From the NCBI RefSeq assembly GCF_000266885.1, contig NC_018020.1, positions 2,232,001-2,296,000 on the forward strand: DNA of 64,000 nt, in the 5' to 3' direction. The position numbers and the translations under genes are program-made. How positions within the stretch are numbered: position 1 is the first letter of the stretch; the number at the start of each line of letters is the position of its first letter. Shown here piece after piece: positions 1-64,000 of the stretch. The DNA comes from Turneriella parva DSM 21527 (GTDB taxonomy: Bacteria > Spirochaetota > Leptospiria > Turneriellales > Turneriellaceae). The notes below the pieces were generated by a model. That model was not told where the DNA came from and made no database searches. It worked only from the letters and a program-made list of their open reading frames with translations.

Positions 1-363
1 TTCGTTGGTGCACGCGACCCAGTCATCGGGGCGCTCTTTCTTGCAGAGGTTCATGATCTCTTCGAGCATCTTGACCTGCATATAACCTTTGTCGATGTGC
101 TTGCTCCACTTGTCGCGCAGCAATGCCAGTTTCTGTTCAAACGTGAGTTCGCCGACAATGCGTTTGGTGCCGGCTTCGCTCATTTCGTAGCGAATTTTTT
201 CGACTTCAGATTCCTGATATTCGCGCATCGTGCGGGGTCCGCGTTCGAGCGCCTTCAGCTGCCTGACAGCGTCTGAATCGCGATTGAGCCAATAGATCAG
301 TAAACCAATAGAGGCTCCGATGAGAATGCCGGTGAGCCACGGCCTGGATTTAAAGAAGTTCAT
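1..363 (-). CDS. N-terminal part of a membrane-anchored protein of unknown function (runs off left edge)
   Basis: The minus strand reads an open frame of 121 codons from an ATG at 363 to the window edge, with no stop. It begins with a short basic stretch and one hydrophobic segment (residues about 9-25), then a charged, helical region rich in Glu, Lys and Arg. This fits a protein anchored by an N-terminal membrane helix with its body in the periplasm. It lies downstream of the lipase gene on the same strand, 55 bp from the lipase stop and separated by a strong hairpin. Family I lipases are often followed by a membrane-anchored foldase (Lif), and the topology and place would suit that. However, the Lif hallmark RxxFDYxLSA is not present in the visible part, so I leave the function open. 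The C-terminus is outside the window. Confidence 0.6.
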   Translation of the reverse strand, partial: MNFFKSRPWLTGILIGASIGLLIYWLNRDSDAVRQLKALERGPRTMREYQESEVEKIRYEMSEAGTKRIVGELTFEQKLALLRDKWSKHIDKGYMQVKMLEEIMNLCKKERPDDWVACTNE

Positions 364-374
364 GAATAAAGAAT

Positions 375-409
375 GCACGATTGTTCGGGCAAAGCCCGAA
401 CAATCGTGC
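375..409. terminator. Perfect 16-bp hairpin between lipase and downstream gene
   Basis: Arms at 375-390 and 394-409 are perfectly complementary with a 3-nt loop and a GGGC/GCCC core next to the loop. The hairpin starts about 10 bp after the lipase stop (minus strand) and ends 11 bp before the ATG of the next minus-strand gene. It has no run of T on the minus strand after the stem, so it may attenuate transcription or protect the mRNA end instead of being a classical terminator. Confidence 0.6.
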
Positions 410-418
410 GATCAATTT

Positions 419-1525
419 TTAGTCTTTAGCAGCAATAAAGTTGAAAATCGCTGCGTAGAATTCCATCTCGTCGAATGTGTCTGGCGGTACGCCGACGACG
501 TCGAGGTGGTCTTGGTTAATAACGCTTGAAGCAGATGTCATCTGTAATGACGTAGGTGCGTTCAGGTTCGTTACGTTACCTGTCGTAGAATCTTGTGTGA
601 TATAGTCGAGGCACAGTGTGCAACCGTTATATTTCAGACGGTAGCCCATTTGCTGCGAGTTGATGCCCACAAGACCGTCGTCGTCAAGGTCGGTTGCCGT
701 ACCGTTGCCTTTGCCGCCTGCGCCGTCGTTATCGCAGTCATCTACACAGTAGCCATTGCCGTCGATGTTGAAGAAACCGTTACGCAGAATAAAAAGAGCA
801 GGGTTCACTGAAACGCCGGTTTGTGCCGTCACGAATGACCCATAATAAGCTGCGTATGTTGAGCTTACGGGATTGTTGACGTTAAAGGCTTTTGCACCAG
901 TAGTCAGGCCGTCAGTCGCGCTGTAGTCGTTATACACGAGCTGCTTGGCGCCGGCGAATGCATCATTACCGCTGCGATAGATCGAGTTGCCGAAAATTGT
1001 TGCGAGCGCCGCAACCACATTCGTTACGCCTGGTTTCAGGTCGAGAATGTATTTTGCAACCGGTGAACCACGGTGGGGTGATGAGATAGAGATCAGAACT
1101 CTCACGACCTGGCGGCCTTTGCGCTGGTACAGCACTTTGGCAGCCTTGCGAATGTCTAGACCGCCCTGTGAGTGACCGACGAGGTTGATGTAGCTTACAC
1201 CTTGCGATGTCATGTACGCTTCAACCTGATTTGCTACATCGAGGCCACGAACCTCAGATGATTGAAAAGGATAAGTCTGTGTTTGAAATGCCTTTTGGCC
1301 GCTATTGATGTTGCCGTTGCAGGTGACCTCGAGCAATGCATCGCAGGGGTCGCCCACGAACACGCCATAGTCATCACCCCAGTAATCGTAACCCAGCAGG
1401 TCGTCAAAACCTGCCATGCCGTGTGCGAACACGACCGGGTAAGTTGTTTTCGCCGCCGCCGCAGACACCATTGCCGGTGCAGCCAGGGCCAGAACCAAGA
1501 GAGAGATTGTGCTCAGTTTTCGCAT
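419..1525 (-). CDS. Secreted family I triacylglycerol lipase
   Basis: A 368-aa alpha/beta hydrolase that should hydrolyse triacylglycerols outside the cell. It has a signal peptide (residues 1 to about 22, ending near AMVSA). The oxyanion region is VVFAHGMAG (about 31-39). The nucleophile is Ser119 in GHSQGG. A DDDGLVG stretch near residue 280 matches the catalytic Asp region of Pseudomonas-type family I lipases, and His340 in NQDHLDVVG is the likely catalytic His. The Asp-rich DCDNDGAGG segment just before the catalytic Asp may bind calcium. Two or more Cys pairs suggest disulphides, consistent with export. The start is well supported by an AAGGGG Shine-Dalgarno about 7 nt upstream. The next gene on the strand encodes an N-terminally anchored protein that could be its helper, but that is unproven. 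Confidence 0.93.
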   Translation of the reverse strand: MRKLSTISLLVLALAAPAMVSAAAAKTTYPVVFAHGMAGFDDLLGYDYWGDDYGVFVGDPCDALLEVTCNGNINSGQKAFQTQTYPFQSSEVRGLDVANQVEAYMTSQGVSYINLVGHSQGGLDIRKAAKVLYQRKGRQVVRVLISISSPHRGSPVAKYILDLKPGVTNVVAALATIFGNSIYRSGNDAFAGAKQLVYNDYSATDGLTTGAKAFNVNNPVSSTYAAYYGSFVTAQTGVSVNPALFILRNGFFNIDGNGYCVDDCDNDGAGGKGNGTATDLDDDGLVGINSQQMGYRLKYNGCTLCLDYITQDSTTGNVTNLNAPTSLQMTSASSVINQDHLDVVGVPPDTFDEMEFYAAIFNFIAAKD

Positions 1526-1675
1526 TAGAAAATTTCCCCTTCACGCATTATTTTCGAGCATGACTATATAGGCGCAGGCGTATGACTCGCGCCAAAATAA
1601 GAGTGAACAAGTGTTCAATGTCGGATATCCCAAACTTCTTTACGTGTTATGCGGTGCACGAAATAGTTCACGTTG

Positions 1676-2734
1676 ATGTTGCAAAAGAGCGTGCAGCTGT
1701 TCGTCGGGATTAGTGTGCTTATGGGCGCATCGGTCGCGCCGGTTTTTTCAGCGGGCGAAGAACAGAAAACCAAAACATCCGCACCGGTTGTAATCGAGGC
1801 CGACAAACAGGGCCCGGCGGCAGCGCCTGTCGTGAAGAAACTTATCTTTCTCGATTTTTATAATGAATCGAATGACCCGAACGTCAAGTGGCTGACCGAC
1901 TCTATCGGCGAATCGATTTTTGAGCTGACGAAAAGCAAATACAATTACGTGCGCATCGAACCGAAGGTGTGGCGTGAATATGCGAAGACGAAAAATTTCA
2001 AACCCGAAGATTTTTACGATACCGAAAAACTGCAGGCGATGGGCTTTGCGCTCAAAGCAGACGGCATCATTTTTGGCAAGTTCACTTCGTCGCCAGAAAA
2101 TATTGTGATCAGCGGAAAAATTCTTTCCGTCGTCGACAAAGAGATCGTCGCCGAAAAAAATATTACTGTACCGTTCTCGAGCCAGATGTTCGAAGATGTG
2201 CAAGATGTTTCTGAAACTCTGGGTAGCAGAATCAAAGATCTTTTTTATCCGTCGGATAGAGGGGCGTTATGGCGCTCGGCGCTGTTGCCGGGCTGGGGCC
2301 AGTTCTATAAGCAGCGCAAAACCGCGGGTTATATTTACAGCGGTGTCATCGGCACCGGCGCCGCGTTCTCGCTGTTCTCGCTCATTATGCTCGAGTCGAC
2401 CAAAAGCCAGTACAAAAGCTATAACCCCGACCATGTCAAGACCGAACCGCAGGGCGAATTTGGTATCAAAGACCCTGACGCAACGCGCGCCGAGTTTTCG
2501 CGGCTCGTCAATAAGGCCGATCAGTGGTACCAGATCATGATGATTAGTGCGGGCATCACGTTCACGATCTATCTCTGGCACCTGTTCGACGCTTGGTTCT
2601 TTGAGGGTAGCTATATCGAGCTCGGCAAACAATCCGCCAAAGTCTATGAGCAACAAGAGAGTATCTTTGGGGCCAATGTGCGCCTGACAGGCGACCGCGA
2701 CCCATTGTCGCTGCGCGTGAACTATGCATTTTGA
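1676..2734 (+). CDS. Exported CsgG/TolB-N-like protein with DUF5683-like membrane tail
   Basis: A 352-aa protein with a signal peptide (about residues 1-25). Residues about 50-170 read like the alpha/beta N-terminal domain of CsgG/TolB/FlgO-type lipoproteins: a strand ending LDFYNES, a helix, then ADGIIFGKF followed by alternating strands. After a short linker comes LWRSALLPGWGQFYK at about 199-213, the signature of the DUF5683/PGWGQ family, followed by two hydrophobic segments (about 220-240 and 290-310). The protein is therefore probably inserted in a membrane by its C-terminal half. A TTG directly before the ATG could also start translation. It stands alone, and no function can be assigned beyond a likely envelope role. 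Confidence 0.75.
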   Translation: MLQKSVQLFVGISVLMGASVAPVFSAGEEQKTKTSAPVVIEADKQGPAAAPVVKKLIFLDFYNESNDPNVKWLTDSIGESIFELTKSKYNYVRIEPKVWREYAKTKNFKPEDFYDTEKLQAMGFALKADGIIFGKFTSSPENIVISGKILSVVDKEIVAEKNITVPFSSQMFEDVQDVSETLGSRIKDLFYPSDRGALWRSALLPGWGQFYKQRKTAGYIYSGVIGTGAAFSLFSLIMLESTKSQYKSYNPDHVKTEPQGEFGIKDPDATRAEFSRLVNKADQWYQIMMISAGITFTIYLWHLFDAWFFEGSYIELGKQSAKVYEQQESIFGANVRLTGDRDPLSLRVNYAF

Positions 2735-2759
2735 GCCTGTGGCGCAGCGATTATTGCCG

Positions 2760-2771
2760 GCGCGGCCGCGC
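2760..2771. other. GC-only 12-bp palindrome followed by an A tract
   Basis: GCGCGGCCGCGC is a perfect palindrome about 26 bp after the stop at 2734 and is followed by eight A. It may help end transcription from either side, but the T run expected for a plus-strand terminator is absent. Confidence 0.25.
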
Positions 2772-2864
2772 GAAAAAAAACAGACTTTTTGGCCCGAACG
2801 TATAAGCTTGGGTATAGCAGGGCGGCCCTTTCAGGGCAGAATTTACTCATAGATACGGGCAGAA

Positions 2865-5800
2865 ATGGTGAAAGCAGCAAAAGTATCCATAATTTTTCTG
2901 GGGAGTTTCTTCTTTGTACAGTGCTCTTTTCTGAAGCTAGACCCAGAGACGAATTGTTTGAACGATAAGACGGCGTGCCATAAAGCCGACGTCACGCGGC
3001 CACAACTTGCGCAGGCTATATTTCCTGTTTCCGGGGCTTTGATATCGCAGCTTGCCTATATAGACCTGCGCTTTAGCGAAGAGTTAAATGATCCACAGCC
3101 ATCTGATTTCGTACTTTCTGATACGGGTGCCACTGGCGTCAATATTGTACGCGTCGAAAAAACCGCTGCTTTCACGTATCGCCTTTATACGAATCAATCG
3201 CAGGTAAGTAACGGGCCAATAGTCCTCAGCTTTACCAATGTGCGTGACTATGCTGGCAACCGAATCACGGGCGTAACCGATGTTTCGTATCAGGGTAACG
3301 TCGACATAGAGATTAGACTGACGACCGCCCCAGCCGTGTTGAGCGGCATTAGTAATACTGCAGGCGGGTACAATCAAGCCGGTTTCGCTGTGGAGTTTAC
3401 TCACGATTTTGTAGATGACGACGGCAATTCGTGGAGCGCCTGTGTGACTTCGGGTGAAATCACATGTGCATTGGGAAGTGGATTTAGTAACGGTACGATG
3501 CTTGCTTCGGCAGACAAGACTATTGCGCCGGGTTCGCCCGTTTCTCTTTCGCGTTCGCCAACGCAGTTTTCTCTGGGACCAAACCGTCTGGTGATTTATG
3601 TAGAGAATTTTGCCAAGAACAAGAAAGGCACAAATTCATGGCCCATCTTTCGCGATGATACTCCGCCCCTCACTTCGTTCACACCGCCGGCAGATGCTTA
3701 TGCCACGGCGCAAAACATAGAGCTCACCTGCTCAAATAACTACGAGCGAATTATCTATACCGTTGCATCGCAGCAGTCCACCGCGCCAGCGCCACCACCC
3801 GACCCAACCTTCAGTGCTACCGGGCAGCCCATCTTGCCGGCTGTTCTTTATACTGGGCCGATTACCACGCCTTCTACTCCCGACCCACAGGTGAGCATCT
3901 ACAAGTGGCGCTGCATTGACCGAGGCGGTAATGTCGAACCGGTTGTTCAATCCGCAACATATACCATTGATAGTTCGATACCTGCGGTTACGGTGAATCT
4001 CGATACATCGATTTTTCGGCCGTTCGTCTCACCCACCGTGAACAACACATCGACACTGCGCTTCACAACAAACCTTGCTGCGCCGGCGACGTATAGGATT
4101 GTGCACAATGCGACCAGTTGCACAGATGCGGGCGCAACGGTGTTGCAACCACTCACCGCTTTGCCAGCGACTGCTGGCATACCGGTCGAAAGAATCCTGA
4201 ATACCAGTAGTGATCTGCCAAGCGATGGAGTATACAATGTGCGTATTTGCGTGCAGAACCTCAGCGCGCAGTGGGGTTTTGCATTTTTGCAGATAACCCG
4301 TGACAGCACTGCGCCGACTACTGCCGCTTCACCTGTCGGTGGCAGTTTTGGCGAGCCACAATCAGTGGCCTTGACCTGTTCTGATAATCCCGACCGCATT
4401 GTATTCACTACGAACGGTGATGAACCCCATTTCGGTATGCCCGCTTCGAACACATACAGCACGCCGTTTCAGACGCCACAAGGTGTGACCACGCTCAAGT
4501 ACATTTGCCGCGACAAGGCAGGCAATAACGAAGCGTCGGTCAAGACGCAGGTCTATACAGTCGATTCGGTGTTGCCGACGATTACGGTTCTCTCTAATAC
4601 ATATGCCGCGCTTTCGAATACCGGTTCGCAGACGCAGACGACGATTTCATGGACAAGTTCGCGACCTTCAGCACCTTATACCGTGCGACTTGGTGGCACA
4701 AGTTGTACCACCGGCACGCAGCTTGCATCAGGCACGACCGAACCTACCATCAGCTCGCCGACGAACACTATCGTAACCGAGGCGAATCTTGGTTCCAATG
4801 GCCCGCATACGATTCGCATTTGTGTTCAGAATCTGATATTGGCGTATGGTAACACAACCTTGACTTTAACCCGGGACACCACCCCTCCCACCTTCGCGGG
4901 CCTGACATCGCTCACCTCTGGCGGTAGCAGTAACTTCACACTCCAATGGTCTCTCGCCGATGACACGACTGGCTCTGGCATCGCGTATTACAACATCTAC
5001 CGCGCCGAAGCAGTCGGTGGCCCGTACACAACCGTGAACCATATCGCGGCGCACCCGGCGACGAGCATCAACGTGACAGTGCCGGTGGCGACGAATACAT
5101 ATTATTATGTGGCTGGCGCAGTCGACAATGCCGGTAATGAAACCAAAGTCACGGCTTCGCCGTTCGCGACGAAGCCGCAGATTCGGCTCGTTGTCTCGGG
5201 GCTTGACACCGCTAATAGCAAGACTTTTGGCTTCACCGACGGCACTGCCTCGGGCACGATTAGCGCAAACTCGATTGCGCCGGGAGTCGTTTGGGTTACC
5301 ACTCGGGGCTTGGGCGACACGTACAACTTCGCCATCACGGCGCAGCCTGCAGGTCAGGTCTGCGCCATCAGGCAGGGACAGTTCGGAACGTTGTTGAGCG
5401 ACTTGACTCTCAATATTGATTGTGCCAATGGGTATATGGTTGGGGGACGCTTTCAGGCGGTGGCAGCGACTAATGTGCCCGCTATGCTCTACCGTACGCG
5501 GGCAGAATTTTTACAAACATCCTTCGCTGTACTCGGAGAACTTCCCAACTCGCTCGCAGTTGCTGGCGGGTTTGTCTTTTGGGGGACTGACGGTGACTGC
5601 GACGGCGGCGCGCCGCTGAGTTATTGTATTTATAAGACGGACGTCAACAATATCAACGCCAGAACCCTGGTCGCCAGCGGAATTCCGGGCGTGATTCGTG
5701 GCATGGCAACAGATGGTACGAGCATCTATTTCACGACCCTCACTGATAATCGCCTCTACAAAGTCCCGGTGGTAGGTGGTGCTCGTTTCGAAGTTGCTTC

Positions 5801-8783
5801 TGGTTTCAGCAATCCGTTCGGTATTGCGCTCGACGGCGACGACATCTATGTGTGCAATCGGGCGGCGGACGAGTTAGTGAAGGTCGACTTGCGTACCGGA
5901 CAAAAGACGACCGTCGTCTCCGGTATTTCCGCACCAATCGGCATTGTTGTCGTCGGCAATGATCTATATTTTACCCGCGCGGGAGTAAATGCAGTTTACC
6001 GGGTTCCAAAGGGCGGCGGAACTGTCGTGACAGCATTCGGGCAAACTTCTGCAGGTCATGTTGATGGCGTCGGTTCTGTCGTACGCCTGAACGAACCGCA
6101 CGACCTCATTTACGATGGCAAAGGTAGTCTGATTTTTACTGAATACGGTAACCACGTTGTCCGCCGCGCGTATCTGGCAACCGGCCAGGTAACGACACTC
6201 GTCGGCAACAGCTCGATGAGTTCGATGTTCTATACCAATGGTGCGGGCAGTAGTGCGGGTTTACCGCGTCCGGTCGGTATTGCCACCGATGGCCGCAATA
6301 TGTACATCAGCCTGCACGGTGACAGACGTATCGTGAAGCTCTTTGAAGACAAACTAACCGGGCATTGGACGTTTACCAATAACAGCGACGACTATTCAAG
6401 CGATGCAGCAGCCGTGACGCCGGCTTGGTTGGGTACTGCGACTTACACGACCGGGCGGTTTGGCGAAGCAGCGGGCGCAGCGCTGTTTGATGGCAGTCGA
6501 CACGTCACCACGAAAAACTTCACTTTTACTGTTAATCAGCCATTTACTTTGTCTGCCTGGGTACGCGCCAGCGATCTCTCGGTGGCGAGGCCGATAATCG
6601 GCAACCTGACAGATTTCGAATTCCAGTGGTATATCGCCCCGAACGGATCGGTGACCTTTCAGAATTGGTACAGCAGTGGGGCGCTCACGAATTATCTCAG
6701 CTCAACTTCGGCGGGCGTAGTGAAGACGAACACCTGGGTGCACCTCACCTATGTCTACCGGGGCGGCGATACTGTGCATCCGGGTGGGCGAATCTATGTC
6801 AACGGATACAACATGACCGCCGCTTCGAGCCAGGCATCGGTAGATTTTTTGGACTCATTTGTTAGCAATGTCACCATTGGGGCCACGCGTTCACAGGCCT
6901 CAAGATTTGCCGGTTCGATGGCCGACGTGCGCATCTACAACCGTGCTCTGAGCGAGGGAGAAATCAACGAACTGGCACAAGATACCGGCACTTCTGCTAA
7001 TATTGGTCCGACTGAACTCATAGCGCATTATGAGATGTCCGGATATACCGCTTCGGGGGCGCTCGCGCAGAATCTTTTGGGCGGCACGACAAGCGCAGTG
7101 GGTAAAGACGGCGACACTGCAGGCGCCTTCTCTTTTAACGGCACGGGATCGCTTTCTGTTGATGCGGCAACGATCGCCGCGCTGCCAAAAGAAAATGCCC
7201 CGCGCACGCTATGCGCGTTCATTCGCCCGCTCGCTTATCCCCCCGTCAGTAATTTTGTGTCGCCGGTTTCTTATGGTGGCGCAGGTAGCGGCAGAGAATT
7301 CGGTCTGGCAATCAGCCGCGATGCAGGCACGAATATTTTTGTAGCGAATACATTTAATTCGGCTTTTGATCACGCTGTCGCCTATAAGTTTTCTCTCGGC
7401 ACATGGGCACATGTCTGCGCAACTTTCGATGGCACCAATGCCCGCCTCTACGTCGATGGTGCGCTGGTGGGAACTAAGCCCGTAACACTTTCTACATCCG
7501 TCTCTTCGACCGTCTCCGGGGCTTTTCGCGTCGGCGCCTGGTTTGATGACGGCCATCGTTTCACCGGCGATGTCGACGATGTTCGCGTATATAATAAAGC
7601 TCTTTCAGCAGCAGAGATACGGCAAATAGCTGTGCAGGCACCTGCAGGTTTGGTGTCACGCTTCGATTTTACCGGCGACACAGCAGATGCCAGCGGCCAG
7701 GGAAACACCCTCACCAATGCCGGCGCAACGCCGACTGACGATCGTTTCGATCTTAATAGCCAGGCGTACAAGTTTGACGGCAGCGATAGCATGAGTGTTG
7801 CTGCCGGCAATCACTTGGTATCCGATGCCACTTTCGCCTTATGGATAAGGCCCTCGACCATCCCCGCGGGGCTGACAGGCCTCATCGACAACTGGAACGG
7901 CGACGGTTCGACTGCGGGTGCCAAGGGCGGAGGTATCGTTTTCAACGGACCTACTGCGCTGCAGGTGCTTGCCCGGGGAAATGGTGCCGTGAACGATTGC
8001 GGCGTTACCTACATGCCCCCAGCAGGCACCTACAGGCATATAGCAGCCACGGTGCGCTCAGGTTCTACGGGTAACATTACCATCTACGTTGATGGGGCCG
8101 CCATCAGAACATGCACACCCGCAAATCTTTTTCCCGAATTCAACAACGGAGTAAATTTCGCAATCGGCAAGAATATCTGGCCGACAGGTTTCGACGGCAA
8201 TATCGATGATGTGCGCATTTACAACCGTGCTCTGAGCGCAACCGAAGTGCGTGCGCTGGTGCAGCAACCCAGCCGAAGAATTTATGTCACCGCAAATACG
8301 TATTCTGGCGATCTGGCTGGTGTTACCGGGGCCGACGCAAAATGTAACAATGTTGCCGATGTGAACAAGCCGCCCGGTGTCTACAAAGCAATGCTGGTCG
8401 ACGATTCTGTGCGCCGAGCATGCACCTCGGCCAGTTGCGCGACTTCTGGCTTTCTCGAAAACATCGATTGGGTGCTGCGGCCGCAGGTGCCATATGTTGA
8501 TCAGGCAGGTACGAGGTATTTGTTCACGGCGAACGACCGGGCCGTATTCTCTTCTGTGGCCATCGGTGGAATCGCCGGCAGTGCCGTGTATCCGTGGACA
8601 GGCCTCAGCAGCTCTTGGCTTGTAGGTTCAGTTATTTCTCCCACGCAGGATGATTGTGCAAATTGGACACCAGTAGGGGTAAATGGATTCTATGGAGAAG
8701 GCTCAAACACCGGTGGCGGAGCCATTTCATTTAATTTTGGCGGTTGTGCATTTAGTCGCCCGCTTTACTGCGTTGAGCAGTAG
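2865..8783 (+). CDS. Giant modular lipoprotein A: Ig-like, FN3, NHL propeller, three LamG, DUF1554-like C-terminus
   Basis: A 1972-aa predicted lipoprotein. The signal peptide ends at a relaxed lipobox FVQC (Cys20), followed by CSFLKLD, a start shared with the paralogues at 8916 and 19542. Modules in order: a Big_5/SbsA-type Ig-like domain (about 46-140, with FSEELNDPQPSDF); strand-rich modules resembling chitobiase C-terminal domains, each with a Cys pair (about 260-570); an FN3 domain (671-760); a small Cys-pair beta module (765-865); an NHL-like propeller (865-1165); three LamG/concanavalin-like domains (about 1166-1373, 1382-1592, 1594-1802), each ending DVRIYNRALS or similar; and a C-terminal domain (1805-1972) with YVTANTYSGDLAGVTGADAKC, which resembles DUF1554, a leptospiral C-type-lectin-like family. 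LamG and lectin-like folds suggest carbohydrate or matrix binding at the surface, but no ligand can be named. Confidence 0.88.
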   Translation: MVKAAKVSIIFLGSFFFVQCSFLKLDPETNCLNDKTACHKADVTRPQLAQAIFPVSGALISQLAYIDLRFSEELNDPQPSDFVLSDTGATGVNIVRVEKTAAFTYRLYTNQSQVSNGPIVLSFTNVRDYAGNRITGVTDVSYQGNVDIEIRLTTAPAVLSGISNTAGGYNQAGFAVEFTHDFVDDDGNSWSACVTSGEITCALGSGFSNGTMLASADKTIAPGSPVSLSRSPTQFSLGPNRLVIYVENFAKNKKGTNSWPIFRDDTPPLTSFTPPADAYATAQNIELTCSNNYERIIYTVASQQSTAPAPPPDPTFSATGQPILPAVLYTGPITTPSTPDPQVSIYKWRCIDRGGNVEPVVQSATYTIDSSIPAVTVNLDTSIFRPFVSPTVNNTSTLRFTTNLAAPATYRIVHNATSCTDAGATVLQPLTALPATAGIPVERILNTSSDLPSDGVYNVRICVQNLSAQWGFAFLQITRDSTAPTTAASPVGGSFGEPQSVALTCSDNPDRIVFTTNGDEPHFGMPASNTYSTPFQTPQGVTTLKYICRDKAGNNEASVKTQVYTVDSVLPTITVLSNTYAALSNTGSQTQTTISWTSSRPSAPYTVRLGGTSCTTGTQLASGTTEPTISSPTNTIVTEANLGSNGPHTIRICVQNLILAYGNTTLTLTRDTTPPTFAGLTSLTSGGSSNFTLQWSLADDTTGSGIAYYNIYRAEAVGGPYTTVNHIAAHPATSINVTVPVATNTYYYVAGAVDNAGNETKVTASPFATKPQIRLVVSGLDTANSKTFGFTDGTASGTISANSIAPGVVWVTTRGLGDTYNFAITAQPAGQVCAIRQGQFGTLLSDLTLNIDCANGYMVGGRFQAVAATNVPAMLYRTRAEFLQTSFAVLGELPNSLAVAGGFVFWGTDGDCDGGAPLSYCIYKTDVNNINARTLVASGIPGVIRGMATDGTSIYFTTLTDNRLYKVPVVGGARFEVASGFSNPFGIALDGDDIYVCNRAADELVKVDLRTGQKTTVVSGISAPIGIVVVGNDLYFTRAGVNAVYRVPKGGGTVVTAFGQTSAGHVDGVGSVVRLNEPHDLIYDGKGSLIFTEYGNHVVRRAYLATGQVTTLVGNSSMSSMFYTNGAGSSAGLPRPVGIATDGRNMYISLHGDRRIVKLFEDKLTGHWTFTNNSDDYSSDAAAVTPAWLGTATYTTGRFGEAAGAALFDGSRHVTTKNFTFTVNQPFTLSAWVRASDLSVARPIIGNLTDFEFQWYIAPNGSVTFQNWYSSGALTNYLSSTSAGVVKTNTWVHLTYVYRGGDTVHPGGRIYVNGYNMTAASSQASVDFLDSFVSNVTIGATRSQASRFAGSMADVRIYNRALSEGEINELAQDTGTSANIGPTELIAHYEMSGYTASGALAQNLLGGTTSAVGKDGDTAGAFSFNGTGSLSVDAATIAALPKENAPRTLCAFIRPLAYPPVSNFVSPVSYGGAGSGREFGLAISRDAGTNIFVANTFNSAFDHAVAYKFSLGTWAHVCATFDGTNARLYVDGALVGTKPVTLSTSVSSTVSGAFRVGAWFDDGHRFTGDVDDVRVYNKALSAAEIRQIAVQAPAGLVSRFDFTGDTADASGQGNTLTNAGATPTDDRFDLNSQAYKFDGSDSMSVAAGNHLVSDATFALWIRPSTIPAGLTGLIDNWNGDGSTAGAKGGGIVFNGPTALQVLARGNGAVNDCGVTYMPPAGTYRHIAATVRSGSTGNITIYVDGAAIRTCTPANLFPEFNNGVNFAIGKNIWPTGFDGNIDDVRIYNRALSATEVRALVQQPSRRIYVTANTYSGDLAGVTGADAKCNNVADVNKPPGVYKAMLVDDSVRRACTSASCATSGFLENIDWVLRPQVPYVDQAGTRYLFTANDRAVFSSVAIGGIAGSAVYPWTGLSSSWLVGSVISPTQDDCANWTPVGVNGFYGEGSNTGGGAISFNFGGCAFSRPLYCVEQ

Positions 8784-8790
8784 ATGAATT

Positions 8791-8866
8791 GCCCACTGCT
8801 TCATGTACGGTAATGGGTATTGAAGCAGAAACATTGCCGTTGAAAAACGCTGGACGGTTACAGCGT
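8791..8866 (+). other. Hairpins after lipoprotein A, one possibly a pseudoknot
   Basis: CTGCTTCA (8796-8803) pairs with TGAAGCAG (8821-8828). GCCCA (8791-8795) can pair with TGGGT (8814-8818) in an interleaved, pseudoknot-like order. A second stem, ACGCTG (8847-8852) with CAGCGT (8861-8866), follows. These lie just after the stop at 8783 and may end or stabilise the transcript. No T run follows. Confidence 0.35.
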
Positions 8867-8915
8867 ATCGGGTAAGCTCTGTTGGTGGTGCCGACCACAA
8901 GAGCGCAAGCCCTAT

Positions 8916-11900
8916 ATGCAAAATTTCATAAAACCGGTCGCTATTGCCTTTGTTCTGCTCTGCGTTCAGTGCTCTTTTCTGAAGCTAGACAAAGAGACGA
9001 ATTGTTTGAACGATAAGACGGCGTGCTTTAAAGAAGACAAGACGCGGCCGAGTTTCGTTCAAACAGTTTTGCCGGCTCCGGGAGTTGTCGTATCTACGTT
9101 GGGTGAAGTTCAGCTCATGTTTTCAGAAGAGCTGAATAACCCGCAGCCCTCAGATTTTGTCTATAGCGAGCCGGGTCTCATCGTACAATCTGTGACGAAG
9201 ATTGACAAGTTTACCTATCGCTTACTGAACAATCGTAATCCTAATCAGGGCGGGCCGCTCACGTTAAATTTCACCGGACTTAAAGATTATGCTGGTAATA
9301 GTATCACAAATGGGAGCATAACATATACCATTAATCTGAACATCCCGGTCACGCCAACCGCGACGCACACAGGTGTCAGCACAGTAGGCTACCCGACCGT
9401 TTCTGTTTCGTGGCGCTTTGCGTATACGCCGGTGCTTGCCGGCGATACGGTTTACCATGTCAGACTCACCACCGGCGCCGAAGACTGCACTGCCGGCACT
9501 CCCATTACACCGGCGACCGCGACACCTCTGGTGAATTCGGCGGTGCTAACCTACGACGAGACAAATTCGACGACTATTGCGGCAACAACTTACAACTTTA
9601 CGGTTAACACTTCTGTGATCACCACGTCGGGAGCGCAGAAAATTCTGATATGCCTGAATAACGTTAACAACAATAAATTCGGTATCGGCGTTATCAATAT
9701 CGTGCGCGACGATACACGGCCCGACGTTCTGGCTATCTCACCCGTTGGTGGCAATTATGTAGCGGCGCAGACGCTGACTTTTACCTGCAGCGACAACGTT
9801 GACAAAATTATTTATAACTACGCGAGCAATGCTGCGCAGGCTTTTGACCCTGTAGCCGGCGATGTGACCGAACCAGTTTTCAATACCAGCACTGGCGCTC
9901 TCGTGGCCGGCACAGGTTTCATCTATGATCCAGACAACAAGCCGGTGACGCCTTATTCAGATAATACAACGCGATCAATTTACAAGTACCGTTGCATCGA
10001 TAAGGCCGGTAATATAACGCCGGCAAATGCATTTGCGGCGCTAGTTTCAGGTGTATATCGAATTAACAGCACTTTCCCGACCGTATCGCTGATCAGCCTC
10101 ACGAAAACCGGTGCGAACCCCGAAGTGAATATCACAGGCGTTGGCGCAGGCGGGTACACTTCTGCCACGCTGAGGTGGAGTACGAATCAGGTCGGTCAGG
10201 CGTGGGAAATTCGTCCTGGCGGCACTGATTGCGGTGCTGGCGGCACATTTGTCGCTCAGGGCTCTGGCGGTACGGCCACACCGTCACCAGCTAACACACC
10301 CATTCTGACAGATATTTTGAATATAAGCCCAGGTATTGCTTCAGGTTTAAATAATCTACGCGTTTGCGTGAGCAACGGCTCAGAGTGGGGCCAGGCCGGC
10401 TTCACTCTGCTCAGAGACGATACGGCGCCTTCGACGCTGACAGTCAACGTACCGCCCGGTGATTATGGTACGGTTCAAAACCTGGTGTTCAGCTGTTCAG
10501 ACAATGAAGACCGCGTCATTTTTACGGAAAGCTTTTCGGCCCCAGGTGCGTCACCGGCCGACCCGGGTGACCCTCTGTTTGATGCGGATGGCCGACGCAT
10601 CACGGGTACGCTGCATACCGGGCCTCATGCCGTAACGAGTGACGATACTTCTTTGATTGGCAAGCGTACGCGCATCAAGTACCGGTGTATCGACAAGGCT
10701 GGTCATGTGACAGCCGTTAATGATGTGACTTATACTATCGACACCCTGCTGCCAACTATCACGGTGCAGAACCAAAACCACACTGCGGTCAGCGCACAGC
10801 CTGGTGCCAACGGTTTGGTGCAACTGACTTGGGTTGCCGACCGCCAGATAACCGGGTACGATATTCGCCGTGGCAGCACTAACTGCAATGATGGCACGGT
10901 GCTGACGAGCGGTACGAATCTTTCGAACGCTTCAGTTTTGGCAGCGGGAACCACGGTAACTTCTACCATCAATGCCAATTTGACGAATTTCGCTTTGGAC
11001 GAGGGGTCATATACAATTCATATCTGCACCTCGAACAGCATAGGCTCAAAAGGTTACACTTCGCGCGTGGTAAAATACGACACCACCCCACCCACCTTCG
11101 CGGGCCTGAATTCGCTCACCTCTGGCGGTAGCGGCAACTTCACACTCCAATGGTCTCTCGCCGATGATACGACTGGCTCAGGCATTGCCTATTACAACAT
11201 CTACCGCGCCGAAGCACCTGGCGGGCCTTACAACACGGTGAACCACATCGCGGCGCACCCGGCGACGAGCATCAACGTGACAGTGCCGGTGCCGACTAAC
11301 ACGTATTACTTCATTGCAGGCGCTGTTGATAACGCCGGTAACGAAACCAAAGTCACTCTCTTGCCGCTGGCAACGAAGCCGACGATTTCAGTGACGATGC
11401 TATCAGAAACCGGCAATACCAACTTTAATCTGAGCGACGGCACCGTGACGGCGCCGCTGACAGCGACGACGACGACCACAACTGCCGCCTGGTCAACGAC
11501 GCTGAGCGCAGGTTCGACTTACAACTTCAGCGTATCCAATGTGCCGGTCGGCAAAGTCTGTGCCATTAGGCAGCGGCAATATGGTACTCTAATTGCAAAT
11601 ATCACCATCACTATTGATTGCATCAACGGCTATACAGTCGCCGGGCGTTATCAGGCGATGCCGGCTGCCCCGTTAAACTTTATGCTGTATCGGGGTATAT
11701 CCTCAACTACTTATTCTGGTGCTACGTCGATCAATGGTGTCGTGAGCATTGGCAACATGATTTACTTCGTGCGCCGCGAGGGCACTAGCAATAGTTCAAT
11801 TCAGCGGTGTGACCCGACGAACTGCGCAGCGACTCTGGTGACCATCGCCAATCAAACCGCAGGCGTAATGCGCCATCTGGTCACTGATGGTGCCAACCTA

Positions 11901-14900
11901 TACGCGGCGAACCCGAATGGTAGCGCAGCAGCAATGAGGATCTATAAATACAGCGCACTGCAGACCGGCCAGGCGGCGCCTCAGGCCGAGTATAACCCCG
12001 CACTCACGAGTGGCTTTCATTCGGGGCTCGCTTTAGACGCGAACCGCAACCTGCTCTACGTCGGTCTTCGCGGCGTGGCACAAATAAAGAGGATTCACCT
12101 CGACACGGGTGTCGTGGATACGCTCAGCTCGATTGTGAGCGAACACGAGGGCATGGCACTTTTGGGCGACGATCTTTACGTCGCGACGCCGGATAACGGC
12201 AATTGCATTCTCAAGGCCACCAACGCACACACGGCAACTGCACTCACCCTCTATGCAGGTTCGTCTGGCCCGACCGAAGCCTATATAGACGGCCCGCTGC
12301 TGGCAGCTCGGTTCGCGCGCGCGCACGGCATTGTGAGCGACGGTACCGACCTCTATATCGCCGAATTTGCCGGCGCGCGCATTCGCCGCATCGACATGCG
12401 CAAAGGCATCGTCTCAACCATCGCGGGTGGTGGGGTTGCGGGCACAGACGGCACGGGCCCTGTCGCCGGCTTTGCCAATCTATTTTCGATGGCCACCGAT
12501 GGCAGAAAACTCTATGCGAGCGAGGGCGGCAGCAACCGACTGCGCGTTATTGCCGATTCTGGTCTTGTGGCCTATTGGCCGCTCGATGGTAACCTGAATG
12601 AATATGCCAGCGACGGCACGGTAACAAAGCCTGCGACCATCAATGGTGATGTGACAACAGCCCAGGGCCGTTACGGTGCGGGAAGTTCAGCTTACGCATT
12701 TGACGGCGTCGACGACTACATCAGCGTTGCGACCGGCTCTGCAGATACACACTTTAATGCGGCCAACTTTTCCGTTGCCTTCTGGGTGAGGCCGGCCGCC
12801 ACCCAGCTCGAAAGCACAGGGGCACCGCGTGATTATGATTTGGTGACAAACTGGTTCGCGGGCCAATACGATTTTTCTGTTCGCTACCATAACGAGATTT
12901 CGAGCGCGAATACGATACCACCACAAACACCAGGGCAGTTGATTTTTCTGCGCTGGGATGGCACTGTTTCACCTTATTGCATCAGCGGCATTCGCATCGA
13001 CGATGGCAATTACCATCATGTCGTCGCGCAGAAGTACGGCAGCCTGCTGGTTATGTACATCGACGGCAAAAAGGTCTGCTCTGTTGCTGATACTGTTGGC
13101 ACGATCAATCTCGCGAATGTCGGGCCAGTGCGCATCGGTGCCCGCCCGGGTACGAATGAGAACGAATTCACTGGCAACCTGTCCGATGTACGAATTTACA
13201 AACGAGCCTTAAGCGAAGGTGAGATCAACGAACTCGCGCAAGATGCCGCCGCCGCTCAGGTAGGTTCTTTTTTTAGCACCGGCGCGACCGGTTTGCTGAG
13301 TCATTACGAGTTTGCGGGCAACATCTTACCAAGTGGGCCTATCGGCGCAAGTCTGGGCAATGGACCTCTGCCTTCATTAACGACAGGTAAAGACGGTGAC
13401 CCCAACGGTGCAAAGAGATACGTTGCTGCCAGTTCACAATATCATTACAACAATGACACAACGGGGTATCCGATCGGCAATCAGGCCCGCACGCAGTGCG
13501 TGTGGGTAAACCCTGCATCTTACCCGTCAGGAAATTATTACGGAATAATACAATACGGTTCGAATTTCGCGAATGGTAAATCAGGGCTTTTCATGCGCGA
13601 AAATTCTGGTTCGCACTATCTGGTGATGCCCGGGGGCGGCAGCGACCACGAGGTTGCGTACAAGCTGCCGCTTAATGCCTGGACCCACCTCTGCGGTTCT
13701 TACGACGGAAACCTGGCGCGCCTCTATGTCAATGGAAAGGAACAAGGCACAGCCGGTGCATTCCCTTCATGGAGTACGCAGACTGGTCCTTTGGGCATCG
13801 GCAGAGACCTGACACTGACAAATTATTTTGACGGCAAAATTGATGATGTGAGGATATATAACAATACGCTTTCTGCCGCGCAGATTCGCCAGCTCGCGAC
13901 TCAGGTGCCGGCGGGTCTTATGGCACGTTATGACTTCAATGGTGATAGTGCAGACTCGAGCGGCTTCGCGAATACCTTGACAGCAACTGGTTCGACAGTG
14001 GCAGATAACGACCGGTTTTTGCAGGCGAATTCATCTTACCGCTTCAACGGCGGTAAATTTGGCACGGCGAGCCCGGTCATGACCAGCCTTGACAATGTAT
14101 CGCTGTCAGCATGGTTCAAGCAGACGACAATGCATGCGTGGTTGCAATACATTGTCATTAATGGTAGTGGTAGCAATGGCTATGGCATTTATCTCGACGG
14201 CCCGGCAGGTAACGTCGTCAGCGCGATTCTCGGCGGTATCGGATATCTGAGAACGACCGTAGCCGCCCCGTTGCACGTCTGGAACCACGTCGCCTTGGTG
14301 AGGTCAGCGGGAACCTGGAGTATATACCTGAACGGGGTTTCTCTGCCGATTAACGCGATTGCGCCGGCGACGATTACCTCGACGCCGGCATTGCCTATGG
14401 GCGGTGCCTTTATAGGGCTTGATGCAGGGGCTGGCAACTATTTTGAAGGAGCGATCGATGACGCGCGCTTTTACAATCGTGCACTGAGCGCAACCGAGAT
14501 ACGCGCGCTCGCGGGGTATCATCCGATGCAGGTGAGTACCTGGAATGCCACAGCAAACAGCAGCAGCATAAAGTTGCATTATATTCCTGAGCACCTGGGC
14601 CCGTTAGCTGATAATACCGAAATTACGCAATGGGATAATACCTCAGGTAACCCACTACACATAGTTCGGGGTGCCTTAGGCCCCTTGTATGCGCAATCGG
14701 GTATTAATGGCAGGCCAGCACTGAGTTTTACCGCGGGCCGTTACCTCACGCGAGGTTGCAATGATCTTAATCTTGGTGGTGACAACTTAACAATTATTGG
14801 TGCAATCAGCCAAACAGGCAACGGAGGTAGCAATCGAGCCCTGTATGAGTATGGCCCAAACCTTGTCTATTTGCATGATACATCATCGCAGCGCCTTGCA

Positions 14901-15257
14901 TATTTCAACACCTCTATAAGGGTCAATTCACAGGCCGATTTCATCAATTTGGTCGCACCGAATGCGAACATGATATATGCGGTTTCCAATGGTGCCTCGG
15001 GCGGTATCTATAAGAATGGAACCAATGTTACCGAGGGTGCTGCTGTCGCGAGTACCGGATCGGCCTGCGTATTCCCAAACGCCCTCTACCTAGGCAGCCG
15101 ATTTGATGGCGCAGTCGCATACGACAGCTTTCTCGGGCTATTCGGGGATGTCCTGTACTTCAATACAGTCCTGATTCCAGCCGACAGGCGCATTGCGGAG
15201 TGTTATCTGTCGTCCAAATACTCGATTCCACTTGGTCCAGGTGTGACGTGTGATTAA
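8916..15257 (+). CDS. Giant modular lipoprotein B: paralogue of A with a fourth LamG-like C-terminus
   Basis: A 2113-aa predicted lipoprotein, paralogous to the gene at 2865. The lipobox is CVQC with Cys19, followed by the same CSFLKLDKETNCLN signature. Modules: Big_5-like domain (about 45-135); Ig and chitobiase-like Cys-pair modules (150-700); FN3 (about 722-805), almost identical in DNA to the FN3 of protein A; Cys-pair beta module (811-912); NHL-like propeller (925-1212) with blades such as GTDLYIAEFAGARIRRID; LamG domains at about 1213-1445, 1458-1663 and 1665-1870; and a last LamG-like domain (1871-2113) ending AECYLSSKYSI. The last domain replaces the DUF1554-like end of protein A and matches the end of the protein at 19542. 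Probably surface exposed; ligand unknown. The 132-bp gap to protein A suggests the two can be co-transcribed. Confidence 0.88.
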   Translation: MQNFIKPVAIAFVLLCVQCSFLKLDKETNCLNDKTACFKEDKTRPSFVQTVLPAPGVVVSTLGEVQLMFSEELNNPQPSDFVYSEPGLIVQSVTKIDKFTYRLLNNRNPNQGGPLTLNFTGLKDYAGNSITNGSITYTINLNIPVTPTATHTGVSTVGYPTVSVSWRFAYTPVLAGDTVYHVRLTTGAEDCTAGTPITPATATPLVNSAVLTYDETNSTTIAATTYNFTVNTSVITTSGAQKILICLNNVNNNKFGIGVINIVRDDTRPDVLAISPVGGNYVAAQTLTFTCSDNVDKIIYNYASNAAQAFDPVAGDVTEPVFNTSTGALVAGTGFIYDPDNKPVTPYSDNTTRSIYKYRCIDKAGNITPANAFAALVSGVYRINSTFPTVSLISLTKTGANPEVNITGVGAGGYTSATLRWSTNQVGQAWEIRPGGTDCGAGGTFVAQGSGGTATPSPANTPILTDILNISPGIASGLNNLRVCVSNGSEWGQAGFTLLRDDTAPSTLTVNVPPGDYGTVQNLVFSCSDNEDRVIFTESFSAPGASPADPGDPLFDADGRRITGTLHTGPHAVTSDDTSLIGKRTRIKYRCIDKAGHVTAVNDVTYTIDTLLPTITVQNQNHTAVSAQPGANGLVQLTWVADRQITGYDIRRGSTNCNDGTVLTSGTNLSNASVLAAGTTVTSTINANLTNFALDEGSYTIHICTSNSIGSKGYTSRVVKYDTTPPTFAGLNSLTSGGSGNFTLQWSLADDTTGSGIAYYNIYRAEAPGGPYNTVNHIAAHPATSINVTVPVPTNTYYFIAGAVDNAGNETKVTLLPLATKPTISVTMLSETGNTNFNLSDGTVTAPLTATTTTTTAAWSTTLSAGSTYNFSVSNVPVGKVCAIRQRQYGTLIANITITIDCINGYTVAGRYQAMPAAPLNFMLYRGISSTTYSGATSINGVVSIGNMIYFVRREGTSNSSIQRCDPTNCAATLVTIANQTAGVMRHLVTDGANLYAANPNGSAAAMRIYKYSALQTGQAAPQAEYNPALTSGFHSGLALDANRNLLYVGLRGVAQIKRIHLDTGVVDTLSSIVSEHEGMALLGDDLYVATPDNGNCILKATNAHTATALTLYAGSSGPTEAYIDGPLLAARFARAHGIVSDGTDLYIAEFAGARIRRIDMRKGIVSTIAGGGVAGTDGTGPVAGFANLFSMATDGRKLYASEGGSNRLRVIADSGLVAYWPLDGNLNEYASDGTVTKPATINGDVTTAQGRYGAGSSAYAFDGVDDYISVATGSADTHFNAANFSVAFWVRPAATQLESTGAPRDYDLVTNWFAGQYDFSVRYHNEISSANTIPPQTPGQLIFLRWDGTVSPYCISGIRIDDGNYHHVVAQKYGSLLVMYIDGKKVCSVADTVGTINLANVGPVRIGARPGTNENEFTGNLSDVRIYKRALSEGEINELAQDAAAAQVGSFFSTGATGLLSHYEFAGNILPSGPIGASLGNGPLPSLTTGKDGDPNGAKRYVAASSQYHYNNDTTGYPIGNQARTQCVWVNPASYPSGNYYGIIQYGSNFANGKSGLFMRENSGSHYLVMPGGGSDHEVAYKLPLNAWTHLCGSYDGNLARLYVNGKEQGTAGAFPSWSTQTGPLGIGRDLTLTNYFDGKIDDVRIYNNTLSAAQIRQLATQVPAGLMARYDFNGDSADSSGFANTLTATGSTVADNDRFLQANSSYRFNGGKFGTASPVMTSLDNVSLSAWFKQTTMHAWLQYIVINGSGSNGYGIYLDGPAGNVVSAILGGIGYLRTTVAAPLHVWNHVALVRSAGTWSIYLNGVSLPINAIAPATITSTPALPMGGAFIGLDAGAGNYFEGAIDDARFYNRALSATEIRALAGYHPMQVSTWNATANSSSIKLHYIPEHLGPLADNTEITQWDNTSGNPLHIVRGALGPLYAQSGINGRPALSFTAGRYLTRGCNDLNLGGDNLTIIGAISQTGNGGSNRALYEYGPNLVYLHDTSSQRLAYFNTSIRVNSQADFINLVAPNANMIYAVSNGASGGIYKNGTNVTEGAAVASTGSACVFPNALYLGSRFDGAVAYDSFLGLFGDVLYFNTVLIPADRRIAECYLSSKYSIPLGPGVTCD

Positions 15258-15473
15258 GTAAATACATCGTCGATGGTGCTGTGCCGCTTGGTCGGTTTCA
15301 GAACGAGTGCGCCGTTGATCGAGTTGTGCAGTAGGAAGGTAAGAAACATAAACGTTCGTTCCTAATTTCACTCGCCGCCTCCCGCGAGCATGGGCAATTT
15401 CTCCTTTTCACACTGACTCATCGCGTGCCAAAAGGTTCGAACTCACTTATCTATCATTGCGTGCGGGGGCATT
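15258..15473. other. 216-bp spacer with no clear feature
   Basis: I see no gene, strong hairpin or convincing promoter here. An AGGAA/TTCCT pair near 15333-15362 is too weak to call. A promoter for the lipoprotein at 15474 is expected but not recognisable. Confidence 0.3.
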
Positions 15474-18400
15474 ATGCGCAGGTTTTCTATTTTTCTGATT
15501 GCAGGGTTTTTCTTTTTTTATTGTAAAAAGAGTGGTAACGATGCCAGCAGCCTGGGCGACACCGCTAGTGGCGCAGCGGCTTACCAGACGAGTGCACAAA
15601 TTGGTGCAGCCGGCGGTACGATCAGCGACCCGAATGGTCAATGGACCTTTACTGTGCCAGCTGGCGCTCTGTCTGAAACGAAAACCATAACTGTCACGAC
15701 GAATGCGACGCCTGTCGGTTCTGTACCGCAAGAGTTCGCAGCGAGCGCGTCATTGCTCAAGCTCGAACCCTCTGGCCTAACCTTTCTCACTCCGGCAACG
15801 CTTAAGGTCACTTACCCACAGGGCGAGATGAGCGAAGGCGGTATTGAAGAGAAATCGCAGAAGCAATATTATATTAACGACGATTCGACCGTGACGGCAA
15901 TGGCGACGACGCTCAATACGACGACGAATGAAATCACGGCGCAGGTGCCCCACTTTACGATTACAGGAACTCTAAAAACGAATATTACGCGTGTAAACAG
16001 CGGCAGCATCACAAGACCTTCGCGGGTGCGTCGAATAGCAAACAACCTGATCACCTACTTTAATAATTTGGGCAGTGATGCTGCGCGTAATGCAGAGTTT
16101 CAAATGGCCGCCAATAACCCGATGCTGTTGGCATTCTTGAATAAGCTCGTACAGATTCTCGGGTCTGATATTTTTACGGCAGCTTTTCCCAATGCCGATT
16201 TCGATGGCGACGGTACTGTTAACAGCGCCGACCCGATTGTTGCGGTGAATGGGGCAAATGTCACTTTGGTGTCTTCAGGTTCGCTGTTCGTGAGCACGAA
16301 CCCTGGGGCCATCAATTCTACCCAGTTTGTCTGGCGGTCGAGCGCAACAGGCACCTATTCTATTGGGCTGAACGGCACAAATTGCAGCGATGGCACGCAG
16401 CTCGCTTCGGGTGCGGTGACGCAGAACGTTGACAACACCTACACACCGATTAACGCATCGGCGCTGATCGATGGTGACAATGAATTTCGCGTCTGCGTGA
16501 CCACGACGCCCGGGCCAATTACGCGGTTTCTCATGGTCGAAATCGCGCGCGATGAGGTTCTACCCGTTTCGTCTGCCAGCCCGGCTGGTGGTACTTATTC
16601 CACAGCGCAGAATGTATCCATGTCATGCCTCGATACCGGTGCGGCGGAGTGTGCGCAGATTGCGTTTACGACAAATGGTAGCGACCCGACGTTTGATGCG
16701 GCGGGGAATGTCACGAATGGTACATTGGTGACCGAGATGTGGATGACGCCGGCGACCGGCAACACGACGCTCAAAGTGCGGTCGCGAGATGAGGCGGGGA
16801 ATATCGGAACAACGACAAGCTTCTTTTTCAGCGTGCCGGCACCAACTTATACTGTCGGAGGCGTCGTCTCCGGCCTTAACGGCACGGTCGTCCTGCAGAA
16901 CAACGGTGGCGATAACCTCACGTTGACCACGAATAGCAGCTTTACTTTTGCCACGGTGCTTACCAGCGGCAGCGCGTACAACGTGACCGTTAGCACGCAA
17001 CCCTCAGATCAAGTCTGCACCGTCGCGTCTGCCGGGGGCACTGTAGCTGCTGCAAATATTTCAAGTGTAACGGTCTCTTGTGCAACGTCATACACTGTGG
17101 GTGGTTCAGTCACTGGTCTCACCGGCACTCTGGTCTTGCAGAACAACGGCGGCGAGAACCGCACGCTGACGGCCGATGGCAGCTTTACCTTTGCAGCCAG
17201 CCTTGCGAGCGGTAGCGCGTACGACGTGACCGCTCTCACCAACCCGGCAAGCCAGGTCTGCTCGGTAGCCAATAATGGCGGCGCAATCGCCTCAGCCAAC
17301 GTGACCAACATCACGGTGCAGTGCGCCTCTGATACCGCCTGGGTGCAAGACGCATACCTTAAGGCCTCGAATGCAGAGGCGATTGACTATTTTGGCTACT
17401 CGGTCGCGGTCTCGGGCTCGACCGTTGTCGTGGGGGCTTATGGTGAGGATTCAAACCAGACCACAATTACCAATACCGACGGCACGGCATCGGCTAATAA
17501 CTCTGCCACCAACTCAGGGGCGGCCTATGTGTTTAAGCGCGAGATAAATGGCGATTGGGTGCAAGATGCCTACCTGAAAGCCTCGAATGCAGAGGCAAAT
17601 GACAATTTTGGCTGGTCGGTGGCGGTCTCGGGCAGTACCGTTATCGTGGGGGCCTTTCGGGAGGAATCGTACCAGACTACAATCACCAATGCCGACGGCT
17701 CGGCATCCGCCAATAACTCGGCCAGTTATTCTGGGGCGGTCTATGTCTTCAAGCGCGAGTCGAGCGGCGACTGGGTGCAAGACGCGTACCTCAAGGCCTC
17801 GAATGCAGAGGTGGGTGATCAGTTTGGCTGGTCGGTGGCCGTCTCGGGCTCGACCGTTGTCGTGGGGGCTTATGGTGAGGATTCAAACCAGACCACAATT
17901 ACCAATACCGACGGCGCAGCATCGGCTAATAACTCTGCCGACGACTCAGGCGCTGTCTATGTGTTCAAGCGCGAGACAAATGGCGACTGGGTGCAAGAAG
18001 CGTACCTCAAGGCCACGAATGCAGGGGTGGACGAACAATTTGGCAACTCGGTGGCGGTCTCGGGCAGCACCGTTGTCGTGGGGGCTCGGTATGAGCGTGC
18101 CGACCAGACCACAATTACCAATACCGACGGCTCGGCATCGGCCAATAAGTCTGCCAATGGCTCCGGCGCAGTCTATGTCTTCAAGCGCGAGTCGAGCGGC
18201 GACTGGGTGCAAGATGCATACCTCAAGGCCTCGAATGCAGAGGTGAGTGATCAGTTTGGCTGGTCGGTGGCGGTCTCGGGCTCGACTGTTGTCGTGGGGG
18301 CTAATGGTGAGGATTCAAACCAGACCACAATTACCAATACCGATGGCGCGGCATCGGCTAATAACTCTGCCGACGACTCAGGCGCGGTCTATGTGTTCAA

Positions 18401-18842
18401 GCGCGAGACAAATGGCGACTGGGTGCAAGATGCCTACCTGAAAGCCTCGAATGCAGAGGCGATTGACTATTTTGGCTACTCGGTGGCGGTTTCGGGCTCG
18501 ACCATTGTTGTCGGAGCTTATCAGGAGGATTCAAACCAGACCATAATTACCAATACCGACGGCGCGGCATCGGCTATTAACTCTGCCACCAACTCAGGGG
18601 CGGTCTATGTGTTTAAGCGCGAGACAAATGGCGACTGGATGCAAGATGCCTACCTGAAAGCTTCGAATGCAGATGCAAACGACAATTTTGGCTACTCGGT
18701 GGTGGTCTCGGGCTCGACCATTGTTGTGGGTGCTTATGGGGAGGCTTCAAACCAGACCACAATTACCAATGCCGACGGCACGGCATCGGCTAATAACTCT
18801 GCCACCAACTCAGGCGCGGTGTATATCTTCAAGGCGTTTTGA
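15474..18842 (+). CDS. Lipoprotein with ZU5-like domain, EF-hand-like loop and seven-bladed FG-GAP propeller
   Basis: A 1122-aa predicted lipoprotein; the signal peptide ends at FFYC (Cys17). Modules: a ZU5-like domain (about 40-165; GGTISDPNGQWTFTVPAGAL); a calcium-type loop DFDGDGTVNSAD (about 241-252), dockerin/EF-hand-like; an Ig-like and a chitobiase-like Cys-pair module (about 260-450); and two copies of a beta module starting YTVGG and ending in a Cys (about 455-540, 541-620). From Trp623 the rest is seven FG-GAP repeats of exactly 72 residues, each starting WVQDAYLKASNA or close to it and ending GAVYVFKRE. Seven such blades fit one closed integrin-alpha-like beta-propeller that may bind calcium through the NTDGTASAN loops. 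The role is probably adhesion or ligand binding outside the cell; the ligand is unknown. Confidence 0.87.
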   Translation: MRRFSIFLIAGFFFFYCKKSGNDASSLGDTASGAAAYQTSAQIGAAGGTISDPNGQWTFTVPAGALSETKTITVTTNATPVGSVPQEFAASASLLKLEPSGLTFLTPATLKVTYPQGEMSEGGIEEKSQKQYYINDDSTVTAMATTLNTTTNEITAQVPHFTITGTLKTNITRVNSGSITRPSRVRRIANNLITYFNNLGSDAARNAEFQMAANNPMLLAFLNKLVQILGSDIFTAAFPNADFDGDGTVNSADPIVAVNGANVTLVSSGSLFVSTNPGAINSTQFVWRSSATGTYSIGLNGTNCSDGTQLASGAVTQNVDNTYTPINASALIDGDNEFRVCVTTTPGPITRFLMVEIARDEVLPVSSASPAGGTYSTAQNVSMSCLDTGAAECAQIAFTTNGSDPTFDAAGNVTNGTLVTEMWMTPATGNTTLKVRSRDEAGNIGTTTSFFFSVPAPTYTVGGVVSGLNGTVVLQNNGGDNLTLTTNSSFTFATVLTSGSAYNVTVSTQPSDQVCTVASAGGTVAAANISSVTVSCATSYTVGGSVTGLTGTLVLQNNGGENRTLTADGSFTFAASLASGSAYDVTALTNPASQVCSVANNGGAIASANVTNITVQCASDTAWVQDAYLKASNAEAIDYFGYSVAVSGSTVVVGAYGEDSNQTTITNTDGTASANNSATNSGAAYVFKREINGDWVQDAYLKASNAEANDNFGWSVAVSGSTVIVGAFREESYQTTITNADGSASANNSASYSGAVYVFKRESSGDWVQDAYLKASNAEVGDQFGWSVAVSGSTVVVGAYGEDSNQTTITNTDGAASANNSADDSGAVYVFKRETNGDWVQEAYLKATNAGVDEQFGNSVAVSGSTVVVGARYERADQTTITNTDGSASANKSANGSGAVYVFKRESSGDWVQDAYLKASNAEVSDQFGWSVAVSGSTVVVGANGEDSNQTTITNTDGAASANNSADDSGAVYVFKRETNGDWVQDAYLKASNAEAIDYFGYSVAVSGSTIVVGAYQEDSNQTIITNTDGAASAINSATNSGAVYVFKRETNGDWMQDAYLKASNADANDNFGYSVVVSGSTIVVGAYGEASNQTTITNADGTASANNSATNSGAVYIFKAF
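17340..18839 (+). repeat. Seven tandem 216-bp repeats coding for FG-GAP blades
   Basis: The Trp codon that opens each unit lies at 17340, 17556, 17772, 17988, 18204, 18420 and 18636, a spacing of exactly 216 bp every time. The last unit is four codons short and ends at the stop. Units 3 and 5 are nearly identical by eye (about a dozen differences), unit 6 resembles unit 1, and unit 7 resembles unit 2. The array therefore seems to have grown by duplication of multi-unit blocks. Recombination here would add or remove whole blades in frame. Confidence 0.95.
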
Positions 18843-18850
18843 GGATGCCA

Positions 18851-18874
18851 TGCCACGAAATTAGTTCGGTGGCA
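18851..18874 (+). terminator. Candidate terminator hairpin after the propeller gene
   Basis: TGCCACGAA (18851-18859) can pair with TTCGGTGGCA (18865-18874) around a 5-nt loop with one bulged base. It lies 9 bp after the stop at 18842 and 15 bp before the next ATG. The following bases are A/T-rich but not a T run. Confidence 0.4.
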
Positions 18875-18889
18875 ATAAATATGTAGACT

Positions 18890-19360
18890 ATGCAGAAAAT
18901 ATATAAATTCCTTCCTTACGCTATCAGCGGTGTAACGCTTATTGCAGCAGTTACTCTCTACGTCGAAAACCGCCGACAAAACGCGCAGCTTGTCGAATTA
19001 CTCAGCCGGCAGAATTCTGATGGCAAGAAGCAGGTTGACCCGTATATCGCTGGCCCGGTCAAGAACCGCATACTCAAGGGTTATCCCGAACTGCATGCAT
19101 GCTACAAGGCTTTCCTCGAATCCAAGCCCGCGCAAAAGTCGGGCAAGCTGCGCATCGACTGGCAGATTGCAACTTCGGGTCGGGTAATTTCACCCGAGGT
19201 GGTAACGACAGAGTTGGGCAATAAACCGTTCGAGACTTGCATCATGCGTAAAATAGCGGAATGGCGGTTTCCCGAACCGCCGGTGCAAAAGTATGTCGAG
19301 CATACGTTCCGGTTCGACGAAAAAGGCGAAGCGGAGAAAGCAACGGTGAAGCCGCGGTGA
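18890..19360 (+). CDS. Small membrane-anchored protein with AgmX/PglI-type C-terminal domain
   Basis: A 156-aa protein with one N-terminal membrane segment (about 9-26) and a periplasmic body. Residues about 60-150 match the pattern of the AgmX/PglI C-terminal domain, a TonB-C-like fold best known from deltaproteobacteria: CYKAFLESK, then GKLRIDWQIATSGRVISPEV, then FETCIMRKIAEWRFPEPP. The two Cys (in HACYKAF and ETCIMRK) are the pair usually conserved there. Such proteins are linked to envelope-spanning machineries, though the exact role is unknown. It sits between two lipoprotein genes on the same strand, so a helper role for surface protein export is possible but only inferred from position. 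No clear Shine-Dalgarno precedes the ATG. Confidence 0.75.
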   Translation: MQKIYKFLPYAISGVTLIAAVTLYVENRRQNAQLVELLSRQNSDGKKQVDPYIAGPVKNRILKGYPELHACYKAFLESKPAQKSGKLRIDWQIATSGRVISPEVVTTELGNKPFETCIMRKIAEWRFPEPPVQKYVEHTFRFDEKGEAEKATVKPR

Positions 19361-19541
19361 AAATTACGATTCGTATTGCCCTGAGGTGAACAGGTTCTAA
19401 ACGGGAAAATCTGCCCGGCAAATAGAGTTTCACGCACCACCGACAAAATACCCCAATGCGTATCAAGCGTTTCACCCCGCCCCGATAAACGCTGTACGCC
19501 CTTGTGCGCCGCGCCAGAATTTGCCCGAGATTGGCATTGGT

Positions 19542-22500
19542 ATGCTGAACCCAGAGCGAACAACACCGCTTCGCGTTGAAGCGACTCGAATCGTCGCCGC
19601 GCTTTTTCTTGTCTTTTCAACCGTATCTTGCTCGTTTCTGAAGCTCGATAAAAACACCAATTGTCTGAACGAAAGCGCGGGTTGCTTCAAGGCTGATAAC
19701 ACGGCACCCGAGTATCGGTCGTCGACGCCCATCGCAAACGCTTTGGTCTCGCGGCTCACCACACTCACAGTTGTTTTTTCCGAAGAACTCAAAGACCCGA
19801 AGCCAGCTGATGTAAAGATTACGGGGGGTGGCAAAGGTCAACTGACTCTGTCTTCGATTACCAAGACTGCAGCGAACACCTATACGCTTTCCTTCTCGCC
19901 GGATACAGTTTCGACAGGGCCTATTCTCATTGACTTTACGGATTTGGTAGACTACAATAATAATAAGGTCAACTATTCACTCGCGCTCACCGGCAATGTA
20001 GACATAGAAATCGAATTTGATGACAACAGGACCGGAACGAATCCGGGTTATCGCAAAGGTGTGTCGGACGGCGGCGGCTACACAACAACCGACATTAAGT
20101 GGAGGCATGCCTATCAAACTGATCCGAACAATAACTGGGATATGCGCGTTACAACAGGCGCGGTTGATTGTGCTGCTGGTACTTCAATATTCACAGGGAC
20201 TGGACTCGCGGATGCAACGGATGTGTTGCGCACACTCGACAGGCAAACGCATTTCCCTGCCGGCCCAGGTAGGTATCGCGTTGTGGTTTGCATTACCAAT
20301 GCCGCCATGAATAAAAAAGGCACTAATTCTGTTGAAATTATCAGGGACGACACACCCCCGACAGCAATTCATTCTCCCGTTTCAGACGACTACAACACCA
20401 CCAAGACCATGACGGTCGCGTGTTCGGACAATGATGATAAAATTGCCATTCAGCAGGCGCAGTTATCACCTTGGGATGGCAATCTCGTGAATCCGGCGAA
20501 TCCGGCTGACCCTGACTTTGATGCGAGCGGCGCTGTTTCGGTTGGCACATTGCTGACGGCTGGTTATCCGATCAATAATCCTACGAACCCGACGCGCACC
20601 AAAGTTAAGTACCGCTGCCTCGATATTGCTGGCAACAAGAGTCTCGTCGGCATGGCGACGTACCTTGTCGACACGACGCTACCAGAGGTGGCTGTCAATC
20701 TCGACACCAGCTTCAGGCAATTTGTTTCGGTGACCGGTTATACTACCACCACTCTCAATTTTACCACAAATCAATCCAACACAACATACCGCATTGTGAA
20801 GAATGCCACGAGCTGCGCTGCGGTTGACGGTGATGAGCTTAGCACAGGCAGCACCACACCGCCTCCAGGCCCCATTGTCATTAATGCCTCGGCGCTCGAT
20901 GTCGGGGTGAACAACATTCGCGTGTGCGTTTCGAATGTGGGAGCCACCAAATGGGGCGCCGCTTCGCTGCAGATTACTCGTGATGATACTGTCCCGTTTG
21001 TCACGCCGAGTGTCACCACCGGCACATATGGCGCTGTACAGGTTGTGAATCTTACCTGTTCGCCGAATGCCGACAAAGTAGCAATTACCGACGCGGTGCT
21101 TGCCGGTAGCACGCCACCCACGCCACCTTCAGACCCCAATATTGACGCCAATGGCATCATTTTGTTGGGTAAACAGCAAGACCAATTTATAACCCCCGAT
21201 GCTTCTGTTTCTACAATCAAATGGCAGTGCATCACCAAGTCGGGCAATCGCTCGGTGGTCGACGGCACAACTACGGCAACCTATACAGTCGATGCAATTT
21301 TGCCGACCGTGACGATTATCGGCAACACGCGTAATTTCGTGAGCAATCTGGTGGGAGCTCATAATTTCACGAACCTGACATTCCAGGTGAGCCGGCCGGG
21401 CCTCAACTACGAGATTAAAAGCGGTAGCACCAACTGCAGCGGCGGTACAACACTTGCCACTGGCACAGTTGCAACAGCCGGGCAGGATATTACTGTGCGA
21501 CTCAACACTCCATTTGCTGGCCCGCCGAACCATTTTGGTGCGGTCGGCAGTTATGACCTGAAAATATGTGTACCCAATTTTATCGGCGCGCTTGGGTATT
21601 CCACATCGTCTCTTCTTGTCCAGCGCGAAGACAGCCGGCCCAACACGGTCGCAAATGTCACCGTGACTAGTGCAACTTCAACCTCCGTTACGCTCGGCTG
21701 GGATACGACCACCGATGTCGGCCCAGCAGGCATCGCTGGTTACCGCATTCTTCAAACCACAACCCAGGGGAATTATTCGTCACCCACGACGTATACCTCC
21801 AACACGAATTCAGTGAACATATCTGGGTTAAATCCTACTATCACCTATTACTTTGTGGTGCGGGCTGTTGATAGCGCAGGCAATGTTGCTATAACTGACA
21901 GCAATGAGGTACAATCGCGGCTCGCGCTCTCCGTGACCGTCGCTGGTTACAGTAGCGCGCTGAACGGACCCTTTCGGGTGCAACTCGGTTCTGGAGAAAT
22001 TCTTTCATTCACAGCCAACGGGACACAAACGTTCTCGCAAGTTTTTCTAAGCGGCGATACCTATGCATTGCCGATCATCGCCCAACCCGCAACACAGAAC
22101 TGTGCGTTCGCGGGCAACCAATATGGGACCATGAATGCAAGTCTGGCGCTGAGCGTCACCTGCGTCTCAGGCTACACGAGCGGCGGGTCGCTCATTGCAA
22201 ACAAACCGGCGCCGCTGAACTACCTGCTCTACCGGGGCAATGCGCAGATCATTGCCGGCGGTGGTGCCGGCACGAGTTGCGGGTCGACCTGCAATGATGG
22301 TACGGGTACCAACGCGCGGTTTAGCAATCCGTATGGTATGGCGATGGTGAACGGTTTTCTCTATATTGCCGACCGTGAAAACCACCGCATTCGCCGCATC
22401 GACACGACAGTAACCCCTGCAAGCACCACGACATTTGCCGGTAGCGGTACCGACCTCACCAGCGATGGTACGGGCACTGGTGCGTCGTTTAATGCACCGC

Positions 22501-25500
22501 AGGCGATAACCACTGACGGAGTGAATCTCTATGTAGTTGAGTCGCCTGCCGCAGGTCAGGGACACCTGCGCAAGATTCATATTGCAACCGGGCAGGTGAC
22601 GACGCTTGCTGGCGGCGGTACGCAGTCTGGCGGCACCAATTGTCCGGTGACTTTTCAAGGTGGTTGTATCGATGGCAGAGGTGCGCAGGTGGCGTTTGGC
22701 GGTGCGAATGGAATCGTATATCACGACGGCTATCTGTACATCACCGAATATACCAATAACCGGGTTCGTCGCATGAACCTTGCAACGGGCGTGGTCGACA
22801 CGATTGCCGGCGATGGCCAGCCCCAATCAGCGACGAGCACGACGGGCACTAACGCGCAGTTCAATGGTGCTACGGGCGCGGCCGTTGCCGGTGGTGTGCT
22901 CTATGTTGCGGATTTTAACGGTCACCGAATTCGCGCCGTGAGTCTGACAGCTCCCTTCGCCGTCACGGCAGTTGCCGGCACTGGCGACCCGGGCCATGCC
23001 GACGGGCCTTTGGCCACCGCGCGATTTTATAATCCTGATCACCTCACCACCGACGGTTTTAACCTGTTCGTGACTGAGTACTCAGGCGACGGCAACACAG
23101 GCCGCAGGCTGCGGCGCATCGATCTGCGTAAAGGCCGCGTATCGACCATCGCTGGGAACAGCATTGCTGCCGACACGAGTGGCACGGGTGTCGCAGCTTC
23201 ATTCTATTCACCGGTCGGCATCGCCTCTGACGGCCGGCAGCTTTTCGTGGGCACTTACGATGGTGGCCGAATCTTTCGTGTCACCGACTCGGGGTTGGTG
23301 GGGTATTGGCCGCTTCACGGTGCGGTGAACGACTATGCAAGCGACGTCGCAACTCCGCAAGACGGAACCATTCAAGATTCAGATACCATTGCCAACTTGC
23401 TGCCGACTACCGGCCGTTACGGTGAGAGTAGCGGAGCATATGTTTTCGACGGCAACAACGATGTGATTTCAGCCAGTGCAACGAACTTGCCTGTGGGCAA
23501 TAGCACGCGCACGCTCTGCGCATGGGTCAAGTTCAACGGTCCTCAGAGCGGCAATGACGGTGTCGTAGGCTACGGTCGGCGCGGGGTAGATGATAATGGG
23601 TTTGGGCTAGCTGTTGAGAATGGCCTCGATATGAAGATATTCGTTCACACCAACGATGTAGCTTTCAACAGACCGGTGGAAAATGACATATGGAGTCATG
23701 CATGCATACTTCGGGATTCTTCAACTGGTGAGTTGCGAAGTTATGTCAATGGCAGGCTCATCACACTAAAAAGCGGTAGTCTGAGCACGCCGGTCAGCAG
23801 TAAACTCTGCATTGGCTCGCGCTTGAATAATGTTGTCACTAGCTGTAGCGCGGATTTCTTCTTCGCAGGTTCGGTCGCCGACGTGCGCCTTTACAACCGC
23901 GCGCTCAACGAAGGTGAGATTAACGAACTGGCTCAAGATGCGACCGATAATACCGCCGTGACCGGCACGAGCTACAATACCGGCCCGACAGGCCTCTTGG
24001 CGCACTACCCAATGACTCCGACAGCGCCGCTGCAGGGCGAAGGGCCGCTCGGGGGCGCACTGACGATCAGCGCAGGCACACCCGCGCTGCGTGTTGGAAA
24101 AGACGGCGACACGAGTGGAGCATTCGGTTATTCAGGGGTGGCTGCTCATAGCGCCAGCGGGGCGGGTTTACCCCTTGGCACAAGCCCCCGTACTGTTTGC
24201 GCCTGGGTGAAGCCATATAACTACCCATCAGACGGAAACCGCAAAGACATATTGCGCTTTGGATCGGGGGTAAACGGAAACTTCGGACTCATAATGTATA
24301 ATGCGTCCGGATCGCAGCGAGTGGGCATAGTAACGGTCGGCAACGATTTTATCGATGCGCAGTATGCACTGCCTCTTAATGCCTGGTCGCATCTTTGTGC
24401 TAACCTCACGGCAAGCGGCGGCGCCGAAGTCTACGTCAACGCGCTACGCGTTGGCAATTTAGCGAGTCTGGGCACGTCAACCGGGTCTGGCGGCTTATTG
24501 ATCGGTGGTGATGGTGTTACCGTTGACGATGTGCGCATCTACAACAACGCACTGTCGTCACCACAGGTGCGCCAACTCGCGACGCAGGTACCCGCAGGTT
24601 TAGTATTTCGCATGGACACCGTTGGCGATGCAAACGATGCAAGCGGCCATAATCACGCACTCGTATCAAACACCGGAGCACTTGCGGCTGGGCGGCATGG
24701 CGTGGCGAATACGGCTTACCGCTTCACGAGCGGTCAGCTCGCGACGTACGCACACAATACGACACTGAATACACCCAATATGACCTGGTCGTTCTGGATG
24801 AAATCACCGAGCATGACGGGCGGTGATTTGAATACGAGCATAATCCGCAAATTTCAGACATTCAATGCCGACGGCTGGGTTGTGAAATATGACCACATCA
24901 ACTACCTTCACAATTACAAGGCTTCGAGCAATATAATGAGCGCCCACGAATCATTTGTCAACAATGTCTGGACGCATTATACGGTTGTGCGTTCGGCAAA
25001 TGGGGCTAGTGACAGTATTTACATCAATGGTCAGGCAGCAGCTAATACCACAGGTTTGGGGTCAAATATTGTCAACACGGCACAGATGCTGATTGGCGCG
25101 AATGGCATGGGCGATATTACTCTGCAAGATGTTCGCATTTACAATCGCGTGCTTGATCAGGCTGAAGTGCAGGCGCTCTCGGGATATCACCCAGACCATG
25201 GCGTCGCTGGCATGGTCTTTCACGTGCAGGCCGACAATTATTCGCACCTTGCCGATGGTGCGCTAATTACCACAAACTGGCAAGATTCAACGATCAATGA
25301 CCGGTATACGCTAACGGGGGGCGTACCCACCGGCTCGCCCAAATTTGTGAGCGGCTCTTCGAGCCTACTGGGCAAAAAGCCCGCGATCGAGTTCGACGGT
25401 GTCGATGGCAAATATTTTGACTTTGGCAATACTTCGGTCACCTATAACGGACTGACCGTCTGCGCGGCCTTGACGCGTAGGGGCCTGGGCTTTCGGGGGC

Positions 25501-25910
25501 TCGTTGAAAAACGGGGTGGGTTTCAGGCAAATAGCTGGGGCATGATTACAGAAAATGCCGCGAATGCGATGAAGTTCGAAATTGGCGATCCGCCGGGTGC
25601 AAACGTTGTCGATACGGTAACCGACGATTCTCCGTCGATCTATTGCATGGTAAACGGGGCTGGCAATGCCATTCAGACTTTTGTGAATGGACAACTGGCT
25701 TCGACAGTTGGCGGTTCAACCCTGATCGGCTCAAACACCCGACCGCTGCTCGTGGGCGCGCGGTACGACTATGCCGGCTCGTATCATGGGCAGATTGGTG
25801 ACATCGTCATCGCGGTGAAAGACGCCTCGACAGCCGAACGGCGCGTTACCGAGTGCTATCTCTCGTCGAAGTATTCAATACCCTTGACGGCGGGAGCGGT
25901 TTGCCCTTAG
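19542..25910 (+). CDS. Giant modular lipoprotein C: third paralogue with NHL propeller and four LamG-like domains
   Basis: About 2122 aa from the ATG at 19542; a TTG at 19521 is an alternative start. A hydrophobic signal segment ends at STVSC (Cys30), followed by the shared signature CSFLKLDKNTNCLN. Modules: Big_5-like domain (FSEELKDPKPADV); Ig and chitobiase-like Cys-pair modules to about 700; FN3 near 21640-21900; Cys-pair beta module (21930-22170); NHL-like propeller (22240-23285) with blades such as GFLYIADRENHRIRRID; three LamG domains (about 23289-23945, 23990-24590, 24596-25190); and a fourth LamG-like end (25200-25910) closing TECYLSSKYSI. Compared with proteins A and B its DNA is clearly more diverged, so it is the older copy. 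It is convergent with the penicillin-acylase-family gene, with only 14 bp between stops. Likely a surface binding protein; ligand unknown. Confidence 0.87.
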   Translation: MLNPERTTPLRVEATRIVAALFLVFSTVSCSFLKLDKNTNCLNESAGCFKADNTAPEYRSSTPIANALVSRLTTLTVVFSEELKDPKPADVKITGGGKGQLTLSSITKTAANTYTLSFSPDTVSTGPILIDFTDLVDYNNNKVNYSLALTGNVDIEIEFDDNRTGTNPGYRKGVSDGGGYTTTDIKWRHAYQTDPNNNWDMRVTTGAVDCAAGTSIFTGTGLADATDVLRTLDRQTHFPAGPGRYRVVVCITNAAMNKKGTNSVEIIRDDTPPTAIHSPVSDDYNTTKTMTVACSDNDDKIAIQQAQLSPWDGNLVNPANPADPDFDASGAVSVGTLLTAGYPINNPTNPTRTKVKYRCLDIAGNKSLVGMATYLVDTTLPEVAVNLDTSFRQFVSVTGYTTTTLNFTTNQSNTTYRIVKNATSCAAVDGDELSTGSTTPPPGPIVINASALDVGVNNIRVCVSNVGATKWGAASLQITRDDTVPFVTPSVTTGTYGAVQVVNLTCSPNADKVAITDAVLAGSTPPTPPSDPNIDANGIILLGKQQDQFITPDASVSTIKWQCITKSGNRSVVDGTTTATYTVDAILPTVTIIGNTRNFVSNLVGAHNFTNLTFQVSRPGLNYEIKSGSTNCSGGTTLATGTVATAGQDITVRLNTPFAGPPNHFGAVGSYDLKICVPNFIGALGYSTSSLLVQREDSRPNTVANVTVTSATSTSVTLGWDTTTDVGPAGIAGYRILQTTTQGNYSSPTTYTSNTNSVNISGLNPTITYYFVVRAVDSAGNVAITDSNEVQSRLALSVTVAGYSSALNGPFRVQLGSGEILSFTANGTQTFSQVFLSGDTYALPIIAQPATQNCAFAGNQYGTMNASLALSVTCVSGYTSGGSLIANKPAPLNYLLYRGNAQIIAGGGAGTSCGSTCNDGTGTNARFSNPYGMAMVNGFLYIADRENHRIRRIDTTVTPASTTTFAGSGTDLTSDGTGTGASFNAPQAITTDGVNLYVVESPAAGQGHLRKIHIATGQVTTLAGGGTQSGGTNCPVTFQGGCIDGRGAQVAFGGANGIVYHDGYLYITEYTNNRVRRMNLATGVVDTIAGDGQPQSATSTTGTNAQFNGATGAAVAGGVLYVADFNGHRIRAVSLTAPFAVTAVAGTGDPGHADGPLATARFYNPDHLTTDGFNLFVTEYSGDGNTGRRLRRIDLRKGRVSTIAGNSIAADTSGTGVAASFYSPVGIASDGRQLFVGTYDGGRIFRVTDSGLVGYWPLHGAVNDYASDVATPQDGTIQDSDTIANLLPTTGRYGESSGAYVFDGNNDVISASATNLPVGNSTRTLCAWVKFNGPQSGNDGVVGYGRRGVDDNGFGLAVENGLDMKIFVHTNDVAFNRPVENDIWSHACILRDSSTGELRSYVNGRLITLKSGSLSTPVSSKLCIGSRLNNVVTSCSADFFFAGSVADVRLYNRALNEGEINELAQDATDNTAVTGTSYNTGPTGLLAHYPMTPTAPLQGEGPLGGALTISAGTPALRVGKDGDTSGAFGYSGVAAHSASGAGLPLGTSPRTVCAWVKPYNYPSDGNRKDILRFGSGVNGNFGLIMYNASGSQRVGIVTVGNDFIDAQYALPLNAWSHLCANLTASGGAEVYVNALRVGNLASLGTSTGSGGLLIGGDGVTVDDVRIYNNALSSPQVRQLATQVPAGLVFRMDTVGDANDASGHNHALVSNTGALAAGRHGVANTAYRFTSGQLATYAHNTTLNTPNMTWSFWMKSPSMTGGDLNTSIIRKFQTFNADGWVVKYDHINYLHNYKASSNIMSAHESFVNNVWTHYTVVRSANGASDSIYINGQAAANTTGLGSNIVNTAQMLIGANGMGDITLQDVRIYNRVLDQAEVQALSGYHPDHGVAGMVFHVQADNYSHLADGALITTNWQDSTINDRYTLTGGVPTGSPKFVSGSSSLLGKKPAIEFDGVDGKYFDFGNTSVTYNGLTVCAALTRRGLGFRGLVEKRGGFQANSWGMITENAANAMKFEIGDPPGANVVDTVTDDSPSIYCMVNGAGNAIQTFVNGQLASTVGGSTLIGSNTRPLLVGARYDYAGSYHGQIGDIVIAVKDASTAERRVTECYLSSKYSIPLTAGAVCP

Positions 25911-25924
25911 AGTGTCTACCCGCT

Positions 25925-28561
25925 TTATTTCTCTAACTTCAGAACGCTTGTGTATTGCTGCTGTTTCGCCTGCGGGCCGAACGGCAATGCGTTCTGGCTG
26001 CCGCTCAGAAACAGCTTGATCTGGTCGCGGTAGTGCGGTGATGACGCGTTGCCCGACACTCCTGTGTGCAGAATGAGGCTCGCCGGTTCTTTCTCATTGA
26101 AGTCGACCACCAGCCGCATCGCGGGAATCACAAACGTGTCAAAGTTTTCACCCCATGCATAGTGCGCGACATTGATCGTGTGGCTGTCGCCCTGGTACGC
26201 CACCGGGCCATGGTTCCAGTACCAGCTACCGAGCGGGAGATCTTTTGTGACGTCGCTTTTCCAGTAGATTTTGTGCAGTTTTTCCCAGCGCCATTTTTCA
26301 GGCGCGCCCATCTCGTCGCCGCAGAACTCGTACGCATCGGCGAGCGCGAGCGCCAGCATGTCGGCCTTGGTTTCTTTTTCAGGCGTCTTAACATTGTCAA
26401 AGTAGGGGCTCTCTTCGCGGCCCAAGATATGGTCTTGCGGCGCGCTGTACGACCTGAGGTTAATGTCGATAAAACCTTTCCACAGGCCGCTGCCGATTTC
26501 GAGCTCGTCGCCGAATACGTTGCGCGTGAACACGTGGTAAAACGCGCCGATGAGGGCGGCGCCCTGCGAGTCTTTATGCATGACGTTGTCGAATTTCGCC
26601 AAGATATCCAGTGCGGATCTTGCGCGCTTCTGCTTCTTTTCGCTGAGGCGGCCAATTGCCGCGTTGACACTCGCCTCTTCGGCTTTCAATAGCAGCAGAG
26701 TTTTTTCTGCCATACGCGAATAGACGTCCATGTGCATTTTCTGCGTGTCGCTGCCTGTCCAGTCGCTTTTGGCGGCGAGCAGTGAGTCGATACGTTCGGC
26801 TCTCTCGGGGCTGTACCAGACAGAGCTGATTTTTCGCGCATCGCCTTTGGCGACCGTACGATCATTCGCTGTTACGAGAAAACCCTTCTCGGGGTTCTCG
26901 CGGTGCGGCTGCTGTTCAAATGGCAGAAACGATTTCCAGCGGTAGCCCTCGGCGGCGATCGACGGCAGTTGTCCTGTGCCTTTCGTGCGCACAGGAATGC
27001 GTCCCGTTGTCTGCCAGGCAATATTCTCACCGTCGCTGTAGACGAGGTTCAGGTAGATCGATTGAATCTTTGCCGTTGCCTTGCGAAAATCTTGCATCGT
27101 CTGCGCGCGGCCCATTTCATAGATACCTATGCCGGCAGTGTCGCCGTCTTGCAGCGACCAACGCATTGCGAGGTGTTTTTCCGTTTTGATGCCCGTGGGC
27201 GCCAGTGGCATCGCGGGCTCGGTCTTCAGCTGGTTGATCGCGTCAGATACGAGTGGGCCGTTACGGGTGAAGCGTAGCTTCACGTCGCGGTCTTTGCCGA
27301 AGCGCACCTTGAAGTGCTCCGTCGTCTCGCGGACCGGCGCCCAGGTGTTGTCAGATTTCAGGTACAGCGTCTGGCCATTTTCAGATTTCACGGTCTCAAT
27401 AAAAAGATCCTGGCAGTCGGCTTCGACCATGGTCGCTCCCCAACCGATGCTGCCGTTATAGCCCAGTTGAACGTATGGCTGCCCTGCAATAGTCACACCC
27501 GCAGCTGTGTAGCCCGGCGATTCGATGCTCATCATGCCCCAGAGCGCAGGTATTGTCAGCGGCAGGTGCGTGTCGTTCGCCAGAATCGCCTTGCCACCTT
27601 TCGTCTTGGAGCCGCTGATGACCCAGTTGTTTGACGCAGGCATGCCGGTTCTGAATATTTTATTGAGGTCAGTCAAAACTTCAGCCAACTGAATTCTGTG
27701 CGGTGCTAGATCCGCCGCGAGCTTATTGTCAAGCTTCTGTGCTTCGGCGAAGGGGATCGGTTCATCTTGGTAGACTGGAACAAGCCACGCGGCTTTCTCT
27801 GCACCGAGTTTCTGCGCGGCATCGAGAAAGAAAAGTTCTTCGTTAATATTGAGCGCGAGCCCAAAAGAAAGCGCACCAAAAACATAACCGCAGTCGTGTA
27901 TCGTCCAGGGTTCGGGAGTGTAACCCGTCAGCGTAAATTCAAGTGGCAGATTTGGATTCGCTTTGAGATATGCGTTCACGCCCGTTGCGTACGCCTCGAG
28001 CGGCGCCTTGTACTTTGCCGGCATCGCATTGATTGCGCGATCGACGTTGCGCTTGATGCCAACGGTGCGCATGTAGACGTCAACCGGCAGCATCTTCGAA
28101 CCCGCTATTTCAGCCAGCCGCCCCGTGACGGCAAGCTTCGACGAATACATCTGCCAAAGCCGGTCGTTTGCCGCAGCATAACCTGCGCCGAAGAATGCGT
28201 CAGCCTCGCTGTCGGCCTTGATGAGCGGAACTCCGAAGGCGTCGCGTGCGATCGTCACCGTGCCCGATATGCCTTCAACTTTGATCGCGCCTGTTTCGGC
28301 AGCTACCGAACGCTTGGCCTTGCAAGTCAGCCAACCAAAGCCGATGAGGATTATGAGCACTGCTGCAATCAGCAGCTTCTTTACAATACTGCCACGCGGT
28401 CGTTCTGAATCGATCGCAGTCGGCAGTGTTCTGATGATGGGGCCGGTTGCCGAACCCTTGGAATCACGGCCCGTATTCATGCGCGGCCGATCATTTTTTG
28501 CATTGCTGCGCGATTTGGGACGCGCAGCAGTTTTGCGCGCCGAAGCGGCTTTTTTTGCCAT
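25925..28561 (-). CDS. Penicillin acylase family N-terminal-nucleophile hydrolase
   Basis: An 878-aa protein of the penicillin/aculeacin/acyl-homoserine-lactone acylase family, which cleave amide bonds and mature by self-cleavage into two chains. Residues 1-60 are a very basic, Ser/Lys/Arg-rich cytoplasmic tail and 61-79 form one membrane helix, so the enzyme faces the periplasm as an anchored protein rather than having a cleaved signal peptide. The alpha chain begins near 95 with GTVTIARDAFGVPLIKADS. The cleavage and nucleophile site is Ser310 in PASNNWVIS, followed by the family pattern ILANDTHLPL and GVTIAGQPYVQLGYNG. Length fits the family once the tail is removed. The substrate cannot be told from sequence; candidates are acyl-homoserine lactones, peptides or antibiotics. 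No clear Shine-Dalgarno; Met28 is an alternative start. Confidence 0.9.
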   Translation of the reverse strand: MAKKAASARKTAARPKSRSNAKNDRPRMNTGRDSKGSATGPIIRTLPTAIDSERPRGSIVKKLLIAAVLIILIGFGWLTCKAKRSVAAETGAIKVEGISGTVTIARDAFGVPLIKADSEADAFFGAGYAAANDRLWQMYSSKLAVTGRLAEIAGSKMLPVDVYMRTVGIKRNVDRAINAMPAKYKAPLEAYATGVNAYLKANPNLPLEFTLTGYTPEPWTIHDCGYVFGALSFGLALNINEELFFLDAAQKLGAEKAAWLVPVYQDEPIPFAEAQKLDNKLAADLAPHRIQLAEVLTDLNKIFRTGMPASNNWVISGSKTKGGKAILANDTHLPLTIPALWGMMSIESPGYTAAGVTIAGQPYVQLGYNGSIGWGATMVEADCQDLFIETVKSENGQTLYLKSDNTWAPVRETTEHFKVRFGKDRDVKLRFTRNGPLVSDAINQLKTEPAMPLAPTGIKTEKHLAMRWSLQDGDTAGIGIYEMGRAQTMQDFRKATAKIQSIYLNLVYSDGENIAWQTTGRIPVRTKGTGQLPSIAAEGYRWKSFLPFEQQPHRENPEKGFLVTANDRTVAKGDARKISSVWYSPERAERIDSLLAAKSDWTGSDTQKMHMDVYSRMAEKTLLLLKAEEASVNAAIGRLSEKKQKRARSALDILAKFDNVMHKDSQGAALIGAFYHVFTRNVFGDELEIGSGLWKGFIDINLRSYSAPQDHILGREESPYFDNVKTPEKETKADMLALALADAYEFCGDEMGAPEKWRWEKLHKIYWKSDVTKDLPLGSWYWNHGPVAYQGDSHTINVAHYAWGENFDTFVIPAMRLVVDFNEKEPASLILHTGVSGNASSPHYRDQIKLFLSGSQNALPFGPQAKQQQYTSVLKLEK

Positions 28562-28586
28562 AGGCCGGTAAAAAGGCGGGAAAAAC

Positions 28587-29045
28587 TCAGGCCGTAAAGC
28601 GTAAGGGTGGTTTATCCCAGATGTTGGGGGTTTTGTGCCGATGTTTTCTGGGCGGTGGGGTATGAAATACTAGTTTTTCAGAAAAGCTCATGGCCCGGCT
28701 GGACCATGTACCAGCCTTAAATGCATAATTACTGAATGATTCAGAAACTTCGCCACCCGCGACGACAAATTGCAGAATTTGCCACAGCAAATGCGACACA
28801 CTCATGCACAATGCATGAGCAACCGCATGCAACTGGTTATAACTCTCCTGATCCCAATAGACATTAAAGCGCACAAGGCCCATCTCACAATTACTGAATT
28901 GTTTCAGCCCTATGCGGCGAACCTTTTGCTGGTGAAAACGCCGCAGGTATGACGGTAGCCGCGCAAAGATTTTCTTTCGGTGCACGCGCCAGTGCTGCTC
29001 GTCTGCAGCGGGTAACGATATGCTGGTTTTCATCTTGTAGGGCAT
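28587..29045 (-). CDS. DUF1564-like small basic protein, possible ribbon-helix-helix DNA binder
   Basis: A 152-aa basic protein. Its middle part, from LVRFNVYWDQESYNQLHAVA through SVSHLLWQIL, has a strand followed by two helices as in ribbon-helix-helix proteins. The order (basic N-terminal part with YLRRF, then the strand-helix-helix core) resembles the DUF1564 family of Leptospira as I remember it. If correct it may bind DNA, but that family has no firm function. A second protein of the same design is coded at 55120. It lies between the penicillin-acylase-family gene (same strand, 25 bp downstream) and the DegT-like gene (divergent, 111 bp away), so it could regulate either. No clear Shine-Dalgarno. 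Family assignment is tentative. Confidence 0.5.
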   Translation of the reverse strand: MPYKMKTSISLPAADEQHWRVHRKKIFARLPSYLRRFHQQKVRRIGLKQFSNCEMGLVRFNVYWDQESYNQLHAVAHALCMSVSHLLWQILQFVVAGGEVSESFSNYAFKAGTWSSRAMSFSEKLVFHTPPPRKHRHKTPNIWDKPPLRFTA

Positions 29046-29072
29046 AGGGCTTCTATAGATTAAATACCACGA

Positions 29073-29109
29073 AGCTGCGGTATTTTCTCATGCAGCTGCG
29101 GATTTTCTT
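29073..29109 (+). repeat. Direct repeat spaced 21 bp upstream of the DegT-like gene
   Basis: AGCTGCGGTATTTTCT at 29073-29088 recurs as AGCTGCGG-ATTTTCT from 29094 with one base deleted. The 21-bp spacing is about two helical turns, so a protein could bind both on the same face of DNA. It lies in the 111-bp divergent region between the DUF1564-like gene and the DegT-like gene. Confidence 0.5.
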
Positions 29110-29124
29110 CTTTTTCGCTTGTCG

Positions 29125-29157
29125 TATTATGTCGCATCAGTCTGATGAGACATAATA
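29125..29157. promoter_or_regulatory. 33-bp near-perfect palindrome at the start of the DegT-like gene (operator candidate)
   Basis: Arms 29125-29140 and 29142-29157 match at 15 of 16 positions around one central base; each half carries TATTATGTC-n-CATCAG. The right half contains an ATG (29145) and ends at the preferred ATG (29157). This is typical of a site for a dimeric repressor, but could also fold in the mRNA and hide the start region. The core motif ATTATGTCTC recurs as an inverted pair downstream of the gene. Confidence 0.6.
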
Positions 29158-30290
29158 TGTCAGTAGAAGCTGCAGTATCGGGCGCGACGCAGACGGCGCA
29201 GCGCAACCGTACGATTCAATATTCACGGCCGACGCTGTCGCGCAACGAGTTGCGCTCTGTGCTCGAGTCGCTGGTTTTAGAAGAGGTTTCATTTGGCCAG
29301 GGTGTGCTCAATTTTGAGAAAACATTCGCGCGCACTTTTGACTACCAGCATGCGGCTGCTCTCGATGCTTATACATCCGCTTTTCACATGGCATTGCTGG
29401 CTCTTGAGGTGAAGGCTGGTGACGAGATTATCGCCCCGGTTTCAGCGCCTTTGAATCTGATCGATGCGGCGAACTACACGGGCGCGCAGGTTGTGCTCGT
29501 TGACCTGGCGCGTGATTCGTTTCACGCTGAAGCTGATGCGCTGTTTGCGGCAATCACCGAGCGTACTAAGGCCGTATTCTTGCCATACACTTTTGGTTCT
29601 TATAAGGATTTTCGCCCGTTCTACGAGAAGCTCGAAGCTGCGGGTTTGCGCAAGGGAAAGGAGCGCAAGATTCGCGTGATTGAAGATGTTTCCCATGTGA
29701 TTGGTCATGAGTTTGGCGGCCGTCAGGCGGGCAGTGAAGCTGATATCGCCATCGCAGGTCTGAACGAAGATCATTTGATGACAATTGGTAAGGGCGCTGT
29801 GGTGCTGACCGATTCACACAATCTTTTTTCCATTATTAAAGACCTGCGTGTTCAGGGGGGTAATCGCCCGTATCGCGTGCGGTTTGATTACGCGATTACC
29901 GATTACCAGGCGGCGATGGGGCTTGAGCAGCTGGGCAATTTATCCGCGATTATTGAGCGGCGCCGGCGAATGGGTGTTCTTTACAATGAGGCGATCAAGG
30001 CGAGTCGTCTGAAGACTTTCTTCAGCGCACCTGAATTCGATGTTTGTGGTTCGTTTCCAGTTTTAGGTGAGTCAGAAATTTCTCATACGCAGCGTTATTT
30101 CTCGTCGTTGCAGATTGAAACGCGACGTGTTTTCCCGAACGGGCCACTGCACCACATCATGGCGCTGAATCCGCTTGATTTCCCGAATGCAGAGCGACTG
30201 CACCAGCGCGGTCTGATGTTGCCATTGTACCCGATGTTGAACAAGGCGGCGGTTGAAAAAATTACGGCAGCGATTCGCGGTTTTTATTAA
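29157..30290 (+). CDS. DegT/DnrJ/EryC1-family sugar enzyme with catalytic lysine replaced by histidine
   Basis: A 377-aa protein of the PLP-dependent DegT/DnrJ/EryC1/StrS family, which normally transaminate nucleotide-linked keto-sugars for surface polysaccharides. Visible family features are AAALDAYTSAFHMALLALEV, GDEIIAPV, VIEDVSHVIGHEFGG (Asp177 would contact the pyridine nitrogen) and IGKGAVVLT. The canonical pattern is HxxKxxxxGEGG; here the frame is LNEDHLMTIGKGAV, so the Schiff-base Lys position is His206 and the GEGG is GKGA. His at this position is known from the 3-dehydratase ColD, which uses PMP rather than a lysine-bound PLP, so a dehydratase or a non-catalytic role is possible. 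ATG 29145 would add four residues; 29157 has a weak GAG seven bases upstream. It lies upstream of a heptose enzyme gene. Confidence 0.8.
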   Translation: MSVEAAVSGATQTAQRNRTIQYSRPTLSRNELRSVLESLVLEEVSFGQGVLNFEKTFARTFDYQHAAALDAYTSAFHMALLALEVKAGDEIIAPVSAPLNLIDAANYTGAQVVLVDLARDSFHAEADALFAAITERTKAVFLPYTFGSYKDFRPFYEKLEAAGLRKGKERKIRVIEDVSHVIGHEFGGRQAGSEADIAIAGLNEDHLMTIGKGAVVLTDSHNLFSIIKDLRVQGGNRPYRVRFDYAITDYQAAMGLEQLGNLSAIIERRRRMGVLYNEAIKASRLKTFFSAPEFDVCGSFPVLGESEISHTQRYFSSLQIETRRVFPNGPLHHIMALNPLDFPNAERLHQRGLMLPLYPMLNKAAVEKITAAIRGFY

Positions 30291-30306
30291 GCATAATTCT
30301 TTGCGG

Positions 30307-30325
30307 CTGGCAAATCGCATGCCAG
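30307..30325 (+). terminator. Candidate terminator after the DegT-like gene
   Basis: CTGGCA (30307-30312) pairs with TGCCAG (30320-30325) over a 7-nt loop and is followed by TTT. It begins 17 bp after the stop at 30290. The stem is short, so strength is uncertain. Confidence 0.45.
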
Positions 30326-30332
30326 TTTCGTT

Positions 30333-30396
30333 GCATTATGTCTCTGCCTCGTGTGGAAAGTTGTGCAAAACTTTGCAGCAAGAAGAGACATAGTGC
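30333..30396 (+). other. Long inverted repeat with nested hairpin upstream of the zinc-ribbon/heptose genes
   Basis: Outer arms 30333-30345 and 30384-30396 (GCATTATGTCTCT against AGAGACATAGTGC) pair with one mismatch. Inside, TTGTGCAAA and TTTGCAGCAA form a second stem. The arms repeat the ATTATGTCTC motif of the palindrome at 29125. It lies about 110 bp before the zinc-ribbon ATG, so it may be a structured leader or a pair of operator half sites. Confidence 0.45.
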
Positions 30397-30504
30397 CGAA
30401 AAATGAATAGAGTTGCATCGAATTTTTTCTGATTTCGTCTTTACGTTTCGTTGCGCGTACCGGAAAGTTCTTCTCGTTCTGTTTTGCATCTCACGCAGAT
30501 CAGA

Positions 30505-30702
30505 ATGTTGAAGCAGTTCATGGTAGACAAGCAACAGAAATTTTTTGAGTGTCAAGAGTGCTCGTCTATCGTTGAGCGCGTGTACCAGAACGGCGTTTGC
30601 CGTTCATGCCTGAATCAAAAACTGCAGTCGGTGCGTCTTGTGATCGATCACCACCATGCGCTGAATGGCGCCAGGCAATCATCGGCTTCGTCGCCGTCAT
30701 GA
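30505..30702 (+). CDS. Mini zinc-ribbon protein translationally coupled to the heptose enzyme
   Basis: A protein of about 65 aa (60 if started at the ATG at 30520). It carries CQEC and CRSC separated by 13 residues, the layout of a four-Cys zinc ribbon. The C-terminal part is low-complexity and basic. Its stop codon overlaps the start of the next gene as ATGA at 30699-30702, which suggests translational coupling and a real gene rather than noise. No close family is recognised; it could be a small regulator or simply a coupling ORF. An open frame also extends upstream to a TTG at 30451. Confidence 0.55.
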   Translation: MLKQFMVDKQQKFFECQECSSIVERVYQNGVCRSCLNQKLQSVRLVIDHHHALNGARQSSASSPS

Positions 30703-31718
30703 TTTCAACTTCGTCTTATACGGTCATTCTCGACCGCGACAAGACTATTAATGAAGATCCCGGCTATCTGAACGACCCGGCGAAAGTTTCTTTGATGCCA
30801 CGGGCGGCCGAAGGCATTCGGCTCTTGAATTCTTTTGGCATTGCCATTTTTGTCGCCACAAACCAGTCGGGTGTATCCCGGGGGCTGATTTCTGAACCGC
30901 AGCTTTTGGCCGTTAACGACCGCATTTCGGCGCTTTTGGCGGCAGAGGGCGCGAAAGTCGGGGAGTTTTTTGTTTGCCCCCACGGCGATGCTGATGCATG
31001 CGATTGCCGCAAACCCAAACCGGGCCTAATTGAACAGATCATTACCCGGCACGGGGCTGTGCCGGCGCGCACGTTTCTGGTGGGTGATCGCGCGCGCGAC
31101 CTCGAGTGCGGCGCGGCGATGGGCATGCGGGGCATTCTGGTCGGCTCTGAAGAGACGGTTGTGCCAGAAAATTGTGTTTATCGTGCCAGCGACCTGCACG
31201 ACGCTGCGTCGTTCATTCTTGAGGTTATTTTCGAAGAACATGCAGCCTCGCACTTTTATGAGAACCGCGATAAATTTCTGCCTGAGCTCGAGCGGGTGCG
31301 TGCGGCAGGCAAAAAGGTGGTTTTCACCAACGGCTGTTTTGACCTGCTACACAGCGGGCACGTGCAGCTGTTGGCGCAGGCCCGCGCACTGGGCGATTAT
31401 CTGGTGCTCGGCCTTAACAGCGATCGCTCGGTGAGCGCGCTGAAGGGCCCAGCACGGCCAGTGAACAGCGAACGCGACCGCGCGCGTATTCTGGCGCAGT
31501 TACCCTATATTGACGCGGTCGTTGTTTTTGACGAAGATACGCCGATTGAGCTGATGAAAGCGATTCAGCCTGATATCCAGGTGAAAGGCGGCGACTATGT
31601 GAAAGAAAAGTTGCCTGAATATGAAGTGATGCGCGCGATGGGTAAAGAGATTGTTATCTTGCCGTTTCGCAAAGGCTATTCTACGACCAGTATTTTACAA
31701 CGTGGGGGCAAAGCGTAG
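30699..31718 (+). CDS. Fusion of heptose-1,7-bisphosphate 7-phosphatase (GmhB) and heptose-1-phosphate adenylyltransferase (HldE C-domain)
   Basis: A 339-aa bifunctional enzyme for making ADP-glycero-manno-heptose, the donor for LPS core heptose. Residues about 5-180 are a HAD phosphatase of the GmhB type: VILDRDKTIN supplies the two catalytic Asp (12 and 14), TNQSG is HAD motif II, CPHGDADACDCRKPKPG is the Cys/His zinc loop with the motif III Lys, and GDRARDLECG is motif IV. Residues about 205-335 are a cytidylyltransferase-type domain: VFTNGCFDLLHSGHV with the HxGH motif, GLNSDRSVSALKG, and a C-terminal STTSIL. The usual partner of this domain in HldE is a sugar kinase, so phosphatase plus adenylyltransferase in one chain is an alternative arrangement joining two consecutive-but-one steps. 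The Gly of DRDGT is Lys here. The start at 30699 overlaps the zinc-ribbon stop. Confidence 0.9.
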   Translation: MISTSSYTVILDRDKTINEDPGYLNDPAKVSLMPRAAEGIRLLNSFGIAIFVATNQSGVSRGLISEPQLLAVNDRISALLAAEGAKVGEFFVCPHGDADACDCRKPKPGLIEQIITRHGAVPARTFLVGDRARDLECGAAMGMRGILVGSEETVVPENCVYRASDLHDAASFILEVIFEEHAASHFYENRDKFLPELERVRAAGKKVVFTNGCFDLLHSGHVQLLAQARALGDYLVLGLNSDRSVSALKGPARPVNSERDRARILAQLPYIDAVVVFDEDTPIELMKAIQPDIQVKGGDYVKEKLPEYEVMRAMGKEIVILPFRKGYSTTSILQRGGKA

Positions 31719-31738
31719 CGCCGCGACGCTTTGCCTCC
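31704..31738. terminator. Bidirectional terminator between the heptose fusion and xseA
   Basis: Arms 31704-31716 and 31726-31738 (core GGCAAAGCGT/ACGCTTTGCC) pair at 12 of 13 positions over a 9-nt loop. The stem overlaps the stop of the plus-strand gene (31718) and ends two bases before the xseA stop codon, so it can serve both convergent transcripts. Confidence 0.7.
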
Positions 31739-31739
31739 G

Positions 31740-33017
31740 CTATTTGACACTCGCCTCTATCTCGCCCTTTGCCAGCCGCACACGAATATCGGTACCACTC
31801 TTGAGCGTCGTCGCATCTGTCACGATCTTGTCACCGCTATAGACAACAGAATAACCGCGCTTGAGCGTCGCGAGCGGCGAGTAGGCTTCGAATCGGCCGG
31901 CAGTCGATTCAAATTCGGCGCGCGTGAGCTTGATTTTTTGCGCGGCCAGCACTTCAAGTGGCGTCAGCCGGTTAAGCGCGTTGGCGTGGCTGTTGACGAT
32001 GTTGCGAAAGGTGAAGTTGAGTTTTGATTCGAGCTCGTCGAGAAAATGCGCCTGGTCTTTTACGAGCACGTAAGGTTTTTCCCAGAATTCTTTTGTCGAC
32101 GTGCGCAAGAATCTCTCTTGAAAGAGCTGTAACTTTGCTTCGACGGCGGCAAATGCGCGTTTGAGGTGATTTTCGGCTTTGTACTGCAGGTCTTCAATCA
32201 CGGGAAAGACGGCTCTGGCTGCATCGGTCGGCGTCGCTGCGGCGTAATCGGCGACGTCGTCAGAGATTGGGTGGTCAATCTGGTGGCCGACGGCCGATAC
32301 AACAGCAATGCGGCACGTCGCAATCGCCCGGCAAACTGCCTCGTCGTTAAAGGCCATGAGGTCTTCTGCCGAACCGCCGCCGCGCCCGACGATCACGACA
32401 TCGCAGCGCCATTCCTTTTTTTGAATCTCACTGAGTGCGGCGACAATCGATTGCGGTGCGGCTTCTCCCTGAACCTGCGCGGGCGCGAGCACGATTTCGG
32501 CATGCGGATACCGTTCTTGTACCTGTTTCAGTATGTCACGGTAAGCCGCTGTGCCTGCGCCGGTGACAATGCCGACACGACGGGGCAGCGGCGGCAGTTC
32601 GCGGCGGGTTTCTGGTGTCTTGATTAATCCTTCTTTGAGAAGGCGCTCGCGAATCTGTTGCAATTTTTGCAGCAGGTCACCCGCGCCGATTTTCTGTACG
32701 CGCTTCACTGTGAAGCTGTAAGTTGATTGTGGTGCGTAGATGCCAGTCGTGCCGAGAATTTCGACCTCGAGGCCCATCTTGAGTTCGAAGTCGAGCGGTG
32801 TCTGCGCAAAGCGAAAGTAAGTGCAGCGAATCGTTGGCCGTGGGTTCTGGTTTTTTTGCGAAGAGTCAGAGAGCGTCATGTAGATGTGCCCAGACGAGGC
32901 ATGTTTCTGATAAGAGGTAATCTCGCCTTTTATCCAGACGTCTTGCAGCTCGGGTGAACTCTTGATTTTGGTCTCGATGACCCTGCAGATTTCGGCGACG
33001 GTGTATTGCTGCGGCAC
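31740..33017 (-). CDS. xseA: Exodeoxyribonuclease VII large subunit
   Basis: A 425-aa protein of the usual XseA length. It has an N-terminal OB-fold nucleic-acid binding domain (about 1-110; YTVAEICRVIETKIKSSPEL, then VWIKGEI) and the catalytic domain with RVGIVTGAGTAAYRDIL (family consensus is IGVITSPTGAAIRDIL), DVVIVGRGGGSAEDLMAFND and AVVSAVGHQIDHPISDDVAD. It then has a coiled-coil region and a C-terminal strand with TLKRGYSVV. With XseB it degrades single-stranded DNA in repair. No xseB candidate lies next to it in this window. It diverges from the kinase-phosphatase fusion at 33073; the 55-bp gap holds a palindrome. Confidence 0.96.
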   Translation of the reverse strand: MPQQYTVAEICRVIETKIKSSPELQDVWIKGEITSYQKHASSGHIYMTLSDSSQKNQNPRPTIRCTYFRFAQTPLDFELKMGLEVEILGTTGIYAPQSTYSFTVKRVQKIGAGDLLQKLQQIRERLLKEGLIKTPETRRELPPLPRRVGIVTGAGTAAYRDILKQVQERYPHAEIVLAPAQVQGEAAPQSIVAALSEIQKKEWRCDVVIVGRGGGSAEDLMAFNDEAVCRAIATCRIAVVSAVGHQIDHPISDDVADYAAATPTDAARAVFPVIEDLQYKAENHLKRAFAAVEAKLQLFQERFLRTSTKEFWEKPYVLVKDQAHFLDELESKLNFTFRNIVNSHANALNRLTPLEVLAAQKIKLTRAEFESTAGRFEAYSPLATLKRGYSVVYSGDKIVTDATTLKSGTDIRVRLAKGEIEASVK

Positions 33018-33031
33018 GGGAGTCGCGCAGC

Positions 33032-33066
33032 AGTTGCAAATTGACGCAGCCCGTCAATTTGCAACT
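33032..33066. promoter_or_regulatory. Perfect 15-bp palindrome in the xseA/fusion divergent region
   Basis: Arms 33032-33046 and 33052-33066 are perfectly complementary over a 5-nt loop. It fills most of the 55-bp gap between two divergent starts. The right arm ends within CTGGAGTTATG, directly beside the Shine-Dalgarno of the fusion gene, so as RNA it could limit its translation, and as DNA it could be an operator for both genes. Confidence 0.6.
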
Positions 33067-33072
33067 GGAGTT

Positions 33073-35409
33073 ATGGCCTCTATCCTCATTACGCAATGTT
33101 TGCAGAATGACTTCGTGCGTCTGCTCGATAAGTACGACCCGCTGCCCAACTACCTGCACATCGGTTATGACGAGGCGATGCGTCTGCTCGGCGAGCGCGC
33201 AGAAGAGGGGCCGGTTGCGCAGATTATTCGCTGGGCGTACGAGCAGAGCGAAGACGCGCTGAAGATCATTCATATTCGCGACTGGCACAGCGCTGATGAC
33301 AGTGAACAGCAGAGTCACCTCGAGCAATTTGGCCGCCACTGCCTGGCGAACAGTGAAGGTGCGGATTTCGTATTTACTCGCCAGCTGCCCGCTGCTCATG
33401 CACGCCGCCCTGACATCGTGGTCAACGCTTCAGGGCTCAATGACTTTTACAAAACAGACCTTGCTGAACACCTGACCGAAGCCGGGCAGGGTGAGTCGCT
33501 GCGCATCGGCCTTATCGGCGTCTGGACTGAGGCGAAGATTACCTATCTCGCGTACGAGCTTGTGACGCGTTACCCCAAAATTGAGCTCGTCACGTGCAGC
33601 GCGCTGACGGCGAGCTCTGCGCGCAGCCAGCACTTTATTGCTCTCGATCATCTGAAGCGCATTCTGGGAGTGAAGGTGTTCGACTCGGTTGCGAGCTTCG
33701 CCGAATACCTGGGCGGCACAGGACATGGTTTAACCGCCTCGGCGTATGCCGAGAACCGCCAGCTCGATGCCGCAAAGTTTACGTTCAATATTCCATACGA
33801 TCTCAAAGAAGCCGATGCAAAAATTCTGCACTACCTGTTTCGTGACAGCAAGTCAGCCGACTTCATCTGCCTCGACGGCGGTTTCAGCGGCAACGTGGTG
33901 TTAAAGGCCGAGTCGCGCGATATCTACGGGCAGAAGCAGCAGCCGACCGTCGTCAAGATCGGGCAGCGCGACCCGATTTCGCGCGAGCGTGCCTCATTCG
34001 AGCGCATTCAAGAGGTGCTGGGCAACAGCGCGCCGGCGGTTGTCGACTTCGCCGAATTTGGCGAGCGCGGCGGTATCAAATACCGCTATGCAGCGATGAC
34101 CGACGGCAAGGTAAAAAATTTTCAGAAAGTTTTCGCTGAGAGCAGCGACCTTGAGCAGCTGAAAAAATATCTGCACATTGTCTTTCGCCGGCAGCTCGGC
34201 CGCTTCTACGAGGCTGCCGTACAAGAAAATCTCAATCTGCTCGATTATTACGACTTTAAGCCCAAGTACGCCGATTCGGTGAGGCGCAAATGCGCCGAAC
34301 TCGCAGAGTTTACCTCAGACCGAAAGCTAAAATTAGCTGACGGCATTGAGGTTGAAGACGTATCGAAATTCTACGCAGAAGACTTACTGCATCTGCGCGA
34401 AACGGTCGCGATGCCGCGCTATGTTTCGTGGCTGCACGGCGACCTCAATGGGGCGAACATTATTATCGATGAATCGCAAAACGTGTGGCTCATTGATTTT
34501 TTTCACACGCACCGTGGTCATGCACTCAAAGACCTGATAAAACTCGAGAATGACATTCTTTACATTTTCACGAAAATTAATTCGGCAGACGATCTGCGCC
34601 TTGCCTGTCGCGCAACCGATTGGCTGTTCGAAGTGCACGACCTTGCAGTCGCACCAGATGAACCACCCGCAGAGCTTGCGGCCGATGCGCGTTTTGCGAA
34701 ATCGCTCGCCATCATCGGATATCTGCGATCACTCTACCGCGACATCATTGACCTGGACCGCGATCCGTACCAGTTCTTTGTCGCTGCTGCGCGCTATGCA
34801 ATGCATACGCTTTCTTTTGATGAATGTAATCTTTGGCAGCGCAAGTGGGCGCTCTACGCAGGGGCAATGGCGATTGGCCGGGTGCGGGACGCCCTGACGA
34901 AGAGCGCGAGACTTCGCATCGACTTTATGACAACGACAGGTGAGGCTTCGCCAGAAGGATCTATCGGCCTCACGATTCTGCCCGGCCGTAAAGACCGCGG
35001 CCGCGACCTTGCCGAAGATATTGCCGCCATAAAATCTGCCGGCGTCACTGCGGTGGTCACATTGCTCAGCCATGCCGAGTTTGCCGAGTATGGGGTTGCC
35101 AACCTCTTGGACGCATACCGTGACGCAGGTCTCGAGGTGTTGCACCGCGCGGTGAAAGACCAGGGTGTACCGACCGCCGAGCAGGCAGAGCAGGCGCTGC
35201 AATTTTTGAAGCAAACCACTGACGCCGATAAGAAAGTTCTGATTCACTGCGTCGGTGGCCTCGGCCGCACGGGACTTATCGCCGCGCTCTTTCTGCGCCG
35301 GTACGCGGGCCTTGACGGCGATGAAGCGATGCGCAGGGTGCGGGCTGCCCGATCGCCCCGCGCGATCGAAAACACCGATCAGGAAAACTATGTCAAAAAC
35401 TGGAAATAG
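33073..35409 (+). CDS. Three-domain fusion: inactive isochorismatase-like, APH-like kinase and dual-specificity phosphatase
   Basis: A 778-aa cytoplasmic protein. The start at 33073 is chosen because GGAG stands 4 nt upstream; an open frame continues further upstream but lies inside xseA. Domain 1 (about 1-215) has the isochorismatase/cysteine-hydrolase pattern (LITQCLQNDF, HIRDWHS, LIGVWTEAKITYLAYEL), but the catalytic Asp position of the IDxQNDF motif is Cys and the nucleophile Cys after GV is missing, so it is probably non-catalytic. Domain 2 (about 260-600) is an aminoglycoside-phosphotransferase/kinase fold: PTVVKIG (ATP-binding Lys), HGDLNGANI (His455-Asp457, catalytic loop) and WLIDFFHTHRGHALKDL (metal-binding Asp). 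Domain 3 (about 620-778) is a CDKN3-like dual-specificity phosphatase: LPGRKDRGRDL, general acid in AVKDQGVP and HCVGGLGRTG with Cys726. A kinase and phosphatase on one chain suggests a reversible phosphorylation switch; its substrate is unknown. Confidence 0.8.
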   Translation: MASILITQCLQNDFVRLLDKYDPLPNYLHIGYDEAMRLLGERAEEGPVAQIIRWAYEQSEDALKIIHIRDWHSADDSEQQSHLEQFGRHCLANSEGADFVFTRQLPAAHARRPDIVVNASGLNDFYKTDLAEHLTEAGQGESLRIGLIGVWTEAKITYLAYELVTRYPKIELVTCSALTASSARSQHFIALDHLKRILGVKVFDSVASFAEYLGGTGHGLTASAYAENRQLDAAKFTFNIPYDLKEADAKILHYLFRDSKSADFICLDGGFSGNVVLKAESRDIYGQKQQPTVVKIGQRDPISRERASFERIQEVLGNSAPAVVDFAEFGERGGIKYRYAAMTDGKVKNFQKVFAESSDLEQLKKYLHIVFRRQLGRFYEAAVQENLNLLDYYDFKPKYADSVRRKCAELAEFTSDRKLKLADGIEVEDVSKFYAEDLLHLRETVAMPRYVSWLHGDLNGANIIIDESQNVWLIDFFHTHRGHALKDLIKLENDILYIFTKINSADDLRLACRATDWLFEVHDLAVAPDEPPAELAADARFAKSLAIIGYLRSLYRDIIDLDRDPYQFFVAAARYAMHTLSFDECNLWQRKWALYAGAMAIGRVRDALTKSARLRIDFMTTTGEASPEGSIGLTILPGRKDRGRDLAEDIAAIKSAGVTAVVTLLSHAEFAEYGVANLLDAYRDAGLEVLHRAVKDQGVPTAEQAEQALQFLKQTTDADKKVLIHCVGGLGRTGLIAALFLRRYAGLDGDEAMRRVRAARSPRAIENTDQENYVKNWK

Positions 35410-35412
35410 CGA

Positions 35413-36162
35413 TTATTGCGGTTCGTCTGCCACCACGTGGCAATAGCGGCAGCGCGCTTCGTAGATGCTCTCGGGAAATTCCCTTGGTTTTTCGGCGAAT
35501 AGTTTGTTTTGCGTCAGTTCTTGCGAAGTGCCGACGGTGACCACCTCGGTAAAGAACGATGCGGGTTTATAGATTGGTTTGCCTTCACTATTAACTGAAC
35601 TCAGCGTGAGTTTCTGGCTGTGGTGCGCATCTTGACCGCAAACAACGCAGATCGCGGCGAGTTTCAGCGACTCGTGCGCAATCGCGAGGTATTCGCCGAC
35701 ATTGCGCGAGCCCGACTCTGACCCCGGCGCCGGTGCAATCGGGAAAGGCAGGCGGCGGTAATCTTGGTCGAGCAGCGATAGAATGACGTCGATGCCCTGG
35801 CGTGAAAAGCGGCGCACGAGGTCGATCAGCGAATCGTCGAGAAACTGCGCCTCTTCAATCGCGGCGATGTCGGTGTCGTTCTTTAAAAGGGCCGCAATTT
35901 CGCGCGGGTGCGACACCACGTGTGCCGCTTCACCGACCTGCACGCTTTCGTCCGCTGCCTGTGCGAGAAAGTGGGGCAGAACCTGCGTTGCATGGTAGCG
36001 GTTGTCGATGGCTGGTTTGAAGAGTTGAACCTTTTTGCGCGCAATCTTGGCGCGCCGAACCCGCCGCAGCAGTTCTTCGGTTTTGCCCGAAAACATCGGC
36101 CCGTGAATCACAGAAATTTTCCCCACCGCAGGTTTGTTCTGATCTGGCTGCAACGTTTTCAT
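35413..36162 (-). CDS. tdk: Thymidine kinase (type II)
   Basis: A 249-aa enzyme that phosphorylates thymidine for salvage into dTMP. The P-loop is GPMFSGKT (21-28). Walker B with the catalytic Glu reads AIEEAQFLDD, where most family members have DEAQF; the Glu is kept. The lasso follows as LLDQDYRRLPF and the two zinc Cys pairs are CVVC and CRYC near the C-terminus. Length is slightly above the usual 190-200 aa because of inserts after the lasso (PAPGSESGSRN) and an extended N-terminus. It is the last gene of the cdsA-dxr-proB-tdk operon; its ATG overlaps the proB stop by 4 bp. It converges with the kinase-phosphatase fusion with only 3 bp between the stops. Confidence 0.93.
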   Translation of the reverse strand: MKTLQPDQNKPAVGKISVIHGPMFSGKTEELLRRVRRAKIARKKVQLFKPAIDNRYHATQVLPHFLAQAADESVQVGEAAHVVSHPREIAALLKNDTDIAAIEEAQFLDDSLIDLVRRFSRQGIDVILSLLDQDYRRLPFPIAPAPGSESGSRNVGEYLAIAHESLKLAAICVVCGQDAHHSQKLTLSSVNSEGKPIYKPASFFTEVVTVGTSQELTQNKLFAEKPREFPESIYEARCRYCHVVADEPQ

Positions 36163-36950
36163 TTGCCTGAACTAAACCACGTACCAAGGTCAGCGCCTGC
36201 CATCAGCCTGCGCACGATTTGTATTTTTTTGCCCGATGCTATGCTCATTACCTGATTTGCTCTCAGCATTTTTTCAGCTGCCTGAAGTTTGGTGACCATT
36301 CCGCCGGTGCCGCCACCAGATGCGCTGCCTGCGTGTCTTTTGATATCCGCAGTGATGCGTGTGATTTGTGGCACGCGTTTGCCATCGGCGTAGAACGCGT
36401 CGATTGTGGTCAGCAGCACCAGTACCGATTTCGGGTAGAGCACGGCGACATCGGCTGAGAGGTTGTCATTATCGCCGACCTTGATCTCTTCATTGGCGAT
36501 TGCGTCGTTTTCATTGATCACGGGTATCGCGCCCCATTCGAGCAGCTGGTTTAATGTCGAACGCAGATTCTGCAGGTGGCGCTTGTTCTCAAAGTCGGTG
36601 CGCGTCACCAGAATCTGAGCTGCAGCCAGGCGATAACGGGCGAATGCATTTCGGTACGTTTCAATCAGCAAACTCTGGCCGAGCGAGGCGAGCGCCTGTT
36701 TTTCGCTCACCGAAGCCTGCGGCAGCTGCAGCGCCTGCTGCTGCTTCAATATGGCGCGGCCAAACCCTACGGCTCCCGATGAGACAATGATCACTTTCTT
36801 GCCGCGTTTTTTGAGCTCGAGGCACTCTTTCGCGATCTGCCTGAAATATTTATTGCTGCGTTTTTCAATGTGTTCGGTGAGAACTCCCGTGCCGAACTTC
36901 AAGATCACGTGCGTGGCGGCCTCTAACCTCGAGGCGAGTGCTGAATTCAT
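36159..36950 (-). CDS. proB: Glutamate 5-kinase, short form lacking the PUA domain
   Basis: A 263-aa amino-acid-kinase-fold enzyme catalysing ATP-dependent phosphorylation of glutamate, the first step of proline synthesis. Motifs: VILKFGTGVL (nucleotide-binding Lys), IVSSGAVGFGR, PVINENDAI, VGDNDNLSADVA and SGGGTGGMVTKLQAA. The protein stops where the C-terminal PUA domain (about 100 aa, present in E. coli ProB) would begin, so it is a naturally short form. No proA is seen in this window. It overlaps dxr upstream and tdk downstream by 4 bp each, so it is co-transcribed with isoprenoid and phospholipid genes, an unusual partner set. Confidence 0.93.
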   Translation of the reverse strand: MNSALASRLEAATHVILKFGTGVLTEHIEKRSNKYFRQIAKECLELKKRGKKVIIVSSGAVGFGRAILKQQQALQLPQASVSEKQALASLGQSLLIETYRNAFARYRLAAAQILVTRTDFENKRHLQNLRSTLNQLLEWGAIPVINENDAIANEEIKVGDNDNLSADVAVLYPKSVLVLLTTIDAFYADGKRVPQITRITADIKRHAGSASGGGTGGMVTKLQAAEKMLRANQVMSIASGKKIQIVRRLMAGADLGTWFSSGK

Positions 36951-38056
36951 ACTGTCAATACCTGCTTCATCACCGCGCTGCGCGCTGCCCTATCGAATTC
37001 TGTGAGGCCCGCAATTGTCGTGTAATCGTAATCAGAAAACTGCGTCGCCATCGCGCGTTCGATGAGCTCGGGTATCTCACCAAAACGAATAGTATCACCC
37101 AGAAATGCAGCCACTGCGGCCTCGTTCGCGGCATTGTACACAGCCGGATAATATTTGCCGAGCACCCCGGCCTTACGCCCGAGCGCATATGACCTGAATT
37201 TCGTTTCATCGACCGCATAAAATTCAAACCCCGGATAATTCTGCGGGGCTTTCGCCAGAACGGTTTTTGCCGGCACCCCCGGGTAATACATCGCGTAGGC
37301 AATCGGGTATTTCATGTCAGGATAGCTCACGTGCTGAATGATGGTGCCATCAGCATGCCCGACCATCGCATGCACATAACTCTGGGGGTGAATCACGGCC
37401 TGAATTTTTTCATAAGGCAGGTCGAACAGATAATGCGCTTCGATAATCTCGAGCGCTTTGTTCGTGAGCCCGGCGGAGTCTACAGTGATTTTCGGGCCCA
37501 TCACCCAGGTGGGGTGTTTAAGTACCAAAGCTTTCGAGGCATTGTAAAACTCTTCACCTGAGACGTGAAGCAGCGGGCCGCCGCTCGCTGTCAGGTAGAC
37601 GGTGTCGGTTTCGGCAAAGCTGCGCTGCGTCGCGAGCAGGCGAAATAGGCTCGAATGTTCTGAATCAACGGGCAAGATGGTCGCGCCGTGCGCTTTTGCA
37701 GCAGCCATGACAATTTCGCCGGCGATGACGAGGCTTTCTTTGTTCGCGAGCAGAATTGTTTCGCCGCGGTTGGCGGCTTCAAGCGTGGTTGTCACGCCGG
37801 CGGCGCCAACGATTGCGATAATAACGAAGTCATGCGGTATGTCGAGCAGGCGTGAAGTCTTGTCAGCGGCGTCGTCTGCCGAAGTCGAAAAGGCATGGGC
37901 GACTTTGAACTCCGCCTGAATGGCTCTGGCCTTGTCGCTGTTCTGGTGCCATGTGAAACCGACGAGTTCAAAATCGTCGCTGCGTTGCCTGAGAATATCG
38001 AGCGTCGAGTCGCCGATGGAGCCTGTGGCTCCGAATAAGATGAATTTGCGTTTCAT
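36947..38056 (-). CDS. dxr: 1-deoxy-D-xylulose 5-phosphate reductoisomerase
   Basis: A 369-aa enzyme of the MEP isoprenoid pathway, converting DXP to MEP with NADPH. The NADPH site is GATGSIGDSTLDIL near the N-terminus. Active-site segments are LLANKESLVIAGE, ILPVDSEHSSLF, LTASGGPL, HPTWVMGPKITVDSA (metal and substrate loop) and NAANEAAVAAFL, all in the expected order; length is typical. I chose the start MKRKFILFGATG at 38056. An ATG five codons upstream (38071) lies inside a hairpin and is less likely. It is the second gene of the operon, 34 bp after cdsA. Confidence 0.96.
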   Translation of the reverse strand: MKRKFILFGATGSIGDSTLDILRQRSDDFELVGFTWHQNSDKARAIQAEFKVAHAFSTSADDAADKTSRLLDIPHDFVIIAIVGAAGVTTTLEAANRGETILLANKESLVIAGEIVMAAAKAHGATILPVDSEHSSLFRLLATQRSFAETDTVYLTASGGPLLHVSGEEFYNASKALVLKHPTWVMGPKITVDSAGLTNKALEIIEAHYLFDLPYEKIQAVIHPQSYVHAMVGHADGTIIQHVSYPDMKYPIAYAMYYPGVPAKTVLAKAPQNYPGFEFYAVDETKFRSYALGRKAGVLGKYYPAVYNAANEAAVAAFLGDTIRFGEIPELIERAMATQFSDYDYTTIAGLTEFDRAARSAVMKQVLTV

Positions 38057-38062
38057 TGATTT

Positions 38063-38094
38063 TTGAATCATCGGGCGAATGCCCGATGATTCAA
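38063..38094 (-). terminator. Perfect 14-bp hairpin between cdsA and dxr
   Basis: Arms 38063-38076 and 38081-38094 pair perfectly over a GAAT loop (plus strand), with the GGGC/GCCC core next to the loop as in the hairpin at 375. It overlaps the cdsA stop codon and ends 7 bp before the dxr start. Inside an operon it would more likely tune read-through, mRNA processing or dxr translation than end transcription. Confidence 0.55.
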
Positions 38095-39092
38095 AGTCTC
38101 CTTAATTCTTGCACAACGTAGAAATAGTAATACGCAGCGGGTATGGTGATCAGCATTGCATCGAGCAGGTCGAGCACGCCGCCGTGGCCGGGTATCAGGT
38201 TGCCCGAGTCTTTAATGCCCGCGTCGCGTTTGATCAGTGATTCTGACAGGTCGCCCAGAATCGAGGCAAGGTATGTCACAAAGCCAAACAGGGCAATTTC
38301 AACATACGAATATTCGGGCACGGTGAAATTCGCTTTCGCCACGTGGTAGAACAATACCACGAGCCCGATCTGCATGAAACCGCCCAGAATGTAACCTTCG
38401 TAGGTTTTGTTCGGGCTGACCGCAAAACCCACTTTATTGCGGCCGAACGTGCGGCCCATAAAATAGCCCCCCGTGTCGGCCATCGCCGTTGCCCAGGCGA
38501 CTATCCAGACATAGAACAGGCCGTGTTCGAGACTATAGAGAAGAAACACGTGTGAAAAGGTGAATGGTATATAAATGACTGAAAGGGTATAAATCGCGAG
38601 AATCAGCAGCGAGTTCTCGACACGATTCTTGAGCAGCTGCACTTTCATGACCGAAAACAAGAAGACGAACGCGAGCCCGCCTAAAAGGGCATAGTTGAAC
38701 TTCAGCAGATTGAGCGCATTCTTGATGCTTTCGCTATATAGGGGCATTCCTTTCACATAATAGTTCGCCTGCCAGGCGAGGTAGACGAGCGTCATGAGCA
38801 CAACCGTGCTGATGACCCCCAGGGTTTTGGGTATTGGGGTGCCGATTTTGGCTTCGGCCAGTTTATAGAATTCAATAATGCCTAAAATGGCAAAAGCCAA
38901 CACGAACAGATAGAGAGGAAACATGTACATGCCCTGCCAGGTGATGCAGAAGATGAACATGCCCGCCAGCGTCAGGCCGCTGATGACTCGTTTCGGAGTT
39001 TCGCCCATGCGCGAACGGGCGGGTTTTCTTTTCAGGGTGTCAATGAGCTTCGGGACGTGTAATAGCCCATCGGGTAAAAAAGGTTGCTGCAC
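38091..39092 (-). CDS. cdsA: Phosphatidate cytidylyltransferase (CDP-diacylglycerol synthase)
   Basis: Up to 333 aa, a polytopic inner-membrane enzyme making CDP-diacylglycerol from phosphatidate and CTP for phospholipid synthesis. The family signature is complete near the C-terminus: SLIKRDAGIKDSGNLIPGHGG. About eight hydrophobic segments are visible, starting near ISGLTLAGMFIFCITW. The open frame starts at a GTG (39092); the ATG at 39008 (MGETPKRVISGL) gives the more usual CdsA N-terminus, and neither has a good Shine-Dalgarno. It heads the operon cdsA-dxr-proB-tdk. The common uppS upstream and rseP downstream neighbours are missing. It diverges from the propeller lipoprotein at 39130. Confidence 0.95.
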   Translation of the reverse strand: MQQPFLPDGLLHVPKLIDTLKRKPARSRMGETPKRVISGLTLAGMFIFCITWQGMYMFPLYLFVLAFAILGIIEFYKLAEAKIGTPIPKTLGVISTVVLMTLVYLAWQANYYVKGMPLYSESIKNALNLLKFNYALLGGLAFVFLFSVMKVQLLKNRVENSLLILAIYTLSVIYIPFTFSHVFLLYSLEHGLFYVWIVAWATAMADTGGYFMGRTFGRNKVGFAVSPNKTYEGYILGGFMQIGLVVLFYHVAKANFTVPEYSYVEIALFGFVTYLASILGDLSESLIKRDAGIKDSGNLIPGHGGVLDLLDAMLITIPAAYYYFYVVQELRRL

Positions 39093-39129
39093 TGTCTGCG
39101 GTGCCGCTTTGTTTGGCCGGTGAGGCCGC

Positions 39130-41682
39130 TTGCGATTTGAAATCCGCCGTAAAATTGCGCTGCTGGCACTCGTGTCGACCGCAGGTTGTGGTTCTCTGAT
39201 CGACGAAACCGCCCGCGTCGAAAAGGCCTATGAACTCAAGGCAGGTCTAGTGCCGCAGGTGAGCAGCACAGACCCGGCAGATAACACATTTGCCCCACTT
39301 AGCCAAAGTTATGTGGATGTCGTATTTTCAAACCCCATCGACGCGGCTTCTTTCTCTGCGCAGTCGACGTTCGGGGCCTGTTCGGGCTCATTTCAATTAA
39401 GCTACGACGGATTCAACAACTGTCTTGCGGGCACTGTTGATGTTTCGGCGAACCCTCGCATTCGTTTTACACCGACGGTTTTTCCGAAAGGGCTGGGCTT
39501 ACAGATTCGTGTCGCGGGTGTGCTGAGCCCAGCGGGCAATACTGTGACGACGTATACATCCCCCGTTGGTTTTCGCGTCGCTGCACCGTGCGGTAACCAG
39601 AACTGTTTCTTTAGCTATTCGACGCCGCTCATGACAAATGCCGCAGCCAATTCTGGCGTGTTTATGATTCGCAGCGGAACGCACCAGGGAAAGTTCATTG
39701 CCTATACTGGTAGCACAACCACGACAACGCTGATTGACCTGACCGCGGGCACGTCTGAAACAGGCCCGGCACTCTGTGCCAACCCCGGCGCCGGGGCGCA
39801 TAACTTTTATATTTCGAGTGGCACATTCGGCCAGCAACAGATGGTCGTACTGGGCGCGGGCAACACAACCTGCCGTTATGACCCGGTAGCGCATACTTTC
39901 GTTGCAGGGCCAACACTGCCTGCATTATTTAATGTCGGGGTAGGCGCGCATGCGCTGCAGCCGCGCACTGGCACTGAAACGGGAAATACATTTGTTATCA
40001 GAGGCGCTGGTACAAATGAAATTGCGCGCTATGACGCACCGACAGGTGCTTTTGTCGCGGCCGCGAATGCCACAGGAAATGTTGGCGCTGGCGGTCACGC
40101 GGTGAGAATCTCAGCCGGTTCAAATGCCGGGCGTTTCATTGTTGTGCATGCCGGTCTTGGTAACGGTACAACGGTGGCGACTGAAGACCCTCTTGGTATC
40201 TCCCCTGGGCCATCAGCCCTTTCAAGCATCAGCGTCGATGGCGGCAGTTTCGAGGTAACCACAGGTCTGCGTGCAGGCGAACTCATCACAATGGTGGGCA
40301 ACGGCAGCGCGGCCTCGCGCAGCTTTAACACTGCCACCCTCGCCACGGCCGGTGGCGGGCCAGCGCTCGCCTCGAATATTGTAGCAGGCGGCCTCGTGCT
40401 TCGCGGCGACGATGCGCGTCCGCTGCGCAACCCCCTCGTCGTGCATGGCGGTGGTCATGTGACGAGCAGATATGATGCCGATAGCGGCAACTTCGTCGCA
40501 GGCCCTTTTGCCACCGGCTTTTTCGGCGTCGGTTCTGCTTCGACCTTTGCGCAGAACGCTGCCGGCACAGATTTCTTCTTGCTCATTAACGGCAGTCTGG
40601 GTTCAAACACTTCGGTCTATCTACCCGGGTCGAACCGCTTTCATGGCAGCCGCCTACCGCGTTCAGTGCCGAATAACGGCGCGCATACTTTTTATGTCAG
40701 TTCGGGCATCAATCGCGGCAAGACGATCGTCGTCGCTGCGGGGGGCACGGTTGACACTGCGGTTTTTGACCCGCTTGAGTTTCAGTTCAGTTATGGGCCA
40801 CAGTTGACAACTGTTGCCTATGGCTCGTCGCTCAACATAACGCTGACGCACGGCGTGCATGCGGGAAAAACACTCATACTCATGGGTGGCAACACGACAA
40901 CGTTCAATCTCTACGACCCTGATACCCATACTTTTTCCGTGCCTGGCGGCTGGCCGAGCCCGGGGTTCAGCGCGACTGGAGTCGGAGCCAGTGCATTTCG
41001 CGTCGGCAACAGCGAATTCATTGTCATTATCAATGGCAATGGTACCGGCACGCAGGTGCTCAACCAGCTGACTGGCACGGTTTCTGCCGGGCCCGCAATG
41101 CCCTGTGGCTCAACATCTGAAAGGTTCAATCTAAGAGTACCGGTGCCTAGCACCAATGATATACGCCAGTTGATCTATTGTACCGGTAACCAGTTCGCCG
41201 TTTACAACCATGCGACGCAGGATTTTAGTGGCGCGATCAGCTCTGTAGACGGTGCAGGCCCGGGCATTCAGGGTTTTGTTCTGCCATCTGGCAGCGCGAT
41301 GGTCGTGCTTGGTAATTCAGCGCCTACGCCATATATTTTCGACCCCGTCGCGAATACTTTTGCTGCTGCAACGGTGAGTCTCGCAGGCTGCGCACCCGGA
41401 GGTGTGAATGTGGGTTCGCAGCTATTTGCTTTGACCAGCGGCGTGAACACGGGACGGTTTGTCATCGTCGCCGGCAATGGCAGCAGCAACAGCTGCCTTT
41501 ATGATCCGGCCGCAAACACGATGGTCGCAGGGCCGGCGATCAGCCTGACCGCGCCGACGTCACCGGGGTTCCAAATCACGCAAGGGTCGGTGGCGTTCAG
41601 AACGCAGGGTGGTCTTTATCCCACTGCATTTATTCTGGCTGCGGGCTCAAGCAAAAACGTGTGGAACGCCTACGTACCTTAA
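39130..41682 (+). CDS. Lipoprotein with Big_5-like domain and about 14 blade repeats
   Basis: An 850-aa predicted lipoprotein. Translation should start at TTG 39130, because GAGG stands five bases upstream and no ATG follows before the signal peptide. The lipobox is STAGC with Cys20. Residues about 40-155 form a Big_5-type Ig-like domain (SSTDPADNTFAPLSQSYVDV). From about 163 to the end the sequence is a series of roughly 49-residue units. Each has a strand like GAHTFYVSSG, then GKTIVVAAGG, then YDPxxHTFVAGP, as in kelch or galactose-oxidase-type propellers. I count about 14 units, which would make two seven-bladed propellers. Several Cys pairs suggest disulphides. Likely exported to the envelope; partner unknown. 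It overlaps the next gene by 22 bp. Confidence 0.8.
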   Translation: MRFEIRRKIALLALVSTAGCGSLIDETARVEKAYELKAGLVPQVSSTDPADNTFAPLSQSYVDVVFSNPIDAASFSAQSTFGACSGSFQLSYDGFNNCLAGTVDVSANPRIRFTPTVFPKGLGLQIRVAGVLSPAGNTVTTYTSPVGFRVAAPCGNQNCFFSYSTPLMTNAAANSGVFMIRSGTHQGKFIAYTGSTTTTTLIDLTAGTSETGPALCANPGAGAHNFYISSGTFGQQQMVVLGAGNTTCRYDPVAHTFVAGPTLPALFNVGVGAHALQPRTGTETGNTFVIRGAGTNEIARYDAPTGAFVAAANATGNVGAGGHAVRISAGSNAGRFIVVHAGLGNGTTVATEDPLGISPGPSALSSISVDGGSFEVTTGLRAGELITMVGNGSAASRSFNTATLATAGGGPALASNIVAGGLVLRGDDARPLRNPLVVHGGGHVTSRYDADSGNFVAGPFATGFFGVGSASTFAQNAAGTDFFLLINGSLGSNTSVYLPGSNRFHGSRLPRSVPNNGAHTFYVSSGINRGKTIVVAAGGTVDTAVFDPLEFQFSYGPQLTTVAYGSSLNITLTHGVHAGKTLILMGGNTTTFNLYDPDTHTFSVPGGWPSPGFSATGVGASAFRVGNSEFIVIINGNGTGTQVLNQLTGTVSAGPAMPCGSTSERFNLRVPVPSTNDIRQLIYCTGNQFAVYNHATQDFSGAISSVDGAGPGIQGFVLPSGSAMVVLGNSAPTPYIFDPVANTFAAATVSLAGCAPGGVNVGSQLFALTSGVNTGRFVIVAGNGSSNSCLYDPAANTMVAGPAISLTAPTSPGFQITQGSVAFRTQGGLYPTAFILAAGSSKNVWNAYVP

Positions 41683-42779
41683 GGGCTGCGCTCGCGCTGG
41701 CATTGGTCGCGCGACTGGGCTTCTTACTCTTGCCCCCATTCTCGACCGACACGGGCCGCTTTCTCGCCGACGGGCAGACGCTGCTTGCGGGGCTAAATCC
41801 GTATAACAGCCCGCCGCCGGTCGCGATTGAATATGCGCACCTGCGCTCATTCTACCCGCCTCTGCAAGAGCTGTCGTTTGCCGTCTTGGCGTACATTCAC
41901 CCCCGGCCGATCACGGTGAAACTCTTCGCCGGATTCGCCGAGTTGGCGTTTGTCTTATGGTTCTTGCGGCGCAAGCGGCATAAACCCACTTCACCCTGGC
42001 TCATATCCTTTCTTCTCTTAAACCCGCTCAGTTTGCATGAGGTCTGGCGTGAAGGGCATCTTGACCACATCGCGGCGTACCTGCTGTACTTTGCGATTGC
42101 CGCCTTGCGCCCGGCGCTTGCGGCGCAGGCGCGCACGGCTCGCTCATACCTCTATGCGGCGGTGAGTACCGCCTGGAAATTCGCCGGAGTTTTAGCGTTT
42201 ATGTGGCAGTACCGCAGGCGGGCCGATTCGCCGCTGCAAAGAATTGTTCAGGTTGTGAAATCCCCCTTGGCTCTATTTAGCTGCGCGTTTTTCGCTCTGC
42301 AGCTCGCACCGGCGTTTGTGTTCACGCCGTTTGCCGAACGTGGGCTCACAGTCTACGCGAACTACTGGCACCACGGCAATGCGTTTGTGCATGCATTCGA
42401 GTACTTTGGCTTTTCGGCGGCGCATGGTGTCTGGCTCGTGCAGCGCGGCATATTGGTGCTGCTGGCGGTTGTCGGCTTGTTCTATATCTTGCGGCGGGTG
42501 ACCTTCTCGGGCGCCTACCATTTTGCGCTTGGTAGTCTGGTGGTGTTTTTTCCCGTACAGCATCCTTGGTATTTCTTTTTGCTGTTTCCCGGTATTTTGC
42601 TGTCACCTAGCTGGCGGCCGCTGTTGATGCTCATCTGTATGCTCGCACCGCTCAGCTACCTGGGCTACACGAAAGACTTTAGATCGTACGGTTTTGTGGT
42701 GACTGTAACCGTGTGGCTCGCCGGTTCTTATCGGGTGCTCGCTCGTAATCACTTTACCTCATATTTGCCGTACCGGTAG
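41661..42779 (+). CDS. Polytopic GT-C-type glycosyltransferase (GT87/DUF2029-like)
   Basis: A 372-aa membrane protein with about nine hydrophobic segments. The first outside loop has FSTDTGRFLADGQTLLAGLNPY, the Asp-containing pattern of polyprenyl-phosphate-sugar-dependent glycosyltransferases such as GT87 mannosyltransferases. Later segments include LLNPLSLHEVWREGHLDHIA and FFPVQHPWYFFLLFPG, which also recur in that group. It would add a sugar on the outer face of the inner membrane to a lipid, glycan or protein; the acceptor is unknown. The first start in frame is a GTG at 41661, inside the end of the lipoprotein gene, so the two are probably coupled. This position makes the lipoprotein or its glycan a candidate partner. 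Confidence 0.72.
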   Translation: MERLRTLRAALALALVARLGFLLLPPFSTDTGRFLADGQTLLAGLNPYNSPPPVAIEYAHLRSFYPPLQELSFAVLAYIHPRPITVKLFAGFAELAFVLWFLRRKRHKPTSPWLISFLLLNPLSLHEVWREGHLDHIAAYLLYFAIAALRPALAAQARTARSYLYAAVSTAWKFAGVLAFMWQYRRRADSPLQRIVQVVKSPLALFSCAFFALQLAPAFVFTPFAERGLTVYANYWHHGNAFVHAFEYFGFSAAHGVWLVQRGILVLLAVVGLFYILRRVTFSGAYHFALGSLVVFFPVQHPWYFFLLFPGILLSPSWRPLLMLICMLAPLSYLGYTKDFRSYGFVVTVTVWLAGSYRVLARNHFTSYLPYR

Positions 42780-42793
42780 AGTAACATAGCCTC

Positions 42794-43681
42794 ATGCGTT
42801 CTTTGTCTATTTTTTTCGGCTTTGCATTTTTTGCGTCGGCGCTGCCCGCGCAGAGCGCAGACCGTTACTTCTTTTATAAGGCGACCAAAGACAGCGCGAC
42901 GTTCTACATTCTCGGCTCTATGCACATGGGAAAACCCGACGATGCCGACTATCCGGCGAAGGTCTACGAAGCGTTGAACGCGAGCCGCCTCTTTATTCTC
43001 GAGGGTGAAGTGCGCAAAGAGAAGATCCGCACGCCTGACCTCAGCCTTACCTACCTGCCCGAAGGCAAGACGCTCAGGCAATACCTGACAAAATCTGAAA
43101 ACGAAAAATACCGCAAGGTCGGCGAAACGCTCGGTGTCGATGTTGCTCTGGTCGACCGCTACCAACCGTGGTTCGTCGAATTCATGTTTGGCTACCGGCT
43201 CGCCTTTAACGCGGGTTTTGTGCTCGAATATGGCACCGAACACCGTCTGCTGCGCTACATCGATCGCCATATTGAAAAAGAAAAAAAACCGCGCGTGTTT
43301 ACCCTCGAAGGCAACGACGAGGTGCTGCGCTACATGCACGAGCTGAGCCTCAAAGACCAGTTGCAGCGCTTTCGCGCGTTCTTGGTTTATTCTGAACGCG
43401 TCGGTACAAGCAACGTTCTTGAAATGCAAAAATACTGGCGCGAGGGCGACGATGCGAATGTGCTCAAAATTTTTCATTACTATGACAGCAAAGATGCCGC
43501 GAGTGCGAAATATACGCAGGTGCTGCTCTACGACCGCAACGCGCGCATGGCTGAAAGGCTGAACCTGATTGCGCGCTACGAAGGCACGAGTTTCGTGGTC
43601 ACCGGCGCGCTTCACCTGATCGGGCCGCAGAATATTCTCGAGCACCTGAAGCAGGCGGGCTTCAAAATTGAGCGCCTATGA
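42794..43681 (+). CDS. TraB/GumN family protein
   Basis: A 295-aa protein with a signal peptide (about 1-21). It has the TraB/GumN family marks: FYILGSMHMG (GSxH) near 39-48, a Glu in LFILEGEV, and the C-terminal FVVTGALHLIG (GxxH) near 270-280. Members are thought to be metal-dependent proteases or heme-binding proteins (Tiki is an animal relative), but bacterial functions are poorly defined. Here the protein should act in the periplasm. It starts 14 bp after the glycosyltransferase and its stop overlaps the next ATG as ATGA, so the three genes likely form one operon. Confidence 0.85.
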   Translation: MRSLSIFFGFAFFASALPAQSADRYFFYKATKDSATFYILGSMHMGKPDDADYPAKVYEALNASRLFILEGEVRKEKIRTPDLSLTYLPEGKTLRQYLTKSENEKYRKVGETLGVDVALVDRYQPWFVEFMFGYRLAFNAGFVLEYGTEHRLLRYIDRHIEKEKKPRVFTLEGNDEVLRYMHELSLKDQLQRFRAFLVYSERVGTSNVLEMQKYWREGDDANVLKIFHYYDSKDAASAKYTQVLLYDRNARMAERLNLIARYEGTSFVVTGALHLIGPQNILEHLKQAGFKIERL

Positions 43682-44583
43682 ATAAATGGGGATGCAGTAA
43701 GTGCGACGGCCTTGGTTACCGCACTCAGGCTCAACTGACGCACAAACGGGCCACCCGGGTGCTTGAGATCTGTGACTGCGTTGAGACGCTCTGCCGTGAA
43801 TGCCCGGGTGACAAAACGCCCCCGTATGTTTATCTCGACGAGAAGACCCGGAAGATTCTGCCGTGCGAATGCAAAACACCGCGCGACACACTCTCACGGG
43901 TGCGTGACCTGTTCAACCAATCGAATATTCCGCAGAAGTACAAATTCGCGCGGCTTGCCGAATTTAATCTGCAGCCGCCATACCCGAACCCGACGAAAGC
44001 CCCCGAACTCGAGGCGGCGCGCAGGCAGGCCACGATTGCATTGACTGCAGCGTTCGACCGTGCGCGCCTCTTTATCGAGGCGCAGAAGAAACTGCAAGAA
44101 TCGGCGCGTTCAGTCGTGCCCGCAGACCTGAAGGGCCTGCTGCTCATCGGGCCGCCGGGTACTGGCAAGTCGCTTTTGGCCGCGATGATTCTGAACGAGC
44201 TGATCATTGGCCAGCGCCGCACCTGCCGTTATATCAAGATTTCACGCGACTTCTTTCAGCAGTTGCGGGCGACCTTCAGCAACGATTCAGGCACCTATGG
44301 CCGCACCGATTCAGTGTTCAATGAGATTGCGCGCCAAGACGTGCTCGTGATCGATGACTTTGGCATACAGTCTGACAGCGATTGGGAGCAGCGCATGCTC
44401 TATGACCTCGTCGATGCGCGCTATGAAAGCGAGCTGCCGACAATTATCACTTCGAACATCGATCTTGATGCGGTGCGCAATCTTTTCAAGGGCCGAATCT
44501 ATTCGCGCTTTACCGAAATGCTGCACACCGTTGAATTCTTCAATGTGCGCGACTACCGTGGCGATATACTGGCAAATTCGTAA
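43678..44583 (+). CDS. DnaC/IstB-like AAA+ ATPase with Cys-rich N-terminus (helicase loader-like)
   Basis: A 301-aa cytoplasmic protein. Residues 1-70 hold eight Cys in zinc-binding pairs: CSKC (6, 9), CDC (32, 34), CREC (39, 42) and CEC (63, 65). The AAA+ core has Walker A GPPGTGKS (158-165), Walker B VLVIDDFG, sensor 1 TIITSN and an Arg-rich GRIYSRFTEM, as in DnaC/DnaI helicase loaders and IstB. There is no transposase next to it, so a replication or repair loader is more likely than an IS helper. The Cys-rich domain could bind DNA or the helicase. The ATG overlaps the TraB/GumN stop. recF and dnaN lie within 4 kb on the other strand. Confidence 0.82.
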   Translation: MNKWGCSKCDGLGYRTQAQLTHKRATRVLEICDCVETLCRECPGDKTPPYVYLDEKTRKILPCECKTPRDTLSRVRDLFNQSNIPQKYKFARLAEFNLQPPYPNPTKAPELEAARRQATIALTAAFDRARLFIEAQKKLQESARSVVPADLKGLLLIGPPGTGKSLLAAMILNELIIGQRRTCRYIKISRDFFQQLRATFSNDSGTYGRTDSVFNEIARQDVLVIDDFGIQSDSDWEQRMLYDLVDARYESELPTIITSNIDLDAVRNLFKGRIYSRFTEMLHTVEFFNVRDYRGDILANS

Positions 44584-44594
44584 TTACTTTACGG

Positions 44595-44626
44595 CATAAC
44601 GCGTCGATGAATATCGACGCGTTATG
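44595..44626 (+). promoter_or_regulatory. Perfect 14-bp hairpin covering the acyl-CoA dehydrogenase start codon
   Basis: Arms 44595-44608 and 44613-44626 pair perfectly over a GAAT loop. The last three bases of the right arm are the ATG of the downstream gene. It follows the loader stop at 44583 by 11 bp, so it may act as a terminator, or mask the start codon in the longer mRNA. Confidence 0.6.
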
Positions 44627-45805
44627 AGCACAAACAAAGGCCTGTTGGATTTTAACCTTTCTGATGAACTCGTCGAAGTCGGCGAGCTGATTCGCAACAT
44701 CTGTGAAAAAGAGATTGTGCCGCGGCGTGCGGCACTCGACGAAAAAGAAGAATATCCGTTTGAAATCTTCGCAAAATTCAAAGAAGCCGGCCTGCCTGGC
44801 ATCATGTACGACGCCGAATACGGCGGTATGGGCGCTGACCTCTTTGCTTCGATCGTCTTTTCTGAAATCGTGAGCGAGTACTGTCTCGGCGTCAACACGG
44901 CAATTTCAGCGACCAAACTCGGTGCGCTACCAATCGAACACGGCGGCACAGAAGAACAAAAGAAGAAATACCTTAGCGCGTTCGCCAGCGGTGAAAAGAT
45001 CGGTGCATTCGGCCTCACCGAGCCGAACGCCGGTTCAGACGTGCCGAACCTCTCGACCACGGCCGTCAAGAAGGGCGACCGCTATATTCTGAACGGCACC
45101 AAACAGTGGATCTCGAACGCAGGCGTGGCTGACGTCTACACGATCTTCGCGCTGACTGATAAGTCGAAAGGCCCGCGCGGTATGTCTTGCTTCATCGTAG
45201 AGAAGGGCACGAAAGGCCTTTCATATGGTAAGCTCGAGCAGAAAATGGGCATCCGCTGCTCGCATACGCGCCAGGTGATTATGGAAGATGTCGAAGTGCC
45301 AGAAGAAAACCTGGTGGGTCTGAAGCCCAACCGTGGTTTTATTCACGCGTTTCAGACGCTCAGCTCGTCACGCCCGGCAGTCGCGGCTTCGGCAGTTGGC
45401 CTTGCGACAGGCGCCTATAAAGAGGCGGTGAAATACGCGCGCCAGCGCGAGCAGTTCGGCAAAAACATCATCAACTTTCAGGCGGTGCAGCATATGCTCG
45501 CCGACATGGCGACGCGCATCGAGCAGGCACGCCTGATCACCTACCGCGCGGCGAAGTACGCAATGGCCGGTCACCCTGAAGCCGCGAAATTCTCAGCGAT
45601 GGCAAAATACGCCGCGTCTGAAACAGCAGTCGCCGTGGCGAACGACGCACTGCAGCTGCACGGTGGCTATGGTTTTACCAAAGACTACCCAATTGAAAAG
45701 ATGTACCGGGATGCAAAGATTCTGACTATCTATGAAGGCACGAGCCAGATTCAGAAGAATGAAATCGGCGCGTACATTATTAAAGAATCAGCGACCATGA
45801 AATAA
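44624..45805 (+). CDS. Acyl-CoA dehydrogenase
   Basis: A 393-aa FAD enzyme of the usual family length that desaturates acyl-CoA in beta-oxidation or branched-chain amino-acid breakdown. Signatures are GAFGLTEPNAGSDVPNLSTTA (FAD and substrate loop), QWISNAGVAD, RQREQFGKNIINFQAVQHMLADM, and ALQLHGGYGFTKDYPIEKMYRDAKI. The catalytic Glu of short/medium-chain type enzymes is Glu371 in YEGTSQIQ. Chain-length preference cannot be read reliably; the pattern is closest to short-chain or butyryl-CoA enzymes. No Shine-Dalgarno is visible because the start codon sits in a hairpin. It is convergent with recF, separated by a terminator. Confidence 0.95.
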   Translation: MSTNKGLLDFNLSDELVEVGELIRNICEKEIVPRRAALDEKEEYPFEIFAKFKEAGLPGIMYDAEYGGMGADLFASIVFSEIVSEYCLGVNTAISATKLGALPIEHGGTEEQKKKYLSAFASGEKIGAFGLTEPNAGSDVPNLSTTAVKKGDRYILNGTKQWISNAGVADVYTIFALTDKSKGPRGMSCFIVEKGTKGLSYGKLEQKMGIRCSHTRQVIMEDVEVPEENLVGLKPNRGFIHAFQTLSSSRPAVAASAVGLATGAYKEAVKYARQREQFGKNIINFQAVQHMLADMATRIEQARLITYRAAKYAMAGHPEAAKFSAMAKYAASETAVAVANDALQLHGGYGFTKDYPIEKMYRDAKILTIYEGTSQIQKNEIGAYIIKESATMK

Positions 45806-45808
45806 AAG

Positions 45809-45845
45809 TGAAATGCGTTGCGGGCAGTGCCCGCAGCGCATTTCA
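45809..45845. terminator. Bidirectional terminator between acyl-CoA dehydrogenase and recF
   Basis: Arms 45809-45825 and 45829-45845 pair at 16 of 17 positions over a 3-nt loop, with the GGGC/GCCC core. The stem begins 4 bp after the plus-strand stop and includes the recF stop codon, so both transcripts can fold it. Confidence 0.75.
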
Positions 45846-46970
45846 TAGTTCAATATTCTGCACCGGGGCAGCCTGCCCGAGGCCTTTCAGAAAATCCTGC
45901 ATACCGATGAGGTCGGTGGTCGTAAAGAACACCTGGCCAACCCCGCCCAAAAAGTCGACGAAACTCGCGCGGCGCGTGAGATCGAGTTCATTGAGTACAT
46001 CGTCGATCAGCAGCACTGGTCGCGTGCCCGATTTTTGCTGCATATAGTCGAACTGCGCAAGCTTAAGCGCGAGCGCCGCGGTGCGCTTTTGCCCCTGCGA
46101 ACCGACGGTACGAATGTCATGGTCGGCACCATTGGGGCCGAGAAAAAACAGCCGGTCACGGTGCACGCCGCTCGTCGTTTGCCGCAGCCGCAAATCGTTC
46201 GCCCGGTGCTCTTTCAGCATAGCCGCATAATCGGCGGCAGACTCAACCTGCTTCGTTTCGCCCTGGTATTGCAGCTGCCACGTGTCTTTGGCAAGGGAAA
46301 TCTTGCTGACACTCGCTGCAAACGGCATGGCAAATTCGGGAATAAACTGCCGGCGTTTCAAAAGAATTTCGACCCCGGCTGCCGCAAGCTCGCGGTCAAT
46401 CGCCGTGAGCACGCCTTCGTCGGGCCGGTTCTTCAAGAGCTGGCTGCGCATCTTGAGCGCGCGCTGGTAGTTCTGTAGCGCGGTAAAATAACCAGGATAC
46501 AGCATCGAAAGCAGAAGATCAATGAAGCGTCGCCGTTCGGTGTGATCGCCGGCGACGATGCGCAGGTCGTCGGGCGAGAGCACGACGCTGGGTATACGCC
46601 CGATAATCGCTGCAGCGCGTTCGTTCGTTCGGCCGTCGATGGCGTATTTTTTGACCAGAGCCGCTTTTGCGTCGTCGGGGTTTCGGCCGAAGCTGATCGC
46701 AATACGGTGGTTGCCGCTCGGCGCCGTGAAGCCGACTTCGGTGCGGTAGAAGGTTGCGCCGAACCGTATCATTTCGCGATCCATCGCAAAGCGAAACGAT
46801 TTCAGAAAAGAGGTTAATCCTAATGCTTCAAGAATCGTCGTTTTGCCGGCGCCGTTCATGCCGGTGATAAAAATCAATCCGTCTGAAAATGTGTACGCAG
46901 ACTTTTCGCTGTTGCGAAAATTGACAAGCGAAAGGCTGGTGACTTTTATCTGGTGCGGTTCAGACGCCAC
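45843..46970 (-). CDS. recF: DNA replication and repair protein RecF
   Basis: A 375-aa SMC-like ATPase that works with RecO/RecR to load RecA at single-stranded gaps. Walker A is GMNGAGKT (37-44), preceded by the family N-terminus LSLVNFRNSEK. Later come IPSVVLSPDDLRIVAGDHTERRRFIDLLLS, GVHRDRLFF, the ABC signature region SQGQKRTAALALKLAQ and Walker B/D-loop PVLLIDDVLNELDLTRR. Length and order are standard. It begins 3 bp after the dnaN stop, so dnaN and recF are co-transcribed as in most bacteria. gyrB does not follow, since the next gene is convergent. Confidence 0.97.
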   Translation of the reverse strand: MASEPHQIKVTSLSLVNFRNSEKSAYTFSDGLIFITGMNGAGKTTILEALGLTSFLKSFRFAMDREMIRFGATFYRTEVGFTAPSGNHRIAISFGRNPDDAKAALVKKYAIDGRTNERAAAIIGRIPSVVLSPDDLRIVAGDHTERRRFIDLLLSMLYPGYFTALQNYQRALKMRSQLLKNRPDEGVLTAIDRELAAAGVEILLKRRQFIPEFAMPFAASVSKISLAKDTWQLQYQGETKQVESAADYAAMLKEHRANDLRLRQTTSGVHRDRLFFLGPNGADHDIRTVGSQGQKRTAALALKLAQFDYMQQKSGTRPVLLIDDVLNELDLTRRASFVDFLGGVGQVFFTTTDLIGMQDFLKGLGQAAPVQNIEL

Positions 46971-46973
46971 GCG

Positions 46974-48116
46974 TCAGATCTTCATCGGCATCACGAGCGC
47001 AATGAAGTCGGGGTCGTCAACGTCTTGCACGACGAGCGGCTTATTGGAGTCGTTCATGCCGAGCCGCACGCGGGGGCAGGTGAGCGCCTTAAGAATGTCG
47101 ATGAGGTAAGTGATATTAAAACCGATCTCGAGCTTTTCACCGGTGTAATCAACCTCGATCGCTATTTCAGCGCGGCTACCCTGACCTGAGGATTGACCCG
47201 AGATATGCATTTTTTTATCTTCGAGTACCATACGGCACTGGTTCGAAGGCGGTTCGGTTACAGGGCGAATCTGCTGCAGCGCTTCGATAAGTTTGTCGCG
47301 GCCCATTTCAATCTGCACCGCAATATCTTGCGGCAGCACGCGCTTATAATCGGGAAACTTGCCTTCGAGCAGCCTGCTCGACAGCTGTGCGTCGCCGACA
47401 CGCACGAAAAGATCGCGCTGTTCGACGCCGATCATAACTTCGTCAGCGACATCGATGAGCTTCTGCATCTCACGAATTGCTTTTGCGTGCACGACGACGT
47501 CGGTGCCGGCTGGCAGATTGATCGCTGCGCCGAGTTTACGCGTGATCGCGGCAAGGCGTCGCCCGTCGGTGCCGACCAGCGTCAGCTGATCGCCGTTGCC
47601 CTGAAAACAGATGCCGTTGTAGATATAACGGTTGTCTTCTTGTGAAATGGCGTATTGTGTCTTGCGTATCATCTCTTCGATGATCGCCGATGAAACCGAA
47701 AACAGTTTAGCGTCGCTGAGCCGGTTCAGTGTGGGAAAGTGCTTCGCCGAATTACCAGGCATGACATAGCGCGCCGAAGCGTCGCTGGTGCCGCGCAGAT
47801 TGACGCGAAAAGCAGCGGCACCTTCTTCGGCTGCCTCGTCGGTTTCGACTTCAACAATCAGGTCTTTTGAAACGAGCGAGCCGACATATTCTTGAAATTG
47901 TTTTGCCGGAACAATGAACTCACCCGGTTTGCCATCTTCGACAGGCACGGTAATGCGTGCGGTTGTTTCCATATCGGACGCTGTAATCGAAACCTGCTTT
48001 GCCTCGACGGCCACGAGCAGGTTCGAGAGCATCGTGCCCATATCGCGGTGGGGTATAATCGCGTCGATGCGGCGCACCGCCTTGTCGATCGAGTCTTTGT
48101 GCGTCTGGAATTTCAT
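46974..48116 (-). CDS. dnaN: DNA polymerase III beta sliding clamp
   Basis: A 380-aa protein that forms the ring clamp tethering replicative polymerase to DNA. Three similar domains are visible, with landmarks ITASDMETTARI, RYIYNGICFQ, TDGRRLAAI, LEGKFPDYKRVLP and IGFNITYLIDILKAL, ending ALVMPMKI as usual. I place the start at MKFQTHKDSID (48116); the open frame upstream adds 29 residues that do not fit the family. dnaA is not upstream; the divergent truA is. No DnaA-box cluster is obvious in the 87-bp gap, so the origin does not appear to be here. Confidence 0.97.
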   Translation of the reverse strand: MKFQTHKDSIDKAVRRIDAIIPHRDMGTMLSNLLVAVEAKQVSITASDMETTARITVPVEDGKPGEFIVPAKQFQEYVGSLVSKDLIVEVETDEAAEEGAAAFRVNLRGTSDASARYVMPGNSAKHFPTLNRLSDAKLFSVSSAIIEEMIRKTQYAISQEDNRYIYNGICFQGNGDQLTLVGTDGRRLAAITRKLGAAINLPAGTDVVVHAKAIREMQKLIDVADEVMIGVEQRDLFVRVGDAQLSSRLLEGKFPDYKRVLPQDIAVQIEMGRDKLIEALQQIRPVTEPPSNQCRMVLEDKKMHISGQSSGQGSRAEIAIEVDYTGEKLEIGFNITYLIDILKALTCPRVRLGMNDSNKPLVVQDVDDPDFIALVMPMKI

Positions 48117-48176
48117 ATGCAGAACCTGCATAATGAGAAAGCATTGATACGACATAAAGCAAAATATATCTGTAGG

Positions 48177-48203
48177 GTGAGCGGCTAAAATCCGCTTTTT
48201 CAC
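48177..48203 (+). other. Hairpin directly before the truA start codon
   Basis: GTGAGCGG (48177-48184) pairs with CCGC...TCAC (48192-48203) around a 7-nt loop with some unpaired T. It ends immediately before the truA ATG and is followed by no Shine-Dalgarno; a GTAGGGTGA lies just upstream of it. Folding could bring that sequence closer to the ATG. Confidence 0.35.
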
Positions 48204-49034
48204 ATGGCAAAGACCGCGTTAACGATAGAATACGACGGAGCCCCCTATTTCGGGTTTCAGCTGCAGAAACAACAAAACTCGGTACAGGCCGAGCTTGAGA
48301 AAGTCTTGGGTATAGTGCTGAGGCAGAGGGTGCGGGTGTACTGTGCGGGCCGAACCGACACCGGAGTCAATGCTTTGGGCCAGGTTGTACATTTTGCGGG
48401 CGAACCGCCGAAGACTCTCGACCTGCTGATTTATGCCTTGAACAGTCTTCTGCCGAAAGATATCGCCGTGAGGCACGGCGCAGTCGTGCCCGATTCATTT
48501 CACGCCCGCTTTTCATGCCTGCAGCGCGAATATGTGTACGTTGTATACAATGCTCCGTACCGCCCCGGAGTTTTAGGGTATAAAGCGCTCTGGGTAAGGG
48601 GCGACCTCGACTGGAGCGCTGTGCGCAGCGCGATACCGCACATTCTCGGCGAAAACAATTTCGCTGCGTTCACTCAGGCGAAGCTGGTGAAGCGCGGCGA
48701 GAAGACGATTCGCCGCATCGACGATGTGCGCATCATTGAAGATGGCCCTTACACTTACGTGCACATTGTCGGCTCGGGCTTCTTGCACAACATGATCAGA
48801 ATTCTGATGGGCACATTGCTCGATATTGCGCGCGGCAAGACCCGGCCCGAAGAACTGGCAGGTATTCTCGCGCGGCAAGACAGAGTTGGTGCAGGTGTGA
48901 CAATGAAGCCCGACGCGTTGTATTTTCTTCACGCGGAGTACAAAGACTATGACCAGAGCGGGGCGCAGCACGCTCTAAGGCAGATGCTGCTACACCGCCA
49001 TGCAGCAGAAAGCAGGCCGGTCAATTTTTCGTGA
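48204..49034 (+). CDS. truA: tRNA pseudouridine(38-40) synthase
   Basis: A 276-aa enzyme that converts uridines 38-40 of the tRNA anticodon arm to pseudouridine. The catalytic Asp is Asp52 in CAGRTDTGVNALGQVVHF. Other family motifs are LTIEYDGAPYFGFQ at the N-terminus, LNSLLPKDIAV, FHARFSCLQREYVYVV and SGFLHNMIRILMGTLLDIARG. Length is normal with a short basic extension at the end. It diverges from dnaN and converges with the giant membrane protein gene, with 9 bp between stops. Confidence 0.97.
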   Translation: MAKTALTIEYDGAPYFGFQLQKQQNSVQAELEKVLGIVLRQRVRVYCAGRTDTGVNALGQVVHFAGEPPKTLDLLIYALNSLLPKDIAVRHGAVVPDSFHARFSCLQREYVYVVYNAPYRPGVLGYKALWVRGDLDWSAVRSAIPHILGENNFAAFTQAKLVKRGEKTIRRIDDVRIIEDGPYTYVHIVGSGFLHNMIRILMGTLLDIARGKTRPEELAGILARQDRVGAGVTMKPDALYFLHAEYKDYDQSGAQHALRQMLLHRHAAESRPVNFS

Positions 49035-49043
49035 CGCTTCGCC

Positions 49044-52000
49044 TTATTGCCAGCGCGCAAACTTTGCCGAAAGTCTTCTGTAGAAATCTTTGACCTGTTC
49101 ATTCTTGAGGTTGTAGACGATCAAGATCATGATCAATGCCAGCCCTGTGAAGGTCAGAAGCATAAACCCGACGAATTGGTTCTGCAGGCCCTCTTGTACT
49201 AAATTTGCCACGACATCGAGCGTGAAGAACAGCACTCCCAGAAACAGATAGCTGCGAACATGCAAGAGTGTACCGACAAGCATACCGACAAGACATACGG
49301 CGCCGAATGCCAGCGAATACACAGGGTTCTGGGCCAGCCCTGAGCGCATTGTGACCTGTAGTGCAGCAGGCAAGTACGCGATAAGGCCACCGATCGTACG
49401 CACGCGCGCCTGATTTTCCAGAGAGAGTGAACTCTTGAATATCGTCGCGAAGAAGATGACAGTCAGGCCGGCGGGAAACGCATAGAACTCTGAAGAATCA
49501 TAGCCCGCTGCGAGCGCCACAAAGAACAGCGCCGCGTTTAGGGTGATCGCGGCGAGCGCAGCAAAGAGATGACGCTCCCCGAGGCGCGAGAGGGTAAAAT
49601 AAAGTCCGCTAGAAATGACAGAAAGCAGAGCGGTGTTAAGCGATCTGAAATTATCTACCACCAGTGCCGCAACTAATGGCAAAGCTGCCGCAAATCGGCG
49701 GGTGGGCTCTGAAACCACATTCAGTGAAAAGCGGTTGGCGAAAACACTGACACCGACAAGGGCAAAAGCATAACCCAGAACAAAAAAAGCATCGGTTTGT
49801 GCATTATCGATTCGCAGAATCGGACGCGCCGAGTAATAGATGCCTGCAATCGTCATTTGTGCGATGTAGACATACCGCGTTCTCTGCGTCTTTAACGCCG
49901 CTATGATATTCAGTAATAGATACAATATCAGCACCGCAAGCGAAGCGAATGCGGCGCCGGGCAAGGGGTTTGTCAGCTCACGCGACATCGCTGCAAGAAC
50001 GACGCCGCAGCTGATAACTAACGTGTCGAGGGCTGTCACATAACCGGCGTGCCTTTCGGTATCGGCACTCTGCAATCTGCCGGCGAAGAAAGTCAGAATA
50101 ATGAGATAGACGAGTACGCCAGAAAGGGCATAAGGTGAAGCCTGCAGAAAGTTGAAGTTATACCCGAGGAGTGAAAGTATCAGCCAGCTCGCCGTCGTGA
50201 TCGCGGCGCTGAAAAAAACCGCGCTCAACCATGCCAGCGTGCTACGCGATGGTCCGCGCTTTAAGGCCAGCGCGAGCCGAAAATAGAAAGAAGCCAGCAG
50301 CAACGTGACCACGAGACCTGCCGATCTGAAATAATCATCTCGCGCCAGGTAGCTGGCGTTTGCGATGAGTATGCTCGTGCCTGCCGCAAGCGCATTTGCA
50401 CCTTGCCCCTCGGTCGCGGCGTAGAAAAAACCGGCCAAAAGATAGAGTGAACCCGCCAGAAATGCCGTATCGCTGACGAAATTTTCTGAAAGATCCAGCC
50501 GCTTAGCAACACTCTTTGCCGGCAGTAACATGAATATTGCCGCAAGCGCCAGAGCCGGCCCAGGCCAGAGAGGATATACCGCAGACATGTGGGCGCCGCC
50601 GTGAACAATCAGCAGCCCGCCCGTGAACATGATGAGGGCCGAAGCGCGCACGTTTTGCGCCCAAAGGTAAAGTATGGCCACGAAGATGAGAATGGCCCCC
50701 GGTTCTATTGTCGCCACCTGAAGCGACATTAAGCCAATCAGCGCGGTGAAACCCAGACTCCAAAGCCCCGATTCGTTCGAAACACCCGTATTGTTTTGCG
50801 TAAAAAGACCCTTTGTGAAGAGTTGCAGCGCATTATGGCGGCGGGAAATCACTGCAAGAACCGCGAGAGCTAAGACGCCTGCGGCAATTCCCATGACAAT
50901 ATTCTGTCTGAACTGCAGGTAGCTGAGGCCTGGCTTTAGCGCCAGCGAAAAGTTCATGAGCAAATCACTGGCATTGCCAGCAAATGTTCGTGGCAGCCAC
51001 GCGGCTGCTTCTGCTGAGTAATACAGCGCAGGCCCGGTGAAACTCTGTGAGGCAAAGAGGGCAGCGACAAAAATGGGTAAGAACAGATAGAACAGATGCC
51101 GCAAACCCACATGAACGGTATGGACCAGAATCAACGGATACAACGCCAGGGCAAGATATGCGGTCGGCGGCACGAAAGCGAATGCGCGATCAAAGTCGAA
51201 GAGTGAAACCGCAAAAACTTCGTATGCGAGCAGCAATATCAGGCCTGCGACACCCGTGGCAGGCACGAGAAAATACCAACGGCCCTGCGATTCGGCCTGC
51301 AGGTAAGCCGCATACCGAGGGCCGTAAACCTGCACGGTAAATGCGACCAACGCCATTAGCGGAAAAAGCAGCAGCAGTCTCAGCGTTACGACATCAACCG
51401 GCAGGGGCCTTCCCAAACGGTTGATAATCGCCGTCATTGCGATTGCCCCGAGCAGAACATAGAGCATCACGAGCGAACCGCGCAGGCGAAAAATCGCGAA
51501 CACGCGGTAGTGAAAAACCGCGCCAGCAATCACCATGCAAGCCACCATAGCGACGAGCAACGGCAGCCGGAATGAAAAATCAGGCATGCTAATCCAGTTG
51601 GCGGCGCTGAGCAACGCAGCGGCGAGCAAGACCAGTGTCACGAAGGCCGAGCCGACAGCAATATTGTTTAGCCCCCCTTGGTTAAAGGGCAGCCTCAGCC
51701 GCATCAAAAACACCCGTCCAAAACTGGCCGCAGGCACCGTCACGGCGCTGCGCAGAGTTGCTGCGATCAGATAGAAGAAAACAGCCATGACGGTGCAAAA
51801 TAAGGCAGCCTGGGCAAAATCAGGCGGAGCGAGAATGTTGTAGAGCCCGAACGTGACGGCAAGACCGGCATACGCTGAGATCACTGCACTGCGATCGCGC
51901 AGCGTGCGCAGCGTCATGAAAAGCCAGGCAAACGCAAGCCAAATGACTGGCCGCAGAGCTATATTTCGATCTGCATACTGCACTGTCCAGGTTTCACTTG

Positions 52001-53798
52001 CCACCACCGGCGCAGTAAAGACCAGCAGAGCCAATGCGCCAAAGCACAGCGAGAGGTCATCGATCGGTGAACCGGGTGAAGTTTCGTCGGGTGGTGCAGC
52101 ATGCCTTTCAAAGAAAAATCCGCCTATCGCATATAAGACAGCCATGGCGAGAAAAACCTCGTTCGGTTGCAGAATAATTTCTGCCGGCAGCGGCAATCGC
52201 GCGACAAAAGTCAGCACACCTATCGGCGAAAGATAATGCCAGGGCGATCGGGAAAAGCCTGCAGCACGGTGAATTGTCACAGCCGTCAGAAGCCCTGTGA
52301 ATGCAGCGGCAATATGTGGTTGTGCCGAGAAAAGTTGAACCACGCTTGCGCAAATGCCAGACACAACGGCCCAATACAAAAAGATCTTTTTCTTCTCGGG
52401 GTGAAAATTACGCGAAAACCAAGGTAGAGCGAGCGGAAAGATAAAGAATGCGAAAACCTGCCCCGCGTACTCTGGTGTGACGATGCGAGTGAGACGCAGA
52501 CAGAAGACCATGCAAAGAAAAATTACCGCATGTATCGCTGCATTGTGGTACCTGGCTGCTCGTAGAAAGATGGCGATTGCCGGCACGATTACCAACATAT
52601 GAAACGTGAAGGGTAGCGTTGAACCCGCCTGGCCTGCAAAGGCTGCCGCGGCAACGAATGCGATCAGCGCGAGCATCGCATAGGCGACAATCTCAAGAGC
52701 CGCGAAGAACCTGCCGTGCAGCCGGTCGAAAGATCGTTGCAGTAATGAAAACTGACCGAGCGCCATAACGAGTACAGTTAGGCGCAATGCCCCCGACAGA
52801 TCGTCTGAAACGGCAATCGGCAGAGTGAACAGCGCAAAGACAAGAATAGAAAGATCGAGCACGGCAAAGACGAGTGCCATGATTTCCTTTTTCGTGTCGA
52901 TCAGGCCGACAGCTGACATCGTCGCCGCGCCGATCGCAACGATGAGTGTCGGCAATAGTATAGGCATCACGGGCGCTAAGCCCGCCAGCGCACCCAGCGC
53001 AAAAGGTATGGGCACACAGAGCAAAGCCGATGCGTATGGCACTTGCACACGGCGCGTGAGCGGTAACAGCGTAATAAAAGTCAAAAGCAGCGCAATCGCC
53101 GTAGCTGCGGCGCCGGCCTCGGGCGAAACGCGCACTATATTCGCCGAAATGAAAAACATGAGCGGAATCAATGCACCGGCGATCAGCATCAACATCTTGC
53201 CCGTGCCTGCGCTCTTGCGGTGAATAAATAGACCCAGCCCAAGAAACAGTACGTGGTAGACAAAGAAGGCAAAAAGAATCGTGAACGGTCGCAAAATACC
53301 TTCGAACCGTAGCCATGCTTCACGAATGCCCATGATAGAACCTGAAATCACAAGCACCATGGCGATAAACCACCACACGTATTCGTTAAAGAGCGGCTTC
53401 AGGGTTTCGGTCAGCGATTCGAGGCTGAGTAGCGAGTCGATGCCACCGACATGCGGGCGGGTCACGTCGTTTCGGTCGCTGCTTTGTTTGGAGGATTCAG
53501 AGGCGTGCTGCGATTCTGGCTCGTGGCGAACCCACACGCCCTTCATAGACATTCCCACCGCCGCTATCAATGAACCCAGACCCGTTGCTGCCCACGACAG
53601 AAAGTCTGCTTGGTGCACCGCCTGTTCGGTCAGAGTCTTTTGATTTGGAGTGTATCCCAGAGATTCAAAGATTTTTTGTGCTGCACTGCCCGTAATCTTA
53701 CCTGAAATTAACAGCGATTCGGTGAGTTCACCTGCCGCGCGCAATCGGGCATCCGTTTCTGAATTTTTACTCTCAATACCCGAAGACCTGTTCGCCAT
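49044..53798 (-). CDS. Giant polytopic membrane protein of unknown function (1584 aa)
   Basis: The protein has a soluble, polar N-terminus of about 135 residues and then an almost unbroken series of hydrophobic segments. By eye there are around 40 or more candidate membrane helices spaced by short loops such as RRVQVPYAS. The N-terminal LLISGKITGSAAQKIFESLGYTP helix resembles the start of DUF2157-type membrane proteins, and the all-helix layout resembles the DUF2157/DUF2339 group, but the similarity is weak. No catalytic motif, transporter signature or nucleotide site stands out. Residues 100-125 are a Ser/His/Arg-rich linker. The last residues are basic and polar. It is followed downstream by nothing on its own strand (truA converges) and preceded by tgt 53 bp away. 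The lack of frameshifts across 4.7 kb shows it is under selection. Confidence 0.85.
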   Translation of the reverse strand: MANRSSGIESKNSETDARLRAAGELTESLLISGKITGSAAQKIFESLGYTPNQKTLTEQAVHQADFLSWAATGLGSLIAAVGMSMKGVWVRHEPESQHASESSKQSSDRNDVTRPHVGGIDSLLSLESLTETLKPLFNEYVWWFIAMVLVISGSIMGIREAWLRFEGILRPFTILFAFFVYHVLFLGLGLFIHRKSAGTGKMLMLIAGALIPLMFFISANIVRVSPEAGAAATAIALLLTFITLLPLTRRVQVPYASALLCVPIPFALGALAGLAPVMPILLPTLIVAIGAATMSAVGLIDTKKEIMALVFAVLDLSILVFALFTLPIAVSDDLSGALRLTVLVMALGQFSLLQRSFDRLHGRFFAALEIVAYAMLALIAFVAAAAFAGQAGSTLPFTFHMLVIVPAIAIFLRAARYHNAAIHAVIFLCMVFCLRLTRIVTPEYAGQVFAFFIFPLALPWFSRNFHPEKKKIFLYWAVVSGICASVVQLFSAQPHIAAAFTGLLTAVTIHRAAGFSRSPWHYLSPIGVLTFVARLPLPAEIILQPNEVFLAMAVLYAIGGFFFERHAAPPDETSPGSPIDDLSLCFGALALLVFTAPVVASETWTVQYADRNIALRPVIWLAFAWLFMTLRTLRDRSAVISAYAGLAVTFGLYNILAPPDFAQAALFCTVMAVFFYLIAATLRSAVTVPAASFGRVFLMRLRLPFNQGGLNNIAVGSAFVTLVLLAAALLSAANWISMPDFSFRLPLLVAMVACMVIAGAVFHYRVFAIFRLRGSLVMLYVLLGAIAMTAIINRLGRPLPVDVVTLRLLLLFPLMALVAFTVQVYGPRYAAYLQAESQGRWYFLVPATGVAGLILLLAYEVFAVSLFDFDRAFAFVPPTAYLALALYPLILVHTVHVGLRHLFYLFLPIFVAALFASQSFTGPALYYSAEAAAWLPRTFAGNASDLLMNFSLALKPGLSYLQFRQNIVMGIAAGVLALAVLAVISRRHNALQLFTKGLFTQNNTGVSNESGLWSLGFTALIGLMSLQVATIEPGAILIFVAILYLWAQNVRASALIMFTGGLLIVHGGAHMSAVYPLWPGPALALAAIFMLLPAKSVAKRLDLSENFVSDTAFLAGSLYLLAGFFYAATEGQGANALAAGTSILIANASYLARDDYFRSAGLVVTLLLASFYFRLALALKRGPSRSTLAWLSAVFFSAAITTASWLILSLLGYNFNFLQASPYALSGVLVYLIILTFFAGRLQSADTERHAGYVTALDTLVISCGVVLAAMSRELTNPLPGAAFASLAVLILYLLLNIIAALKTQRTRYVYIAQMTIAGIYYSARPILRIDNAQTDAFFVLGYAFALVGVSVFANRFSLNVVSEPTRRFAAALPLVAALVVDNFRSLNTALLSVISSGLYFTLSRLGERHLFAALAAITLNAALFFVALAAGYDSSEFYAFPAGLTVIFFATIFKSSLSLENQARVRTIGGLIAYLPAALQVTMRSGLAQNPVYSLAFGAVCLVGMLVGTLLHVRSYLFLGVLFFTLDVVANLVQEGLQNQFVGFMLLTFTGLALIMILIVYNLKNEQVKDFYRRLSAKFARWQ

Positions 53799-53851
53799 AT
53801 CGGGCCGTCATGGCCCATGGAGTTCTTAGCGTAAAGGCAGATTCTGCGCGG

Positions 53852-54994
<1,143 letters not shown>

Positions 54995-55119
54995 GCAATC
55001 ATAATCTCAACGAATTTCCGAACGGGATGGATTATCGAAGCGTCGAATTTTTCGAAATTTTGCATCTTCTGCGCTAAGCGATGAGAAAAATAAGGCAATT
55101 TCTGGTATTTAATCACTAG

Positions 55120-55695
55120 ATGCACAGAATTTCAGCCCTTGATCACTACATGACTTCGGTGACTTTGAGAAAGAGCACAGTCCGTCGCCTGAACGCGATG
55201 CGTCGTCTTCTTAAGAGGAACGGCATAAGTTTTTCCGAATCCCGTTTGTTCGAAGAGCTGCTACGGCTTTACCTGCGGCACTGGCGAGGTACCGGGAAGA
55301 AGCCGGCTTCGCTGAGAAGGTACAATCTGGACGGGAAGCACTACCGGATTCGGCCGTTATATATCAATCGCGTGCTGCACGCCGCGGCTACCCAGCGGGC
55401 AATGCACACGGGGGAATCCCTGTCCCGTATGCTTGATCTGGCGATAAGAATATATGCCCGGAGGTTTTTGGAGTCGCTGCTCGGTAGTCATGGTCAGGTT
55501 CCCGAGCCAATTCGAAGAATATGGCATTCGAGGTACATAGGGCGACGTCTTCGTGAGCCGTTTTTTATTAGCTACACAGGTATAACGCACGAAAATCAGG
55601 GCGCGAGCCTTTCGTGGTCGGGTAAGGCCAAGTTCATACCCAGAAAAGGGCTGAATCTACACCAAGTACTAGACCTCATACGAACCGCCGCCTGA
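55120..55695 (+). CDS. Second DUF1564-like basic protein, possible DNA binder
   Basis: Up to 191 aa and strongly basic. The ATG at 55150 (MTSVTLRKSTV) is an equally good start; neither has a Shine-Dalgarno. Two helical halves are visible: TVRRLNAMRRLLKRN followed by ESRLFEELLRLYLRHW, and a strand IRPLYINRVLHAA followed by GESLSRMLDLAIRIYA. The second half aligns by eye with the core of the protein at 28587 (LHAVAHALCMSVSHLLWQIL). Both look like ribbon-helix-helix-type folds and like the leptospiral DUF1564 family. It is alone between tgt (divergent) and trpE (66 bp downstream, same strand), so it might regulate trpE, though nothing in the sequence proves this. Confidence 0.5.
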   Translation: MHRISALDHYMTSVTLRKSTVRRLNAMRRLLKRNGISFSESRLFEELLRLYLRHWRGTGKKPASLRRYNLDGKHYRIRPLYINRVLHAAATQRAMHTGESLSRMLDLAIRIYARRFLESLLGSHGQVPEPIRRIWHSRYIGRRLREPFFISYTGITHENQGASLSWSGKAKFIPRKGLNLHQVLDLIRTAA

Positions 55696-55761
55696 GAAGC
55701 ATAACCAGAGAGCCATTTGAAATCGATTTTCGGCCTGACTCACGCCAAAAGGCTGCCGTGA

Positions 55762-57132
55762 ATGCAGATTCCCCGCCTGCCTGCAAAACCCAACTATGTG
55801 GATTTCCAGACCAAACTGGATTTCTTTGACCTGTTCTGCCGGCTCGAACAAAACTTTGAAACCTGCTTTCTGCTTGAGTCTCTTGGCGAGCAGAGTTATG
55901 ATTCAAGGTATTCGGTCATCGGCTTTGAACCAAATTACTTTTTTACCGCGCAGGGCAATCAGCTTTGTGCGTTCGTCGATGGCAAAAAGACAACCATTAC
56001 GACTGAGAACCCTTACCTTTATCTGCGCGAAATTCTGCCACGCGACGTGCTGAGCCGCAGTTACGCGGGTGGGCTCGTGGGTTATCTCGGCTACGATGCT
56101 GCGAATTATTTTGAGCCGACTTTGGCTCTGCAGGCGCATGCGGATTTTCCTGGTATGCAATTCGGCCTATTTACCGATGGTCTGGTGCACGACAAACTGA
56201 CAGGGCATACAACGTATTTCTATTTTCTCGACAACCGCCTAGAGAAGCTGAAGGTTGCCTCAGAATCTGTCAGACAAAAAATTGCCACGCGTGTTCGCGC
56301 CACAGGCCAGACAAAAACGCAAGAGCAGCATGCCGCGATGGTAGCCGAAGCAAAACACGAAATCATAGAAGGCAATACTTTTCAGGTGCAGATTGGGCTA
56401 TCAGAGACTTATGAAGTCGAAGGTGATTGGTTGAACATTTATGAATCGCTGCGGCAGATCAATCCCTCGCCGCATATGTTCTATCTGAAATTCAAGCCCG
56501 AAAGCAAGACGTATCGGCTGTTAGGGGCGAGCCCTGAATTGCTCTATCGCCAACGCCAGGGTGAAATGGAATCTTTTCCTTTGGCGGGTACAACGCGCAG
56601 GGGCAAAACGCCTGAAGAAGACCAGCAGCTCGTGCGCGCGCTGCTCGCCGACCCAAAAGAGATCGCCGAGCACAACATGCTGGTCGATCTGCACCGTAAT
56701 GACCTGGGCCGCGTCGCGCGTTATGGCTCTGTTAAGGTGAGACGGATTTTTGACATCAAGAAGTTTTCGCACGTGCAGCATATCTCGAGCGAAGTGGTGG
56801 GCCTCATTGACCCCAAAGAAGACATGTTCTCTGCCCTCGCTGCTTCGTTTCCTGCTGGCACCCTGTCTGGCGCGCCAAAAATCGAATCGATGAAAATTAT
56901 CAATCGCATTGAAAACGAGGCGCGCGGCCCTTATGGCGGGGCGGTCGGGCATTTTGGCTTTAACGGAGACTGTACTTTTGCGATTCCGATTCGCACGATC
57001 TTTGCGGTCGAAGGGCAGGCGTTTATTCGCGCCTCGGGCGGTGTCGTCTACGATTCTACCGCAGAAAACGAATACGCCGAGATTCAAAATAAACTTGCAG
57101 CCACCAAGAAGGCGCTTGCGGAATATCTATGA
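55762..57132 (+). CDS. trpE: Anthranilate synthase component I
   Basis: A 456-aa chorismate-utilising enzyme. With the glutaminase TrpG it makes anthranilate, the first step of tryptophan synthesis. The N-terminal domain has FLLESLGEQSYDSRYSVIGF, which includes the LLES stretch linked to tryptophan feedback. The chorismate domain has FPLAGTTRRGKTPEED, the PxAGT pattern typical of TrpE as opposed to PIKGT of PabB. It continues with LVDLHRNDLGRVA, VQHISSEVVG, FPAGTLSGAPK and GPYGGAVGHFGFNGD. No leader peptide or attenuator is evident in the 66 bp upstream. trpG follows after 16 bp; trpD and trpC are not in the window. Confidence 0.94.
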   Translation: MQIPRLPAKPNYVDFQTKLDFFDLFCRLEQNFETCFLLESLGEQSYDSRYSVIGFEPNYFFTAQGNQLCAFVDGKKTTITTENPYLYLREILPRDVLSRSYAGGLVGYLGYDAANYFEPTLALQAHADFPGMQFGLFTDGLVHDKLTGHTTYFYFLDNRLEKLKVASESVRQKIATRVRATGQTKTQEQHAAMVAEAKHEIIEGNTFQVQIGLSETYEVEGDWLNIYESLRQINPSPHMFYLKFKPESKTYRLLGASPELLYRQRQGEMESFPLAGTTRRGKTPEEDQQLVRALLADPKEIAEHNMLVDLHRNDLGRVARYGSVKVRRIFDIKKFSHVQHISSEVVGLIDPKEDMFSALAASFPAGTLSGAPKIESMKIINRIENEARGPYGGAVGHFGFNGDCTFAIPIRTIFAVEGQAFIRASGGVVYDSTAENEYAEIQNKLAATKKALAEYL

Positions 57133-57148
57133 AGTTGCCAGGTAAACC

Positions 57149-57742
57149 ATGAAAGTTCTTATTGTCGACAACTACGACTCGTTTACGTATAACCTGTTTC
57201 AATATGTCGGCGAGATTCTGGGTGCGAGCGAAAAACCATTCAAAGTCGACGTGGTGCGTAACGACGAGAGATCCTACTCTGACCTGAAAAGCGACAGCTA
57301 CGACCGCATCATCATTTCGCCGGGGCCGGGCAACCCGGCAGACGAAAAATATTTCGGCGTGTGCTCGCAGATACTTCTGAATCCGGGAAAAAAACAGCGC
57401 ATACTGGGTGTGTGCCTTGGCATGCAGGGCATCGCGCATGTCTATGGCGGTCAGGTGGTTAAGGCCGTTCAGCCGATGCATGGCAAGACGTCGCCCATCA
57501 GCCACGATGCGCTCGGCGTTTTCAAAGATTTGCCGCAGGGCATCGAGGTGATGCGCTACCACAGCCTCATCGCCGAAGAGAAGTCATTACCCGCTGTGCT
57601 GACGATTACCGCGCGCACCACAACCGATGGCGAGATCATGGGCTTGAGACACAAGACATTGCCAATCGAGGGCATTCAGTTTCACCCCGAATCGTTCGCA
57701 ACCGAAGGCGGCCACAAGATGCTGCAGAACTTCTTGTCTTAA
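57149..57742 (+). CDS. trpG: Anthranilate synthase component II (glutamine amidotransferase)
   Basis: A 197-aa class I glutamine amidotransferase that feeds ammonia to TrpE. The nucleophile is Cys89 in GVCLGMQ, and the His/Glu pair is His179 and Glu181 in QFHPESFAT. The N-terminal LIVDNYDSFTYNLFQYVGE and ISPGPGNP are family marks. AGG eight bases before the ATG is a reasonable Shine-Dalgarno. In many bacteria one TrpG/PabA protein also serves folate synthesis, and that cannot be excluded. The stop codon overlaps the uvrB stop on the other strand. Confidence 0.95.
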   Translation: MKVLIVDNYDSFTYNLFQYVGEILGASEKPFKVDVVRNDERSYSDLKSDSYDRIIISPGPGNPADEKYFGVCSQILLNPGKKQRILGVCLGMQGIAHVYGGQVVKAVQPMHGKTSPISHDALGVFKDLPQGIEVMRYHSLIAEEKSLPAVLTITARTTTDGEIMGLRHKTLPIEGIQFHPESFATEGGHKMLQNFLS

Positions 57743-59733
57743 GGTGATTCGGTAACGGCAGCGTCGGCGTCGGCTTTTATCATGTCTCTGAGTTCGGCCG
57801 CGCGCTCAAAGTTGAGCTGCTTCGCCGCATCGAACATCGCCTTCTCAATCGCCTTTTTCCAGGCATCGGCCGATTTGAATTTCTTTCGGGAGAATTCGTG
57901 CAGGTTTTCTTCGACGCGTTTCCAGTGGTCGGCATCGAGAGCTTTTTCACGTTCGACAAAATCTTTGATTTCTTTCTTTATGGTCTGAGGATTTATACCG
58001 TGCTGCTTGTTGTAGTCTGACTGAATCTGGCGCCGACGTTCCGTTTCTGCAATGGCGCTCTTCATCGAGTCGGTCATATTGTCTGCATAGAGAATGACCG
58101 TGCCGTTGACGTTGCGCGCAGCCCTGCCCATCGTCTGAATCAGCGAGCGGTGAGAACGCAGAAAGCCTTCTTTATCGGCGTCTAAGATCGCTACGAGCGA
58201 CACTTCTGGCAGATCGAGTCCTTCGCGCAGCAGGTTAATACCCACCAGCACGTCGAATACGCCCTTTCGCAGGTCGCGCAGAATCTCAAGGCGCTCGAGT
58301 GAGTCGATGTCAGAATGCAGGTAGCGTACTTTAATCGAGGCTTTCACGAGGTAGTCGGTAAGCTCTTCAGACATTTTCTTGGTCAGGGTCGTCACCAGCA
58401 CCCGTTCATTCACGCGGGTACGTTTTTCGATTTCCAGAATCAGGTGGTCGATCTGCCCTTCGCTGCCGTGAATCTGTATCACGGGGTCGAGCAGGCCGGT
58501 CGGGCGAATAATCTGTTCGACATGCACGTCGCTGCGCTTCAGTTCATAATCTGCCGGCGTCGCAGAGACATAGAGCACATTCTGAGCCAGCATCTCAAAT
58601 TCTTCGAATTTCAGCGGGCGGTTGTCGAGCGCACAAGGAAGGCGAAAGCCAAAATCGACGAGGGTTTGTTTGCGCGTGCGGTCGCCCGCATACATGGCAC
58701 CGATCTGCGGTACCGTGACATGACTTTCGTCGATCATTACCAGCATATCGGGGGGAAAGTAATCGATCAGACATTCGGGACGTGACCCGGGCGCGCGCCC
58801 CACCAGAATGCGCGAATAGTTCTCGATGCCGCTGCAGTAGCCCATTTCGCGCAGCATCTCAATGTCGTATGTGGTACGCTGTCGCAGGCGCTCTGCTTCC
58901 AATGGCTTATTGAGCCGCTTGAAGTTCTCAAGCTGTTCGTCGAGCTCGCGTTTCATTTCTTCGACCGCTGATTCGAGCGTTGCAGGCGACGTGATGAAAT
59001 GTTTGGCCGGGTAGACGGCGATACGGCGCAGGCTTTCTTGCTTTTTGCCCGTCGTTACGTCGAACTTATTGATGGCCTCAATTTCACTGCCAAAGAATTC
59101 GATTCGGTAAGGGTCATTTGCATATGCCGGAAAAACATCAATCACGTCGCCACGCACGCGAAAGCGCCCCTGCATTAACTCAGTATCGTTGCGAGTGTAT
59201 TGCATGCGCATGAGTCGCGACATAATTTCATCGCGACTCGTCTTCACGGCCGTGTCGATCATGAGCACAGAATCTTTATACGTTTCAGGCGACCCGAGGC
59301 CGTAGATGCAACTGACCGATGCAACGATAATGACATCTTTGCGTTCGATGAGCGAGGCAGTGGCCCTCAGGCGCAGCCGGTCAATCTCGTCGTTTATCGA
59401 TGATTCTTTTTCAATATAGGTGTCGGTGACCGGTACATAGGCTTCTGGCTGATAATAGTCATAATAGCTGATAAAGTACTCTACCGCATTCTCAGGAAAA
59501 AACTCGCTGAATTCGCGGTAGAGCTGCGCGGCGAGTGACTTGTTGTGTGTAATGACGAGCGTCGGCCGCTGCAGTTTTTCGACGACCGCGGCCATCGTCA
59601 TTGTTTTGCCCGAGCCAGTAACGCCGATCAGCGTTGCTTTTGCGTCATGCGGAGCGAGCGCTTCGGCGAGTTCGGCGATTGCCGTGGGCTGATCACCGGC
59701 CGGTGAATAGGGAGCGTGCAGCTTGAATTTCAT
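57739..59733 (-). CDS. uvrB: Excinuclease ABC subunit B
   Basis: A 664-aa DNA helicase-fold protein of normal length that verifies damage in nucleotide excision repair. Walker A is GVTGSGKT (37-44). The damage-probing beta-hairpin region is YYDYYQPEAYVPVTDTYIEK. Helicase motifs include VMIDESHVTVPQIGAMY, YVSATPADYE, YLHSDIDSLERLEILRDLR and RAARNVNGTVILYAD. The C-terminal UVR motif for UvrC/UvrA contact reads AMFDAAKQLNFERAAELRDMI. It is the last gene of the minus-strand operon, overlapping the FtsB-like gene by 4 bp. The stop codons of uvrB and trpG share bases. Confidence 0.97.
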   Translation of the reverse strand: MKFKLHAPYSPAGDQPTAIAELAEALAPHDAKATLIGVTGSGKTMTMAAVVEKLQRPTLVITHNKSLAAQLYREFSEFFPENAVEYFISYYDYYQPEAYVPVTDTYIEKESSINDEIDRLRLRATASLIERKDVIIVASVSCIYGLGSPETYKDSVLMIDTAVKTSRDEIMSRLMRMQYTRNDTELMQGRFRVRGDVIDVFPAYANDPYRIEFFGSEIEAINKFDVTTGKKQESLRRIAVYPAKHFITSPATLESAVEEMKRELDEQLENFKRLNKPLEAERLRQRTTYDIEMLREMGYCSGIENYSRILVGRAPGSRPECLIDYFPPDMLVMIDESHVTVPQIGAMYAGDRTRKQTLVDFGFRLPCALDNRPLKFEEFEMLAQNVLYVSATPADYELKRSDVHVEQIIRPTGLLDPVIQIHGSEGQIDHLILEIEKRTRVNERVLVTTLTKKMSEELTDYLVKASIKVRYLHSDIDSLERLEILRDLRKGVFDVLVGINLLREGLDLPEVSLVAILDADKEGFLRSHRSLIQTMGRAARNVNGTVILYADNMTDSMKSAIAETERRRQIQSDYNKQHGINPQTIKKEIKDFVEREKALDADHWKRVEENLHEFSRKKFKSADAWKKAIEKAMFDAAKQLNFERAAELRDMIKADADAAVTESP

Positions 59734-60083
59734 TTGCCGGTTTGGTTTGGTTCGAGATCCTCATCGCGCTTGGTATCGAATGGCGGCAAGATGTACGTGC
59801 TGATTTTTTGGCTGACTTCTACGGGCAAGAAGCCATACTTTTCTTGAAAGAGTTTTTCCATGCGCTCAGCTGAAGAATGGCGCGCAACCTGCAACCTAAG
59901 TTCTTCGGTCTCAATATACGCAGCCTTGCGTTCTTTTTTCAGTCTTTCAATCTCGTACGTGACAATGGCCATACGAATATTGCGGTAGAGAAACGCAAAG
60001 ACGATACCGCCGATCAGAATAATGATCACTGCAAGCGCGATCAGGTTCTTCAGGTCTTCGTATTTTTCACGCGGCTTAAACAT
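59730..60083 (-). CDS. FtsB/DivIC-like septum formation protein
   Basis: A 117-aa bitopic protein. A short cytoplasmic part is followed by one membrane helix (about 15-33, LIALAVIIILIGGIVFAFLY) and then a coiled coil (about 38-75, YEIERLKKERKAAYIETEELR). After it comes EKLFQEKYGFLPVEVSQK, the short Tyr-Gly-containing segment typical of FtsB/DivIC. These proteins link FtsL and FtsQ in the divisome. Length and topology fit; sequence identity is always low in this family, so confidence is moderate. Its stop overlaps the uvrB start as ATGA. Confidence 0.72.
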   Translation of the reverse strand: MFKPREKYEDLKNLIALAVIIILIGGIVFAFLYRNIRMAIVTYEIERLKKERKAAYIETEELRLQVARHSSAERMEKLFQEKYGFLPVEVSQKISTYILPPFDTKRDEDLEPNQTGK

Positions 60084-60086
60084 GCG

Positions 60087-60839
60087 TCATTTCATCGCCC
60101 CTGCAGTAATTGGGTATGCGGCGGCGAGGCTTAATGTGGTCGCTGTGAATACCTGAGATTGATCGAACAGGGAATTCGTGTGAAGTTGAAGCACCGCGAC
60201 GACCGGGCCAAGGCGCTTTTCGGCCTGCAGGGCCAGCGCGCCAGTCAGGTTAGTGTAAGCGGAATCGAATGTGTATCCTTTCAGATTGACCTGCGCGATG
60301 CCCACGGTCGGCGTCGCAAAAAAGGAAACGCCGGTCAGCGGCCAGTGGTAGAATATAAATTTTGGCCCAAGCTGCAAATCGGCGATTTGAATGTACCGCG
60401 TTGAATTCTGAAAGCGACTCAAGGCGAATGTGGCGGTGATGGCCTGTATGCGCCAGAGCGGCTCGCGAAACAGTAACCAGTCTGTCCCGAAGGCCCCGCG
60501 ATAACCCTGACCGAAAATAGTCGCTACCTGGCCACTGTTGAAAAAGGCGTAGCCTGCAGACGCATGCAGAGTAAATTCTCTTTGCAGGAAGGGTTGGGTT
60601 GCCTCTGGCGGCTTGGGCTGTATCGCTGAAAGTACCGGCTCACCCTTCAGACTTGATTTCAGAATTTTGATCGGTGTGGGCACGTAGCTGAGGCGCACGG
60701 TGTATTCGGTTTCTGATTCTGCGACAATTTCGGCGCCGAGCACGTTCTGCCCGTTTTTCTGATAGAAGTCATAGTGTGCACCTTCGGCGGCGATCACGGC
60801 ACCAGTAAGGGCAAACATCGCGAGCAAAAGATGCTTCAT
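60087..60839 (-). CDS. Secreted beta-rich protein of unknown function, possible outer-membrane barrel
   Basis: A 250-aa protein with a signal peptide (about 1-18, ending near VIAAEG). Residues about 22-65 form a small domain (KNGQNVLGAEIVAESETEYTV...) of the kind seen when proteins handle repeated KxGxxLxGxIVxE strands; a related segment ends the TPR protein coded upstream (MADGNIFFGVVFKETDEKV). Residues about 85-250 alternate polar and hydrophobic in strands with aromatic girdles (LHASAGYAFFNSG, WRIQAITATFALSRF), which suits an eight-to-ten-strand barrel, but it does not end in the usual Phe. It lies between the TPR and FtsB-like genes with 3-bp and overlapping junctions. Confidence 0.6.
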   Translation of the reverse strand: MKHLLLAMFALTGAVIAAEGAHYDFYQKNGQNVLGAEIVAESETEYTVRLSYVPTPIKILKSSLKGEPVLSAIQPKPPEATQPFLQREFTLHASAGYAFFNSGQVATIFGQGYRGAFGTDWLLFREPLWRIQAITATFALSRFQNSTRYIQIADLQLGPKFIFYHWPLTGVSFFATPTVGIAQVNLKGYTFDSAYTNLTGALALQAEKRLGPVVAVLQLHTNSLFDQSQVFTATTLSLAAAYPITAGAMK

Positions 60840-62302
60840 TTCAATGCCGAATTGGCCGCGACCTTTTCACGCTTCGAGATATTTGATTTCAGCAGCTCGA
60901 GGTTGCCGAGAACTGAATAGAGAAACACTTTCTCATCGGTTTCTTTGAATACCACGCCAAAAAAGATATTGCCGTCTGCCATCGTGAGCTTGTCAATTTT
61001 CTGTTCTTGATTTCTGAGCAAGGCTGCGCGTTTAACTGCATCTAGCCCCGCAGCTTGCTGTGCAGCACGTTCACTGCGCAGGTTAAGCGGCGCAGGCTTT
61101 GGCGCTGGCTGGGTCACGATTTCAGGTTGCGCCGCCGGTTTTGCTGGTTCAGGCACGGCTACTGGTGCTGGTGCCTGTTCGGGCAAAATTAACTTCTGTG
61201 TTGCAGTCAATTCGTCAGCCTCTGCCGCTTCAATCTTTTTGGCCTCGGTCTGCAACTGCGTTGCGGATTTTTCAAGTTTTGCGAATACGTTGATAAATTC
61301 TTTATCTTTGACGATTGTTTCAGAATTCTTTTTCGATTCTTGTTTCAGGCTTTCGTCGTTGCCCAGAAAAGTGCCGAGAAGGTACATACGCCGGTTTGCG
61401 TTGAGGGCATAGGGGCTCTGCGCCGTCGTCTGTATAAGATTTCGGTAGATTTTCACCGCTTCTTGCGTATTGCCGGTTTCTTCGAGCGCGCGTGCCTTTA
61501 GAAAGAGCAATCTTTCACTCTGGCGGCTTTTGTCGACCAGTGCAAAGTTTTCAAGCGCTTTCATATAAGCGGCTGCCTCATAGTAGAGTTCACCCCGTCG
61601 CGCGGGGTCTTGTACCGCTTCAATCTCTTTAATCTTGCGGCTAAGCTCAGCAAGAAAAACAACCAATTTCGCCGCAATGGGGGCATTGCGCGACATCGGG
61701 TTCGCCGCAACTTTCTGAAAGTCTGCCAGCGCTTCGTCATTGTGGCCAATCATTGAATGGCAGAAACCGCGGTGCAGCATTGCAAAATCGCGCTGTTCGG
61801 GTGAAACACTGAATTCGCTCAGATATACGTCGTAACCGCGAATCGCTTTGCCGTATTCCCGAAATGACTCGAATTGAAAGGCCAGGTCGAGTACGCGTTC
61901 ATCTTCGGGTGTTTTGCCCAGCTTCAAGCGCGGCAAACCCACGACGAAATTGAATATATTGAGTATCGGCAATGCGGCCCGATCTACGAGACTAGCCTGC
62001 ATGCTTTCGCTGCGCGTCTGGCGAATTGCAATCAGCGCACTTTCGGCCTCTTGTTTGTACGCCGTAACATTTTCACGGTTGGTGCTGAAGGCACGCTGGT
62101 TGATGAGCGCCAGGCGTGACAAGAGTGAAGCATTGCGTAAGTCGTCATCTTTTTCGTTCGACGCCTGCAGGTTGTCGCGCAGCTCAAACATTCTGAGCCG
62201 GGTGACTGTTGTCAGCAGGGTAGTCGCGAAGATGATACCCAGCCCTGCAATTGCCGCCGCAGCGCCGAGGCCAGATTGTCTTGCGCGCAGAATCAGCTGC
62301 AA
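60836..62302 (-). CDS. Membrane-anchored TPR protein
   Basis: A 488-aa protein starting with TTG at 62302, supported by GAGG six bases upstream; the upstream stop codon lies just one base before it. One N-terminal membrane helix (about 11-35) is followed by a helical region and four or more TPR-like repeats (about 140-310; for example QRDFAMLHRGFCHSMIGHNDEALADFQKV and KARALEETGNTQEAVKIYRNLI). A Pro/Ala-rich linker comes next (about 370-410). The C-terminus (about 435-475) has TMADGNIFFGVVFKETDEKVFLYSVLG, resembling the N-terminal domain of the next protein. It may be a scaffold in the periplasm linking the phosphatase sensor coded upstream with the secreted protein coded downstream, but this is inference from gene order. 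Confidence 0.72.
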   Translation of the reverse strand: MQLILRARQSGLGAAAAIAGLGIIFATTLLTTVTRLRMFELRDNLQASNEKDDDLRNASLLSRLALINQRAFSTNRENVTAYKQEAESALIAIRQTRSESMQASLVDRAALPILNIFNFVVGLPRLKLGKTPEDERVLDLAFQFESFREYGKAIRGYDVYLSEFSVSPEQRDFAMLHRGFCHSMIGHNDEALADFQKVAANPMSRNAPIAAKLVVFLAELSRKIKEIEAVQDPARRGELYYEAAAYMKALENFALVDKSRQSERLLFLKARALEETGNTQEAVKIYRNLIQTTAQSPYALNANRRMYLLGTFLGNDESLKQESKKNSETIVKDKEFINVFAKLEKSATQLQTEAKKIEAAEADELTATQKLILPEQAPAPVAVPEPAKPAAQPEIVTQPAPKPAPLNLRSERAAQQAAGLDAVKRAALLRNQEQKIDKLTMADGNIFFGVVFKETDEKVFLYSVLGNLELLKSNISKREKVAANSALK

Positions 62303-62303
62303 A

Positions 62304-63857
62304 TCAGACCTCTATCACAATCAGCGTCAGGTCGTCTTCGGCGGGAGCCGTAGCACAGAAAGCCGCCAGGTCTTGAATCAGGGCGTCTCGCGCAGCCGCT
62401 GCCCCTGATTCGGTTTGGCGTCGAATTATATCTGCCACGCGCTGCGTACCATATAGCTCACCCGCGGGGTTGCGCGCTTCGGTAATGCCATCGGTGAAAA
62501 TGAAAAGCTTTGAGCCTCTTTCGGTCGCGAGCGTGACCGACTCGAATGCAAATGGTGGTTCTGCCAGCATACCAATATAAAAGCCATTCGATTTCAGTCG
62601 GCGCGGCTCTTCACCGCCCTTCATCAAGAGCACCGGTTCAGGATGGGTCGCATTGCAATACTCGATGCGATCACCGTACACCCTTGCGTAAAATGCCGTC
62701 AGGTATTGCCCGGTCATTTCAAGCGACGCGGCAAGGCTTTCATTTACCTGGTGCATTACCTTTGCTGGGTCGGCGTGCAAATGAACAAAGTTGGCGAACG
62801 CTGATTTGGCCATCATCGTCAGCAGCGCTGCAGGTACGCCATGCCCTGAGGCATCGCACACGAGGTAACCAGCACTGCCATCGGCAAAACGATAGACGTC
62901 ATAGAAATCACCTGAGACGGCAAACAGCGGCCTGAATTCGATAGCCGTTGTGTGCGGGCTGTCAGCATGGGGAAATATACTCTTCTGAATATGCTGTGCG
63001 ATCATCAGCTCGTGCTGCATCTGCTCGTCTCTGATGCGAATTTCATCGAAATTCTTGCGGATCGTTTCTTTCTGATCGCGAATGTCAGTCGACATTTTAT
63101 TGAAAGTGCCAATGAGAGTGCCGATCTCGTCGGTGCGCGTGCCATAACCTTCGATCTGGTAATATTCACCCTTGCCTGTAGTTTTTGACGCAGCCTCAAG
63201 ATCTTTTATGGGGCGTACGATGAGACGGTAAAGCAGTACGCCGAGGGCAACCTGAATCAGCAAAAGGATCAGAACGATTGAAATCCCCACGCGCATCAGA
63301 CGACCGAGTTCACTGCGCATAGACTCAAGCGTAAAGACCGCGCGCACGAGCAGATCTTGACCCCGGTCGCTGACAAAAGGTATATAGACTGTGAGCCTGT
63401 AGTTCAGAACATCGGGAAAACTGTAGAATGGTTCGTTGTTAAATTCTCTCAGCCGCAGAGTTTTGATAACATTCTGCATCTCGGCCGCTGAGAGCTCTGC
63501 GCGTTCTGCGGCTTTCGGCCACGAAAGGTAAATCTGGTTGGTCGAAGACACAACGTCGTATTCTGTTAACGTCGCGCCCGAGCGGTCTTTGCCGGTTTGC
63601 AAAATCTCTGTCATCAGGCCAGAAGCAGCTGGTGTGCGGTAGAATTCGGCCCGTTGTTTGAGCGGCGTCGATTTTACCATCGTCTGCAGATCTTGCCCGA
63701 AATTCAAAATCGTTCTGTGCATCTTGAGCGAGGCATTTTCGGCAAGCAACCGCATCTGGTTCGAGCCGGTCGCCAGCCAGAACAGAACAATATTCACCAT
63801 CGTGAAAGCGAAGAAGATGAGGCTCAGGCGCGCAGTCAGGGGCAGATTGCGTAACAT
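62304..63857 (-). CDS. Membrane PP2C-type (SpoIIE/RsbU) serine phosphatase with HAMP domain
   Basis: About 517 aa from the ATG at 63857 (MLRNLPLTARLSL); an in-frame ATG at 63908 would add 17 polar residues. Membrane helix 1 (about 9-31), an extracytoplasmic sensor (about 32-195), and helix 2 (about 197-216, ISIVLILLLIQVALGVLLY) are followed by a HAMP domain (VRPIKDLEAASKTTGKGEY) and a short coiled coil. The phosphatase domain has the metal Asp residues in AVSGDFYDVYRF, LVCDASGHGVPAALL, LFIFTDGITEARN and EDDLTLIVI. Such proteins dephosphorylate anti-sigma-factor antagonists or send partner-switching signals. No STAS or anti-sigma kinase gene is beside it, so its target is elsewhere. Confidence 0.9.
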   Translation of the reverse strand: MLRNLPLTARLSLIFFAFTMVNIVLFWLATGSNQMRLLAENASLKMHRTILNFGQDLQTMVKSTPLKQRAEFYRTPAASGLMTEILQTGKDRSGATLTEYDVVSSTNQIYLSWPKAAERAELSAAEMQNVIKTLRLREFNNEPFYSFPDVLNYRLTVYIPFVSDRGQDLLVRAVFTLESMRSELGRLMRVGISIVLILLLIQVALGVLLYRLIVRPIKDLEAASKTTGKGEYYQIEGYGTRTDEIGTLIGTFNKMSTDIRDQKETIRKNFDEIRIRDEQMQHELMIAQHIQKSIFPHADSPHTTAIEFRPLFAVSGDFYDVYRFADGSAGYLVCDASGHGVPAALLTMMAKSAFANFVHLHADPAKVMHQVNESLAASLEMTGQYLTAFYARVYGDRIEYCNATHPEPVLLMKGGEEPRRLKSNGFYIGMLAEPPFAFESVTLATERGSKLFIFTDGITEARNPAGELYGTQRVADIIRRQTESGAAAARDALIQDLAAFCATAPAEDDLTLIVIEV

Positions 63858-63923
63858 AACGGGACGACGAAGAGTGCATCTTTGATGCCCCTGCGGCGTA
63901 AACCACATACTGTTTTTTACAAG

Positions 63924-63953
63924 TTGACATGAGGTGAATGCTACCGATATAAA
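63924..63953 (+). promoter_or_regulatory. Sigma-70-type promoter with near-consensus boxes
   Basis: TTGACA at 63924-63929 and TATAAA at 63948-63953 are 18 bp apart (an alternative -10, GATATA at 63946, gives 16 bp). The expected transcript start falls at about 63958-63962, on or next to the ATG at 63959, which would give a leaderless or nearly leaderless mRNA. Confidence 0.5.
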
Positions 63954-63958
63954 CGGCC

Positions 63959-64000
63959 ATGAAGGGTTTTACTGTTACCGGCGATACGCCTGAAAAATTT
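63959..64000 (+). CDS. Start of an unidentified gene cut by the right edge
   Basis: An ATG at 63959 opens a frame of 14 codons (MKGFTVTGDTPEKF) to the window end with no stop. The frame has a stop just upstream (63950-63952), so this is the first possible start. No Shine-Dalgarno is present, but a good promoter lies right before it. Too little remains to assign a family. Confidence 0.4.
   Translation, partial: MKGFTVTGDTPEKF

Follow-up and report, generated by a model that had tools for sequence, protein, structure and literature searches.

Polymorphic toxins and Rhs proteins are characterized by C-terminal displacement, LamG/Laminin_G_3 domains of the concanavalin-A-like (ConA-like) type occur in sialidase lectin modules and in the PilC minor pilin, and multi-domain surface proteins of the OmpL47 type (NF047441) are found in Leptospira. 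The Len proteins are small. In Leptospira interrogans these proteins (LenA-F) are described as carrying a DUF1554/endostatin-like domain in a lipoprotein (PMC2063517), and for Slam-dependent surface lipoproteins a gene adjoining the lipoprotein genes is described as acting in surface delivery (PMC7857515).

The DNA analyzed here (the window, 64,000 nucleotides) encodes three giant modular lipoprotein-like proteins, P1, P2 and P3. Like the Len proteins, P1 has a DUF1554/endostatin-like domain in a probable lipoprotein, but there it sits at the end of a rod of 1972 aa and represents one tip among several. In analogy to the LamG/ConA-like proteins the giants possess such domains, LamG1-3 being recognized by Pfam and the fourth by its fold; they differ in having three in tandem behind a propeller, followed by an exchangeable, putative-lectin fourth. 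With polymorphic toxins and Rhs proteins the system shares a conserved body, an exchangeable C-terminus and an orphan tail downstream, whereas the tips are lectin-like (DUF1554, ConA-like, DUF5122) and no toxin or immunity gene was seen. The partner gene upstream of P1 resembles Slam in adjoining lipoprotein-like genes, in a possible role in surface delivery and in a likely barrel; unlike Slam, it is CsgG/FlgO-like in its N-terminal half and lacks a match to the Slam profile, and its translocation role is putative. The stalk repeats are weakly similar to OmpL47-type proteins (16-19 bits, far under the cut-off of 250), from which the giants differ in overall architecture. Literature searches on LamG or CsgG with Leptospira lipoproteins, on laminin G with spirochete lipoproteins and on LIC11435 gave nothing on this system among the matches listed. 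What appears to be new here is the pairing of a CsgG/FlgO-like partner with lipoprotein-like genes, its subtype matching an N-terminal NCLN module.

As outlined in Table 1, P1, P2 and P3 are three unbroken open reading frames, all on the + strand, within positions 2865-25910 of the window (ORF list of the window); the host of the cluster is a free-living spirochaete. Their pairwise similarity is far above chance (blastp E = 0.0, 31-35% over ~1900-2240 columns). In all three, an N-terminal module and an Ig-like stalk are followed by an FN3-like domain, an NHL-type propeller and three LamG domains; CSFLKLD was found in 3/3. The Pfam profile Laminin_G_3 is above cut-off for LamG1-3 in each giant; fn3 (37.1 bits) and NHL (50.4 bits) score in P3 only, and the FN3 and propeller regions of P1 and P2 were assigned via alignment to P3 and relatives. 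The original prediction of three paralogues with this common plan (CSFLKLD, FN3, NHL propeller, three LamG domains) is confirmed by the reading frames, Pfam and the alignment to P3. Its statement that their size is unusual for spirochaete lipoproteins did not hold, because several families of the class have giants of ~1200-2440 aa built on this core. A fourth propeller lipoprotein had also been placed among them: a lipoprotein-like propeller protein indeed lies there, but it is not of the NHL type, Pfam assigning seven FG-GAP_2 repeats (266.6 bits). All four lipoprotein-like proteins (4/4) have a Cys after a hydrophobic stretch, with a conventional TVSC in P3 and VQC in P1 and P2, a lipobox ending that is atypical; the lipobox Cys region is kept at the same place in relatives. 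From these lipobox-like N-termini and the domain content we infer that the giants are exported as lipoproteins and surface-exposed.

Table 1. Features of the cluster, with positions in the window.
Feature	Position	Strand	Details
Partner gene, just upstream of P1	1673..2734	+	CsgG/FlgO-like N-terminal half, DUF5683-like middle, ends NYAF (OMP-like C end)
P1, giant modular lipoprotein, DUF1554 tip	2865..8783	+	1972 aa
P1 N-terminal module from lipobox Cys20 (CSFLKLD...NCLN), Ig-like	2922..3305	+	sequence; kept in relatives
FN3 exchange tract, P1 copy	4875..5183	+	265 of 309 bp shared with P2
P1 propeller (NHL by alignment)	5433..6359	+	alignment
P1 three LamG domains	6360..8264	+	Laminin_G_3 242 bits, 3 stretches
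P1 tip, DUF1554/Len-like	8265..8780	+	DUF1554 91.6 bits; LenA/LenB model 60.6 bits
P2, giant modular lipoprotein, ConA-like tip	8916..15257	+	2113 aa
FN3 exchange tract, P2 copy	11079..11387	+	309 bp
P2 propeller (NHL by alignment)	11637..12557	+	alignment
P2 three LamG domains	12558..14513	+	Laminin_G_3 232 bits, 3 stretches
P2 tip, fourth ConA/LamG-like domain (ECYLSSKYSI)	14514..15254	+	structure model and PDB comparison
FG-GAP propeller lipoprotein-like ORF, between P2 and P3	15474..18842	+	1122 aa
Tandem array coding FG-GAP blades	17339..18833	+	216-bp repeat, 6.9 copies
Small ORF, AgmX/PglI C-terminal domain	18890..19360	+	NF033768 66.1 bits, cut-off 40
P3, giant modular lipoprotein, ConA-like tip	19521..25910	+	2129 aa from TTG; in-frame ATG at 19542
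P3 NHL propeller	22185..23285	+	NHL 50.4 bits
P3 three LamG domains	23286..25184	+	Laminin_G_3 167 bits; 4 stretches in whole P3
P3 tip, fourth ConA/LamG-like domain	25185..25907	+	weak Laminin_G_3 23.9 bits; aligned with P2 tip

The predicted DUF1554-like end of the first protein was recovered by Pfam at aa 1811-1938 of P1, with 91.6 bits against a cut-off of 27.5. Whole P1 reaches 60.6 of 300 bits against the Len family NF047482, below the curated cut-off, and would accordingly be described as having a Len-like domain without being a Len protein by family score. In Pfam, Laminin_G_3 misses the ECYLSSKYSI domain of P2, and the P3 copy is sub-threshold (23.9 of 27.6 bits). The structure model of the P2 tip (pLDDT 68.3, pTM 0.75) gave Z values of 12-14 against ConA-like sandwiches, which supports folding of this fourth domain as a concanavalin-A/LamG sandwich. 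The fourth LamG-like domain foreseen in P2 and P3, with Pfam alone below cut-off, is borne out by the ConA-like fold of this P2 model, on which the LamG assignment held up in structure prediction. The model of the DUF1554 tip, made from 3 sequences, had a pLDDT of 35.1, too low for use of its fold. No PDB sequence relatives of either tip were found beyond one chance match (E 0.6).

At the level of sequence, recombination between paralogues is evident from an FN3 tract and from a mosaic gene in a congener. The P1-P2 tract is identical at 265/309 nt, the proteins elsewhere being ~35% identical, and the same codon is used at identical residues in 70/92 cases within the tract versus 201/541 outside (Fisher 2.6e-12). 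The mosaic gene, in congener G007, is ~70% identical to P2 over aa 1-450 and ~81% to P1 over aa 640-1380, the baseline being two neighbouring genes with 72-74% and 73-83% identity in G007-G009. It unites a P2-like stalk with a P1-like propeller, P1-like LamG1-2 and a diverged LamG3 (max-chi2 435; P1/P2 sites 16/161 left and 516/55 right; 0/2000 permutations), and its FN3 is closest to the paralogue of its own genome (55-63%). Furthermore, another congener, G009, carries an orphan DUF1554 tip along with the terminal ~40 aa of a LamG; for this tip and the mosaic alike, the source is a draft genome split into many contigs. Crossing points may be short conserved DNA at FN3 and at the LamG ends. 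The P3 tip is 85% identical in G011; its horizontal transfer into that genome was considered and rejected, because the genes around it keep their order and are themselves 91-92% identical.

Across the class, comparison of the protein sequences reveals different tips, of at least three types, on the conserved propeller-LamG core. The core tree comprises 28 proteins, with 11 DUF1554 tips, 16 ConA-like tips and 1 DUF5122 propeller, and the DUF1554/ConA label needs 6 changes on it, the starred branches forcing at least 2. Outside the tree stand two tip-less core proteins (G008 contig 234 and G015 contig 182), a core protein with a beta-rich tail at its end (G015 contig 1) and the G003 giant, which is interrupted by a contig end. 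Plasmid relatives of the P2 N-terminus were searched for and none were found. The evolution by domain swapping proposed originally is directly borne out by the mosaic gene and the FN3 tract, and is supported by the recurrence of different tips on one core.

An origin of the G007 mosaic as an assembler chimera across repeated domains is suggested by the state of that genome, a draft of 470 contigs in which the mosaic's contig begins within the gene. We judge this to be quite improbable: the reciprocal halves (P1-like stalk, P2-like propeller-to-tip) were not found elsewhere in G007, the junction FN3 is near-identical neither to that of P1 nor to that of P2, a P3 relative follows directly after the mosaic, as in G008, and the P1-P2 FN3 tract sits in the window's own complete genome. 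Alternatively, the tips could represent two ancient vertical subfamilies, swapping being only apparent and resulting from old duplication and fast divergence. The core tree loosely groups P1, G007, G014_131 and two G028 DUF1554 cores, and with all 28 rows in the AU test a single DUF1554 clade is not rejected at 0.05 (p-AU 0.052; 0.018 with 24 rows and a quick tree); because this test is borderline, it is uncertain how many tip swaps took place. We nevertheless regard vertical descent of the tips as unlikely, given the segmental exchange directly seen in the mosaic gene and the 309-bp tract, a starred branch that unites G004_133 (DUF1554) with G014_61 (ConA-like), and the third tip, DUF5122, on the same core. 

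The window partner belongs to family A4 and is matched by DUF5683 (Pfam, 30.3 bits, cut-off 26.7); FlgO is below cut-off (16.0 bits). In the own genome, a genome-wide pairing was observed: 17/22 evaluable partners lie directly before a lipoprotein-like gene, compared to 14/124 controls (Fisher 6.1e-10), and 5/22 precede other genes, where the pair counts contain related genes, hence are not independent, and lipoprotein-like follows an ad hoc rule set after the first pairing data were known. In other genomes the pairing is weaker (16/25 evaluable). The partner subtype matches the NCLN module in 11/12 versus 0/24 cases by blastp to the window partner at 1e-20, and in 11/18 versus 0/18 at the looser 1e-10; this test, with one partner per locus and with L143 and loci without a paired lipoprotein left out, was picked after the result of a motif-based one was known. 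The earlier test relied on the motif LPG[WLF]G and showed a weak association (6/10 versus 5/27, p 0.022), because the motif misses clear relatives. An OMP-like C end is present in 17/23 partners of the own genome versus 17/130 controls and, more weakly, in 14/26 partners of other genomes. Among 11 partners scanned with Pfam, the CsgG profile is above cut-off in one (37.5 bits, cut-off 20.8) and the Slam barrel profile had no match. Beside two giants of G004 the partner is absent, and at E <= 1e-25 it was found in 0/30 genomes outside the order; since several of these have giants, the core does not depend on this partner in those genomes. Overall, partners of this family seem to accompany such lipoproteins and may assist in placing them on the surface.

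We consider it likely that the cluster encodes adhesin-like, lipid-anchored rods of interchangeable parts, for which we propose partner-assisted surface display. Such a rod would begin at the lipid anchor with an N-terminal address module and continue through an Ig/FN3 stalk, the propeller and the LamG triad to an exchangeable lectin-like tip. The partner, whose CsgG-like domain would lie in the periplasm and whose C-terminal part probably forms a barrel, would recognize the N-terminal module and place or hold the lipoproteins on the surface. The address module would be kept and stalk, propeller and tip would be free to recombine; the binding target could therefore change without a new delivery route. 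LamG domains and DUF1554 tips would bind glycans or matrix proteins. As a tentative and rather doubtful extension, the partners might form an undescribed address-specific surface-lipoprotein delivery system in Turneriella and relatives. Each subtype would read the N-terminal module carried by its own lipoprotein, which is NCLN in the case of the window's subtype, and the rest would thereby be free to swap. If true, a single delivery route would be enough for a set of adhesin rods and tips that keeps evolving.

A serious contender, which we place a little short of even chances, is that the partner is a co-regulated envelope protein, e.g. a peptidoglycan-linked anchor or an LpoB-like regulator, that shares operons with the lipoproteins and has no export role. 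Its N-terminal half resembles LpoB and FlgO besides CsgG, its best PDB sequence match is LpoB 2mii (E 0.096), and DUF5683 in the window partner could be a domain of the inner membrane. However, the partner subtype follows the N-terminal module of the lipoprotein and not the cargo, and the C ends of the partners are OMP-like. That the giants are glycan-degrading enzymes or scaffolds instead of adhesins appears very unlikely: enzymes of this kind commonly contain LamG/ConA, CHB_HEX and sialidase-associated lectin modules, but Pfam matched no catalytic domain in any of the four lipoprotein-like proteins.

For the adhesin-like rods, the change of a tip with the anchor kept represents a clean natural example. 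With about two dozen partner genes, mostly directly before a lipoprotein-like gene and subtype-matched, the question is testable in one organism. In Hydra, this strain of Turneriella parva is described as colonizing the extracellular matrix and having a part in tumour formation, and the published genome survey of T. parva lists 'relatively few putative virulence factors', its section 11 leaving the giants unmentioned (PMC7081986); the giants may bear on the life of T. parva in the Hydra matrix. As a minor observation, the FG-GAP lipoprotein among the giants reuses some of their stalk modules (CHB, Ig, TTR-like).

The genome comprises 4,409,302 bases in two contigs, the larger one of 4,384,015 (the window being G000:C1:2232001-2296000), and for Turneriella parva DSM 21527 a chromosome plus a plasmid has been described (PMC3746428). 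As outlined in the table, three giant modular lipoprotein-like proteins, P1, P2 and P3, are encoded by colinear open reading frames; full-length alignment gave 31-35% amino-acid identity. Pfam analysis detected Laminin_G_3 in all three, confirming the LamG domains of the original prediction, and likewise DUF1554 at the end of P1. The FN3 domain and propeller ascribed to each of them were recovered by Pfam (fn3, NHL) for P3, and for P1 and P2 by alignment only. The fourth propeller lipoprotein noted among them carries an FG-GAP_2 propeller, encoded by a tandem repeat whose copy number could vary from strain to strain, and has some modules of the Ig/FN3-like stalk in common with the giants.

Coordinates of the features in the window and in related genomes
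Feature	Position	Description
Partner gene	1673-2734	CsgG/FlgO-like, before P1
P1	2865-8783	open reading frame, colinear with P2, P3
P2	8916-15257	open reading frame, colinear with P1, P3
P3	19521-25910	open reading frame, colinear with P1, P2
FN3 tract, P1	4875-5183
FN3 tract, P2	11079-11387
FG-GAP_2 lipoprotein	15474-18842
216-bp tandem repeat	17339-18833	6.9 copies, 82% matches, codes for FG-GAP blades
156-aa protein	18890-19360	AgmX/PglI (gliding-motility-like) C-terminal domain; between FG-GAP gene and P3
815-aa protein	32962-35409	joined isochorismatase-like, TCAD9 and dual-specificity phosphatase domains
1584-aa protein	49044-53798, minus strand	no Pfam match at E <= 0.001
Mosaic gene, G007	L039:5930-11272	1780 aa, 5' side cut by contig
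Split P3 relative, G008	L040 ~15408	two overlapping frames within propeller
Giant of G017	L076 aa 1350-1775	DUF5122 propeller replaces tip

The modules of these proteins recombine. Between P1 and P2 blastn identified a common FN3 tract with 265 of 309 bp identical, besides 86 bp at the N-terminus and remaining matches of 56 and 69 bp. In 30-codon windows the median identity was 0.43, and most of the FN3 tract reached 0.83-0.93. Since identical residues in FN3 (70/92) and in aa 18-46 (23/25) also share the same codon (elsewhere 201/541), a recent exchange fits better than protein-level selection alone. The congener G007 possesses a mosaic gene whose stalk matches P2 at ~70% but P1 at 30% identity, whose FN3 shows 55-63% identity to the paralogue of its own genome, and whose propeller and LamG1-2 match P1 by 73-88% per window, with just 35-50% for LamG3. 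As a baseline, genes neighbouring in the window gave 72-74% (penicillin amidase) and 73-83% (exonuclease VII) for G007-G009. The maximum chi-square break lies at ~aa 565 (16/161 vs 516/55), a value reached in none of 2000 permutations; the complementary halves of the mosaic were not found elsewhere in G007.

Exchange also concerns the C-terminal tips. Among 48 genomes of the class the core (propeller plus LamG domains) was detected at E <= 1e-20 in 20, and a tree was built on LamG2-3 of 28 core proteins, bearing 16 ConA-like tips, 11 DUF1554 tips and one DUF5122 propeller. On this tree the DUF1554/ConA label requires 6 changes, at least 2 being forced by well supported branches. With all rows the AU test did not reject a single clade of DUF1554 tips (p-AU 0.052); a quick tree of 24 rows did (p-AU 0.018). 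Both tip types occur within single genomes (G000, G004, G007, G008, G014, G028). Either type is also present in proteins much shorter than the giants: the window's genome has 11 occurrences of DUF1554, that of P1 among them, and the ConA-like tip is seen in L089 and L092. The only clear case of a putative displaced tip was observed in G009: downstream of a giant with ConA-like tip lie a 515-aa SBBP-propeller lipoprotein and, after another 26 bp, an open frame that contains DUF1554 (95.3 bits) and the final ~40 aa of a LamG and, as judged by eye, lacks a signal peptide. The split P3 relative in G008 reflects either gene disruption or an error of assembly.

The N-terminal lipoprotein module (NCLN) is linked to a partner gene. 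Relatives of the partner before P1 adjoin giants in G008, G009, G002 and G003 (divergent in the latter two), as well as smaller modular lipoproteins. A profile (A4) built from 11 partner proteins found near such genes gave 26 matches in the window's genome; family loci are L115 and L135-L154, about two dozen there. All A4 match places were compared with 19 control loci at round coordinates. After leaving out one of 24 partner ORFs at a stretch edge and one 106-aa fragment, 17/22 were followed within 200 bp on the same strand by a lipoprotein-like ORF, compared to 14/124 control genes of >= 200 aa (Fisher 6.1e-10); several pairs overlap by 4 bp. Six scanned downstream proteins contain modules including Big, fn3, CHB, DUF5122 and DUF1554. 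An outer-membrane-barrel-like C end was present in 17/23 partners vs 17/130 controls; Pfam placed CsgG above cut-off in 1/10 and OMP_b-brl below cut-off in 2/10 partners. Partners similar to that of the window (blastp E <= 1e-20) are paired with an NCLN-type lipoprotein at 11/12 loci, all others at 0/24. Lengths of the NCLN proteins span 364 to >2000 aa, a 146-aa piece of a frame-broken G003 gene being set aside. Because related loci give non-independent counts, this subtype matching shows that partner and module are stably inherited together, not that they are in contact. At E <= 1e-25 the partner was found in all 18 genomes within the order and in 0/30 outside it.

The fourth LamG-like domain of P2, its C-terminal 247 aa and ConA-like tip, was modelled from an alignment with 8 further sequences, namely P3 and seven proteins from a scan of genome contigs that gave 71 candidate stretches and confirmed 8 loci, each in a spirochaete metagenome-assembled genome. 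The model (pTM 0.75, mean pLDDT 68.3) gave 49 Foldseek matches at E <= 0.001, headed by trypanosomal sialidases (4.1e-6) over their C-terminal lectin-like part. VIA-align yielded Z scores of 14.3 for a phage tailspike (9vyh), 13.1 for GH54 arabinofuranosidase (1wd3), 12.9 for AbnA domain 4 (5hon) and 12.1 for the minor pilin PilC (7oa8). Sharing the sandwich fold is no proof of a ligand. The DUF1554 tip model reached a pLDDT of 35.1 only.

The individual domains are known, and the giants are filed as modular bacterial adhesin-like lipoproteins; the accessible portions of the open-licence literature gave no match for their architecture, for pairing with the partner or for tips being exchanged on a core of propeller and LamG domains. 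The giants are proposed to be anchored rods, presumably delivered to the surface, exposed and binding there. Their N-terminal module would be conserved because delivery depends on it, and recombination would act on the stalk, the propeller and the tip. As Leptospira Len proteins are described to bind laminin and fibronectin and to diversify by recombination (PMC2063517), binding of matrix or glycans by a tip is plausible here. T. parva is reported to colonise the Hydra extracellular matrix (PMC7081986).

Follow-up and report, generated by a model that had tools for sequence, protein, structure and literature searches.

A widespread bacterial protein family joining a predicted inactive nicotinamidase-like domain, a TCAD9 kinase and a CDKN3-like phosphatase on one chain, and its probable link to NAD

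The 64,000-nucleotide stretch of Turneriella parva DSM 21527 analysed here (NC_018020.1, positions 2,232,001 to 2,296,000, hereafter the window) carries a gene whose single reading frame combines hydrolase-like, kinase-like and phosphatase-like domains, which raises the question of what these three domains would do on one chain. The gene starts with an ATG preceded by GGAG and lies between a divergent xseA (31740-33017) and a convergent tdk (35413-36162), so that no NAD gene adjoins it at its own locus. The original prediction, made by reading the sequence, had described a cysteine-hydrolase fold deprived of its catalytic residues followed by an APH-like kinase and a CDKN3-like phosphatase, and this layout was borne out by Pfam, whereby the Isochorismatase (PF00857), TCAD9 (PF19974) and CDKN3 (PF05706) profiles were matched in that order along the 778 residues. 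The Pfam phosphatase models Tc-R-P, PTP-SAK and PTP-NADK also scored above their cutoffs. NCBIfam searches gave no named family above its cutoff for the whole protein, and a PADLOC search gave zero matches. Features are collected in the table, in which conservation is counted over the ungapped rows of an alignment of 82 proteins. Elsewhere in the window, three very large paralogous proteins of 1972, 2113 and 2129 residues are clustered (2865-8783, 8916-15257 and 19521-25910).

Table. Features of the three-domain gene and its upstream region (window coordinates).
Feature	Position	Strand	Basis
Inverted repeat, perfect, 16 nt; arms 33031-33046 and 33052-33067, 5-nt loop	33031..33067		Between xseA and the gene
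CDS, 778 aa: pseudo-nicotinamidase, TCAD9/APH-like kinase, CDKN3-like phosphatase	33073..35409	+	ORF, Pfam, full-length conservation
Domain 1, isochorismatase/nicotinamidase fold, predicted catalytically dead, residues 1-215	33073..33717	+	PF00857; AlphaFold2 pLDDT 94.5; PDB fold matches
C9, position of catalytic Asp (PhPncA D10)	33097..33099	+	Motif comparison TQCLQNDF; C in 75/78 rows
D70 and H72, positions of PncA metal ligands D52/H54	33280..33288	+	Gap-free alignment; kept in 76/80 and 77/80 rows
H82, invariant His, possible extra metal ligand (putative role)	33316..33318	+	79/80 rows
H89, position of PncA metal ligand H71	33337..33339	+	79/79 rows
A119 (A/S in family), position of catalytic Lys (PhPncA K94)	33427..33429	+	Profile alignment
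K155, position of nucleophilic Cys (PhPncA C133)	33535..33537	+	GVWTEAKV vs GVATEYCV; K in 80/81 rows
Domain 2, TCAD9 kinase, APH/choline-kinase-like fold, about residues 245-600	33805..34872	+	PF19974; AlphaFold2 pLDDT 92.2; fold matches
K295, ATP-site Lys (PTVVKIG)	33955..33957	+	81/81 rows
HGDLNGANI catalytic loop (H455, D457, N462)	34435..34461	+	H, D, N in 81/81 rows
D475, metal-binding Asp of IDF motif	34495..34497	+	81/81 rows
Domain 3, CDKN3-like dual-specificity/rhodanese-phosphatase superfamily, residues 619-778	34927..35406	+	PF05706 1e-16, PF22785 2e-15, PF22784 3e-12
D696, general-acid Asp	35158..35160	+	72/72 rows having the position
HCVGGLGR P-loop (C726, R732)	35245..35268	+	C 72/72, R 70/70 rows

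The isochorismatase-like nature of domain 1, which the original prediction had left to profile searches, was established by a PF00857 score of 28.7 bits, just above the cutoff of 27, and by a predicted structure with a nicotinamidase fold. The best PDB matches of this model were 3hb7 and the nicotinamidases 3o93, 5zn8 and 3s2s of Streptococcus pneumoniae (SpNic), Bacillus subtilis and S. mutans respectively, with Foldseek E values of 1.6e-12 to 3hb7 and 3.1e-12 to SpNic. A profile of 66 copies of the domain was then aligned to the Pyrococcus nicotinamidase (1ilw/1im5) without gaps across the metal site, so that D52, H54 and H71 of PhPncA correspond to D70, H72 and H89. The roles of the reference residues are taken from PMC3025910. 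The loss of the catalytic Asp and Cys claimed earlier is seen at C9 and K155, and the catalytic Lys is gone as well, its position being taken by Ala or Ser (A119 in the window protein, in a register placed by hand using the shorter loop of 3hb7). With the Asp-Lys-Cys triad replaced in this way, hydrolysis by the known nicotinamidase mechanism is excluded on sequence grounds.

Although the triad is lost, the pocket loops are nearly invariant across phyla, and C9, N123, D124, W151 and K155 are near-invariant at the former active site, C9 giving way to Ser or Thr in three members. In nicotinamidase, the N1 of nicotinamide coordinates the metal (PMC6271260), and the metal site that would hold it appears to be kept in domain 1. 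Three Bacteroidota members (L090, L093 and L120, L numbers denoting loci) have lost D70 and two of them H72 also; metal binding is therefore not universal in the family. A PF00857 search of the whole window genome matched domain 1 and nothing else, and thus found no canonical nicotinamidase there; NCBIfam searches with the 66 copies of the domain gave nothing meaningful.

Domain 2 matched the TCAD9 profile with 183.9 bits against a cutoff of 40 (E 8e-54). K295, E305, H455, D457, N462 and D475 are invariant in all ungapped rows. The closest folds to its structural model were maltokinase 4u94 at the top, ethanolamine kinase 2qg7, choline kinase and APH(3'), at TM-scores of about 0.33-0.47 normalised to the query, and a sequence search of the PDB returned weak GCN2 matches alone, around the catalytic loop. 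On the strength of the model, domain 2 is a predicted kinase of a distant small-molecule-kinase fold. For domain 3, the closest solved sequences were ShufPTP (9e9l) and human CDKN3 (1fpz), and the HCxxGxxR loop and general-acid Asp of CDKN3-like phosphatases are both present, making it a predicted phosphatase with intact catalytic residues. The HGDLNGANI, IDF and HCVGGLGRTG motifs are thus intact as first read, with Asp457 and Cys726 correctly numbered. Among plasmid sequences, the best relative of domain 3 is a phosphatase-ARG fusion (ARG, ADP-ribosylglycohydrolase) whose operon also contains AAA, WYL, nuclease and helicase genes. Another stand-alone CDKN3-like phosphatase (L147:7956-8459) lies between arsH and an ArsJ-associated GAPDH gene in an arsenic operon of a Pseudomonas aeruginosa plasmid, which means that this phosphatase by itself is no proof of a role in NAD metabolism.

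It was of interest to establish how far the three-domain frame is conserved, since a sequencing error joining separate genes had been named as an outcome that would undo the prediction. The full frame was found in 25 further spirochaete genomes: a search of 60 spirochaete relatives gave 22 other genomes with a full-length single frame at 48-77% identity, as well as one (G041) with the gene split across two contigs, and a phylum-wide draw added three more carriers. Conserved peptides were sought in 84,980 species genomes, which yielded 131 relatives, and the best 80 of these, which were fetched, come from about a dozen phyla, including Bacteroidota, Pseudomonadota, Myxococcota, Nitrospinota, Acidobacteriota, Verrucomicrobiota, Planctomycetota, Elusimicrobiota and Sericytochromatia. 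Most are metagenome-assembled genomes (MAGs); the isolates include Eudoraea adriatica, Hyunsoonleella aestuarii, Pleionea and Dasania. All three domains stand in a single frame at 67 of the 80 loci and in order in a broken frame at three. Three gammaproteobacterial loci (L121, L125 and L132) have the phosphatase as a gene of its own directly upstream, at L133 it lies about 5 kb from the isochorismatase-kinase gene, and at six loci the phosphatase domain is missing. On plasmids and phages the search returned matches to the phosphatase domain only and none to the full-length fusion.

The separate phosphatase genes and the few frameshifted loci are what an artefact, that is three genes fused by sequencing error or a chance open reading frame, would have in its favour; against it, the same frame recurs intact in many phyla and independently assembled genomes, at about 46-77% identity, so that such an origin is refuted by conservation and is hardly credible. 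Consequently, the three-domain protein is a widespread bacterial family. In a tree built by a quick method, its members group partly by phylum with several phyla mixed, a pattern compatible with transfer, the assignment of MAG bins being uncertain. The MAG titles at L076, L085 and L114 ('Borreliella garinii', 'Bordetella parapertussis') look like those of mislabelled environmental bins.

The original prediction had also proposed that kinase and phosphatase add and remove the same phosphate. Both enzymes are intact in the window protein, but the six relatives that lack the phosphatase, in whose genomes no other phosphatase of the same type was found, weaken the idea of an obligate pairing, and the two activities need not share a phosphate. 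A further suggestion was a tie to DNA damage through xseA and a shared palindrome. The palindrome is real: it abuts the ribosome-binding site, folds as a strong RNA hairpin (z -4.3) and could serve as an operator or a translational hairpin. It is absent, however, upstream of all three close relatives checked, and different loci have different upstream genes, leaving the DNA-damage link unsupported. Neither xseA nor the palindrome was retained as a functional partner, and the palindrome is outside the conserved system. Its reading as a genome-wide repeat was rejected too, there being no second copy in the genome except one single-arm near match.

Gene neighbourhoods were surveyed at 82 non-redundant loci, none of the neighbouring genes being a universal partner. 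An NAD or ADP-ribose gene lies within about 6-7 kb of the family gene at eight of them, where the gene families are NADK-like (6), SPFH (5) and nadV (3). A nadM-Nudix gene is found at L082, L121 and L133, NrtR or NrtR-like Nudix proteins at L067, L087, L115 and L121, and an ARG gene at L082 and L121 only among the loci examined. At L082 a macrodomain gene stands directly upstream with the ARG and nadM-Nudix genes close by; at L121 (Pleionea) ARG is followed by KptA, phosphatase and isochorismatase-kinase; at L133 nadM, nadV, SPFH and NADK-like genes run together with the stand-alone phosphatase; and at L067 a PRPP-synthetase-like gene is near. Small proteins of 128-145 residues encoded near Bacteroidota members (L090:8340-8726, L093:7315-7707, L100:8288-8725 and L120:9741-10133) all matched Pfam AvrPphF-ORF-2, a family with an ADP-ribosyltransferase-like fold, weakly and below its cutoff.

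Among these neighbours, the NADK-like gene was examined for chance linkage. Of 50 genomes that carry the family, 16 have a strong NADK-like homologue, and in six of the 16 it is no more than about 7 kb from the family gene, against 0.04 expected (Poisson P about 1e-11); this partner was chosen post hoc, and the significance survives correction for a thousand gene families. The linkage spans Proteobacteria, Bacteroidota and Spirochaetota. Across 61 spirochaete genomes, 21 have both genes, 34 have neither and six are discordant, three each way (Fisher p 2.7e-10, in a test that ignores phylogeny), five of these six being less than 90% complete. As the two genes are mostly unlinked in spirochaetes, this co-occurrence is evidence separate from the linkage. 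In the window genome itself, a divergent NADK-like gene adjoins an SPFH gene at about 1.794 Mb (L135:7859-9926); the same two are found together in many phyla, in some cases with NrtR. NrtR is absent from spirochaetes, for which reason its regulating the window gene was rejected. The NADK-like protein scores far below the NCBIfam and Pfam NAD-kinase cutoffs. The gene context thus points to NAD and ADP-ribose, a refinement of the original prediction, and the link of the family to NAD is the best-supported step of our reading and a probable one.

We therefore put forward, as a tentative proposal with a somewhat less than even chance of being right, that a sensor of nicotinamide or pyridine nucleotides controls a kinase and a phosphatase acting on a metabolite derived from NAD or ADP-ribose. 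Domain 1 would descend from a nicotinamidase, having lost the hydrolytic triad and kept the site where a metal binds the pyridine nitrogen, and since that site is kept and the triad lost, it would bind but not cleave its ligand, either nicotinamide itself or a pyridine nucleotide by its nicotinamide end; for nicotinamide-type binding as such the chances are close to balanced, leaning slightly against. The earlier guess of a dead hydrolase acting as a small-molecule sensor is thereby judged likely and narrowed to a nicotinamidase-like pocket with a putative metal site. Domain 1 would report the state of NAD turnover to both enzymes on the chain, the TCAD9 kinase phosphorylating and the CDKN3-like phosphatase dephosphorylating a small molecule derived from NAD or ADP-ribose, or its conjugate. 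A small molecule is mildly favoured over a protein as substrate. The fusion protein would work with the NADK-like/SPFH pair and, in some lineages, with ARG, macrodomain, KptA, NadV/NadM or a MoxR-vWA chaperone set. Its ligand, substrate, direction of control and any defence role are what we infer; the family probably links a phosphorylation switch to how NAD metabolism stands.

The gene neighbourhoods also supply the case for a switch directed at proteins, in which kinase and phosphatase would act on a MoxR-like AAA ATPase, a vWA or a STAS neighbour with domain 1 as sensor or scaffold. A MoxR-like AAA gene is present at 11 of the 82 loci, and genes for a 338-residue orphan and for an HExxH Zn-peptidase/vWA protein at 10 each, most of them on the strand of the family gene and 22-317 nt downstream of it; MoxR-type AAA genes are thus commoner than NAD or ADP-ribose genes, most of the loci having neither. 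Strong vWA copies occur in 14 of the 50 genomes and adjoin the family gene in 10 of these, where 0.04 would be expected, other MoxR- or ChlI-like genes adjoin it at eight further spirochaete loci, and SpoIIE-phosphatase and STAS genes lie just upstream in Bacteroidota. CDKN3, moreover, is itself a protein phosphatase. On the other hand, the closest folds to the kinase are those of maltokinase, choline/ethanolamine kinase and APH, the partner set varies by lineage, no MoxR or vWA gene stands beside the window gene and the window genome lacks the specific vWA protein, so that we regard a protein-directed switch as rather unlikely. The 338-residue orphan, encoded between the MoxR-like and HExxH/vWA genes (L130:9944-10960, L119:4731-5738), matched neither Pfam nor NCBIfam. 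A same-cluster aldehyde dehydrogenase was seen at five loci of Bacteroidota, Verrucomicrobia and Elusimicrobia (L058, L071, L088, L105 and L113), directly downstream of the family gene at L071, L088 and L105.

Two further explanations retain the small molecule and dispense with the sensor or with NAD. A trifunctional enzyme, whose domains carry out successive steps of NAD or ADP-ribose processing with new chemistry from C9, K155, N123 and D124, would account for the near-invariance of these residues and W151, for the retained metal site and for the window genome having no other PF00857 protein; yet Cys and Lys at swapped positions have no known precedent, C9 is Ser or Thr in three members, and any turnover is putative, making this quite improbable. 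Little better are the prospects of an ordinary sugar or osmolyte kinase/phosphatase, its NAD and MoxR neighbours being there because genomic islands collect mobile genes: the patchy spread over phyla with mixed clades, the unrelated neighbours at most loci and maltokinase as top fold match would suit it, but the NADK-like/SPFH partner is shared by three phyla and accompanies the family even in genomes where it is unlinked, and domain 1 derives from a nicotinamidase, leaving this reading improbable too.

The sensor acting on an NAD- or ADP-ribose-derived metabolite is accordingly the reading we prefer. A bolder version of it holds that the protein is a self-contained NAD sensor, in which the dead nicotinamidase reads nicotinamide and switches the fused kinase and phosphatase, so that a phosphorylated ADP-ribose or NAD signal is made or erased and feeds NAD repair or a MoxR-vWA defence machine; we consider this version unlikely as a whole. 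Nicotinamide, the shared product of NAD consumption, would in that case be the cue, since ADP-ribosylation, immune NADases and other consumers of NAD all set it free. Through the MoxR-vWA and ARG contexts, the protein may also have a direct part in defence. Few bacterial proteins are known to sense nicotinamide directly; if the preferred reading is true, this conserved pseudo-nicotinamidase with kinase and phosphatase is a concrete candidate for one, and the TCAD9 kinase of predicted conflict systems gains a testable class of metabolic substrates.

Taken together, the comparison with known systems separates what the family shares from what it adds. The TCAD9 kinase family (Pfam) and the phosphatase-ARG systems are already known, and no description of the three-domain protein, of a dead nicotinamidase with a kept metal site or of the NADK-like/SPFH association was found in the open-licence literature, in which matches for 'TCAD9' are mostly unrelated. 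The name stands for 'Ternary complex associated domain 9' (PMC10910872). With the MoxR-vWA ternary systems of Kaur et al. 2020 (PMC7159879) the family shares this kinase domain and, in some relatives, the MoxR and vWA genes, in keeping with the possible link to conflict systems that the original prediction had raised and to which the ADP-ribose genes of other relatives add; that paper does not mention isochorismatase, has no 'TCAD' in its main text and describes neither the pseudo-nicotinamidase/phosphatase fusion nor the NAD linkage. The ARG-centred systems of Iyer et al. 2022 (PMC9503650), with rhodanese-phosphatase, NrtR-like Nudix regulator, macrodomain and vWA chaperone, include the same phosphatase superfamily, have ARG, macrodomain, Nudix regulator or vWA genes in common with some relatives, and accommodate the plasmid phosphatase-ARG fusion operon; unlike the family, they come with no mention of an APH/TCAD9 kinase or an isochorismatase, and no ARG gene is coupled to the phosphatase at the window locus. 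Domain 1 resembles PncA (PhPncA 1im5, SpNic 3o93, BsPncA 5zn8) in its fold, in the metal ligands D-x-H...H and in the HC..(T/S).GA.F and G(V/A).TE motifs, and differs in having all three catalytic residues replaced and a kinase and phosphatase fused on. Domain 3 has the HC.GGLGR loop and general-acid Asp of CDKN3 (KAP, 1fpz; E 4e-16), but is bacterial, fused and found in an NAD/ADP-ribose gene context. PTP-NADK (PF22741; 29.8 bits against a 27-bit cutoff) likewise combines this phosphatase superfamily with an NAD-pathway kinase, whereas in the present family the on-chain kinase is APH-like and the NADK-like protein is encoded by a separate gene.
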